This document shows positions 1 to 44,782 of a stretch of DNA of 44,782 nt, in pieces. Location: NCBI GenBank assembly GCA_944387885.1, contig CALXGR010000016.1, forward strand, positions 1 to 44,782, given 5' to 3'. The number at the start of each line of letters is the position of its first letter. Position 1 is the stretch's first letter. The position numbers and the translations under genes are program-made. The DNA is from an uncultured Clostridia bacterium. Its GTDB lineage: Bacteria; Bacillota; Clostridia; Oscillospirales; Ruminococcaceae. Below the pieces are notes generated by a model that was given only the letters and a program-made list of their open reading frames with translations, was not told the origin of the DNA and ran no database searches.

Positions 1-911
1 TCAGGTTTCTCAAACACCGGGTCCGTCACCGGCTGGGAGGGAAGCGCCTCTTCCCGGGCTGCTTCCTCCTCCCGGCGCTGGTCGGAATCCTGATCATTTT
101 TTTCCTTCAGCAGTTCCTCTGCCCTGTTTACCAGGTCATCCAGTTCCTCCTGGGTCAGGCCGCCCCCTGCTATCACCCGTTCGCCCAAAGCGGGATTCTG
201 GACAAATTCCATCAATGCGAAGGGATTTTCCTCCAGGGCAGTCTTGGCACTCCTCTGGGTCAGGGTCAGTTCAGAAAGGGGCAGATAAGCGATTTCCCCA
301 TTTCCAGCCTGGGTGCTTTCCAGAGCTGCCAGTGTCCCGGCTGTAAGTTCCCGGGTTTCCAGGCTTTCCCCCTCCAAGGGATAGAAAGCCAGCAGCACCT
401 TGCCTTCCAGCAGTTCCACCGAAGCGTACCGCAGGGGGCTCCCGTTCATTCCGGTAAGTTTGGGCTGGGATTCAACCACACCTATGGTTCCCCGTACACC
501 GGTGGACAGGGTGGAGGTCCGGATGTCCAGGGATTCATCCTCCTCCAAGGGCTTTTCTACATCAAAAAATATTTTTCCATACTCCAGCATGACCACATAC
601 TGGGTTCCTGTTTTTTTCACCGTCACCTGGGTATCCCAGTCCAGCTTGATCAGCTTGTCTTGGTCCAGACTGATCCAGGCGTATCCTTCCCGGGTGGTGA
701 CCTTGTAGCCGCTGTACAGCTTTCCCCCTTCCCGGAGGGTGACAGACCGGCCGGAAGCGTTTTCTACCTCTACCTCGCCCTCTGTCTTTTCCAGCCGCAT
801 GGTATCGGCCGCCGGGGTCTCGGTCTCCTCACAGTACACGGGGAGGGCAAACAAAACTCCCATCAGCACCGCCGTCAGAAGGATTCGGATAATTCCTTTG
901 ATTCCTCTCAT
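1..911 (-). CDS. FecR-domain secreted/anchored protein (3' part outside window)
   Basis: The reading frame is open from the ATG at 911 to the window edge, about 303 codons, so the C-terminus is missing. Another ATG at 926 overlaps the stop of the preceding gene, but only the ATG at 911 has a good ribosome site (AGAGG at 919-923, 7 nt away). The N-terminus is a signal peptide or anchor (about residues 6-25). Residues about 35-150 fit a FecR domain: a Thr-Leu-Arg-Glu-Gly step, a 'DTQVTV' strand and a 'STGVRGTIG' stretch like the family's conserved VRGT motif. The visible C-terminal part is Glu/Lys-rich and helical. FecR domains in Gram-positives are extracytoplasmic sensor or carbohydrate-binding modules. 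I infer a role in the surface-sensing set around the CHASE2 cyclase. It is last in the GAF/beta-helix/FecR unit. Confidence 0.75.
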   Translation of the reverse strand, partial: MRGIKGIIRILLTAVLMGVLFALPVYCEETETPAADTMRLEKTEGEVEVENASGRSVTLREGGKLYSGYKVTTREGYAWISLDQDKLIKLDWDTQVTVKKTGTQYVVMLEYGKIFFDVEKPLEEDESLDIRTSTLSTGVRGTIGVVESQPKLTGMNGSPLRYASVELLEGKVLLAFYPLEGESLETRELTAGTLAALESTQAGNGEIAYLPLSELTLTQRSAKTALEENPFALMEFVQNPALGERVIAGGGLTQEELDDLVNRAEELLKEKNDQDSDQRREEEAAREEALPSQPVTDPVFEKP

Positions 912-922
912 TTTTATACCTC

Positions 923-2929
923 TCATGCCGACCGTGCAAAATGATATGCGCCCGGGGTCGTTACATAAAACAGGCTGCCTCCTGTATAGGTCACCTTGTT
1001 TTCCTCGCCATTCAGGGTCCAGCTTGTATCAGGAGTTCCCAGAGTATAGCCCCGTCCCGGCTCCAGCATTACCTCCGTTCCCCCCACATAGATGGTAAAG
1101 GGAATCGCCAGAGGCTGGCCATCGGCGGTGGTATAGTTGCCCTTGGGCTCAATAAGGATCTGTGCCGGATCGCCTTCCTTGTAAGTGGGCTGTTTGTTAT
1201 TCTGGTAGGTCACGGTATAGTCGTCCGGGCCCGGGGTAACACAGTCCTCCAGGGAAACCGGGGAGACATGGGGCTGAGCCGGCTGATCTGTACAGGGGAC
1301 TCCCTGGCTTGGAGCCGAGCTTCCAAAGTCCTTCTCATCCAGAATGTAGGGGTTGATGACCAGCTTCGCAGCAGCTTTTCCGGCCTGATAATACTCTGTT
1401 TCCGCCGTATAAAGGGTCACTGTATAGGTTCCTGCATTTACCGGCGGCTGAATAGTCTCCTCCCCTGAATTTTCTTCAGTGTAGAGAATCTTTTCCAGCT
1501 GAGTATGTTCTGCCAGGGTATACTCCGGTTCCCATGCTTTTCCGCTGTACACCATCTGGGCCGGAGAGAGCGTTATTCCCCCTTCTGCCTTCTTTATGGT
1601 AAGCTTCACATTCAGAAGTGCATACTGCCGGGTCGCCTGGTCACGGCAGGCAAACTGCAGGTCATATTCTCCCGGTATTTCCTCCACTGTTCCCAGAAGC
1701 CGGTCCCCTTCCACCTTGAGTCCCTGGGGCAGAGTCCCCTGGAACAGGGACCAGATTCCGTTGGTAAGGCTTTGATTTTCCAGCAGGCAATTAAGTTCAT
1801 CCAGGTAAACGGTGGTCTCCTGCTTATCTTCAATACTCAGGATCGCCGCATTCCGCACCTGGGCAGTGGCTGTTCCGCTTCCGTCCAGCCAGACCTCCCG
1901 GGAGAGGCCCAGGTATGTAAAGGTAAACCGTCCGGGAAGGTTCACCGAGCTGCCCTGTCTGATTTCCAGGCCATCCTGGGTTTTCCAGAAACCTTCCTCA
2001 AAGGTGTTGAAAATCACATTGCTTCCCTCCACCCAGGCGGCAGCGGAAAGGGCAATATCCCCGTCGGTCACCGCCTGCCGGGCGGTATGAGGGTAGAGTC
2101 CCTTGGCATAAGTCCACTCTCCCCCCCAATTGGCAGGAGGGCTTCCCGCAGCCATACTCGCTGGAGAGATTTCATTATAGGTCACATCACTGCTTCCTGT
2201 AGAGGAGGACACCACAGAATAGCATTTACCCTCTATGGTGACACTGCCGGTATCCACTTCCCCGATGGCATGAAGGGTGGTTCCCAGAAGAGCCCCTCCA
2301 TTATAGCAGTAATTGTAGCTGTTATTTGCTGCTTTTGAATCAATCCCCGCCGCCGGCTGATAGTCGCTGGCAATCCCACAAACCACTTGGTCCTGGTTGG
2401 CGGACTGGACGATTCCTGTATTATAACAGCGGATATAACTGTTGCCGGCAGCTGACACTCCCACCAGACCGCAGGTACGGCCTCCCTCTTTATTGAGAAC
2501 CCAGGCAGCATTCCCACAGTCCGTAAATGTGGTTTCTTCCGCAAAGGAAGCCAGGGCGGCAGAGTCCAGAACCGTTCCCATTATGGTCAGGTTCTCTACC
2601 TCTGCCTGGCTGACCGTTCCCAGAAAAGACTTTCCATCCCGGATGGTCACGGTATGGCCCCCGCCATTGAAGGTGCCGGTAAAAGGATATTCCTGACTGC
2701 CCAGACCGTTCCAGTTATCCAGAACAAGATCCCCGGTCAGGGTAACGCTGACCGAAAGCCCCTGTTCCAGCTGCTCTTTTACCTGTTCCAGGTCCTGAGC
2801 AGTTCCTACAGTAAGAGGAACCGTATTTTTTTCTGCCTGATTTTCCTCAGCCAGAACCGCCAGACTCTGGGCCGCAATCATGCACAGAAGCAGCCATGCC
2901 AGAACCAGCCCCGCCATCTTTTTTCTCAT
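923..2929 (-). CDS. Secreted beta-helix (GLUG-like) and Ig-like repeat protein, 668 aa
   Basis: I chose the ATG at 2929 because it begins a classical signal peptide (MRKK, then a hydrophobic core to about residue 25, Ala-rich cleavage region). The frame is open upstream to 3124, but that part overlaps the GAF gene and reads as nonsense. Residues about 35-290 resemble a right-handed beta-helix with a 'GTFNGGGHTVT' opening turn and loose GLUG-like turns (CGLVG, VCGIA). Residues about 330-510 include a putative Ig fold with the 'LPQGLKVEGDRLLGT' signature of the He_PIG family. Residues about 510-640 resemble MBG-type Ig repeats ('VNAGTYTVTLY'). There is no C-terminal anchor, LPXTG or SLH motif, so it is probably secreted or non-covalently bound. 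The same beta-helix style occurs in the 3,670-residue protein of this locus, suggesting a shared surface structure. It starts 55 bp after the GAF gene. Confidence 0.8.
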   Translation of the reverse strand: MRKKMAGLVLAWLLLCMIAAQSLAVLAEENQAEKNTVPLTVGTAQDLEQVKEQLEQGLSVSVTLTGDLVLDNWNGLGSQEYPFTGTFNGGGHTVTIRDGKSFLGTVSQAEVENLTIMGTVLDSAALASFAEETTFTDCGNAAWVLNKEGGRTCGLVGVSAAGNSYIRCYNTGIVQSANQDQVVCGIASDYQPAAGIDSKAANNSYNYCYNGGALLGTTLHAIGEVDTGSVTIEGKCYSVVSSSTGSSDVTYNEISPASMAAGSPPANWGGEWTYAKGLYPHTARQAVTDGDIALSAAAWVEGSNVIFNTFEEGFWKTQDGLEIRQGSSVNLPGRFTFTYLGLSREVWLDGSGTATAQVRNAAILSIEDKQETTVYLDELNCLLENQSLTNGIWSLFQGTLPQGLKVEGDRLLGTVEEIPGEYDLQFACRDQATRQYALLNVKLTIKKAEGGITLSPAQMVYSGKAWEPEYTLAEHTQLEKILYTEENSGEETIQPPVNAGTYTVTLYTAETEYYQAGKAAAKLVINPYILDEKDFGSSAPSQGVPCTDQPAQPHVSPVSLEDCVTPGPDDYTVTYQNNKQPTYKEGDPAQILIEPKGNYTTADGQPLAIPFTIYVGGTEVMLEPGRGYTLGTPDTSWTLNGEENKVTYTGGSLFYVTTPGAYHFARSA

Positions 2930-2984
2930 GGTGTATCTTCTCCGTCCGCAACAAGATTTCTCCAACAAGGTCAATATTCCGGGG

Positions 2985-3764
2985 TCACCGCTTAAAGAAT
3001 CCAAAACGGGAAGGCTTGGAGGATGCTTCCTCTTGCTCCCGGGATTTCTTCCGGTCCAGGATCTTCCAGATCTCCCGGGCGTGTTCCAGCAGGATCTTCT
3101 GGTCGCTGACCCCCAGACGGGCAAAGGCGCCGCAGCCCCGGAGGGTCACTTCCATTTCCCGCAGATTGGATGCCTCCATGGCCTTGTCCAGGCAGAGGTC
3201 CTCCCCGTCCCCGGCATGGGGGGCCTTCCCCTCCGGGCTGTTCTCCACAAATACCTCGGAGACTGCTGCCGCCAGTTTCCGGGCAAAGGCAAGATCCTTT
3301 TCATCAAAAGGCTGTCCGTCTGTTTTATTGATGATCTGAATGCAGCCAAACGCCTGTTCCGCCGCAAGCAGGGGCACGCAGATCATGGACCGGGTAACGA
3401 AGCCTGTCCGTGCGTCCACACGCCCGGCCCACCGGGGGTCTTTCTGGCAGTCAGCGATAATGGAAGCCTTGCCGCTCTCGATTACCTGACCGGCAACACC
3501 CTCCCCCGGAACCAGCGTAATTTGGGAAATTTCTCCGCCGCCATACACTGCACGGGGGCGGATAAGTCCATCTCCAAACCGGTCATAGTGCCAGAAGGTT
3601 CCGGCCTCGGCGTGTACTGCAGAGGCCACAATGTTCAGTGCCGCAGTGAGGGCTGCAGTCTGGTCTGCCTGAGGGTTACAGATGATTTCCCGAAGCTGTT
3701 CCAGAGTACGACGGTATTTTACATCTTTCATTGCATCCCACATTTCAATGGTCTCTAGGTTCAC
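2985..3764 (-). CDS. GAF-domain cytoplasmic signalling protein, 259 aa
   Basis: The start is the GTG at 3764, placed by GGAGG 7 nt upstream; the open frame extends to a TTG at 3812, but that stretch is Lys-rich leader lying over the ribosome site. Residues about 20-170 form a GAF domain: the N-terminal helix pair, 'VPGEGVAGQVIESG', 'IADCQKDPRW', 'SMICVPLL' and 'FGCIQIINK' are classic landmarks. The C-terminal ~85 residues are helical and charged, with no catalytic output domain and no membrane segment. GAF domains bind cyclic nucleotides or other small ligands, and cyclase systems often use them. I infer that it is a cytoplasmic receptor or adaptor for the cyclase circuit, but no ligand can be assigned. 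It has its own promoter (-10 at 3834-3839) and leads the unit with the beta-helix and FecR genes. Confidence 0.85.
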   Translation of the reverse strand: MNLETIEMWDAMKDVKYRRTLEQLREIICNPQADQTAALTAALNIVASAVHAEAGTFWHYDRFGDGLIRPRAVYGGGEISQITLVPGEGVAGQVIESGKASIIADCQKDPRWAGRVDARTGFVTRSMICVPLLAAEQAFGCIQIINKTDGQPFDEKDLAFARKLAAAVSEVFVENSPEGKAPHAGDGEDLCLDKAMEASNLREMEVTLRGCGAFARLGVSDQKILLEHAREIWKILDRKKSREQEEASSKPSRFGFFKR

Positions 3765-3833
3765 GGTAGGGCCTCCTTTTTTTATCTTCCTTTTATCTTT
3801 CTTTTTTGACAAAGGTCCGCAAAACTCATTTTG

Positions 3834-3839
3834 ATTATA
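3834..3839 (-). promoter_or_regulatory. Promoter -10 box for the GAF / beta-helix / FecR unit
   Basis: On the minus strand there is a perfect TATAAT inside TTTGTAGTATAAT. The identical 13-mer sits at the -10 of the 26-kb operon promoter (about 30448). There is no good -35 here (ATAGAA at 17 bp), so activity may depend on an activator or on the bases just upstream of the -10. The transcript would begin about 60 nt before the GTG start. Confidence 0.55.
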
Positions 3840-3867
3840 CTACAAATTCCCAAAATTTCTATAGGAT

Positions 3868-4656
3868 TTAAAGTAAAATTGTCTGTCCCTGGCGGGCAAA
3901 ATTTGTTAAAGGAAACAGTTCTCTGGCCTGACATTCCCACTGCCGGAGCAAATCGTCTTCGCTCTCGGGGGCATGGTGGGTAACCAGCAGTTTTTTTGCT
4001 TTCATTCGTGCTGCACAGCGGCAGGCCTCCTGCCAGGTGGAGTGTCCCCAGCCCCGGTAAGCCGGGTAGGTTTCATCGCTGTACATTCCGTCATAGATAA
4101 GCAGGTCACACCCTTCCATTTCCCTGGGCAGTTGTCCCCCATGCTCATAGTCACAGAGGATGGCCAGAGTGGTATTTTCCACTTTTACCAGCAGAATGTT
4201 TCCCTCATCGGGATGCTCCGACTTGTAAAAAGCAACTTCCATGCCGTCGCCAAGAAGGACCGGTTCGCCCCGGGTGACCTCCCGGAGCCGATGCTTTCCC
4301 GGGCCCACCGGCCAAAAAGGAGGCCGGCAGAATTCTTCCAGGGGGTCTTTTTCCCCCCAGCAGGAAAAGGTGGAATAGAACACCGGCTCTATCCCCGCCG
4401 GGAACACGCTCCATTCCGTCAGCCCCATAATATGGTCGTAATGGAGATGGCTGAGCAGCACATCCACCCGGCTGCACTCCCGCAGCAGAGGAGCAGCGCA
4501 GGTAAGGCCGGACCCGCAGTCTATCACCACTGCCCGGTCTTTCCAGCGGATGACAAAGCAGGTGGTGTGTCCGCCAAATTCCTCGTATCCAGGTCCGCTG
4601 ACCGGGCGGCTGCCTCTGCTGCCGCAAATCGTAAGGACAGCTTGAGATCCCTCCAA
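3868..4656 (-). CDS. MBL-fold metallohydrolase of the cyclase-associated type
   Basis: Metallo-beta-lactamase fold with complete metal ligands: HLHYDH (HxHxDH), the 'EHPDEG' His, the 'CDYEHGG' Asp, a 'GWGHSTW' block and a C-terminal 'VTHHAPES'. The opening 'GSRGSRP' and the HTTC strand are typical of phosphohydrolase-like MBL enzymes (PhnP/ElaC-type superfamily). Relatives with the GHSTW block are often found beside adenylate cyclases or GAF proteins, so cyclic-nucleotide or phosphodiester hydrolysis is plausible, but the substrate is not shown. The open frame begins at a TTG at 4677, but AAAGGAGAG at about 4668-4676 is more likely its ribosome site, giving a TTG start at 4656 (about 262 aa). 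It lies just after the terminator of the giant operon, so it depends on readthrough or on a promoter I cannot see. Confidence 0.8.
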   Translation of the reverse strand: MEGSQAVLTICGSRGSRPVSGPGYEEFGGHTTCFVIRWKDRAVVIDCGSGLTCAAPLLRECSRVDVLLSHLHYDHIMGLTEWSVFPAGIEPVFYSTFSCWGEKDPLEEFCRPPFWPVGPGKHRLREVTRGEPVLLGDGMEVAFYKSEHPDEGNILLVKVENTTLAILCDYEHGGQLPREMEGCDLLIYDGMYSDETYPAYRGWGHSTWQEACRCAARMKAKKLLVTHHAPESEDDLLRQWECQARELFPLTNFARQGQTILL

Positions 4657-4690
4657 ATTTATACACTCTCCTTTCAATGATTTATGGAAA

Positions 4691-4719
4691 AACGGGCGGG
4701 CCTTGCTGGTCCGCCCGTT
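4691..4719 (-). terminator. Terminator of the 26-kb motor/surface operon
   Basis: Inverted repeat AACGGGCGG (4691-4699) / CCGCCCGTT (4711-4719) with an 11-nt loop. On the minus strand the stem is followed by a run of T (complement of 4687-4692). On the plus strand it is followed by ATTTTTT, so it could work in both directions. It lies 15 bp after the stop of the 3,670-residue gene. Confidence 0.8.
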
Positions 4720-4733
4720 ATTTTTTCAGGACA

Positions 4734-7700
4734 TTATCTGTCCTTGTGTTTTTTGCCTGTGTAACGGAAATAGAGAATGATCAGTGCTGCAAGGGCTGTC
4801 ACAGAGATAACACCCAGCAGTACAAAACCGTTGCGCTCGCTTGCGGTCAGCTTCTGGCCGAAGTCTGCATCATTTACGGTGAAATCATCCTCCGCCGGTT
4901 CCTGTTCAGGCTGTTCCGGCTGGGTTTCCTCAGGAACTTCCTGAGCGGGAGACTCTTCTTTCATGCCCAGCAGAGCAGTAGTTTCCACTGTCTCATACCG
5001 GCCGGTCTCCTCCGAGTAAACGACCACCTGGCTGCCCAATGCGGTCAGAAGTGCCTGAAGGTCGCTTCCCTGCCCTGCGCCGGTGCCGTCTGCTGGGGTA
5101 GTACCCTGAGCGGGAGCGCCTGCGGGAGCCATGACTACCGCCTGGTTATCTCCCTGAGGCTGACCCACCTGGGCATAGGCCAGGACGCCATCCTTGTAGA
5201 GACCCTCGCCGGGCTGGTAGGTATAGGTTCCTTCCTCTGCTACCGGTGTTCCGTTGAGAGAGAGTCCCTGTCCGGGGATGTACTCGTACTGTCCCTGGTC
5301 CTGGGCAGAATCGCCCTGGCCGGGCTGCTGTGCAGTACCGTCCGTCTGGTCTCCGGCGCCGTCAAGCTCATCTCCGGTGCCGTTGGGATCATTTCCGGTG
5401 CCATCCGGCTCACCGGTTCCCAGAACCGTATCGCCTTCCAGCTGGTTTTCAGCATCTCCGCCCGTACCGTCGCCGCCCAGGTCCTCAGGTGCCTGAGCCT
5501 GGCCGCTGCCGGTTCCCAGGGAAGCCTCGCTCTCCAGGAAGCTGTCGCTCACATGGGTGCCGAAGGAATCCATAATTCCGTCCATACTTACCTTTGCGTA
5601 GCTGAGCAGGGCCGTCATGGCAGGACGGGTATCGGTGATGATGTTCCCGTTGCTGTAATCCACTACCACCACATTGGCGCTGTTATCCTCACCGGCATAG
5701 CGGATGACGGCCACATTTCCGGAATATCCAAAGTTGTTGGATATCTGGACGATTCCCGTCATGGGCAGACCATTCAGCTTCATGTTGTTCCGGTTATCCA
5801 CCAGGACTCCGTCCTTCTGAAGGAGGGCGTAGTAGTTGGTGTAGCTGCCGGTAATGCTGGCCTTCCGGGAAAGGAGCATTCCGTCTGCCACTACATTCTG
5901 CCGGGGAGATACCACATAGGCGGTACCACCCAGGTCGAACAGCCGGACATCTGCCCGCTGAGAGCCAAACATGGTGTACTCATGGAATACCCGTACAGCG
6001 GTAAGCTGGCTGTTGCCTGTGTAGGTATAGCTGTAAAGAGGTACGGCTTCCGGTTTGGTATCATTGACAGCGGCAGCGGTTCTGTCCGCAGCTGCCACGG
6101 AACCGGCAATGTCCTTTTTCAGGGTATAGACTGCCCAGCTTCCGTCCCCTGCCTGGCAGAGGATCTTGCCCTGCCACAGGTGAACGGGGGTATCTGTTTC
6201 ATCAATTCCCTGAAGGACACCCCGCTCGCCGGTGCTGGAGCCATGGATGACCTTGCCCTCTCCATCCAGATAATACCAGAGTCCATCGTAGGTCATAACA
6301 TTCCGACGAAGGGCCTGCATGTCCTGAGAAGTAAAGGCGGTAGGCACTCCATCCACAGTTACGGTGACGGGGGTCTGGAAGTCGGTGGCGAAGGAAATGG
6401 AACCATTGGCATCGGTGGTATAAGTCCCCGCAGTGCCATCTCCCAGCTGAACGGTAATGGTAGCTCCGCTTCCGTCCTGACTCTGGAAGTTTGTCAGATC
6501 CAGGGTAAAAGAATCTGCCCCGGTGGCGTAAAGAACTACCTTTGCAGGCTCGGCGCCGGGCTGAGGCAGAAGGATGCCCACTTCCTCGCCCTGGTAAGAA
6601 TCGGTATCCGGCAGACGAGCCCCATCGCTGCCCAGCAGGAAGGGCATGTACCGGTTTCCTTCATTTTCCAGAGCTTTCAGGTCCCATGCAGTGTCCGCAA
6701 AGCCCAGACCAGTGTAGAACTGGGGCTGTGCAAAGCTGTTGCCGGAAGCCAGGCCGCCCTTTTCAGGATAGAGGAAGGTATCGGTGACGGTAGCCTCCTG
6801 ACCTTCCTTGATGGCCTTTGCGGTCTGTCCGTTGAGGGTGGCTTCGTCCCAGATCATAACAGTGCCGTCACCCGCCGGGGCATAGGTGGACAGGGCGTTG
6901 GCCCAGAGAGAGGACCTGTCGCCTGCGGACCGTACCGAGCCGGTCATTACCACGCCGGAAAGATTTTCAGGAAGAATCTGATAATTCCGGTCATTGAGCT
7001 GACCGATGATACCGCCGGCATAGTTGCCCGCATATACCTCGCCGGAGAAGTAGACATTGGAGAACTTGGCATCCGTAGCATAATTCTCGTTTCTCTCCAT
7101 CTTGCCCACAATGCCGCCTGCCACATTGCCGGTGGCATGGACCTGGGCACCGCAGGCCACATTGGACAGTTCAAACAGATATCCACGGCCCAGGATGCCG
7201 CCAGCATTTTCGCCGGTGCAGTTGACAACCACATCCTCGGCCACATAGACATTCTGGAAAACAACAGAACTTCCATTGATGTAGTTCATTCCAATAAGAC
7301 CGCCCACATTGTAGGGACCGGTAACCGTAGTATCCCGAACCGTCACATTCTTTACCGTACGACTGTCACGAGAGGGATTGATACCTGCTAACGCACCAGC
7401 AGAAAGATAGTATTCCTGGGCTGGAGGTGTGGTAGGCATAGCGGAAGGATTGGTAATGGTACAGCCTATAATCTGAATATTATCCATACTCCGGTTATCA
7501 AGTTGCCCTGCCAGGCCACCCACTATGTTGTTACCGGTGACTTGAACATTTTCCACCAAAACATTGTTCAGCTTGGAGTAAGAGTATCCCATGGACCCAA
7601 AAACACCACCTGCGTAATATTGTCCTACTGTGGTGGTTGTCGATGTAACAGTTCCCTCTCTTACCGTAATGTTTTGCTTATCTCCCACGTACGCATGTCC

Positions 7701-10700
7701 GGTCAATCCACCTACTGTGGAGCTGGCAGTCACCTTAAAATCTTCCAAAGTGGCACTGCTCAGAGCATGAACCTGGTAGGCCAATCCTCCAACGCCCGCA
7801 TTACCTGTAACTTCAATATGCCTCAGTACAGCACTACTCGTGCCAGGAGCCACAATATGCACACCAGCGCCAAACAAGCTGCCCACATAATTTGCCAGTT
7901 GCGCATTGATTGTAATATTTTCTCCAGTCACATTATTGAAGGAGCCCTGAATCTGGCCGGCCAAGCCTCCCACATAACTTCCACCATACTCGCTGGAAGG
8001 AATTGAAATCTCCAGTGCATTTACGCCTACATCCAAAACATTCCCATTGATTTGTCCAAAGAAGCCAAACCGTTTGTTCGTGTTGCGGTTTGCGAAAAGA
8101 CGAATATCCTGGAAGTCACAGTCCGTAATATCATTCACCGAAACAATCACACCGGAAACGCCCCGTGCCGCCGCGACCGCAGAATAGTCTACCGAGAAGT
8201 TCTGGAAAGTAAGTCCGGAAATGTTTCCGTAGACATTTTCCATCCAGGGCGTACCCATGGTGGGGTTGGGGGTATAAATCAGGTTATAGAATCCCGCTTC
8301 ATCCCCTTGACCTTCCAGATTGCCGATTTTCAGACCAACTTCCTGCACATTCTGAGCATTGCCCAGGAAGTCGATTCTACCGGTAATCCGGAAGTTTTCT
8401 CCTGTATCGGCGTGGCCGCCTCGCATGAGATTCCGCCAGGTGGTCAAATCCAGGACCTCCCAGTAGAGGGGCTGACCAAAGTCCACAGTACCGTTCAGGC
8501 TCCAGCTGCGCCCGTCTGCTGTCTGGTATGCCACTGTCAGAGTATAAACATCCAACCGCTTGGTAAAGATTTCCAAGTCTTCCTTGATGAGGATACTGAA
8601 AGTGGTGGCTTCTTCGGATTCAGCAGATTTGTTGAAGGAAATCTGCACATTTTTAAGCTGCTGCTGAGACTCGGAAATATCGATTCCATCAATGGTAATG
8701 CTGCCGGTAGCGGAAGCAGTCTGGAGCAGTGCAATGATTTCCTCGGATGTATATCCGGGGTGTTCCAATTCTCCGGAAAGCTGGAAGGGATAGTTCTGGC
8801 CCGGCAGATATCCTGCCTGGGTAATGCGAAGGGTCGGCGGTTCTGCCTGGCCGGGAAGTTCTATCCAAATCTGCCCCTCTACCAGAGTGCCGTCCTCCCG
8901 AAGGATGAGAGGCATGCCCGGCTGTTCCAGAGTGAGCTGGCTGTAGTCGAAGGAATCTCCCATTCCTGCCACATCCGCCCAGAAATTTTTGCTGGTCAGG
9001 TCCTGAGCATCTGCCAGCCCCCGGGCATCGGACACATCCTCCGCCGGCAGGTTATTCACCGTCTGACCTTCGTAGGCATAAACATTCAGGTACTGTCCAG
9101 ACACAGAGGTACCATATGCCTCACCATTGACCCGGTTCACCTTTTCGCCGGTGGTCAGAATGTTGCCAAAGACAATGCCTCCTCGGTGGCGACCGGTGGT
9201 TCTGCCCACAAAGCCGCCCACCTGATCCCCGGTGGCGGTAATATCCACATCGGCCCATACATGGTCGGTATAGCCATAGGTTTCACTGTTGAAGCCGAAG
9301 ATGCCGCCTGTCACGCCGCCGTTGGCCTGGATGGTCCCCTGGGCATAGCAGTTGGTTATCGGGACCCGGGCGTCATACCCCACCAGGCCGCCCACGCCCT
9401 CCACGACCGGAGAACTGATGACCTGAATGTCCACGTTCCGGGTGTAGCAGCGGTCCAGCTTATAGCTGTACATATATCCCACCAGACCGCCTACCCGGGC
9501 AGGATGGGCGCCGGTGCCGTCATTGATGACCGCATCCGCCACAGAACATTCCTGGACGGAACCATATTCCACCTGGCCGGCCAGGCCGCCTACATAGCCG
9601 GTCCCCGAGATGGATACATCCCGCAGATGCACATTTACCAGGCCACCGCTGTTGAGATTTCTCACAAAGCCGGCCATGGAACTGGTCACGGTACCGGCAG
9701 CCTTGATGGTAAGCCCCTGGACCGTCAGGTTCCGGACCTCGCTGGTGCCGCCGCTCATATTGTAAATCACCCAGGGCTGGGCCAGATTTTCCAGAGAAAT
9801 ATTGCTGATGGTATGTCCATCTCCGTCCAATTTACCGGTAAAGTTACTGCCGCCGCTGGTCAGGCTGGTCTTTCTGCCGTCGAGTATAAGGGCTGCGGGA
9901 GTAATGGGATCGGCCTTGAAATCAATGTCCGATGTAAGCCGGTAGTTCCAGTTCATATGGTCATTGATGTTGGACCATTCACTGGCATTACTGACCGTCT
10001 TCCAGAATTCAAAGCCGGTGGTCTTGTAGTTGGGATAGGAGGTCATGCTGGAGGAACCTGCCGTATACTGCATTTCGGTGATGGTGTAAGCGCTCAGATA
10101 CTGAGGCTTTTCCCCATCCACCGCAGCATAGGCGATGACCTCATACAAGCCATCTCCCAAAGGCTTCTGGCTCTGGATGGTAAATTTCAACCCCGCCGCT
10201 GTGAAGCCGGTAATGGTGGCATTCCGGGGATTGTTGAGGATGAAGGAGACATTTCCCCCTTCATTGGAAATAAACTCACTGTCCCCGGAAGCCCAGCTGT
10301 CGCTGAGGATCTGAGGTTCGCTGTCTCCCAGAACCGGCAGAGGGATATAGTTCTGGTATTTCTGCATAACCGTGGACAGATTGAGCCGGGGATAGAATCC
10401 CACCTGAATGGTGCTGGTATCAAACCCTTCGCCCAGTATGCTCTGCTGCCATTCCTCATCATAGAGGGTCGCCGGCTTGGAACTCTTTAACCAGCTGGTA
10501 CGGGCTGCATAGCTGTTGAGGGAGATATAATAAACATCATGATTTTTTGCCGAGTTCGCGCTATGATAAAATACCCGTTCCTGGGCCATAGGGCTGACGG
10601 TGCTCTTGTCGCTTACATACTGGTAGAAGTCTCCCACATGGTAGCTGTTGGAGTAATCGTAGTGAGAATAAACGGCAACTGCGCCGGCGGTACTCTCTGC

Positions 10701-13700
10701 ACCGCCCAAGAACCAGGTATCATACAGGGTGAACACATTCCGGGTAACGCCTGTGGGGTAGTTCTCCCCCATGAATCCGCCGGCGTAATTCTTCATAAGC
10801 ATGACCCCGGCGCCGTTTTTCCCGTACATATAGCCATTTTCCACCAGACCGTTATTGTATCGGACACCGCCGCCTACAGCATTCTCCTGAATTGTAAGGT
10901 CGCCCCCCAGTTCAAGGATGAAATTCCGAAGGACACCGCCCCTTTCAACTGCATACGCCAGCAGGCTGCTACCATTTTGGTAGAGTGTAACCTTTCCCTG
11001 GGTGCGGACGATATAATTTTCTACAGTACCATAGATATTGCCTATAGGTCCATTTTTCACCGTGGTAGCGGCACCGAAATCATACACCAGATTCCGCACC
11101 ACCCCACCGCTCTGAACGGTATTGATAAGATAGGTATCTACCCCAGAACGTGTGACCACATGGCCCTGGAAATCAATGGTTCCCCACAGATAGTCCACAG
11201 TTGTGCTTATGTAGTGGTCAAAGTCCTCCACCACCAGATAGTTGGCAAAGGGATTCTGTCTCACCTGCAGCAGGTCACGCTGATTCCGGATGACAAAGTA
11301 GGCCCCGTCGGTCTGGAAAGCGGTGCTGTCCAGAGTCACCTCGTTACCCTGGTAGGTAGCTTTAAGTATCAGCTGGTAAGGCCGGTTAGCCGGCAGGCCC
11401 GAGATAACTTTGGCTGCATCCTCCGGATTCAGCTCATATTTGTTATCCCCATCCTGGTCCTGCAGGGGCAGCTTCCAGGTCTGGCTCAGCTCCCACTGGG
11501 TCGCAGAGAGGGTATCGCCCATGTACAGTTCCAGGGTAACGGTGGGGTCCTGGCCTTCCGGCAGACCCACCGTCAGATAGCCATTGTTATCCGTCACGGA
11601 AAGGGTAGTGGAAACGGTATAGCCCTCCTCCGGAGCAGCATCTGCCACCAGGAAAAGCTCATAGTTTTGATTGTTTTTCCAGTAGGTAAACCGGACATAG
11701 CCTACCCCTTCGGGAATGGTGATGACCTGGTTTTTGCGGTTTCGCACATACCCCATATAGCCGCCGGTCTCGGTATACAGGCACATGGAATACTCTGACC
11801 CTGCACCGTCGTTGCTGGTCCAGAAGCAGAGCTGACCCGGTTCAACGGGAACCATATCAGTCACTTTATAGTTTACATTGTCTACTGTTTTGCCGGTGTT
11901 TGTATCAATACTTTTTCCTTCCTCATAGGTCACCCCCTGGAGCAAATCATTTTTGGCAGCTGTGTAACCGTATACCTCCAGGCCCCATTGAAGAGCGCCC
12001 TCCTCTGTAACCGGGATCATCAGAGTAAAGGTGACCGCCCCATCCGGAACTACAAAAATAGCGTCGCCACCGGTACCGAAGTAGGAATCCTGCTCATGGC
12101 TGTTTTGAGTCACCAACTTTCCTTCACTATTATAGAATTTAGGAATGACATTGTAGAGTCCCGGGTTTGCATTGTACCAGGTAAAATGGTCCTCTTCCAG
12201 CTGGAGGAAAGTGATGCCCTCCGGAATTTCAAATTTCTGGGTAGTGTATGTATCCTTGTAATAACCTTGCGGTATCCACTCGCCGCTTTCGATCTGGGCA
12301 CGCACTTCCTCCCCGGTCATCTGAACCACCGGGTTCCGGGCCTGGCTGGTGGAAGCATACTCTATGCTCTCAATATTGATATCACCATTCAGGCTGCTTC
12401 CGCCCTCTACAATATAGCTCCAAAGGAGGTAGTTGGTCTCGTAGTTGGAGAAGCCCTCGGAGTCGTTATATGCCGCAGCCACAAACTTCAGCTCATACTC
12501 GGCCCCTTCAATGATGCCGTCAAAGGTGATGGTCTGGGTCTCACCGTTCTCCTTGGTGTCCGCATACATCTTTTCCATGTCCAGGAGGGTCCCGTTGTAA
12601 TACAGGTAGACATAAACCAGTCCGTCTTCCTGAACCGTACCATCCGGGTCATAGATATGGGCATCGATGAGGCTCAAAATGTCGCCTGCAGCAAACAGGT
12701 CGTTGTACTGCAGCTTGGGCCGGATCTTTTTGGTGGTGAAGGAGCCGGTGGAAAGGGTGGTGGGAATCTGGTATTCCTCGCCGCTCTTGATGACCACAGA
12801 CTGAATCTGCACATTATACCGTGTGGAAGTCTGCAATACCGCAGGCACATCCACTCTGATCCGGGCGGGAGTAGTGTACTGGATGTTTTCCGCATCCGGA
12901 TTTACCACCTTGGGAGACAAGGCTTCCCAGGGAGTATAGGTCTCAAACAGGCTCTTGTCTGCCACCAGCATAATGGCCGGAGTCAGGGCATCCCCCTTCT
13001 GCAGGACCAATGCTCCCAGGGTATCGTCATAGTACCAGCTTCCATCTGCCTCGCCCTCACTGGTGGGACGGTTCAGTTCTTCCATGGACAGCGCACAGCT
13101 TACAGCCGGGGTTTTGCTGCCCTCCTTGGTGATATTGATACGATACTCGTCCACCAGCGGCAGAATATCCAGGGTGGTCTTGCTGGTCATGGTGGCATTC
13201 AGGGTCATGCTGGTGTCCGCAAGATTGGCCACACTGGTGCTGAAATTCACCAGACCGGAAGACAAGGAGGCCGTATAAATACGGGCATAACCCATCTGTA
13301 CATCCCGCTGCACCGGCAGGGAGGGAGAAGTCACTCCATCCGGCTGGGAAGCGTACATGCCGGTCACAATAAACTGATAAGTCCGGGCAAAGGCAAGGCT
13401 GTCAATGGTAAAGGTGTAACTCTTTCCATCCTCCGGCTCCGCCAGGGTGAGGGTCTTGCTCTGGCTGTCTCCAAAGGGAGTGCCATCCTCAAAGGTGCCC
13501 GTAAGGACTGCTGCCTGGCCGTTGGTGTCCTGAGCGGTCAGGGTGAGAGGCAGACTGACCCCATCCTCCTGTGCCAGTGCTCCATCCGGATCGCTGACTT
13601 TCAGGGTAAGGGTGAGCTTATCGGTCACATTGGCGGTTTCAATAATTTCCACCTTGGGCAGGACCTTGGCTGTGTAAGCATCAAAAGGCTGGGCACTGTC

Positions 13701-15746
13701 GGTACCGTTGACCAGCAGGGGAAGCTCGTTGCCATACCGGTCCCGCAGGACTGCCTGGACCGAGTATCTCTGGTTGGACTTCAACTTGGGCATGCTGGAA
13801 GTAAAGGTGGTGCCGCCCTCCTGCTGGGCACGGGTCAGCACGGTGGAGCTCATTACAAGTTCCACCGTATCCTCCCCGGTGGGGTCACCGTTCTGGTCCA
13901 GGGGAGTACACCTCAGCAAAATGCGGTTGGCGTAGGGCAGCATATTCTTCTTGAAGTTTTCGAAGCTCTCGTCTTCCGCAGAGTAGTCCGTAGTATTGGT
14001 CAGGGTAAAGTCATTTACCTGGATTGCATCAGAATGCTCTGCAAAAAGCAGTTCCCAATCCGCTGCAATAGGGTACACTCCTCCCTCTTCAATGGAGGGG
14101 GTATGCACCTTGATAAAGTCAGAATAATAGGTCTTCCGGACGCGAACTTCAATAAACTCGCCCGGATTATCCGGATCTTCCATCTTTTCCTCTGCAATAT
14201 AGGTATAAGAGTACTGGAGATAAAGATCCGTATCAGGAGACACGGGAGAAAGATTCAGGGTCTGGGCGGAGGTATAGGATTTCCGCAGCAAGGCGCTGCG
14301 GCCTTCCTCTGCCCGGAAGATGGGGAAGCCTTCCTCGGTGGTGCCCACCTGCTCGGCATTTTCTTCCCCGCCTTTAAGCTCCTTATATGCGGTGATCCGC
14401 ACACCCTTGGAGATGGTGCCCGACGGGTCATCAATCTGAAGCTGCATATTGACGGCATAGCTCCAGGGGTCCAGATTCAGCAGCTGCACCTCGGGAGGTG
14501 TATAGGGGACAGGCTGGCCGGAGCCGCCGCCTTCGCCGCTGCCGTCTTCGGAACCGCTCTCGCCGCCCTCGCCGGGTTCGCCCCCTTCACCGGGTTCAGT
14601 GGGTTCGCCGGGGTTTTCTCCTTCGCCATCGCCGCCTTCACCCCCATCACCGGGTTCGCCGCCGCCACCGGGCTGTTCAGGGTCTACGGGTGTTTCCGGG
14701 GTCTCCCCGCCGCCTTCGCTGCCGCCGTGGTCGGAACCGCCTTCCCCTCCGGGGCCGGTATCTCCGCCGGTAGCGCTGCCGCCGGAACCGCCGTGTGCTT
14801 CGTCAGCAGGTCCGCCGGAAGCGGTGGAATCGGTTTCCGGGTCAGCGCCGTTGCCTTCTGCGCCTTCCTGGCGGAGAGAAGAGCCTCCGGTAGCAGGGAT
14901 CTTCTGGCCCTGCTCCTCCGAATCTGCTCCGCCCTGGTTGGCATCCTCAGCCTGGCCTGCAAGATCAGAGCCGCTGCCCTTTCCGCCGTTGTCCTGACCG
15001 GCCAGAATCTCCTGGGCCTGGTTCAGCTCATCGGTGGGGTCTTTTCCATCCTCCAGCTTTCCGATGGCATCACTGATCAGCCCCAATGCTTTCAGCAGTG
15101 AGGCATAGTCATATTCATGGCTGCCGATCCGCAGAACGGCATCAAATACTTCGTCGGCCTGGCCAAACTCCATTGCGCTCCCGTTGGGAGAGTACCAGCG
15201 CAGGGCATTTTCGCCCAGCATAAGTACACTGTTGGCCGGGATATCATAGGTGTCCAGCTTGGTGATAAACTGGGCATTCTGTGCATTGATGTAAAGACCG
15301 TTCTGGAGCTGGAGGAGAATAAACTCCTCAATATCAGCCTGGGTACGGTCTGCGTTATATGTAGTGCCGCCGGTAAGGTAAAGTCCCTCGAAGGTACGCA
15401 GCACCTCTACATCCGCTGTGATCAGCCAATTTTCATCGTCCAGGAAGCGCAGGCCTGCACCTCCGCTGATCCACATGGGGTAATCCACATCCACGGCTTT
15501 CCGATCGTCGCCCACATAAAAACGGCCGAAAGAGGTGTAGATAACATCTTCGCTGCCCACTGAGACAAGGGCAATGGGGTCCCCTTTCTTTCCACTATTC
15601 AGCGCCTGGGAAAGCCCGGAGGATGCCGGCATCATCATGCCGTCGTCCACTGCCGCTGCAAAACTTCTGGATGCGCCCAGCACTGCCACCACAAACACGG
15701 CTATAACCAGTATGGCAACAATAAAAAACGCTCTGACTTTCTTCAT
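4734..15746 (-). CDS. Giant surface protein, 3,670 aa, hydrophobic segments at both ends
   Basis: One uninterrupted frame with ATG at 15746 and GGGAGG 5-6 nt upstream. Layout: N-terminal hydrophobic segment (about 7-24; anchor or signal peptide, as an Ala-rich possible cleavage region follows); a head region (about 30-230) resembling those of three other proteins in this operon; a Gly/Glu/Pro/Asp-rich flexible linker (about 250-418); Ig/FN3-like beta modules (about 420-1470); beta-helix sections (about 1480-2950) with some 16 GLUG-type turns such as VGGLAGQ; a mixed beta region; a second Gly/Asp/Gln-rich linker (about 3410-3500); and a C-terminal membrane segment (about 3640-3661) with a basic tail. 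There is no LPXTG. If the first segment is not cleaved, the whole protein is an extracellular loop tied to the membrane at both ends. Last gene of the operon, ending at a strong terminator. Probable role: adhesin or mechanical element worked by the F1-like motor (inference). Confidence 0.92.
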   Translation of the reverse strand: MKKVRAFFIVAILVIAVFVVAVLGASRSFAAAVDDGMMMPASSGLSQALNSGKKGDPIALVSVGSEDVIYTSFGRFYVGDDRKAVDVDYPMWISGGAGLRFLDDENWLITADVEVLRTFEGLYLTGGTTYNADRTQADIEEFILLQLQNGLYINAQNAQFITKLDTYDIPANSVLMLGENALRWYSPNGSAMEFGQADEVFDAVLRIGSHEYDYASLLKALGLISDAIGKLEDGKDPTDELNQAQEILAGQDNGGKGSGSDLAGQAEDANQGGADSEEQGQKIPATGGSSLRQEGAEGNGADPETDSTASGGPADEAHGGSGGSATGGDTGPGGEGGSDHGGSEGGGETPETPVDPEQPGGGGEPGDGGEGGDGEGENPGEPTEPGEGGEPGEGGESGSEDGSGEGGGSGQPVPYTPPEVQLLNLDPWSYAVNMQLQIDDPSGTISKGVRITAYKELKGGEENAEQVGTTEEGFPIFRAEEGRSALLRKSYTSAQTLNLSPVSPDTDLYLQYSYTYIAEEKMEDPDNPGEFIEVRVRKTYYSDFIKVHTPSIEEGGVYPIAADWELLFAEHSDAIQVNDFTLTNTTDYSAEDESFENFKKNMLPYANRILLRCTPLDQNGDPTGEDTVELVMSSTVLTRAQQEGGTTFTSSMPKLKSNQRYSVQAVLRDRYGNELPLLVNGTDSAQPFDAYTAKVLPKVEIIETANVTDKLTLTLKVSDPDGALAQEDGVSLPLTLTAQDTNGQAAVLTGTFEDGTPFGDSQSKTLTLAEPEDGKSYTFTIDSLAFARTYQFIVTGMYASQPDGVTSPSLPVQRDVQMGYARIYTASLSSGLVNFSTSVANLADTSMTLNATMTSKTTLDILPLVDEYRINITKEGSKTPAVSCALSMEELNRPTSEGEADGSWYYDDTLGALVLQKGDALTPAIMLVADKSLFETYTPWEALSPKVVNPDAENIQYTTPARIRVDVPAVLQTSTRYNVQIQSVVIKSGEEYQIPTTLSTGSFTTKKIRPKLQYNDLFAAGDILSLIDAHIYDPDGTVQEDGLVYVYLYYNGTLLDMEKMYADTKENGETQTITFDGIIEGAEYELKFVAAAYNDSEGFSNYETNYLLWSYIVEGGSSLNGDINIESIEYASTSQARNPVVQMTGEEVRAQIESGEWIPQGYYKDTYTTQKFEIPEGITFLQLEEDHFTWYNANPGLYNVIPKFYNSEGKLVTQNSHEQDSYFGTGGDAIFVVPDGAVTFTLMIPVTEEGALQWGLEVYGYTAAKNDLLQGVTYEEGKSIDTNTGKTVDNVNYKVTDMVPVEPGQLCFWTSNDGAGSEYSMCLYTETGGYMGYVRNRKNQVITIPEGVGYVRFTYWKNNQNYELFLVADAAPEEGYTVSTTLSVTDNNGYLTVGLPEGQDPTVTLELYMGDTLSATQWELSQTWKLPLQDQDGDNKYELNPEDAAKVISGLPANRPYQLILKATYQGNEVTLDSTAFQTDGAYFVIRNQRDLLQVRQNPFANYLVVEDFDHYISTTVDYLWGTIDFQGHVVTRSGVDTYLINTVQSGGVVRNLVYDFGAATTVKNGPIGNIYGTVENYIVRTQGKVTLYQNGSSLLAYAVERGGVLRNFILELGGDLTIQENAVGGGVRYNNGLVENGYMYGKNGAGVMLMKNYAGGFMGENYPTGVTRNVFTLYDTWFLGGAESTAGAVAVYSHYDYSNSYHVGDFYQYVSDKSTVSPMAQERVFYHSANSAKNHDVYYISLNSYAARTSWLKSSKPATLYDEEWQQSILGEGFDTSTIQVGFYPRLNLSTVMQKYQNYIPLPVLGDSEPQILSDSWASGDSEFISNEGGNVSFILNNPRNATITGFTAAGLKFTIQSQKPLGDGLYEVIAYAAVDGEKPQYLSAYTITEMQYTAGSSSMTSYPNYKTTGFEFWKTVSNASEWSNINDHMNWNYRLTSDIDFKADPITPAALILDGRKTSLTSGGSNFTGKLDGDGHTISNISLENLAQPWVIYNMSGGTSEVRNLTVQGLTIKAAGTVTSSMAGFVRNLNSGGLVNVHLRDVSISGTGYVGGLAGQVEYGSVQECSVADAVINDGTGAHPARVGGLVGYMYSYKLDRCYTRNVDIQVISSPVVEGVGGLVGYDARVPITNCYAQGTIQANGGVTGGIFGFNSETYGYTDHVWADVDITATGDQVGGFVGRTTGRHRGGIVFGNILTTGEKVNRVNGEAYGTSVSGQYLNVYAYEGQTVNNLPAEDVSDARGLADAQDLTSKNFWADVAGMGDSFDYSQLTLEQPGMPLILREDGTLVEGQIWIELPGQAEPPTLRITQAGYLPGQNYPFQLSGELEHPGYTSEEIIALLQTASATGSITIDGIDISESQQQLKNVQISFNKSAESEEATTFSILIKEDLEIFTKRLDVYTLTVAYQTADGRSWSLNGTVDFGQPLYWEVLDLTTWRNLMRGGHADTGENFRITGRIDFLGNAQNVQEVGLKIGNLEGQGDEAGFYNLIYTPNPTMGTPWMENVYGNISGLTFQNFSVDYSAVAAARGVSGVIVSVNDITDCDFQDIRLFANRNTNKRFGFFGQINGNVLDVGVNALEISIPSSEYGGSYVGGLAGQIQGSFNNVTGENITINAQLANYVGSLFGAGVHIVAPGTSSAVLRHIEVTGNAGVGGLAYQVHALSSATLEDFKVTASSTVGGLTGHAYVGDKQNITVREGTVTSTTTTVGQYYAGGVFGSMGYSYSKLNNVLVENVQVTGNNIVGGLAGQLDNRSMDNIQIIGCTITNPSAMPTTPPAQEYYLSAGALAGINPSRDSRTVKNVTVRDTTVTGPYNVGGLIGMNYINGSSVVFQNVYVAEDVVVNCTGENAGGILGRGYLFELSNVACGAQVHATGNVAGGIVGKMERNENYATDAKFSNVYFSGEVYAGNYAGGIIGQLNDRNYQILPENLSGVVMTGSVRSAGDRSSLWANALSTYAPAGDGTVMIWDEATLNGQTAKAIKEGQEATVTDTFLYPEKGGLASGNSFAQPQFYTGLGFADTAWDLKALENEGNRYMPFLLGSDGARLPDTDSYQGEEVGILLPQPGAEPAKVVLYATGADSFTLDLTNFQSQDGSGATITVQLGDGTAGTYTTDANGSISFATDFQTPVTVTVDGVPTAFTSQDMQALRRNVMTYDGLWYYLDGEGKVIHGSSTGERGVLQGIDETDTPVHLWQGKILCQAGDGSWAVYTLKKDIAGSVAAADRTAAAVNDTKPEAVPLYSYTYTGNSQLTAVRVFHEYTMFGSQRADVRLFDLGGTAYVVSPRQNVVADGMLLSRKASITGSYTNYYALLQKDGVLVDNRNNMKLNGLPMTGIVQISNNFGYSGNVAVIRYAGEDNSANVVVVDYSNGNIITDTRPAMTALLSYAKVSMDGIMDSFGTHVSDSFLESEASLGTGSGQAQAPEDLGGDGTGGDAENQLEGDTVLGTGEPDGTGNDPNGTGDELDGAGDQTDGTAQQPGQGDSAQDQGQYEYIPGQGLSLNGTPVAEEGTYTYQPGEGLYKDGVLAYAQVGQPQGDNQAVVMAPAGAPAQGTTPADGTGAGQGSDLQALLTALGSQVVVYSEETGRYETVETTALLGMKEESPAQEVPEETQPEQPEQEPAEDDFTVNDADFGQKLTASERNGFVLLGVISVTALAALIILYFRYTGKKHKDR

Positions 15747-15845
15747 GGAAACCTCCCGGAAACGCCCTAACCGGCTTTGAAATCAATGTCCGTTACTCGC
15801 CCAAAGGTGAAGAGAGCCATACGCCGCAGCGACAGCCCCGGACTG

Positions 15846-16685
15846 TTATTTCAGCCCGTCCAACAGATCGGGCCGTGTAAAGAGCAGCACTTTTGTGCCG
15901 TCCTGTAATGTCAGCGAATCCTCCAGCAGAGACACGGTATAATCCCCGGACACGGCCTTGGCCCTCACCGCCCCGGTGGGAGGCTCCATGGTCATGGTGC
16001 CGTCGGCCCGGTTATATACCATTACATCGTTCTGATAATCCGCAATAACATAAGACATGGCTCCCAGCTCCAGCTGGTAGCCGTTGAATTCCAGGGTCAC
16101 CGGCTCCAGGAAGAGATAGGTGTCCTGTCCATCATACATAAAGCCTCGGGTAAGAGAGGTCTCTCTCCCTCCCGAAACGGCGGTAACTGTGCCGTTATCC
16201 AGATAATCCAGCTCCGTGAAGCATTCCGCCCGCACGGCTGTGACGCTTCCGGATGCGTAGTAGACCATGGGCTGGGGAAGCACCACCGTCTGCCGGTCCT
16301 CATAGTACACAGGCAGGCTGCTCATTTCCCCTTCCAGCTGGCTCCCCTTCATTTCGGTCACGCCTTCCGCATTTCTGCTCAGCCGGGTGCCGTCTGCCAG
16401 AGGAGTCTGCTGTCCGGCATAATATCGGTATGCCGTTCCGTTTATGGTGTAGCTGCCCGCCATCTGTGCAAACTGCACCATGAGCAGCGCAGCCAATATC
16501 ACTATATCCGCAGGAATAATGATCATGAGAATATTCCTGATCCTGCGTTTTTTCCGCCGTTCCAGAGCCTTGGCTCCACCGATTTTCTCTTTGAGCTGTG
16601 CATCTGTCTCCGGAGGTGCCTGGGGCACACGGCGGACGGGAGGCCGGCGGGTATCTCCCGTTTCCCGAATCTCTTTAGTCTTCAA
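15846..16685 (-). CDS. Single-span 'head-only' surface protein, 279 aa
   Basis: The start is a TTG at 16685 with AAGGAG about 9 nt upstream, overlapping the end of the preceding gene by 11 bp. About 47 N-terminal residues are cytosolic, charged and Pro/Arg-rich ('RRKKRRIR' just before the membrane). One transmembrane helix (about 48-70) follows, then about 205 extracellular residues rich in beta strands. The outer part resembles the N-terminal heads of the 3,670-, 2,131- and 540-residue proteins (a 'YDGQDTYLFLE' strand matched by 'LADRRYLITYDE', 'LSDDRYMVQSSE' and 'LDDENWLITAD' in the others), but there is no stalk or repeat region. I infer that the head domain is the common membrane-proximal unit and that this protein is its minimal version, perhaps an adaptor between the motor and the giants. 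The relationship needs a profile comparison to prove. No known function. Confidence 0.85.
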   Translation of the reverse strand: MKTKEIRETGDTRRPPVRRVPQAPPETDAQLKEKIGGAKALERRKKRRIRNILMIIIPADIVILAALLMVQFAQMAGSYTINGTAYRYYAGQQTPLADGTRLSRNAEGVTEMKGSQLEGEMSSLPVYYEDRQTVVLPQPMVYYASGSVTAVRAECFTELDYLDNGTVTAVSGGRETSLTRGFMYDGQDTYLFLEPVTLEFNGYQLELGAMSYVIADYQNDVMVYNRADGTMTMEPPTGAVRAKAVSGDYTVSLLEDSLTLQDGTKVLLFTRPDLLDGLK

Positions 16686-17217
16686 TTAGGATTCTCCTTC
16701 CATTGGAAATCACATTCAGCTCGGTCAGGAACAGGTAGACCCCATACAGCGCCAAAAACAGGCTGATGAGGATATACACCACTACAAACCCTGCCCCGGG
16801 GTGAAAATCCCGGATATATCCGCAGACCACATTGGCTGCGCCCAATCCCACCAGTTCCATCAGGCAGCCCAGCAGGTTGGCCGGAATCCCTTTCGGAGAG
16901 CGGATCTGGATGGAAAAAAGAAGGCTGGGAATCAGAATCACCAGGTAATGAATCCCTTCCAGCTTTTGGAAGGCGATCAAATAAGACAAAAGCAGGCTCA
17001 GTTTGACCCAGGCCGAACCTAGCCGGACACAGTCATATTTCCCGAGCCCGTAAAACAGTCCCAGCCACCGGAAAGCCGGACGGTCAAACCAAAGGCCGCG
17101 GCTCAGCAAGAGCAGCGCGGCCAGCAGGGCGCAGGTAGACACCCCTACCGCCCCCAAAAAGGGCAGCAAGGGCTGCGCGGCATAAAATATCCGCAGCGCC
17201 AATTCCTGAAATGTCAT
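16675..17217 (-). CDS. Polytopic membrane protein of the motor operon, 180 aa, unknown family
   Basis: ATG at 17217 with GAGGTG 8 nt upstream, 22 bp after the epsilon-like gene. About five hydrophobic segments are visible (about 17-39, 66-84, 88-104, 112-134, 141-164). A glutamate (Glu121) sits inside the fourth and an arginine (Arg136) at its end. I do not recognise the family. It is not an AtpB a subunit: that protein is larger and has a conserved Arg in a characteristic penultimate helix with Asn/His neighbours, none of which I can find. Its place, tightly linked to the F1-like genes and overlapping the head-only gene, makes it the best candidate for the membrane part that holds or couples the rotor in place of an a subunit. 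That role is inference. Confidence 0.8.
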   Translation of the reverse strand: MTFQELALRIFYAAQPLLPFLGAVGVSTCALLAALLLLSRGLWFDRPAFRWLGLFYGLGKYDCVRLGSAWVKLSLLLSYLIAFQKLEGIHYLVILIPSLLFSIQIRSPKGIPANLLGCLMELVGLGAANVVCGYIRDFHPGAGFVVVYILISLFLALYGVYLFLTELNVISNGRRILIED

Positions 17218-17239
17218 CCTTCCTGCACCTCACTTACCT

Positions 17240-17578
17240 TCAATCCGTTTCGGTTTCATCATCCGCCGGCGGCATTTCCTTCTGGTCATCCTGCTCACGC
17301 TCGATCAAAAGGGTGAATTCGTTGTGCTGATGTTTGTAGAATCCTTTGATCCCGTCGTAGGCGATTTCTCCCTCGGTGGTGATGATGACGATACTGCCGT
17401 CGATTCTGCCCAGCGTGGGAAGATAGTCTTCCATGATCAGCATACGGTTGTGCCGGTCGATTACCCGCACGCCTCTTACTCCGCTGATCACCCGCAGGCC
17501 ATTTTCCTCATCGATGACACGGGCATGAATCCTTCCCCGCTGCTGCTCAACGATGGACGGCTTTTTCTCTTTCGCCAT
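17240..17578 (-). CDS. F1-like epsilon subunit lacking the C-terminal helical domain, 112 aa
   Basis: ATG at 17578 with GGGAGG 7-8 nt upstream, 13 bp after the beta-like gene. The core (about 15-92) reads as the epsilon N-terminal beta-sandwich, with 'ISGVRGVRVIDRHN' where normal epsilon has its 'gveG.v.vlpgHa' turn, followed by 'LPTLGRIDGSIVI' and 'NEFTLLIE'. The normal protein is about 135-140 residues and ends in two helices that inhibit ATP hydrolysis. Here they are replaced by a short acidic tail (about 93-112, ending DDETETD). In F-type enzymes epsilon sits on gamma and contacts the c ring, so a sandwich-only version would keep the structural role while losing autoinhibition, which suits an enzyme that only hydrolyses ATP. 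Assignment rests on pattern plus position after beta, as in ordinary atp operons. Confidence 0.75.
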   Translation of the reverse strand: MAKEKKPSIVEQQRGRIHARVIDEENGLRVISGVRGVRVIDRHNRMLIMEDYLPTLGRIDGSIVIITTEGEIAYDGIKGFYKHQHNEFTLLIEREQDDQKEMPPADDETETD

Positions 17579-17591
17579 TTCGGGTCCTCCC

Positions 17592-19847
<2,256 letters not shown>

Positions 19848-19851
<4 letters not shown>

Positions 19852-21176
19852 TCTCTCTCCCCCTGTTGGATCTGGCTGGCAGCCGCCAGCATCTGATCCG
19901 GTGTACGGCCGGCAAACTTGGGCTGGCAGAGCATCTGCAGGATCTTTGCGCCCCTGCGCATGGTTCTGCGCAGATTCTCGCCCATCTCGTCTGCATTGGC
20001 CAGCTCAAAGACCTCCCGCTGTTCCAGGTAGGCCAGCAGCTCCCGCCGCAGAGGCGGGCCGGCTTTCTTCATGGCCGGGCTCTGAACTGCGCCGCCCAGA
20101 CGGGAAACGGACAGGCCGTAGTTGATGGCAGGCTTTTGCCCTTTTTCAAAGTTTTTGGCAGACAGCACGATCTGTCCGTCGGTGATGGAGATGATGTTGG
20201 TGGAAATATAGTCGGTAATATCCCCGCCTTTGGTTTCACAGATAGGCAGGATAGTAATGGAACCGCCGTTCTTATGCTGGCAGCCCAGCTCCAGCATACG
20301 GGAATGGCTGTAGAAAATATCCGGGGGATAAGCATCACGGCCGGGAGTCTTTCCCATAAGAAGGGCAAGTTCACGGCAGACATCTGCGTGGCGCTTCAGG
20401 TCATCGATGGCCACCAGCACATCATACCGCTGTTCAAGGTAGTACCGGGCAATGGAAAGGGCCGCATAGGGAGTATTCCGGAGCACAGGAGCCGGGTCGT
20501 CATTAAAGGCGGCCACGATCACGGTGTAAACCATGGCGCCCCGGGCCAGCAGCTGGCTGTAAATATCCTTGATTTCCTTTTTGGTCTTGCCCACCGCCAC
20601 ATAGATGCAGAGGACATTGGCCCCTGCCTGGTTGCAGATGGTGTCCAATGTGATCTGGGTTTTTCCGGTTTTCTTATCACCGATGATCAGCTGGCGCTGG
20701 CCCCGGCCGATGGGATACATCAGGTCAATGCCGGTGATTCCGGTGAGAAGAGGCCGGTTGACGGTGGTCCGGTCCATAATGGGGATGGGAGCGGTTTCCA
20801 AAGGCAGTTCCTTCAACTCATCCATCCGCTTTCCTACCAGCCGGTCCACGCCGGACAGGTCAATGACATGGCCCAGGGAGTTGGGGGAATACTGGACAGT
20901 ATATTCCCGTCCGGTAGCCACTACCTGGTCTCCAATATGTACCTTCCCGGTGACCCGGGTCAGCGCCACCAGAACACAGTCCTGACGGATGGCATCAATG
21001 TAACCTTCGGCCTTGTCTCCCACGGTCACCCGCTCAAAATATGCGGCGCCTTCCAACCCTGTTACTTCCAGGATATATTCCCGCACAAGCCGTACATGGC
21101 CGGTGGCAAAGGCATTGGCGCCCTTTTTGATATCTGCAATTTTCTGCTCCAGGACAGTATCAATGGTGCTGTTCAT
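19848..21176 (-). CDS. F1-like alpha subunit, C-terminally short, 442 aa
   Basis: Homologue of AtpA. P-loop GDKKTGKT (166-173, usually GDRQTGKT), Walker B region 'VLVAIDDL' (253-260), 'PGRDAYPPDIFYSHSRMLE' and 'INYGLSVSRLGGAVQ', which carries the arginine finger (Arg359) that completes the catalytic site on beta. That rules out a degenerate alpha. The N-terminal helix that binds delta in normal enzymes is partly kept. The protein is about 60 residues shorter than usual and stops within the C-terminal helical domain. The ATG follows the b/delta stop codon directly (no spacer), and the 3' end overlaps gamma by 4 bp, so translation of b/delta-alpha-gamma is likely coupled. Cytoplasmic. Confidence 0.95.
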
Positions 21177-21965
21177 TTAACTGATCTCCCTTGTTTTGAT
21201 ACAATAGTCGAATACGCAATTATCGGCCTCCAGCAAAAAGCCCTCACAGATGGCCGGATCTTCCACCACCTGTACCTGGGGAGGAATCCCCTGACACCGG
21301 GTCATGGGGGCCACCCGCAGCAGGGGCGGATGAGGCTCCCGGTCTGCTTTTTCTCTCAGGAAGTCATAGAACCCCAGGCTTTTGAAGCCGCCGCTGCACT
21401 GGCTGTGATATTCCTGAACCAGGTTCCGCTGTTCAGGAGACAAAGACTCCATAAGCAGCCGGTACTGGTCCTCCCCGGGCAGGGTGGACAGGGTAAACAC
21501 CGTTTCAAAAGAGAGTTCTTTCAGCAAGCGGGAGGCAGGCCCCGGCTTGCATTCCAAAGCCTCCCGGGGTATCCGGGCAAGGGCTTCCTGGGGAGAAAAG
21601 GCAAATCCTGTGCGGATCTTCTGGTAAAGGCGGGCTGCTCCATCGTCCCGGTACTGGGCGGAGGAGATTTTCTCCACTGCTCCCAGCAGGGCGGTGCGGG
21701 CTGCCGCCTCCCCGGCAGAAGCCTTGGGCTGGAAGGGCTGTTTTTTCTCTACCCGGGGCTGTTCCTGGACCGAATTCTTTTTGCTCTCGATCCAGGCCAG
21801 TTCCCGGCTCCGCTCCTCCAGGATGTCATCGTAAGCAGAAACCAGCTCCAGGGTCCTGGAACGGATGCTTCTGCCCACCGATTTTGCCAGCCAGGCCACA
21901 GCCAAAGCCGCAAGTCCCACCAGCAGCCCCACTACCAGGGCTACTGCTATGTAAGCGTAGATCAT
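21177..21965 (-). CDS. Peripheral-stalk protein: b-like anchor with delta-like C-terminus, 262 aa
   Basis: One N-terminal transmembrane helix (about 4-28), then a charged helix as in b subunits ('RSRTLELVSAYDDILEERSRELAW'-type region), a Pro/Lys-rich joint, and a globular helical C-terminal half. The last ~24 residues ('GFLLEADNCVFDYCIKTREI') match the pattern that ends AtpH/OSCP, 'GG...i.d..iD.Si...L'. No separate atpH or atpF is present, so this looks like one fused b-delta stator subunit. Fused b-delta proteins are known in some bacteria (mycobacteria), but they are longer and arranged differently. It would hold the alpha/beta hexamer to the membrane. ATG at 21965 with GGAG 4 nt upstream; 15 bp after the c-like gene. 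Confidence 0.75.
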   Translation of the reverse strand: MIYAYIAVALVVGLLVGLAALAVAWLAKSVGRSIRSRTLELVSAYDDILEERSRELAWIESKKNSVQEQPRVEKKQPFQPKASAGEAAARTALLGAVEKISSAQYRDDGAARLYQKIRTGFAFSPQEALARIPREALECKPGPASRLLKELSFETVFTLSTLPGEDQYRLLMESLSPEQRNLVQEYHSQCSGGFKSLGFYDFLREKADREPHPPLLRVAPMTRCQGIPPQVQVVEDPAICEGFLLEADNCVFDYCIKTREIS

Positions 21966-21980
21966 AGTCTCCGCCCCTAC

Positions 21981-22274
<294 letters not shown>

Positions 22275-22314
22275 TTACGGAACGCTCCCTTTCAAGGGGC
22301 GTATTTTCTGCCCG

Positions 22315-23937
22315 TTAGGGCTGCGTGGTGTAGAAGTTGTTGATGCAGCGTGCCGTCATCATTTCGGCATCATTGGCATCCAGCAGCTTAACCTCCAGCA
22401 CCTGGGTAGCCTTGAAGGCCGCCAGCTGATCTTCCTTGATGGGCAGTTCCACCAGCACGCCGCCGGAAGAAGCCTTTTTCAGGTCATCCGCGGACAGCTC
22501 CCGGGTAATGACCTGGGGACTGCCGCCGGCGCCGTTCAGGGTCATTTCCAGCCGGGAAGGCTCACCCTCCAGAGAATCCATCAGCAGGGTGACTCCAACG
22601 GCTCCGGTATTTACATAGTCAATGGCCAGCCGGTTCTGAAGCTGAGGAGTGACCAGACGGTAATAATCGTCCAGGGTCCTTTCCATACTGCCCATCTCGT
22701 CTTCCGCCACATGGGCCAAAACCACATAGTATTCCGTAGCCGGAGTGATTCCGTTGTTGAAAACATAACTGGAATCGTAGGTGCTGACAGAAGTGCGGAA
22801 AGCCGCGTTGAAGTTGGCCCAGTAATTATCCACTGCATCGGCCTTGTCCGTATCACTGTCATACAGGTCCTGAACAGTGATGCCCAGATCTTTCAGATCG
22901 CTGGCCTTGTGCAGTTCCAGATAAACCATACCCAGGGTGCCGAAGGGGTCCACAAAGTAGTAGTCCACCTTGATAATGTTGCTGCTCAGTGCCTGGGCAC
23001 TCTTCAGGGTGACGATCTGGACTACCTCCTGATCCTCACCAACACCGCCATCGCCGCCTGCGCCGCCGGAACCACCGGTACCGCCAGTGCCGCCTGCGCC
23101 GCCAACACCGCCGGTGCCGCCTGCACCGCCAGTGCCGCCCACGCCGCCTGTTCCACCGGTGCCGCCAGTGCCGCCGGTACCGCCGGTACCGCCGTCACCG
23201 CCATCACCGCCCCGGATGGTCAGGTCGATGGAGTCGGGAGTCTGCTCTTCCTCAATGGTTTTGTAGATTCCGGAATCGTAAGTATTGGTGCTGCCGATCA
23301 CCCGTGCCATATCAATGGTCTGTCCGGTGACTGTAAGCAGCTCGTTGGCAATATCAAAGGTAAGGTCTCCCGCCACCAGGGTGGTGGGCTGAGTGGTTTT
23401 AAGGCTCAGGTTGCTGGAGTACATCCGTGCGTTGCCTACCATATCCATAACAATGTAAAGGTAGTTTTCCGCAGTGAAAGTTCCTTCTGTGTCGGTAATC
23501 TCGTCATAGGTGATGAGATACCGGCGGTCAGCCAGCTTGTAGAGGCTGGGAGTATCCCCTGCCAGTTCCTCTCCATCGGTGACGCTGGTCACCTGTCCAT
23601 TCACATCCACCTGGTAGCCGCCGCCAAAGATGATGGCTCCGCCACCGGTGTATGCCATGGTATGGGCTCCCAGAGGAAGGCTGACGCCCCCTTCCACCCC
23701 CAGGGTGTACTGTCCGTCAGCGCCAAGGCGCACCACGCCGCCGTCCGTCAGTTCCACGGGAGTGAAGGTGTTGTCATAGAGAACCGCACCGGCGGGCAGG
23801 GTCACCCCTGCCGCCTGGTGGGTTACGGTTGTCCGGGCCGATACAGCCATGGCGCCGAACATAATCAGCAGCAATGCGGCAAAAACGGCAAAGCAGACCT
23901 TTGTACCCGTATTGAATTTCCGTGTAGGGTTCATCAT
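22315..23937 (-). CDS. Membrane-anchored surface protein with Gly-Gly-X stalk, 540 aa
   Basis: Hydrophobic segment at about 14-33 (anchor; a cleavable signal ending near 'AVSA' is possible). Residues about 35-240 are the head region, with 'LYKLADRRYLITYDE' resembling the 2,131-residue protein's 'LWKLSDDRYMVQSSE'. Residues 243-302 are 19 perfect Gly-Gly-X triplets plus Gly-Glu-Asp. The C-terminal ~235 residues are two Ig/FN3-like modules. There is no sorting signal. It lies directly after the 2,131-residue gene (18 bp) and repeats its plan with one-tenth of the C-terminal repeat mass. I infer that the two proteins assemble together, perhaps through their glycine stalks, and stand above the motor. 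ATG at 23937. Confidence 0.9.
   Translation of the reverse strand: MMNPTRKFNTGTKVCFAVFAALLLIMFGAMAVSARTTVTHQAAGVTLPAGAVLYDNTFTPVELTDGGVVRLGADGQYTLGVEGGVSLPLGAHTMAYTGGGAIIFGGGYQVDVNGQVTSVTDGEELAGDTPSLYKLADRRYLITYDEITDTEGTFTAENYLYIVMDMVGNARMYSSNLSLKTTQPTTLVAGDLTFDIANELLTVTGQTIDMARVIGSTNTYDSGIYKTIEEEQTPDSIDLTIRGGDGGDGGTGGTGGTGGTGGTGGVGGTGGAGGTGGVGGAGGTGGTGGSGGAGGDGGVGEDQEVVQIVTLKSAQALSSNIIKVDYYFVDPFGTLGMVYLELHKASDLKDLGITVQDLYDSDTDKADAVDNYWANFNAAFRTSVSTYDSSYVFNNGITPATEYYVVLAHVAEDEMGSMERTLDDYYRLVTPQLQNRLAIDYVNTGAVGVTLLMDSLEGEPSRLEMTLNGAGGSPQVITRELSADDLKKASSGGVLVELPIKEDQLAAFKATQVLEVKLLDANDAEMMTARCINNFYTTQP
23032..23211 (-). repeat. Gly-Gly-X stalk region inside the 540-residue protein
   Basis: In-frame 9-bp repeat coding 19 GGX triplets (X = Asp, Thr, Val, Ala, Ser) and one GED. 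Codons vary (GGC/GGT/GGA with ACC/ACT/ACA), so selection is on the protein, not on recent DNA slippage. Such sequences form polyglycine-II or collagen-like rods. Confidence 0.9.
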
Positions 23938-23955
23938 CTAACCTCCGTTCTTTTT

Positions 23956-26900
23956 TTAGCCGCGGTATGTGAGACTCAGAGTCTTGTAAGGTGCAGAAGC
24001 ATCCTCACTTCTGTAAAGCTGGACGGTAATAAGGTAGTTACCGCTTGTGACCTGTGCGGGGATATCGTAAGTGTATACCTCGTATCCCTGTGCATCGGTC
24101 GTCCGGGTAAAGATCTTATCGCCTGCGGAAACCCTGGACTCACCGGACAGGAAGGTAGGCACATTCAAGCCGGTAACCGACCACTTGACCAGGGGGAAGC
24201 TCTGGCGTGCCTGATTATTTTCGTCAATGGTGACTACGCCATAGCTTTCAGCCAGGTTGAGCTGAAGGGTGTTGGTTCCCACACGGAGGATGGAAGCCAT
24301 CTTCTCATTGATGAGGATCCCCTCGGAGTCGGTGGTCTGCTGGGTCTTGAGGCCCACCTCATACCGTTTCTTGATCCACTTCATGGAATCAAGCTCGGTA
24401 TAGGAACCGCCCTGATCGTCCCAGATTCGGTTGATCATCTTCTGGAAATTGTCCTCGTCTCCAAAGAACCATTCATAGTTCTGAAGCTGATCCTCAGACC
24501 CTGCTTCGTCGGTTTCCACCAGACCATCATGGTCAAAGTCGGGCACCGCAAACACATGCATGGTGTACTCGGTAGCCTGGTCGATCTTCTGTCCTTCCAG
24601 GTTGCTTGCCGTGAGGCAATCCGCCGAGAGGACAAAGGATTTCTGAAGATCTGCACCGGAATACAGCTCTTCATCGTAGGTGGTAAGGAGACGGTATTCC
24701 TTTTCCCCGTTCTTTGCGGTAAACCGCACGGCATACAGGGCTCCTTCATCGGTCTCTGTGGAGCCTTCCTTCCGTCCCATGTAAGAGAACTGGGCATCGC
24801 TGAGGGTCACCTGGAAGGTAAGAGCGTCAGAGGTTGCATTCTGTGCATAGATGAGTGCGCCGGTATTGCCCACCGGAGAAATGGTGAACTTGAAGGTGTT
24901 TTCACCCACAATGTCTTCCCCGCCCTGCTCTGTTACATAGATCCGCAGGTAGTAAGTACCGCCGGGAACCAGCTTGTTGCGGAGCTGAGAGGGTTCCAGG
25001 TTGAGGGTGAGTTCACAGTTGGAAGTGGTCAGGTTCTTGGGAGCTGTCAGGATGGAATCCAATTCCGCTCCGCTGTAAATGGGAGTCTGGCTCTCATAGT
25101 TGCCTTCGCTGGCATAAATGGCATAATGTGCCTCAAATCCCAGGAAGGGAGTAATGGTGTAATTCATTTTGAAGAACTTTTCAAAATAGGAATTATTGTA
25201 ATACACCATTTCCTGAGCAGACTCGATGACCACATCGTCTACTGCGGTAAAGCGGTAGATCGCCCGCTGTGCGGACTGCGCATCCATCAGAACAGTGGGC
25301 TGGCCATCAATCATCATGCAGACGGCCAGCCAGTAGGTCTTGCCGGCTTCCAGGCCTTCCAGAACAAGGTTTGTGCTCTGGTCCACCGGCTTGGCGGTTC
25401 CCTTTTCATCGATGGCGACCCTTACCGGTCCGGAGGTGATGGGATTTTTCAGTCCCTGTGCATCCTCCTGGCTGGCGAATACACCCATGTACACAATGCG
25501 GATATTCTCTTCCTCGCCCTCTGCGGGATCTGCATTGGCAGCGCCGTCAATGGTAAAGTTGGGGGAAACCTCCAGCTTGGTGGTGGTTGCCCGATAGTTG
25601 CCCATGGCGATGGCGGGAGTGATGGAGGTAAGCTGGAACTGTCCATCTCCTGCGGAAGGAACCGACAGGACCGCGCAGCCCTTGGGCACTGCATACCGTC
25701 CGGTAAGGAGGTCCACACTGGAATCGGTGGAAATATCCATACCATAATGGTCAATATAGAAGTAGCGTCCTACCGCAGCATTTGTTGCGCTGGTAAGATA
25801 TCGGGTGACACCGTAAGTCTTGGCAGGCTTATTCAGGTCATTCAGGCCATTGTACAGCCGCTTCAGGCTCAGATGATTGTTGCCGCCGTCGTGGACTGCA
25901 ACAGCGCCGCTGGGAGATGCACCGGTACCGCCGGTTACAGAACTGAGGTAACTCTCAAATCCGAAGGTGTTGCTTTCCTCACCGGTACCGTTGATCATCT
26001 GGAGGGCAAACATGGCATCGTCTCCGTCTACCAGCGCCCAGCCCAGTTCTCCGTTATCGTACAGGAGTTCTGCAGTGTACCGGATGGTCTTGCCCACCAG
26101 ATTGGCGATCCGTCCGGTAGCCAGTTCTGCATAGGGCCGTCCATCCACACCGACACTTACGGGCAGATAAATGGGATCGGTAGTGACCGTTTCCTTTCCA
26201 TCCTGATAGGAGAAGGTCAGCTTCATGGCGTAAAGCCGCTCTGCAATGGTCGCTGCTGCTGCGCCGCCGCCCACCGTATCCTTTACCCGGAAGGTGATGA
26301 TGTTTCCTGCCATATTGCTCAGGTCTGCTTCCACCTGGATCTGGCTGCCGTAATTTGCGAACCGGTCATCCCAGGCCCAGTCCACAGGCACCTGGCACAG
26401 ATAGAAGGTATCGGTGTCCTGGTCCTCCCAGGCAGTTCCCTCGGTAAGGTCCTTCATGATCTCGGTATAGTCAATGCCATACCGGCTGATTTCCAGCTGA
26501 GGAGTTATCATGCCGGTAGCAGGCTGGTTGCCCACGGCAGCGATCCGGTAGGGGATGTCCACCTGCCACCAGCCATCACCCACCTCTTCTATTCCGGTGT
26601 CTGTGTCATATGTGGCCTTGGTGTCGTTGATTGCGCAGGTCTGGGTAATTCCATCCGCATCCACCCAGGTAACCTTGGTCTTTTCCTCGAAGGTTCCCGT
26701 ATCGTTGATGGTTCCATCCACATCCCGATATTTGTACTGGATGGTAATTGTACCGGATGTGGCCAGGCCCAAACTATCCTCGCTGGACTTTGTCTGGTAA
26801 ACCATGGTATGGATCTCGGGGTCCATACGAGGTGCCTCATACATACCGGAGTTCAGCACATAGACGCTGTTCTGGCCAATGACCTTGCCGAACTGCTGAC

Positions 26901-29900
26901 CGGCGCCGTAAGCCGCCTTGTAAGCAGTGTAATCCGCATGCCCGTAGGGATAGACCGACAGCTGGCTCTCGTCAAAGTTGCCGGTGGTAGAATACCGGAC
27001 CGTATAGGCAAAAGTATACCGGTATCCGCGGCCCATACCGCTGAGAGCACCGCTGGTGAGCTGATCCTCTCCGGTATAGTACACATAGCAGTTATTGATG
27101 AACTGGGCATCCTTATCCTCGGTCTTGGTTCCGCCAAAGAGGAAGGCTACCGAAGGCACCGTATCCGATGCGGCAGAAATGCGCTGGGTCGCCTCGATCA
27201 GATGGTTTGCATTCTGGATGGGGTCCTTGCCGCTCAGGAGGGCATTATAGAACTCGCTGTATTCCAGGGCATAGTAGGTCACATCGTAGCCCAGCCGCTG
27301 CACATTATCGTAGGTAGATTCCAGCCGATAGCCAATGAGCAGTTCATCAGGCTGGGTCTCATCATACTTGGCTCCGTATTTGGGCGCATCCTCATTATAA
27401 ATGGGAGTCACCTTCACGCCCTGGGCAGGGTTGGAAAGCAGGTCCGGCGGAGTTGCCTGTGCAGTAATGGGCAGATTTGCGTTGGCCACCGAGTCAAAGA
27501 TGTTCTGGTATCCCAGAGCCATGCTGTAGGTGGCATCGGTGACAGTGGTGACCACCAGGGTGTAGTCCACACTGGGGCTGAGGGTCAGGCTGCCGCCGAA
27601 AGTGTTTTCTGTTATGTCAATACCGGCAGAGCCGTACAGCTGTTCCAGCTGGGTGGTGCTGGTAATATCGGTGTAGGCAATACGAACCTTATTCACGCCG
27701 GTACCATTGTAGAGTTCCAGCCGGACAGAACCGGACCGCAGTTCGTTGAGGGCGTAAGCCTCACGATCTTTGTCCTCGGTGGTATTGGCTGCGGACAGTT
27801 TCAGATTCCTGGAAATGGCGGTACCGGTGCTCTCACTGGGAGTGCTCCAGGTAGCTGCCAGGTTGATGGTGGCGTAGGTGCGGAAGCCGGTGGTCCCGAT
27901 GGTCTGGTAGACCACGCCCTTGCCGTCGCCCAGATTGAGCCAGCCAGACACCACGATGGTATAATTAGTGTTCTCGTAGAGATTTTTCAGATCCAGCTTG
28001 ACGGTAGGATAGTTGGAGGCCTGCCGGCTGTAAGTGGCAGTGCCCAGCTTGCCTTCATCGCCCACCGCCACAGTGTTATTGTCGGTAAGGGTGATCTCGA
28101 AGGCCAGGTCTCCGCTGTTCAGGCTGTCCGCATAGAAGCTCAGAGTCAACGGCTGAGACTCGCTGACCACCAGTTCAGAGCTGGCAGAAGTAAGCTGAAT
28201 GGTAAGATCTCCCGTGAATTTGTTGTACTCGGAGGAAGGCTCGCCCACGGGAGTCAGGGTAATATGAGGCAGCTGGTCACCGTAGCTCTGTACCGGGTCA
28301 CTGGTTCCCAGATCGTAAGTAACCTCTTTCTCATTGTCATTGAAAACAGCCTCCACCTTGAAGGTATACTGCTTTCCGGACTCCAGGGAGAAGGTAATGG
28401 GCTCGCCCCGGGCAGGCTCCACCTTCTGGGAGCGGACCGGGTTGCCGGCCTGGTCATATGCAGTATAAATGAAGGAGACAATACCGGAATCCAGGTCCGT
28501 CACCGTGGGACGGTACACCTCAAAGGTACCGGTAGCCCGGTTATAGCTGGCCTTGGGTTTATCGCCAGCAGTCCAGGTGGGCGGGGTCTTGAGGGTCTGA
28601 AGCTCCAGCTCCTGGCTGGTAAGGGTTTTCAGGCCTGCATCCGTTTCCACATAGACCCGGGCAATATATTTGGTATTGCTTTCCAGGTCAGGGAAATTCA
28701 GAGCCATATCCGGTTCCAGGGTTCCGCCGGGATTTTCAGGACCGGAACCTCCGGGGCCGAAGCGGCTGATGGTTCCTGCCTGGTAATCCAGCACATACTT
28801 GCCCTGGTAATTGGTTCCGCTTTCCACAGAGGCCAGATTGAATCCGGCGTTCTGTTCGGGGGTAAGCAGGAACACCTGCACCGACTTTACGCTCTCCTGG
28901 TAAGCCTGGGCAATGGAAGAGTTCACTGTCAGGGCATTGGCCTCTGCAGTATGCTTGCTCAGGATCACACCGGTAGAATCGGTATAGAAGATCCGGTTGA
29001 TGAACTCCCGGGAATAGATCATGTCGTTCATCTGGTAGTAAGCCACCACAGACAAACGGTAGGTGGTATCCGGTTCCAGGGCATTCTTCTTTGTGGCAAA
29101 GCAGATTTCGGTCTGACCGTTGGCAAACTCTATAAAGCCTGCATTGGTTTCAAAATCGTCAGGCCAGGTATTTTCTCCCAGGTCTGCAATGGGGAAGCAG
29201 CTGATCACCTCTCCGGTATCCTGGTTGTATATGGTAACGGTGCCGTCATAGCTGTTGGCTCCGCTGCCTACTACCTCAGTGAGGGAGCCGCTCTCATCCT
29301 TTACGGTGATCTCGCCCCGCAGAGTGGTGGCAGTGACCTCCCACTCCGTAATGCTCATGGTGGGCAGTGCGCTGTTTACAGTGCTTTCGGTAAGGGCATC
29401 ATCACCAGCGGCACCATTGCCACCGGCTGCACCGCTGGCGCCGCCCTTGCCGCTGGTTCCGTTCTGGCCGGTCTGGCCGGAAGATCCGGTCTCGCCGCCG
29501 CCGCCCATCATGCCGGCTTCACCCTGGGCACCTACATCGCCGTCAGAACCATCTTCACCGTCAATGCCGGTAATGTTCAGTTCAGGAACGATCTGGCGGC
29601 GGGTCTCATCCTCGGTAAGTACAATGCTGTCGTCGGTGTTGACGGCCAGCTTTGCCAGGGACATCTTGTATTCATCATTTTCCACGATCTGAGTGATCGG
29701 ATAAATTTTGACCCCGGAAGCAGTCTGGATATAGCACTCCTCGGAGATTGTGCTCCACTGGTTTTCCTCAGTGAGAAGCTGCACAATACCGTCCTCGGTA
29801 ACGCGTACCTCCACATACCCGGAAACGGCCCGCTCATCTTCGTCAGAAAAGTGGACCGTCAGCTCAGAGGACTGCACCATATAACGGTCATCAGACAGTT

Positions 29901-30339
29901 TCCACAGATGATCGCCAAAGGTAAGGGTACCGGAGTTGGTCTGTGCAGTGTATCCCTCGCCGGAGGAGGTGATCTCAACCCCCTCGGTAATATAGTAGTT
30001 GTTGATAAAGTTGGCGGACAGATCATTGAAGTCCAGCAGCACACCATCGCTGAAAGCGCTGACTGCCCCGCCATCCAGATGGAGGAAACTGCGCTGCTCC
30101 ACCGATGCAGTCTCACCGGATGCATCGGTAAAAGTCACAACGCCCAGTTTGGTGACCTTATAGTTCTCATCCGCGGAGAATATGACCTGTTTTACAGAAT
30201 CTTCCCCACTCTGAAGCACATATCCGTTCTGTGCAAATGCAGGCAGACTGCTTTCTGTCAGCCAGATACCCGCTCCAATGATCACCAAAAGGCCTACCAC
30301 CAGCAGACCCAGGGTGATTCCCAGCACTCGTTTCAGCAT
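23956..30339 (-). CDS. Giant anchored surface protein with collagen-like stalk, about 2,127-2,131 aa
   Basis: First gene of the 26-kb operon. Two starts are possible: GTG at 30351 only 2 nt after GGAGG, or ATG at 30339, 14 nt after it; I prefer the ATG. N-terminal hydrophobic segment (about 8-30, numbered from the GTG), head region (about 40-260), then a strict collagen-like run of 19 Gly-X-Y triplets (262-318), then roughly 1,800 residues of Ig/FN3-like beta modules with recurring 'Y.....T.Y.v.v.......' strands, to the very end (...YKTLSLTYRG). No C-terminal membrane segment, LPXTG, SLH or GW motif, so it is held by its N-terminus or released if that is cleaved. Likely an extracellular fibre or adhesin. 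The head likeness to its operon neighbours is seen by eye; the motor link is inference from operon context. Confidence 0.9.
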   Translation of the reverse strand: MLKRVLGITLGLLVVGLLVIIGAGIWLTESSLPAFAQNGYVLQSGEDSVKQVIFSADENYKVTKLGVVTFTDASGETASVEQRSFLHLDGGAVSAFSDGVLLDFNDLSANFINNYYITEGVEITSSGEGYTAQTNSGTLTFGDHLWKLSDDRYMVQSSELTVHFSDEDERAVSGYVEVRVTEDGIVQLLTEENQWSTISEECYIQTASGVKIYPITQIVENDEYKMSLAKLAVNTDDSIVLTEDETRRQIVPELNITGIDGEDGSDGDVGAQGEAGMMGGGGETGSSGQTGQNGTSGKGGASGAAGGNGAAGDDALTESTVNSALPTMSITEWEVTATTLRGEITVKDESGSLTEVVGSGANSYDGTVTIYNQDTGEVISCFPIADLGENTWPDDFETNAGFIEFANGQTEICFATKKNALEPDTTYRLSVVAYYQMNDMIYSREFINRIFYTDSTGVILSKHTAEANALTVNSSIAQAYQESVKSVQVFLLTPEQNAGFNLASVESGTNYQGKYVLDYQAGTISRFGPGGSGPENPGGTLEPDMALNFPDLESNTKYIARVYVETDAGLKTLTSQELELQTLKTPPTWTAGDKPKASYNRATGTFEVYRPTVTDLDSGIVSFIYTAYDQAGNPVRSQKVEPARGEPITFSLESGKQYTFKVEAVFNDNEKEVTYDLGTSDPVQSYGDQLPHITLTPVGEPSSEYNKFTGDLTIQLTSASSELVVSESQPLTLSFYADSLNSGDLAFEITLTDNNTVAVGDEGKLGTATYSRQASNYPTVKLDLKNLYENTNYTIVVSGWLNLGDGKGVVYQTIGTTGFRTYATINLAATWSTPSESTGTAISRNLKLSAANTTEDKDREAYALNELRSGSVRLELYNGTGVNKVRIAYTDITSTTQLEQLYGSAGIDITENTFGGSLTLSPSVDYTLVVTTVTDATYSMALGYQNIFDSVANANLPITAQATPPDLLSNPAQGVKVTPIYNEDAPKYGAKYDETQPDELLIGYRLESTYDNVQRLGYDVTYYALEYSEFYNALLSGKDPIQNANHLIEATQRISAASDTVPSVAFLFGGTKTEDKDAQFINNCYVYYTGEDQLTSGALSGMGRGYRYTFAYTVRYSTTGNFDESQLSVYPYGHADYTAYKAAYGAGQQFGKVIGQNSVYVLNSGMYEAPRMDPEIHTMVYQTKSSEDSLGLATSGTITIQYKYRDVDGTINDTGTFEEKTKVTWVDADGITQTCAINDTKATYDTDTGIEEVGDGWWQVDIPYRIAAVGNQPATGMITPQLEISRYGIDYTEIMKDLTEGTAWEDQDTDTFYLCQVPVDWAWDDRFANYGSQIQVEADLSNMAGNIITFRVKDTVGGGAAAATIAERLYAMKLTFSYQDGKETVTTDPIYLPVSVGVDGRPYAELATGRIANLVGKTIRYTAELLYDNGELGWALVDGDDAMFALQMINGTGEESNTFGFESYLSSVTGGTGASPSGAVAVHDGGNNHLSLKRLYNGLNDLNKPAKTYGVTRYLTSATNAAVGRYFYIDHYGMDISTDSSVDLLTGRYAVPKGCAVLSVPSAGDGQFQLTSITPAIAMGNYRATTTKLEVSPNFTIDGAANADPAEGEEENIRIVYMGVFASQEDAQGLKNPITSGPVRVAIDEKGTAKPVDQSTNLVLEGLEAGKTYWLAVCMMIDGQPTVLMDAQSAQRAIYRFTAVDDVVIESAQEMVYYNNSYFEKFFKMNYTITPFLGFEAHYAIYASEGNYESQTPIYSGAELDSILTAPKNLTTSNCELTLNLEPSQLRNKLVPGGTYYLRIYVTEQGGEDIVGENTFKFTISPVGNTGALIYAQNATSDALTFQVTLSDAQFSYMGRKEGSTETDEGALYAVRFTAKNGEKEYRLLTTYDEELYSGADLQKSFVLSADCLTASNLEGQKIDQATEYTMHVFAVPDFDHDGLVETDEAGSEDQLQNYEWFFGDEDNFQKMINRIWDDQGGSYTELDSMKWIKKRYEVGLKTQQTTDSEGILINEKMASILRVGTNTLQLNLAESYGVVTIDENNQARQSFPLVKWSVTGLNVPTFLSGESRVSAGDKIFTRTTDAQGYEVYTYDIPAQVTSGNYLITVQLYRSEDASAPYKTLSLTYRG
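29398..29568 (-). repeat. Collagen-like Gly-X-Y stalk (19 triplets) in the 2,131-residue protein
   Basis: Residues 262-318: nineteen uninterrupted G-X-Y triplets with mixed X/Y (Asp, Glu, Ser, Ala, Gln, Thr, Met), ending at GDD. The length equals the 19 GGX triplets of the neighbouring 540-residue protein, each placed after a head of similar size. Confidence 0.9.
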
Positions 30340-30447
30340 ATGGTTTCCCACATCCTCCTTTACAGGGCTTTGCTCAACGACCGTAAGATCGATTCGCCAC
30401 GCTTTTGTCTATGGCATTCTTATCCAGAATATTAGAATTACTCTCAT

Positions 30448-30475
30448 ATTATACTACAAAATGGCATAAAATCAA
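30448..30475 (-). promoter_or_regulatory. Promoter of the 26-kb motor/surface operon
   Basis: Minus strand: -35 TTGATT (30470-30475), 16-bp spacer, -10 TATAAT (30448-30453). The -10 context TTTGTAGTATAAT is identical to that before the GAF gene at 3834. The start would be near 30441, giving a leader of about 90-100 nt. This is the only convincing promoter between the GGDEF-EAL stop (30536) and the terminator at 4691. Confidence 0.75.
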
Positions 30476-30535
30476 TCGCTATATTACTCAAAAAAGCCCA
30501 ATTATTACTCAGCATATTGTCGAAAGAGTCAACGA

Positions 30536-32773
30536 TTATCGTACTTGGTCCTTCCGAAAAAAGCGCAGCGCAAAATTCCGAGGATTTTCCGGCTCCGTCC
30601 TGTATACAGCCTTTGTATCTTCAAACCCGACGGCCACCACCCGTACCCCCAGCTCGGAGGCTGCATCGACCACGTTTCGGACAATGTTTTCTCTTGCCCG
30701 GGAATATTCCTCCGGGCAATGAACATACAAATCCGAGCGGATCTTTACCTCGGAAATCCTCTGCACGGAATCCATCTCAAGCAAATGGAGCGCAGTGGTA
30801 TAGTCATCCAGGGAAAGCAGGAATCCTTTTCGGTTCAGGGCCGAGAATGTTCCGCAGGAGGCTTCGATCTCCCTCTGATTCACATCAATGGGGATATCTA
30901 TTCCCAGCAATCCGGCGGAGATTCCGTACCTTCCGGCAATCTGTTCCAGCTCATCTGCGTAATCCGTACGGTAGAAGAGCTGGGGTGTCTGCCGGATGGC
31001 CACCGGCAGCGGCTCAAGTCCCTGGTCCAGCCACTCCCGCACAGCGGCACAGAGTTTTTCAAAAAGGTAGAGATCCAGCCGGGAGCAGCGGTCTCCCGCC
31101 TCAAACAGGGGCCGGTACTGGTCCTGTTCCAGGCTTCGTCCATCGCCCAGGATCCAGCGGAACTGTGCACTAGCACCGCACAGTTTTCCGGTTTTAAGGT
31201 CGATTTTTGGCAGGAAGTACAGCTCAAATTCATCCCGTTCCACCGCTTCCAGGCTTCTCTGCTCCACTTCCCGCTGGAATACGTATTCTTCATACATTTC
31301 GGTATTGAAGAATTCTATCTGACGTCCCCTGGAAAGATCGGTCTTTTTCAGCGCCATTCCGGCGCACTGATACCACTCTCCGGCCACATTCTTCCGTTCT
31401 GCCACAGAATCTCCGCTGGCCACGCCTGCGGTATATTCCAGGGGATACCGTACTTTCCCCGGAGAATCCACATTCTTCAGCTGCTCCAGGATTCCTTCCA
31501 GACGGGTCCGGAGCAGGTCGATCCGGGCATAGGTGAGGAACAGGCAGAATTCACAGTCTTTTACATGGCAGAACAGTTCCTTTCCCACCAGGCTTTGCTG
31601 AATAAGTCCGGCGGTCCGTTTGGCGACCGCCTCCCCTGCCTGATGCCCGAAAGTGGCACAAAGTTCCTCATACCGGGGCAGAGTCAGCATGGCCATGCAC
31701 CACTGACTTTCATCCCCGGACTGCTGTTCGGCCCGCTCCAGGAAAGGTTCCAGGCGCAGGGCCCCTGTTTTATCGTACTGGGTGGAGCGCTGGAAAGCCA
31801 GGTTGGTCCGCCGCAGAGCGCTCTGAGTGAAGAACAATACGCCTACACAGAGGACCAGCAGAAGAATCAGGATGATCAGTGCCGCAGCCAGCATATCGTA
31901 GACCGGAGTAACGGTGTCATTTTGATCATCCAGGAACACCAGGCTCCAGCCATTGACTTCAAGGGGCAGCACATAAAGAGGCAGTGTCTCCTCTTCCAGC
32001 GGATAGGGAACCGTAAACTGTTCTCCCCTGCCCAGCTGATTCAAGATCGTTTCCCGGGTTTCTTCGGACAGATTTTCGGCATCCAGAAGGTTCTCCATCC
32101 TCTGGTGGATCAGGCTGTATCTGGACCAAGTGTAGATGGTCCCGTCTTCACCGATCAGATCAATGTTCATGGCAGTCCCCGCCATGGTGGGTTCGTGAAG
32201 CATTTCCGCAAAGGTCTTCAGGCTGCGGCTGCCCGCCAGTGCTCCCACCACATTTCCGGTGAGATCCCGCACCGGCACAGCATAGGTCAGAGTCATCCGC
32301 CCCAAAGTCTCGTCATAGTAAATTTGGGAAACACTATCCTCCCCTGTCCAGGCAGTCTCTACTGCTTCCTTCAATTCTTTTCCCAGTTCCTCAAACCGGA
32401 GTTCCTCCACCCCCTGGGAAAGGATGGCCCGGGACACCGTTCCGTCCTCCGAGTAATATCCGATTCGATCAAAGAGAAGATATTCCTCCACCCCTACCAG
32501 GCCATCCAGGAAGATGTCAATATTTACCTGTTCGTTGTAACGCACCATCTCGGCCATCATTCCCAGGGTCTCGATATCCGAGTCCAGTTTTCCCCGGAAG
32601 GAAATTTTGTACTCTGTCATGTAGGCGAACATCTGGGCCTGATGAGAGTCCTCGTTTGCCTTGTGCATCATCAGAAGAACGCCTGCGAAGCATCCCAGAA
32701 TCAGCACGCCTACTGCCGTCATCCACACACCGATGCCGGAATACCGCCTTGGCCCACGGCTGTTATCCTTCAT
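30536..32773 (-). CDS. Membrane sensor with degenerate GGDEF and EAL domains, 745 aa
   Basis: Transmembrane helix 1 (about 15-36), extracellular Cache-like sensor (about 37-295), helix 2 (about 297-318), then a GGDEF fold (about 330-500) and an EAL fold (about 505-735). The diguanylate cyclase signature reads KDCEF instead of GGDEF. The phosphodiesterase signature reads ASA instead of EAL ('KLCGASAQFRW'), and the DDFGTG loop has become DDYTTA. Both activities are therefore probably lost, and the protein may instead bind c-di-GMP or transmit the sensor signal through its fold. The start overlaps the stop of the CHASE2 cyclase by 4 bp, so they are one unit and likely translationally coupled. 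It lies 185 bp before the 2,131-residue gene. Confidence 0.88.
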   Translation of the reverse strand: MKDNSRGPRRYSGIGVWMTAVGVLILGCFAGVLLMMHKANEDSHQAQMFAYMTEYKISFRGKLDSDIETLGMMAEMVRYNEQVNIDIFLDGLVGVEEYLLFDRIGYYSEDGTVSRAILSQGVEELRFEELGKELKEAVETAWTGEDSVSQIYYDETLGRMTLTYAVPVRDLTGNVVGALAGSRSLKTFAEMLHEPTMAGTAMNIDLIGEDGTIYTWSRYSLIHQRMENLLDAENLSEETRETILNQLGRGEQFTVPYPLEEETLPLYVLPLEVNGWSLVFLDDQNDTVTPVYDMLAAALIILILLLVLCVGVLFFTQSALRRTNLAFQRSTQYDKTGALRLEPFLERAEQQSGDESQWCMAMLTLPRYEELCATFGHQAGEAVAKRTAGLIQQSLVGKELFCHVKDCEFCLFLTYARIDLLRTRLEGILEQLKNVDSPGKVRYPLEYTAGVASGDSVAERKNVAGEWYQCAGMALKKTDLSRGRQIEFFNTEMYEEYVFQREVEQRSLEAVERDEFELYFLPKIDLKTGKLCGASAQFRWILGDGRSLEQDQYRPLFEAGDRCSRLDLYLFEKLCAAVREWLDQGLEPLPVAIRQTPQLFYRTDYADELEQIAGRYGISAGLLGIDIPIDVNQREIEASCGTFSALNRKGFLLSLDDYTTALHLLEMDSVQRISEVKIRSDLYVHCPEEYSRARENIVRNVVDAASELGVRVVAVGFEDTKAVYRTEPENPRNFALRFFRKDQVR

Positions 32774-34656
32774 TCTACATCCTCCTTCGGCAGATCATGG
32801 ATACCGGATCTTTCCAATCGCTCCAGTTCAAGAACTTCCACACCGCCGCTCTTCCCCTTAAGGTGGACATTTTCTCCCACGGAACGCACCTGTCCCCGTC
32901 CGTTCAGCAAATCGTATACTCTGCGGCTGATATACACTTTTCCGCCCGGAGCCTGGGCTTCCAGGCGCTGAGCTGTATTCACCGTGTCTCCTACTGCGGT
33001 ATAATCCATCCGTTCCGGAGAGCCAATGTTTCCCACTACTGCCGGTCCGAAATGAACTCCTACGCCAAATTCCACCTGGTAGCCATACCGCCGCCGTGTT
33101 TTGGCCGCCAGAAGCCGGGCCTGCTCCACCATATCCATGGCGGCACAGCAGGCGGCATAGGCGGAGTCTTCACATTCCAGGGGAGCCCCCCAAAGAGCCA
33201 TGGTGGAGTCTCCGATAAACTTATCCACCGTGCCGCCTCTGCGTTTGATGCAGTCGCTGGTCAGGGTGAGATATTCATTGAGAATGGCAATAATGGCGTC
33301 CGCAGGCAGTTTTTCAGACATGGTCGTAAAGCCCCGTATGTCCGCAAACAGCACTGCCACCTGGGAAACCTGTCCGCTTGTGTTGAACCGGGTCCCGGGG
33401 CGGGTCAGTTCCCGGACGATCTGGGGGTCGAGATATCTCTGAAGCCGGTCTGCTACCCGCCGCCGTTCCAGGACCCAGAGCCATCCCCTGTACAGCGCCC
33501 CCATTCCCACGGATAAAGCCACCATTTCCAGTGCCCAAAGGGTATGGGTCGTCATTCCCAGATGGCACAGGCCTATGGCAGCGGCAAGGCACCCGACCAA
33601 TGCCACGGCCCCGGCCAAAAGCCCCTGCCACAGTCTGCCGGCTATACTCACATAAAAAGTGAGCAGGAAACAAAGAACCGCCAACACGGCTATCTGCCTG
33701 TTATCCGGCAGATTCTGCCAGGATTTGTTTGCCACCATGGCTGCGCTGATGTTGGCCATACACTCCACCGGGTTCATGGGATGGCTGTAGTCTACCGGGC
33801 TGAGATACTCGTCTGCAGCTGCTGTATGGTAGGCGCCCACATACACCATGGCATTTTTCAAAATTCGGGGGTCATATGCCCCTGTCAAAATATCCTGGGC
33901 CGAGTATACATAGTATCCGCCCGGCAACCGGGAAAAGGGGATCACCCAGGAATTGCGGAACTTCAGGTCGGGAGAGAACTCTGCCTCCAGGCCATTCACC
34001 TGGCAATATTTCAGGTACATCAAGTAGGGCATGGAGAGAATCTCGCCCCCCTCCTGGTCCGTAAGGCTCCACATATGCCGGCGGACTACCCCATCCGTAT
34101 CAAAAAGAGGGACTGTATGCCCGACCCGGGCCACATCCATCAATTCCTGAGCCGGCAAAATCAACTCCGGGTCACTTACATTTACAAACGCAGTTCTGCT
34201 GAGCTGGGTAGAGTAAACGGTAAGTCTGCCTGTATATTGGGTGGAACAAGCCAGCACCACATTCCCTGCTTCGCGAAGCACCGGCGCCAGGACTTGGGCT
34301 CCATCCGGGTAAAAAGACTCTGTAAACAGAACATCCAGGCCAATGGCAGCCGGACGGCAGTCTTCCTGGCTGTTCAGCTCCTGAATCAGTTCTGCGTACA
34401 GTTCTGCATCCCAGGGCTGCCCCTGGTTTTTTTCCAGAGCATAGCTGTCCACCCCAATCACCACAATATCGCTGGGCTGCTTTTCATGGGATGGCCTTTG
34501 AAACAGCATATCCTGAAACCGCAAGTCTGCATTATACAGCACTCCCAGCAGCATAAAGACCACCAAAATTCCCATTGCCGCCAGAGCGCATATGCCGCCC
34601 CCCACGATCTGTCTGCGTTTTTCGGGAGTCGGTTTTTTAAGGTAAATCCTTCTCAA
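32770..34656 (-). CDS. CHASE2 class III adenylate cyclase, 628 aa
   Basis: TTG start at 34656 with GGAAGGA about 7 nt upstream; the next Met lies inside the first membrane helix. Helix 1 (about 18-41), extracellular CHASE2 sensor (about 45-318), three membrane helices (about 321-338, 344-364, 371-390), then the cyclase domain (about 430-590). Metal-binding Asp439 ('FADIRGFT') and Asp483 ('KFIGDSTM') are present, as are Lys479 (the purine-selecting lysine of adenylate cyclases), and Asn560 and Arg564 in 'VGDTVNTAQRLE'. It should be active and make cAMP from ATP in response to an outside signal. CHASE2 cyclases and FecR proteins recur together in bacterial genomes, and here they flank the motor operon. 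Own promoter near 34,750. Confidence 0.93.
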   Translation of the reverse strand: MRRIYLKKPTPEKRRQIVGGGICALAAMGILVVFMLLGVLYNADLRFQDMLFQRPSHEKQPSDIVVIGVDSYALEKNQGQPWDAELYAELIQELNSQEDCRPAAIGLDVLFTESFYPDGAQVLAPVLREAGNVVLACSTQYTGRLTVYSTQLSRTAFVNVSDPELILPAQELMDVARVGHTVPLFDTDGVVRRHMWSLTDQEGGEILSMPYLMYLKYCQVNGLEAEFSPDLKFRNSWVIPFSRLPGGYYVYSAQDILTGAYDPRILKNAMVYVGAYHTAAADEYLSPVDYSHPMNPVECMANISAAMVANKSWQNLPDNRQIAVLAVLCFLLTFYVSIAGRLWQGLLAGAVALVGCLAAAIGLCHLGMTTHTLWALEMVALSVGMGALYRGWLWVLERRRVADRLQRYLDPQIVRELTRPGTRFNTSGQVSQVAVLFADIRGFTTMSEKLPADAIIAILNEYLTLTSDCIKRRGGTVDKFIGDSTMALWGAPLECEDSAYAACCAAMDMVEQARLLAAKTRRRYGYQVEFGVGVHFGPAVVGNIGSPERMDYTAVGDTVNTAQRLEAQAPGGKVYISRRVYDLLNGRGQVRSVGENVHLKGKSGGVEVLELERLERSGIHDLPKEDVE

Positions 34657-34744
34657 TTTTGTTTCCTTCCACCATGTCCCCGGCTCCGGAGACCTTGTCT
34701 TTCTCCTGCTGTTCTTCTCTTATGCATACCCTATCCTATTTTTG

Positions 34745-34773
34745 AGAATATCATATTTTTTTCCTTGGTTCAA
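34745..34773 (-). promoter_or_regulatory. Probable promoter of the cyclase / GGDEF-EAL unit
   Basis: Minus strand: -35 TTGAAC (34768-34773), 17-bp spacer, -10 TATTCT (34745-34750) in AT-rich DNA. It lies downstream of the terminator at 34811-34852, so the cyclase unit needs its own promoter. The leader would be about 80 nt. Confidence 0.5.
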
Positions 34774-34810
34774 TTCCTTTTTCATCCTAAATTCGTTGAT
34801 TCCTGTCCAT

Positions 34811-34852
34811 AAAAAACTCAAAGGGCGCTCTCCTGAGAGAGCGCCCTTTGAG
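34811..34852 (-). terminator. Strong rho-independent terminator
   Basis: Perfect 16-bp inverted repeat, 34817-34832 with 34837-34852, and a 4-nt loop. On the minus strand it is followed by six T (34811-34816). It ends transcription of the gene at 35004-35477 and insulates the cyclase unit. Confidence 0.85.
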
Positions 34853-35003
34853 TGGTTATTCCCGAAATCTTCTGTTTCTCCCATCAAAGCCCAGACAGAG
34901 TTTTCGTATCGGAAGGCCGTATTCTTTCCAACCTGTTCCGTGATGGTAACTGCATACTTTCTTAAACCTCATTGTCTTCAGGTCATTCTTTTCCCGCATT
35001 CCT

Positions 35004-35477
35004 TTATCTCAGACTTTCATCTATTTTGCAAATCAAACCTTCTGCCTTCTCCGCCAGAGCCTGTGCGCCCGCTTCCAGAAGGTTGCTGTCCCCCAGCTTC
35101 CAGCAGGCAGCCACAAAGGGGATCCACTCCTCCGGTACCGGGCGCTGGTTCTCCGCCGGGAAGGGGAAGTTTGCTTTTCTTATCTCCCCAAGGGCTTTTT
35201 GATTGGTCCCGCAGAGCCACAGTTCAAAGGTCAGTTCTCCATGGAGAAGGGCAACCACATATTTTCCCTTTCTCTTTCCGCTGGCAGGAGTGACCACTGT
35301 AAAATAGGAAGCCTCCAACTTGCCGGGCTGGACTGCAGACACCCGCCAGGAGTCCCTGAGGTCTGCCGTGGCCCGGGCAGTTTCCCGCATAAAGGCAAGC
35401 AGTTCCCCATAAAGCTGTATCACCCGGGTATTCTGCATTACGGTCTGATACTCCAAAAGAAGTTCTCTGTCCGGCAT
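35004..35477 (-). CDS. Small cytoplasmic protein, DUF7000-like, 157 aa
   Basis: ATG at 35477 with AGGAGG 7 nt upstream and its own promoter (35510-35538). A soluble alpha/beta protein without membrane segments. The pattern 'ELLAFMRETARATADLRDS', a central 'ASYFTVVTPASGKRKGKYVVALLHGELTFELWLCG.N' block and a conserved Trp near the end resemble DUF7000-type proteins, which share the 'F.....r...l.ivf.hd.frFevWLag.N' core. Function is unknown. It is monocistronic, ends at the terminator at 34811-34852, and is transcribed divergently from the PH-domain gene. Confidence 0.75.
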   Translation of the reverse strand: MPDRELLLEYQTVMQNTRVIQLYGELLAFMRETARATADLRDSWRVSAVQPGKLEASYFTVVTPASGKRKGKYVVALLHGELTFELWLCGTNQKALGEIRKANFPFPAENQRPVPEEWIPFVAACWKLGDSNLLEAGAQALAEKAEGLICKIDESLR

Positions 35478-35509
35478 AGGGCTTCCTCCTGTGTAACCAT
35501 ACTTTCTTC

Positions 35510-35538
35510 ATTCTATTCCCGGCGAAAAGATACGTCAA
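35510..35538 (-). promoter_or_regulatory. Promoter of the DUF7000-like gene
   Basis: Minus strand: -35 TTGACG (35533-35538), 17-bp spacer, -10 TAGAAT (35510-35515). Close to consensus and probably constitutive. Its -35 lies 20 bp from the CRP/FNR-type operator of the divergent PH-domain promoter. Confidence 0.7.
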
Positions 35539-35557
35539 TCCGGTTTTTCTTTTTCCG

Positions 35558-35599
35558 GTTGTGCAGACAACGGATTTCCCGCCGGGAAACGTCTATACT
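35558..35599 (+). promoter_or_regulatory. CRP/FNR-type operator plus -10 box, promoter 1 (PH domain / HdeD)
   Basis: Perfect inverted repeat GTTGT-GCAG-ACAAC (35558-35571) and a TATACT -10 box (35594-35599). The operator centre is 29.5 bp from the first base of the -10, i.e. about -41.5 from the expected start near 35606. The -35 position (CGGATT) is poor, as usual for class II activated promoters. The same layout recurs at 36655 and 38537. Confidence 0.75.
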
Positions 35600-35651
35600 A
35601 AGAACATAGGAACCAGCCGATGGTTCCACAGGATAAGGAGTGTTCATTATT

Positions 35652-36026
35652 ATGGATTTGGAAAATCGTGCCTTTTTGAAACTGCGTCCGGTTCAGGACG
35701 CCCGACTGGCCCACACCATAGAGCCCATGCTTCTGCCCCAGGAGAAAATCCTGCAGCAGTATCAGGGGATACGGGATGGGGTGATTTTTACCGACCGGCG
35801 GATGATTGCCATCAACACCCAGGGTGTGACCGGCAAGAAAAAAATGTTTGCCGTACTGCCCTATAACCGAATCCAGGCTTATGCCCTGGAATCTGCAGGG
35901 GTGCTGGACTTTGACAGCGAGATGAAACTCTGGCTGTCCGGCCTGGGCTGCGTTACCCTGGAACTTTTGTCCGGCGCTGACCTGTTCGCCCTCAGCAACC
36001 TCATCGACCAAGCCATTTTACAGTAA
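35652..36026 (+). CDS. Bacterial PH-domain protein, about 124 aa
   Basis: Start at ATG 35652, with AAGGAG 11 nt upstream (a GTG at 35640 lies within the ribosome site and is less likely). The sequence has the bacterial PH-like fold (bPH family): 'DGVIFTDRRMIAIN' strands, a 'KKMFAVLPYNRIQAYALE' block, a 'DSEMKLWLSGLG' strand and a final helix. No membrane segment, so it is soluble. Family members are small and mostly of unknown function; some assemble into rings or bind other envelope proteins. First gene of a two-gene unit with the HdeD-like gene (31-bp gap), driven by promoter 1. Confidence 0.85.
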   Translation: MDLENRAFLKLRPVQDARLAHTIEPMLLPQEKILQQYQGIRDGVIFTDRRMIAINTQGVTGKKKMFAVLPYNRIQAYALESAGVLDFDSEMKLWLSGLGCVTLELLSGADLFALSNLIDQAILQ

Positions 36027-36057
36027 CCCGCCCTATGGGGCAGAAAAGGAGATCATT

Positions 36058-36597
36058 ATGGTAACATATTTCTGGGAGCGCAGCGCCTCTGTTTGGATCG
36101 CACTGCTTTATGTTCTGATGGGCGGATTGCTGCTCATCTTCCCCGCCGCCTCCAGCACGGTATTTGTCTGGGCCCTGGCAGGTGGGGCCGCCTGCTACGG
36201 AGTCAGTCATCTGCTCCGGTATCTTCAGGAACGGAAAAACGGAACGGATTCCGCTTCGGACCTGTTCCTGACCGTCCTTCCCCTGGCCTTCACCGTCTTC
36301 GCACTGGCCTGGCCGCAGACCCTGCTCTCCTTCCTCCCTCTGGTATTGGGTTCCCTCCTTCTGCTGGACGGGGTAGGCAAGCTTCCCCTGGCTGTCATGG
36401 CCCTGCGGTCCGAAACGCCTGACGGCATGGCCCTGCTAGTATCCAGTCTCATTCCCCTGATATTGGGAGCGGTGATCGTCATCAATCCCTTCGAGACCGT
36501 GCAGCTTGTGGTAAGAATTTTCGGAATCGGACTGATTGCAGACGGCGCCGCAGATTTTGCCGCCGTATTCACCGCCCGCCGCCGGGATAACACCTGA
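36058..36597 (+). CDS. HdeD/DUF308 family membrane protein, 179 aa
   Basis: Six hydrophobic helices arranged as three short hairpins, with 'LLYVLMGGLLLIFPA', 'ALAWPQTLL' and 'LILGAVIVINPFETV' repeats typical of the DUF308 repeat of HdeD. In E. coli HdeD is an inner-membrane acid-stress protein; the biochemical role is unknown. ATG at 36058 with AAGGAG 6 nt upstream. A second, divergent HdeD-like gene is found at 40466 under the same type of promoter, which suggests that membrane-stress functions are the theme of this regulon. Ends at the terminator at 36609-36638. Confidence 0.85.
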   Translation: MVTYFWERSASVWIALLYVLMGGLLLIFPAASSTVFVWALAGGAACYGVSHLLRYLQERKNGTDSASDLFLTVLPLAFTVFALAWPQTLLSFLPLVLGSLLLLDGVGKLPLAVMALRSETPDGMALLVSSLIPLILGAVIVINPFETVQLVVRIFGIGLIADGAADFAAVFTARRRDNT

Positions 36598-36608
36598 ACC
36601 ATTCCTCT

Positions 36609-36638
36609 GCCGCCGGGCTTCACCCCGGCGGCTTTTTT
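36609..36638 (+). terminator. Terminator after the HdeD-like gene
   Basis: Perfect 9-bp stem GCCGCCGGG / CCCGGCGGC (36609-36617, 36624-36632) with a 6-nt loop and six T. Confidence 0.85.
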
Positions 36639-36654
36639 CTATTCTTGACCGTTT

Positions 36655-36696
36655 GTTGGCTGGACAACCGCTTTTGTTTCCTTAAACCGGTATACT
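36655..36696 (+). promoter_or_regulatory. CRP/FNR-type operator plus -10 box, promoter 2 (alpha/beta hydrolase)
   Basis: GTTG-GCTGGA-CAAC (36655-36668) and TATACT (36691-36696). Centre-to--10 distance is 29.5 bp, identical to promoter 1. Start expected near 36703, so the real start codon is the ATG at 36746. The bases after the -10 (TAGAACA) also match promoter 1 (AAGAACA). Confidence 0.75.
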
Positions 36697-36745
36697 TAGA
36701 ACAGTGGACAGGGAAGAATCCTGTTCCAATGAAAGGCTGAATCTT

Positions 36746-37672
36746 ATGAACAAAATTATTACAGGCACACATATTCCCCCCGCCAATGAGACCATCTTGG
36801 CCGCACTGCGGAAAGTACACGGCATCACCAACCCCACCTCCACCGCTCCGGAGGACCTGAAGCTTCAGCGTATGGGGCAGGAGACCCTGGGCCGGCTGCT
36901 GACCCCGCCCATCGGTTTCAGCTGGGAGCCCTTTGAAGTGGAGGGCATTCCCGCCGCCTGGGTACGCCCCGAGCGGGGACATGACCGGACCAAGGTTATC
37001 CTCTACTGTCATGGCGGCGGCTACACCACCGGCACCCTGGGCTATGCCCGGCTCCTGGCCGCCCGGATGGCTCTGGCCACTGGCTACGAAGTACTGGCAT
37101 TCCAGTACGGACTGGCCCCTGAGCAGCCTTTTCCCCAGGCACTGACAGATGCCCGCAAAATCTGGGATTACCTGATGTATCAGGGATGGGGCGCCAGTCA
37201 GATCATTCTGGCAGGAGACTCTGCCGGCGGAAACCTGGCTCTGGAACTGGCTCTTGACCTGCGGGACACCGAAAGAATGCTTCCCAGCCGCATGGTCCTC
37301 TTCTCCCCCTGGACCGACATGACTGCCTCCGGCGAGAGCTACGAGCAGTGCAAGGACCGTGACCCCCTTCTCACCCTGGAATACATCCAGGCGGTAAGGG
37401 AGGCCTACGCCCCCGGAGCAGACTTCGCACAGCCCGCCTACTCTCCCCTCTTTGCCCGGCTGGAAGGCCTGCCTCCCACCCTGATTCAGGTAGGAGGAAA
37501 CGAAATCCTCCGGGATGACTCCACCCGTCTTCACAAGCGGCTGGTGGAAGCGGGTGTCCCCGCTGTCATCCAGGAATGGCCCGACATGTGGCATGTTTTC
37601 CAAATGTTCCCCCTGAAAGCCGCTGGGGAAGCCATGGACAAGATGGCCCAGTTCCTGGAACATCTGGGCTGA
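36746..37672 (+). CDS. Alpha/beta hydrolase, HSL-type esterase, 308 aa
   Basis: Start at ATG 36746, with AAAGG 9 nt upstream; an ATG at 36704 coincides with the expected transcription start and is rejected. Hormone-sensitive-lipase-like landmarks: oxyanion 'YCHGGGY' (HGGG), nucleophile 'GDSAGGN' with the catalytic Ser, acid near 'NEILRDD', and a C-terminal His in 'DMWHVFQMF'. Cytoplasmic, no signal peptide. Likely hydrolyses short-chain acyl esters or a lipid-derived ester; the substrate is unknown. Monocistronic, between promoter 2 and a strong terminator. Sharing its regulation with an oleate hydratase suggests a lipid-related task. Confidence 0.92.
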   Translation: MNKIITGTHIPPANETILAALRKVHGITNPTSTAPEDLKLQRMGQETLGRLLTPPIGFSWEPFEVEGIPAAWVRPERGHDRTKVILYCHGGGYTTGTLGYARLLAARMALATGYEVLAFQYGLAPEQPFPQALTDARKIWDYLMYQGWGASQIILAGDSAGGNLALELALDLRDTERMLPSRMVLFSPWTDMTASGESYEQCKDRDPLLTLEYIQAVREAYAPGADFAQPAYSPLFARLEGLPPTLIQVGGNEILRDDSTRLHKRLVEAGVPAVIQEWPDMWHVFQMFPLKAAGEAMDKMAQFLEHLG

Positions 37673-37681
37673 TAAATTTCC

Positions 37682-37710
37682 GGCCGGGGGAAGGCCCCGG
37701 CCATTTTTTT
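37682..37710 (+). terminator. Terminator after the alpha/beta hydrolase
   Basis: 8-bp stem GGCCGGGG / CCCCGGCC (37682-37689, 37695-37702), loop of 5 nt, then A and seven T. Confidence 0.85.
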
Positions 37711-37793
37711 AATCCACCAGAACCATAAAAACGCCTGCTGTTGTTTGACCTGCACCCGGTGTTGGAAAAGTTCTCCAAACCAAAGGTGTAACA

Positions 37794-38513
37794 ATGACAA
37801 CAGTACTGGTAGTGGCAGCCCTGGGGGCTGTAATTTTCTGGAGCCTTCGGTCCGGGGCCAAAACCGCCCTGGCCGGGATCGGCTTGTATGAACTCTTTTT
37901 TCTCTTTATCAGCAGCGCCTTTCTGGGGGACCTTTTTGAGACCGTCTTTGTTTTACTCAGGACCGGTATTCTCATGAGCCGCAGCAGCCTGCTCTATGCT
38001 CCCCTCAGTCTTGTCTGGGGACTGGGCGCCGTCCTTATGACCCTGATTCTCTTTCCCTTGGCACAAAAGGGGCTCGCAGCCCTCTTTGCAGGGGGCGTGA
38101 TTCTGGGCGGCGGGTTTGAATATATGGCCAGCCTGGTGCTGGAAATGACCACCCACCGGCTTTTCTGGGACTACTCCCGGATGCCCTTCAACCTGGACGG
38201 CCGCACCAACCTTCTTTTCGCTCTCTTCTGGGGCGCCGCCGGGGTGTTCTGGGTAAAGCTGGCAGCACCTGCCCTTCTCCGGCTTCTGGATAAAATTCCT
38301 CTTCGGAAAGGTCACGCTGTAGCCCTGGCCGCCGCTCTTTTCCTTGCCGCCGACATGGCCCTCTCCGCAGCAGCCCTTCTCCGGATGGAAGAGCGGAGCC
38401 GTGGAATGGTTCCCTCCAATCAGATGGAACAGGTGCTGGATGTATTATATACGGATGACTGGCTGGAACACCGGTACCAGAATATGCAGCTGCCCGGGGA
38501 AATGCCTCTCTGA
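37794..38513 (+). CDS. CmpB-type putative ABC-transporter-like membrane protein, 239 aa
   Basis: ATG at 37794 with AAAGGTG 6 nt upstream. Five to six membrane helices, with landmarks of the PF06541 (CmpB, 'ABC transporter type IV') family: 'SAFLGDLFETVF' (normally GfxGw.yE), 'RSSLLYAPLSLVWGLGAVL' (rGfLyGPl.piYG.Ga), 'GGGFEYMASLVLEM' (EY..s...E) and 'FWDYSRMPFNLDGR' (WDYs..PfNl.Gr). The family is widespread in Clostridia; despite the name there is no ATPase partner here, and function is unknown. It lies after a terminator, and I see no clear promoter or operator in the 80 bp before it, though TTGGA...TCCAA (about 37772-37786) is an inverted repeat over the leader. Confidence 0.85.
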   Translation: MTTVLVVAALGAVIFWSLRSGAKTALAGIGLYELFFLFISSAFLGDLFETVFVLLRTGILMSRSSLLYAPLSLVWGLGAVLMTLILFPLAQKGLAALFAGGVILGGGFEYMASLVLEMTTHRLFWDYSRMPFNLDGRTNLLFALFWGAAGVFWVKLAAPALLRLLDKIPLRKGHAVALAAALFLAADMALSAAALLRMEERSRGMVPSNQMEQVLDVLYTDDWLEHRYQNMQLPGEMPL

Positions 38514-38531
38514 TTTTTCAAATAAAAATCA
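38511..38531 (+). terminator. Weak AT-rich hairpin after the CmpB-type gene
   Basis: 8-bp AT-rich stem TGATTTTT / AAAAATCA overlapping the stop codon, without a following T-run on the plus strand. Probably a weak terminator or mRNA 3'-end protector. Confidence 0.3.
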
Positions 38532-38536
38532 GTTTG

Positions 38537-38578
38537 GTTGTGCAGCAAACCGAATTTGACCCTCTTAACCCTTATACT
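38537..38578 (+). promoter_or_regulatory. CRP/FNR-type operator plus -10 box, promoter 3 (oleate hydratase / HdeD)
   Basis: GTTG-TGCAGC-AAAC (38537-38550; one arm imperfect) and TATACT (38573-38578). The centre-to--10 distance is again exactly 29.5 bp. After the -10 comes GAGAATA, close to the AGAACA of the other two. Start expected near 38585. Confidence 0.7.
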
Positions 38579-38590
38579 GAGAATATGGAA

Positions 38591-38649
38591 CGGGGAGCGC
38601 AATGCTCCCCGGCCTGATCCCAACCACCCGGCGGGGAGACCCGCCTTTT
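38591..38649 (+). promoter_or_regulatory. Two-hairpin leader of the oleate hydratase mRNA
   Basis: Hairpin A: CGGGGAGC / GCTCCCCG (38591-38598, 38604-38611), loop of 5. Hairpin B: GGCGGG-GAGA-CCCGCC (38630-38645) followed by TTTT and ending only a few bases before AGGAGG. Hairpin B looks like a short intrinsic terminator, so attenuation or masking of the ribosome site is possible. Confidence 0.45.
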
Positions 38650-38664
38650 AACAGGAGGTACACT

Positions 38665-40440
38665 ATGTACTACACCAATGGCAACTATGAAGCATTCGCC
38701 CATCCCCGGAAACCCGCCGGAGTGAACAAAAAACAGGCATTTCTCGCTGGAGGCGGTCTGGCCAGTCTGGCCGCGGCAGCCTTCCTCATCCGGGACGGAC
38801 AGATGGAGGGAAGCTGAATCCATATTCTGGAGGAGAGTCCCCTGCCGGGAGGCGCCTGTGACGGTATCCTTCGGCCCGACCTGGGATTCGTGATCCGGGG
38901 CGGACGGGAGATGGAGAACCACTACGAATGTCTGTGGGACCTTTACCGTTCCATTCCCTCTCTGGAAAAGGAGGGAGAAAGTGTTCTGGATGAGTTCTAT
39001 CATCTCAACAAGGACGACCCTAACATTTCCTATAACCGTGTGACCCTGGAGCGTGGCAACAGCGCCAACACCGGCAACCGGTTCGAGCTCAGCGACCAGG
39101 GTGCCCTGGAGCTTATGGAGCTTTTCTTCACCCCTGACCAGCAGCTTTACAATAAGAGCATTACCGACGTTCTGGGTGAGGAATTCTTCCGCTCCAACTT
39201 CTGGCTTTACTGGCAGACCATGTTTGCCTTTGAGCCCTGGCACTCGGCTTTGGAAATGAAGCGGTACCTGCAGCGGTTCCTTCATCATATCGGAGGCCTG
39301 CCTGACCTTTCCGCTTTGAAATTTACCAAATACAACCAGTACGAGTCCCTTATCCTTCCTCTGGTGGAATACCTCAAAAAAGAGGGCGTTCAGTTTGAAT
39401 ACGGGGTAAAGGTCACCAACGTTCTGTTCCACTTCCTTCCCGGCAAAAAGGTAGCCCACCAGCTGGTGCTGGAGCGGCAGGGACAGGAGGAGCGGATCGA
39501 GCTTACCGAGGATGACCTGGTCTTTGTGACCAACGGTTCCTGCACCGAGCGAAGCGTTCTGGGCGACAATGACCACGCTCCGGAACTGGACCCGAATCCC
39601 GGGGATGGTTCCAGCTGGGAACTTTGGAAAAACCTTTCCGTGCAGAATGCTCTGTTCGGACATCCGGAAGTATTCTGTTCCGACCTGGATGCCACCCTCT
39701 GGGAGTCCGCCACCGTCACCCTGCTGGATGACAAGATTGCCCCCTATGTGGAGCAGATCTGCGGACGGGACCCCTATGCAGGAAAAGTGGTCACCGGCGG
39801 AATCGTCACCGTCAAGGACTCCTCCTGGCTCATGAGCTGGACCTTCAACCGTCAGCCCCATTTCAAGGCTCAGCCTGAGGGACAGCTGGTAGGCTGGATC
39901 TACGGACTTTACCCTGACCGGCCCGGCGACTATGTAGGCAAGCCCATGACCGAATGCACCGGCGCCGAGATCTGCATGGAATGGCTCTATCATCTGGGCG
40001 TTCCGGAGTCCGAGATCGAGCCCCTTGCCCGGGAATCCGCCAACACCATTCCCTGCATCATGCCCTACATTACCGCCTTCTTTATGCCCCGGCAGGCCGG
40101 GGACCGCCCCGATGTGGTGCCGGAAGGCTGCGTGAACTTTGCCTTCCTGGGTCAGTTCACCGAAACGCCCCGGGACACCGTATTCACCGTAGAGTATTCG
40201 GTACGGACTGCCATGGAAGCAGTCTATACCCTGCTGGATGTGGAACGGGGGGTACCGGAGGTATATGGCTCGGTCTACGACCTCCGTTGTCTCCTCAATG
40301 CCACCCATTATCTGCTGGACGGAAGGAAGCTCTCCGAGATGAAGTTCCCCCTTCCTTACAAACTGGCCCTGCACGCCGGGCTGGATAAATTCCAGGGAAC
40401 CACCCTGGAAGAGCTTCTCACCCAATATCACCTGATTTGA
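38665..40440 (+). pseudogene. ohyA: Oleate hydratase interrupted by an in-frame TGA at codon 51
   Basis: Together the frames give 591 codons, the usual length of oleate hydratase (myosin-cross-reactive antigen), an FAD enzyme that adds water to oleate to make 10-hydroxystearate. The start (ATG 38665, AGGAGG 6 nt upstream) opens with the family sequence '[12 protein letters not shown]' and the FAD-binding '[14 protein letters not shown]'. At 38815-38817 a TGA interrupts '...GQMEGS', and the same frame resumes at once with 'IHILEESPLPGG' and runs to 40440 without fault ('GFVIRGGREMENH', 'NFWLYWQTMFAFEPWHSALEMKRY' region, 'FNRQPHFK', 'FFMPRQAGDRPDVVP'). In homologues this position is usually Arg, so CGA to TGA is one base change. 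Neighbours use TGA as stop. A protein begun downstream (GTG 38890 or ATG 38911) would lack the FAD-binding motif. Everything else is well preserved, so this is a very recent mutation, readthrough or a sequencing error. Confidence 0.88.
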
Positions 40441-40465
40441 GGGGCCTGATGCCCCTGGAGGAACC

Positions 40466-41071
40466 ATGAAACAAACCCTTACCCTATCATCCCCGGAGCA
40501 GAGTGCCCGGGCAGCACGCAGCCGGGTATTTACCGGCAGCATGGCCATCGGTGCCCTCCTTATGGCCCTGGGAACCGTAGCCCTCTTCAATCCCCTTCTG
40601 GTGGGCTGGGCCCTCTCCCTCCTTCTCATGACAGGGTTCGGATTGTACGCAGGCGCCCAGCTCTGGGCCTACTTCCAGACCGGAAAGGAGCAGCGGAGCC
40701 CCTGGACCTTCGTGGGAGGAATCGTCCTTCTGGGATTCTCAGCCTTTTCCCTCTGGGCCTCCTTCGCCACCCCCTATGGGGCCGCCCTTCTCATTGCAGG
40801 GCTGGCCAATGTAGCCGCCCTCTTTACCATGCTCCAGGGAGCAGGTCAGATCATGACCTTTTGGGAAATGCGTCGGAATGAAATTCCCGGCGGAGGCTGG
40901 GTCCTGGCCAGCGGAATTCTGAACGCCGTAGCAGGAGTTCTCATCGTTCTCCAGCCCCTTCTGGGGTGGATGGCAGTCACCGCCGCCTGGGGAGCCTACC
41001 TTCTCATCACAGGAGTCTCCCTCATGGCAGAATCCTTCTCGGACCGCCGGGGCTGCCTTCCCAGGGCATAA
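40466..41071 (+). CDS. HdeD/DUF308-like membrane protein, 201 aa
   Basis: ATG at 40466 with GGAGG 4 nt upstream, 25 bp after the oleate hydratase stop; a small GGGGC/GCCCC hairpin lies in the gap. A ~20-residue cytosolic N-terminus is followed by six hydrophobic helices with HdeD-type repeats ('ALLMALGTVALFNPLLV', 'SGILNAVAGVLIVLQPLLGW'). It differs clearly from the HdeD-like protein at 36058. Co-transcribed with the oleate hydratase from promoter 3 and ended by the terminator at 41080-41109. The role in membrane or acid stress is taken from the family name only. Confidence 0.82.
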   Translation: MKQTLTLSSPEQSARAARSRVFTGSMAIGALLMALGTVALFNPLLVGWALSLLLMTGFGLYAGAQLWAYFQTGKEQRSPWTFVGGIVLLGFSAFSLWASFATPYGAALLIAGLANVAALFTMLQGAGQIMTFWEMRRNEIPGGGWVLASGILNAVAGVLIVLQPLLGWMAVTAAWGAYLLITGVSLMAESFSDRRGCLPRA

Positions 41072-41079
41072 AAACCAAA

Positions 41080-41109
41080 AGAGCCTTCCTTCCGGAAGGC
41101 TCTTTTTTT
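41080..41109 (+). terminator. Bidirectional terminator between HdeD-like and CRP/FNR genes
   Basis: 10-bp stem AGAGCCTTCC / GGAAGGCTCT (41080-41089, 41094-41103) followed by seven T. On the minus strand the complement of the A-rich stretch at 41069-41079 gives a T-rich tail for the convergent gene. Confidence 0.85.
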
Positions 41110-41815
41110 ATTCGTCATTGGGGTCCGGCTCGTCCTGGGTAATGGGCATCTCCACCAACAGTTCAAATCGGCTGCGGTCAAACCGAAGCAGTCCCTCATC
41201 CCGCATTTTGCAAAGTTCGTTGGAGAGGGCACTCCGGTCCACAAACAGAAAATCCGCCAGGTCCTGCCGGTTAAGGGGAATCACAAAGGTCCGGCTTCCC
41301 GCCTTGTGGTACTGAGCAGAGAGATAATCCTGAAGCCGCTCCCGCATGGTACGGCGGATGCTGTCCTCCAGTTTCCGGGTAAGATACTGCCCTTTCTGGG
41401 CCACCGCCAGGGTCAGGTTCTGCAAAAAACGAATCTGGGTGGGTGCCGTCAGAACATTCTTCCGAAGCAGCTGTTCCACGCTCAGATAGAGAATCTCGGT
41501 AGGTTCCTCCGTAGAGACGGAAAGGTGAAGGCGGTACCGCCCCACAGCGTTCAGTTCTCCCACCGTATCCCCTGCCTGAAGGACATAAAGCAGATTGTTG
41601 TTCCCATTGCTGTCAATGTGGGCCAAGTGCAGGCTTCCCGACAGAATGATGCCGATTTCCGGGAACAGATCCCCATCCTGGGCTACCACCGTCCGGCGGG
41701 GATATTTCATCCGCCGGGGATTCATGGTCCCGATGGTTTCCAAAATCTCCTGGTCTGACATGTTCCGGAAAAGCATTCCTTTTTTCAGCAGTTCCAGATT
41801 CAATTCCTCTGCCAT
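41108..41815 (-). CDS. CRP/FNR family transcription regulator, 235 aa
   Basis: N-terminal cyclic-nucleotide-type beta-roll (about 15-120; 'GIILSGSLHLAHID', 'AGDTVGELNAVG'), dimer helix (about 125-160), and a winged helix-turn-helix (about 175-225; 'LNRQDLADFLFVDRSALSNELCKM'). It lacks the Arg-Ser pair that binds cAMP phosphate in CRP and lacks the four cysteines of FNR, so the ligand is unknown; the pocket might take a fatty acid or another effector. The recognition helix carries Asp-Arg-Ser-xx-Ser-Asn instead of Glu-xx-Ser-Arg. Convergent with the oleate hydratase unit, whose promoter and two others carry GTTG-N6-CAAC operators. I infer that this is their regulator. Own strong promoter at 41854-41882. 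Confidence 0.9.
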   Translation of the reverse strand: MAEELNLELLKKGMLFRNMSDQEILETIGTMNPRRMKYPRRTVVAQDGDLFPEIGIILSGSLHLAHIDSNGNNNLLYVLQAGDTVGELNAVGRYRLHLSVSTEEPTEILYLSVEQLLRKNVLTAPTQIRFLQNLTLAVAQKGQYLTRKLEDSIRRTMRERLQDYLSAQYHKAGSRTFVIPLNRQDLADFLFVDRSALSNELCKMRDEGLLRFDRSRFELLVEMPITQDEPDPNDE

Positions 41816-41853
41816 TTTCCTCTGCCTCTCTTCTCTGGTTTGGAATTGACATT

Positions 41854-41882
41854 ATTATAGTTCTTTCACTTGCCTTCTGCAA
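41854..41882 (-). promoter_or_regulatory. Promoter of the CRP/FNR regulator
   Basis: Minus strand: -35 TTGCAG (41877-41882), 17-bp spacer, -10 TATAAT (41854-41859). Start near 41847, leader about 30 nt. No GTTG/CAAC operator is visible, so autoregulation through that motif is not indicated. Confidence 0.75.
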
Positions 41883-42160
41883 GAAGGGACCTTATCTTAT
41901 CCTAATGGTTCTCTAGATTTTTTCAGTTAGGGATGCTTGTATAATCCATAAACTCCCAATTCCAATATTTACGATCTTGCAGATACTTCTTGTTTTCCTG
42001 CTACCCTAATGGGAGCTCCGCGAAAGGTTGCGGAACAAGATTTCATAAAGGAAAGGGGAGCCCTATCACATGATAAAACCGTCACAGAAGTTCTGTGACG
42101 GTTTTGTTAGTTGCTTCCTTTGTAGCTTTACGCAATCTGTTGATCCCAACACGGTATAGT
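41883..42160. other. Intergenic stretch with a possible short transcript
   Basis: No supported gene. On the plus strand there is a TATAAT (41940-41945, poor -35), a purine-rich GGAAAGGGGAG before an ATG at 42070 opening a 24-codon frame, and then the hairpin at 42075-42105. This could be a short leader RNA, an untranslated small RNA or chance. Confidence 0.25.
42075..42105. terminator. Perfect hairpin, probable bidirectional terminator
   Basis: 15-bp inverted repeat AAAACCGTCACAGAA / TTCTGTGACGGTTTT with a single-base centre (42090), so the effective loop is a few bases. A/T ends on both sides allow use in both directions. It lies 55 bp after the stop of the DUF2007-like gene. Confidence 0.7.
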
Positions 42161-42388
42161 TCAGCGCAGTATAGCCTGAGCCAGGTCATAGTCCTTATTG
42201 GGCACAAACAAGTCGTATGCAATTTGATATTCAGGCAGCTGAAGTGAAGCTCCTATTTGTTGATTGGAATTGTGAGCTTTAATCAGCGTTTCAATGCCCC
42301 TGTCCTTCAAAAGATTAGCTTTCGCAGTCACTTTCTCCCGGGAAAAGCTGGAGAATACACAACGATGGGTGAGAAAATAGGGGCCCAT
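42161..42388 (-). CDS. DUF2007-like small protein, 75 aa
   Basis: A small soluble protein with the pattern of DUF2007 ('putative prokaryotic signal transducing' family): an N-terminal 'VFSSFSREKVTAKANLLKDRGIET' helix-turn where the family has 's.d..eAe.ik..Le..gI', and a C-terminal 'DLFVPNKDYDLAQAIL' matching 'l.V...d...A..iL'. ATG at 42388; AAAGGA lies about 13 nt upstream, which is far, so the start is uncertain. Function is unknown. The AT-richer DNA around it differs from the GC-rich regulon to the left. Confidence 0.65.
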   Translation of the reverse strand: MGPYFLTHRCVFSSFSREKVTAKANLLKDRGIETLIKAHNSNQQIGASLQLPEYQIAYDLFVPNKDYDLAQAILR

Positions 42389-42597
42389 ATTGAAAGTACC
42401 ATCCTTTACAATGTCTAATTGGTAATCTTAGAAAAACATTTTTGCACTGATAGGCTGGAAGTATCTTTTCCTGCAGGTCGACTGCAATATAAATGAATAC
42501 ATAGATATAATAACAAATCTCCAAGACCATTGCAAGAAAAGACAAAAAGAATCCGCAGGATTTCATATAGCTGCCACTACTCTGCGTTATCCTTGTT
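42389..42597. other. Intergenic, nothing recognised
   Basis: AT-rich stretch. A 116-codon frame on the minus strand crosses it but overlaps the DUF2007-like gene and the repeat and resembles no protein. Only a weak TAAGAT -10-like box precedes the DUF2007-like gene. Confidence 0.5.
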
Positions 42598-42695
42598 TTC
42601 CGACACCATCGGCCTGTTCTCGTCCGGAAGGCAAGCCAAAAAGGAACACCCGCAAGTCGGGACACGACTTACGGGTGTTCTTTTTGGTGCACTTC
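42598..42695 (-). repeat. 98-bp direct repeat, copy 1 (tRNA-Lys 3' tip plus terminator)
   Basis: 97 of 98 bases match copy 2 at 43152-43249 (G/A difference at 42627). Read on the minus strand it holds the last 11 nt of tRNA-Lys (GAAGTGCACCA) and then an intrinsic terminator (GAACACCCG... stem, 42644-42680, with T-runs on both sides). Beyond the 11 nt the tRNA is absent in this copy. Confidence 0.85.
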
Positions 42696-42711
42696 TAGAC
42701 GAAGGCGTTAA

Positions 42712-42738
42712 AACCAATATGCCGGTGGCATATTGGTT
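42712..42738. repeat. Perfect 12-bp inverted repeat
   Basis: AACCAATATGCC (42712-42723) / GGCATATTGGTT (42727-42738) with a 3-nt loop, 16 bp beyond repeat copy 1. No T-run. It may be a palindromic element of a dispersed repeat. Confidence 0.8.
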
Positions 42739-42937
42739 AGCCCGAGAGTCCCTGCGAGCCGAATCCGAGCAAGTTTGCGATGGATAAGGCCGCCTCGGAG
42801 GGGGAAGTACACCGAAAACATACCCAAGGAAAAATAACAGCACAAAAAGAAAGCCACCGCTAGGGCTCCTATGAAAGGTTGCAACACAAATAGATGGTCT
42901 CCGGTAGCATGCGCCCAGTCCCGGCACCCGCGGCCTA

Positions 42938-42962
42938 AGAAACAGTCCACTGGACTGTTTCT
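42938..42962. repeat. Perfect 11-bp inverted repeat
   Basis: AGAAACAGTCC (42938-42948) / GGACTGTTTCT (42952-42962), 3-nt loop. One of several hairpins in the non-coding 42696-43151 stretch; others are CCGCCC/GGGCGG near 43059 and AAATATCT/AGATATTT near 43105-43134. Confidence 0.75.
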
Positions 42963-43151
42963 TTCCCGCTGACTTAAGGGGTCCCCGGAGAAGATTGCGA
43001 AGCGAGATTCTCAGGGGAAAGCGAGGACTGCACCCGCAGGTGCGTTTCGAGGCCAACCGCCCGCTAGGGCGGCTCTTGGGCCGAGATATAACGGAGCGCA
43101 CTGAGAAATATCTTGACCGCAGTTCAGATATTTTGAAGGCAGCGAAGTACA

Positions 43152-43249
43152 TTCCGACACCATCGGCCTGTTCTCGTCCGAAAGGCAAGCCAAAAAGGAA
43201 CACCCGCAAGTCGGGACACGACTTACGGGTGTTCTTTTTGGTGCACTTC
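43152..43249 (-). repeat. 98-bp direct repeat, copy 2 (flank of the tRNA-Lys fragment)
   Basis: Same unit as copy 1, 554 bp to the right, here joined to a longer tRNA-Lys remnant. The terminator stem is at 43198-43234. Confidence 0.85.
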
Positions 43250-43300
43250 CAGGGACTCGAACCCTGGGCCCACTGATTAAGAGTCAGTTGCTCTACCAAC
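43239..43300 (-). tRNA. tRNA-Lys (CTT anticodon) fragment lacking the first 14 nt
   Basis: The 62 nt present, read on the minus strand, include the D-loop onward (GTTGGTAGAGCA), anticodon stem ACTGA/TCAGT with loop CTCTTAA (anticodon CTT, Lys), T arm CAGGG-TTCGAGT-CCCTG, acceptor 3' strand GAAGTGC, discriminator A and encoded CCA. The 5' acceptor strand (expected GCACTTC) and the first half of the D stem are missing and replaced by unrelated sequence from 43301 on, so it cannot fold as a tRNA. The break is where an element joined, and the recombinase gene starts 52 bp further on. Confidence 0.85.
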
Positions 43301-43351
43301 CGTTGCATCTCTCAGGGTATTTTCAGTGGGCCCGGGCCGTTTTTAGCATGG

Positions 43352-44782
43352 TTACGCTATATTTCTGCCCTCCATTTTTGTTTGAGTAATTTGGGGCATT
43401 TTTTCTGGTTCCGTCAGTTTCAGGAACTGGCGGTAGGTCAGCTTCAGGTGAAGGGTCACCTGATAGCCTTTGCCCAGTTCTACTTTCTCCAATAGCTGGC
43501 TCAGGATCACCCGCTTCCTTGCCAGGGGCGCCAGTTCGAACTCTTCCGCCCAGCCGCAAAACTGTTTGTAGCAGTCTCGCACCTGCTTGGCCAGTTCCCG
43601 CTCGTCCTCTGCCTGCTGCAGGGCCTTGGCATACTCCTGCCTGGTCTGATTCAGATCTGCTTCCGCCTTGGCAATGAGTCTGGCCAGCATCTCCTGGGAG
43701 AAGCTGCTTCTTCCCTCCAGGCACCGGAGTACCTCTCCCTCATATCGTTCCAAGGCTTTCTCGCAGTCCTGCAGCTTTCGCTCCAGGGCTGTTTTTTCTT
43801 TTCGCTTGGACTGGTACTCCTGGCGAATTTTCTGCTCCAGGACCTTGTCCCTGGGGGTCCGCCGGATGGAGCGGAACAGTTCCCGCACCGCTTCCAGCAC
43901 AATTCCGTCCACCCGGTCTGCCAGGTAGAGGGCCTGCCCGTCACAGTCCCTCAGCCGCTGGGCCCGCTGGAAGCAGTTGTACTTGGGTTTCAGGTTCTCT
44001 ATCACGGTGCCGTCCTTCAGTTTATAACGGTCCTTGTGCAGAAAACCCGACATTCTGGCTCCACAGTGGGCGCAGTAGACCAGTCCCGCCAGCAAGGTAT
44101 CGTTCTCCGACTTCTGGGCCAATCGCCTTGCCTGGGCGTTAGCGTTGCACCGCTGGGCTACCATCTCGTTGGCTTTGCGAAATAACTCTTTATCTATGAT
44201 TTCTAATTCAGGGATATACTCAGACCGGGTACTCCGGGTGATGATATATCCGGTGTACCCTTCATGGCGTAGAATCCTTAATATATGCATGGAGGTGAAC
44301 CTGGCTCCCGTGTGGGTGCGAACGCCTCGGACATTCAGCATCTCTGCTAGGGCATAGGAACTTTTTCCCTGGTAAGCAGTGAGCTCAAACAGTTCCCTTA
44401 CGATTGCCGCTTCTTTTGAATCTATCTCCAGGTCCTTCACCGGCTGACCTTTCTTGTTTATCCGGCCCTGACAGACTGCCTTGTATCCATAAGGTACTGT
44501 TCCCCCGGAATAATGTCCGCTGGAGTTTATCTGCTGGATCCGGGTGGCCACCCGCTGGGCTATTTTTTCTGATTCTCCTGCAGCCTGCCAGAACCGGATA
44601 TAGTTGATGAGTTTATCCGTGTGGCTGTCTATCTTCTGTTCCCCTTCACGGGTGCTCCACACCTGGACCCCATGCTTTACAAACCACTCTACCACATAGG
44701 GAGTTTCGCTTTCGATTCGGCCCAGCCGGTCAAAGAGGTAGACCAGGAGAATATCCAGGTTGCCCTGCTCTGCCTGGGCTTT
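43352..44782 (-). CDS. Large serine recombinase (5' end outside window)
   Basis: The frame stays open to the right edge, beyond the GTG at 44695. The visible part begins inside the resolvase catalytic domain ('LLVYLFDRLGRIESETPYVV', 'VWSTREGEQKIDSHTDKL'), so the catalytic Ser lies outside. It continues with the recombinase domain (about 80-200 of the visible part; 'GTVPYGYKAV', 'ILRHEGYTGYI'), a zinc-ribbon ('YCAHCGARMSG' ... 'YNCFQRAQRLRDCDG'), a coiled coil rich in Glu/Lys/Arg and a short C-terminal region. This is the architecture of integrases of phages and of Tn4451/Tn5397-like transposons of Clostridia. Its gene lies beside the element end, as usual for such integrases, and the truncated tRNA-Lys marks that end. 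Confidence 0.92.
   Translation of the reverse strand, partial: KAQAEQGNLDILLVYLFDRLGRIESETPYVVEWFVKHGVQVWSTREGEQKIDSHTDKLINYIRFWQAAGESEKIAQRVATRIQQINSSGHYSGGTVPYGYKAVCQGRINKKGQPVKDLEIDSKEAAIVRELFELTAYQGKSSYALAEMLNVRGVRTHTGARFTSMHILRILRHEGYTGYIITRSTRSEYIPELEIIDKELFRKANEMVAQRCNANAQARRLAQKSENDTLLAGLVYCAHCGARMSGFLHKDRYKLKDGTVIENLKPKYNCFQRAQRLRDCDGQALYLADRVDGIVLEAVRELFRSIRRTPRDKVLEQKIRQEYQSKRKEKTALERKLQDCEKALERYEGEVLRCLEGRSSFSQEMLARLIAKAEADLNQTRQEYAKALQQAEDERELAKQVRDCYKQFCGWAEEFELAPLARKRVILSQLLEKVELGKGYQVTLHLKLTYRQFLKLTEPEKMPQITQTKMEGRNIA

Follow-up and report, generated by a model that had tools for sequence, protein, structure and literature searches.

A ~26-kb operon of an uncultured Clostridia bacterium joins an F1-like ATPase to giant surface proteins: a candidate ATP-driven surface machine

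The known roles of rotary ATPases are to pump ions or to synthesise ATP. What, then, does an F1-like ATPase do when its genes stand between those of giant surface proteins? The question is raised by a contig of an uncultured Clostridia bacterium of the Ruminococcaceae (GenBank assembly GCA_944387885.1, contig CALXGR010000016.1), which was analysed over 44,782 nucleotides and is referred to as the window. On its minus strand eleven head-to-tail genes extend from 30351 to 4734 and encode, in this order, proteins of 2131, 540, 80, 262, 442, 259, 470, 112, 180, 279 and 3670 aa. Open reading frames together with Pfam and NCBIfam matches confirmed the preliminary description of this DNA in that F1-like ATPase genes and giant surface protein genes form one unit of ~26 kb. 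Of the single promoter and single terminator that it had also proposed, the latter is represented by a terminator-like hairpin 3’ of the last gene (4688..4719, minus strand), read from the sequence; the scanner lists this hairpin on the plus strand only. The hairpin comprises 12 pairs, lies ~15 bases past the stop codon and runs into TTTTT, two of these bases being within the stem. The case for the promoter is weaker: a promoter-like match 5’ of the operon (TTGATT-16-TATAAT, 30475–30448, minus strand) agrees at 10 of 12 positions, and 13 such matches were found where 10.5 were expected, which is chance level. A phage or plasmid origin of the unit was considered and rejected; the gamma-like protein was unmatched in phage and plasmid records and the alpha-like protein in one viral-contig scan.

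The alpha-like subunit (19848..21176) matched PF00006 at 3.9e-70 in Pfam. With 442 aa it is shorter than the ordinary alpha of 506 aa, and it stayed below the curated ordinary-alpha cut-offs (391.5 of 554 and 361.7 of 484 bits). The beta-like subunit (470 aa, 17592..19004) matched PF00006 at 3.6e-62 and passed the curated atpD cut-off (TIGR01039, 468.8 bits, cut-off 462.9). For the gamma-like subunit (259 aa, 19072..19851) we found PF00231 at 1.6e-26 and a 98% match against ordinary gamma in a profile comparison. Reading of the motifs bore out the catalytic residues claimed for these proteins: the arginine finger of alpha (SVSRLGG) and the P-loop, catalytic Glu (GxGER) and Walker B Asp of beta are all intact in the window. 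Across the loci of the unit the three beta motifs (P-loop, GER, Walker B) were present in 16/16 and the alpha arginine finger in 18/18 sequences, counts that omit the near-copies G110 and G971. In a tree confined to operon sequences (16 betas, 17 alphas) and ordinary ones (11 betas, 2 alphas), the operon betas formed one group (support 93/94) and the operon alphas grouped weakly (71/75). The number of ordinary alphas is small because alphas were picked by alignment to a beta and few met the length rule.

The c-like protein (80 aa, 21981..22223; PF00137 at 7.7e-7) bears on what such a motor could drive. At its ion-binding position a carboxylate occurs in none of 20 loci (17 distinct sequences), the residue being A, V, M, T or S instead, and in a comparison set of ordinary c proteins Glu was found in 38/38. 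Since this carboxylate is absent, the c-like protein, judged by its sequence, could not pump ions by the accepted mechanism. The rotor-contact loop RNPE is kept in 20/20 loci. As had been claimed, the eleven genes include no subunit a; the atpB matches of the genome are on contigs C10 and C15 and not on the contig of the window (C16). The genome, which is 85% complete, contains two further F1Fo operons, both equipped with an atpB and a c of their own. These operons rule out that the unit is the housekeeping ATP synthase, and the F1 of the window is therefore an extra one. We also looked for an atpB and a normal c gene that might serve it from elsewhere: those found sit inside their own operons, and service to this F1 as well is unlikely. 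In the genomes of the relatives atpB was present elsewhere in 9/9 searched and an ordinary beta in 8/9.

The b/delta-like protein (262 aa, 21177..21965) consists of an N-terminal transmembrane segment, a long helix and a C-terminal part predicted to be delta/OSCP-like. It matched ordinary delta at 78.5% by profile, Pfam detected OSCP in 3/16 members (best 0.0035), and a Foldseek search with the structural model returned ATP-synthase-entry chains at all ranks from 1 to 37, rank 1 alone being under an E of 0.001. The delta part of this peripheral stalk is thus identified by profile, Pfam OSCP and predicted fold, the b part by topology only, and the protein is predicted to act as the stator. Because the catalytic residues are intact and the b/delta-like protein is predicted to be delta/OSCP-like, both motor and stator seem to be kept. 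The gene previously called epsilon-like (112 aa, 17240..17578) has the position expected of epsilon, but its profile probability against ordinary epsilon is 4.6%. It is followed by a polytopic membrane protein (180 aa, 16675..17217) with three transmembrane segments by hydropathy, or three to five in the relatives, and a K or R in the middle of TM2 in all 15 members aligned. A divergent subunit a was considered for this protein and dismissed, as the profile comparison gave 0.8% and no similarity.

The preliminary description had counted four membrane-anchored extracellular proteins, and a hydropathy scan found the N-terminal hydrophobic segment in each, with an additional C-terminal one in the giant. 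In the 2131-aa protein (23956..30351) this segment is followed by an ectodomain of ~230 aa and a collagen-like Gly-X-Y run (residues 262–318); Pfam placed fn3 above and Collagen below the cut-off. Collagen was recorded in 4/4 of the 2131-like proteins scanned, in two of them above the cut-off. The 540-aa protein (22315..23937) has a beta-rich ectodomain behind its N-terminal transmembrane segment, then a Gly-Gly-X run (residues 243–302), and structure prediction gives it one predicted fn3-type domain (306–432) and a likely second. Structure searches with this model returned chiefly fn3 and Ig-like matches and scarcely covered the N-terminal ectodomain. Comparison of the two proteins scored 96.5% when transmembrane segment and glycine run were included and 74% over 85 columns of the ectodomain alone.

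The glycine runs of these two proteins were found to be matched in length. Counted in triplets, the pairs were 19/20, 38/40, 37/39, 19/19, 27/28, 27/30, 20/19 and 26/28, that is, they differ by at most three triplets in 8/8 loci. Their correlation is r = 0.993, only 72 of 40,320 permutations were as close, and the remaining lengths of the same proteins correlate with r = 0.29. In a genome that contains two operons, the counts are 37/39 in one and 26/28 in the other. The eight loci are those left after dropping G301 and G299 (2131-like gene cut off), the near-copies G110 and G971, and the f80 loci, which have no run of at least 12 triplets; G1434, G1427 and G1460 were not measurable as pairs. 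As the run lengths match within each operon, they suggest one shared rod, which perhaps spans the wall.

The 279-aa protein (15846..16685) has an N-terminal tail of ~50 residues, predicted to be cytoplasmic, one transmembrane segment and an ectodomain of ~200 residues, and no rod. The giant of 3670 aa (4734..15746) contains a low-complexity linker of 192 residues after its first domain. It matched no Pfam family. Three further giants were scanned, of which two are truncated: a GLUG match below the cut-off came up in two and nothing in the third. Nor was a protease family recognised by Pfam in the surface proteins of the window. An ectodomain common to all four was considered, and only the 2131/540 pair supported it: matches of 88% between the 540-aa protein and the giant and of 70% between the 540- and 279-aa proteins fell to 3% and 7–8% without the transmembrane segments. 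Likewise, a match of linker length to rod length proved loose (r = 0.66, p = 0.054, 9 loci). Post hoc, the linker was at most 3 residues shorter than the rod in 9/9 loci.

The unit was detected in 19 further loci, giving 20 loci in 19 genomes, and up to the contig limits the gene order is the same with few exceptions. This order recurs in records from several families, between which alpha identity is 56–75%. Few of the sampled genomes carry the unit, and some of the carriers are from animal guts. Two of the searches scored only the candidates sharing most words (7995 and 7988). The surface genes accompany this F1 in close relatives as well, except that in G905 and G971 the giant is unlinked to the operon and present elsewhere in the genome. 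In one family the giant is also encoded elsewhere, in more than one copy. Metagenomic relatives of gamma gave 553 matches over threshold, which may include some ordinary gammas; the 120 listed are 63–99% identical. Because relatives are this many, and this similar among the matches listed, the system is not rare.

Among known systems the unit resembles the F1Fo ATP synthase in its alpha, beta, gamma, c-like and b/delta-like proteins and in a near-usual order (c, b/delta, alpha, gamma, beta). It differs by the missing subunit a and c carboxylate and by the added four surface proteins and polytopic protein. N-ATPases are ion pumps and, like the unit, constitute a further F1 in the genome; the unit stayed below their cut-offs (TIGR03305, 420 of 752 bits; TIGR03324, 333 of 750) and below those of the export ATPases FliI and SctN (best 214 of 587 bits, TIGR03498). 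Bacterial collagen-like surface proteins also have a Gly-X-Y run between membrane anchor and outer domains, whereas here the runs belong to two proteins of one operon, agree in length and differ in type, Gly-X-Y in the first and Gly-Gly-X in the second.

The proposed resemblance to the F1-like ATPases of mycoplasmas holds at the level of principle: the unit stays below their family cut-offs, and a c-like protein is not reported for their 7-gene clusters. The type 3 F1-like X0 ATPase is described as working with MIB-MIP, a surface function that needs the ATPase, and as encoded by seven genes that include a 12-TM protein but no homologue of b, its alpha being without the N-terminal helix (PMC12994834). 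Type 3 is likewise an extra F1 in a cluster without ordinary Fo, and surface proteins often adjoin it (PMC12994834). Unlike type 3 as described there, the unit includes giant rod proteins, keeps the N terminus of alpha and encodes both a c-like protein and a b/delta-like protein anchored by a TM segment. Neither the 12-TM Protein 1 nor the large Protein 5 with two C-terminal transmembrane segments of types 2 and 3 (PMC12994834) is among its eleven genes. The MSC_0618/0619 profiles remained below cut-off (393 of 570 and 289 of 520 bits). Alignment of the alpha-like protein with ordinary alpha profiles begins at residue 4 or 8, but with the mycoplasma profiles not before residue 29 or 33; it keeps its N terminus, whereas alphas of types 2 and 3 are described as having no N-terminal H1 helix (PMC12994834, PMC11864180). 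The type 2 G1-ATPase of M. mobile, a gliding motor, is proposed to transmit force across the membrane to large proteins on the surface (PMC11864180). It is portrayed as a twin motor in which beta has an additional N-terminal domain and alpha no H1 helix, and its GliD, a presumed descendant of a b-delta fusion, as having no transmembrane segment (PMC11864180). Compared with that portrayal, the unit has no beta extension, a transmembrane segment in b/delta and a c-like protein. The G1-ATPase alpha profile was second best for the alpha-like protein (367 bits), yet MMOB1660 alpha (367 of 600) and MMOB1670 beta (366 of 850) were both below cut-off.

We propose that F1 ATPase, c-like protein, predicted b/delta stator and giant surface proteins probably form an ATP-driven rotary machine that would rotate or work surface proteins across the wall and would not be an ion pump. 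ATP hydrolysis in alpha3beta3 would turn gamma and, by way of the conserved RNPE loop, a ring built of c-like subunits. Holding the stator would fall to b/delta together with the polytopic protein, perhaps joined by the 279-aa protein. The Gly-X-Y run of the 2131-aa protein and the Gly-Gly-X run of the 540-aa protein would come together as a single stiff rod that transmits motion through the peptidoglycan, and the giant would be an exchangeable outer arm.

ATP might instead open, close or reset the surface complex without turning a shaft. The nearest functional precedent, mycoplasma type 3 with MIB-MIP, is explained by such a reset model (PMC12994834), and fn3-type surface proteins could clamp a ligand. 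We nevertheless consider a non-rotating machine unlikely: the c-like protein with its rotor-contact loop and the likely b/delta stator are kept, the matched rods suit a stiff shaft, and the window encodes no recognised protease family among its surface proteins. That the F1 serves as a motor for secreting or assembling the giant surface proteins is distinctly unlikely. Its relatives FliI and SctN are export ATPases whose profiles alpha and beta match at lower rank, but beta scores 469 bits as ordinary beta against 214 as FliI and alpha 392 against 178 as SctN; gamma, c and b/delta are kept, and the hydrophobic start of the surface proteins would fit ordinary Sec export.

The conserved K/R in TM2 of the polytopic protein would suit an ion pump with an unusual site, in which this protein replaces subunit a and gives the coupling charge; with no carboxylate in any c-like protein and no similarity to the subunit a profile, this is hardly probable at all. 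A spare F1 might also share the operon with surface proteins for joint regulation, with no physical coupling. The case for coupling is indeed a genomic one, but the gene order persists across several families at the alpha identities given above, and the lost ion site would leave this F1 without an ordinary role, which makes mere co-transcription very improbable.

Returning to the rotary machine, a bolder reading, possible but tentative, is a new class of cell-surface machine in walled bacteria, in which a c-ring that has lost its ion site would rotate a collagen-like shaft across the wall and move exchangeable giant arms on the outside. In mechanical terms it would be the counterpart of a flagellum, with ATP as the direct power source in place of an ion gradient. 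Our literature search retrieved no description of such a system except in mycoplasmas, where the F1-like ATPases differ in build; theirs is the only published re-use of rotary ATPases for surface work that we found, in cells without a wall. A c-subunit relative without the ion site in all copies seen, accompanied by a motor that is intact and a stator that is likely, would be a naturally occurring rotary ATPase decoupled from ions and put to mechanical use. If the proposal is true, walled bacteria would have an ATP-powered way to move or work their surface proteins, and its signature could be tested for in sequences: a c without the carboxylate, and glycine rods of matching length.

ORF calling in the window yielded eleven head-to-tail ORFs on the minus strand, running from 30351 to 4734. 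Profile searches assigned the alpha-, beta-, gamma- and c-like identities; the beta passes the curated cut-off for ordinary beta subunits, i.e. those of the housekeeping F1Fo ATP synthase, and the alpha lies below the ordinary-alpha ones. In Pfam no family scored above cut-off for the b/delta-like (262 aa), epsilon-position (112 aa), polytopic (180 aa) and 279-aa proteins. The preliminary description had framed these genes by one promoter and one terminator. The upstream promoter match is not above chance for its region; the terminator holds insofar as a hairpin about 15 bases past the last stop runs into TTTTT, but the scanner places the hairpin on the plus strand only.

Directly upstream of the operon and on the same strand, 30536–34656 encodes a GGDEF-EAL protein that weakly matches Cache, together with a CHASE2-adenylate/guanylate cyclase. 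In the genome G298 a CHASE2-cyclase piece lies downstream of the operon; control of the machine by second messengers is possible. A metallo-beta-lactamase-fold gene (3868–4677) follows the gene for the giant protein and adjoins the operon in G298 too (45% identity). A recombinase gene with Recombinase and zinc-ribbon domains (43352–44695) is located at the window's end.

The nucleotide-handling residues were found preserved throughout: P-loop, GER catalytic Glu and Walker B Asp in 16/16 betas, arginine finger and P-loop lysine in 18/18 alphas. The DELSEED region is recognisable in the operon betas, and the gamma aligns with ordinary gamma over 215 columns (98% profile probability). Judged by these residues, the motor is intact. 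Among solved structures the beta is closest to an ordinary F1 beta (8e-114), followed by the M. mobile G1-ATPase beta (5.8e-87). In a tree of operon and ordinary alphas and betas, the operon betas separate from 11 ordinary betas (support 93/94; ordinary group 96/92).

The c-like protein aligns with ordinary c over 37 columns covering the helix 1 end and the loop (97% profile probability). Glu fills the ion-binding column in each of 38 ordinary c proteins, drawn from 52 loci, whereas all 20 operon proteins (17 distinct) carry Ala, Val, Met, Thr or Ser there. Since no carboxylate occupies this site, carriage of protons or sodium would be impossible by the accepted mechanism; on this alignment the pump site is gone. 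The core of TM2 is devoid of charged, amide or His residues save one Gln (G304). The loop reads RNPE in 20/20. Strong conservation is seen instead in the outer half of TM2 (FAFVFLLLYFNP-like), where another part of the assembly may dock. The polytopic protein (16675–17217) has Lys/Arg mid-TM2 in 15/15 members, though its c-like partner has no carboxylate.

The source genome (2.04 Mb, 85% complete) contains six PF00006 matches: two in the window operon, and four split evenly between two other operons. The latter, on contigs C10 and C15, are atp operons, each with a, c, b, delta, alpha, gamma, beta and epsilon. Among the nine relatives from named records, atpB is located elsewhere in the genome in all nine and both an operon and an ordinary beta were found in eight; the ninth, G300, whose operon lies on a contig of just 3.6 kb, gave zero beta matches of any kind. 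The window F1 is not the housekeeping enzyme. In the second ordinary operon (L061, contig C15) delta and alpha share a single 679-aa frame; within the window's family several genomes show ordinary alpha frames of about 570–680 aa, and delta-alpha fusion may be common there.

A single named-genome scan returned ten loci, nine of them relatives with 57–100% alpha identity. Their titles, which are depositors' labels on metagenome bins, read Lachnospiraceae, Oscillospiraceae, Clostridiales Family XIII, Peptococcaceae and 'uncultured Gemmiger'; a gut origin is explicit in two of these nine titles (horse feces, roe deer reticulum). Together with genomes reached by search this gave 20 loci in 19 genomes, window included (G110 and locus L040, the same contig judging by length, enter the count a single time, as do G305 and G1218). 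The surface genes accompany the F1 as anticipated: the eleven-gene order (2131-like, 540-like, c, b/delta, alpha, gamma, beta, epsilon-position, polytopic, 279-like, giant) is retained in the 20 loci within the reach of each contig, except in G905 and G971, where the giant does not adjoin the operon, and G301, where an additional 255-aa frame is inserted between gamma and beta (L044:4465–5232). For several fast-evolving genes the assignment follows from position: the 540-like gene in G302b, the polytopic gene in G304, and both the polytopic and b/delta genes in G905 and G971. A query made of residues 1–855 of the G1483 giant found a match in 9/9 genomes (eight of family f80 including G1483, plus G1312). 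The giant sits on contigs other than the operon's in G905 and G971, spans two frames in G1483, and occurs in more than one copy each in G971 and G1427. Frame breaks split gamma and the 540-like gene in two related genomes, G1427 (L118) and G1460 (L117), through either assembly error or decay. G302 carries two divergent operons (L045, L098; alpha identity to the window 72% and 58%) that differ in rod length. One relative of the 540-aa protein, P0179, has a C-terminal CHAP domain (Pfam 9.8e-14).

The distribution of the unit is patchy. Clade alphas were found in 2/297 genomes of the window's family (the sole matches above 45% identity among the matches listed), 1/394 of its order (the window's genome itself), and 3/391 of its class and 3/398 of its phylum, the window's genome among them each time. 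Family f80 gave 8/117, the family of G302 1/180 (G302 itself) and that of G1312 1/1. A protein database held 553 gamma relatives at threshold, some maybe ordinary gammas, the best 120 of 553 being 63–99% identical, as well as at least 191 relatives of the 540-aa and at least 18 of the 279-aa protein. Searches of phage and plasmid records (gamma) and one viral-contig scan (alpha) gave zero matches.

An identity as F1Fo ATP synthase was rejected, two defining features being absent (subunit a, the ion-binding carboxylate in c), as was N-ATPase. Mycoplasma type 2 or 3 ATPases were likewise rejected: family cut-offs were not reached and the membrane parts differ. The likeness to these two would lie in the proposed manner, an F1 without ordinary Fo energising surface proteins. 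For GliD of the type 2 motor an origin in a fusion of b and delta has been proposed (PMC11864180), a possible parallel to the operon's b/delta-like protein. The literature search, which covered neither preprints nor most subscription journals, found no description of this system, and in the literature searched no precedent for the way it is built, with an ion-dead c protein, a stator and wall-length rods.

We propose that ATP hydrolysis turns gamma and that rotation would reach a ring of the c-like protein via the retained loop. Alpha3beta3 would be held still by b/delta, probably with the polytopic protein as membrane base, and the length-matched rod may transmit the movement across the wall, so that it reaches the giant and the outer domains. 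Candidate roles are adhesion, locomotion on mucus or fibre, glycan handling and ligand clearing. Precedent exists for re-use of an F1 in surface work.
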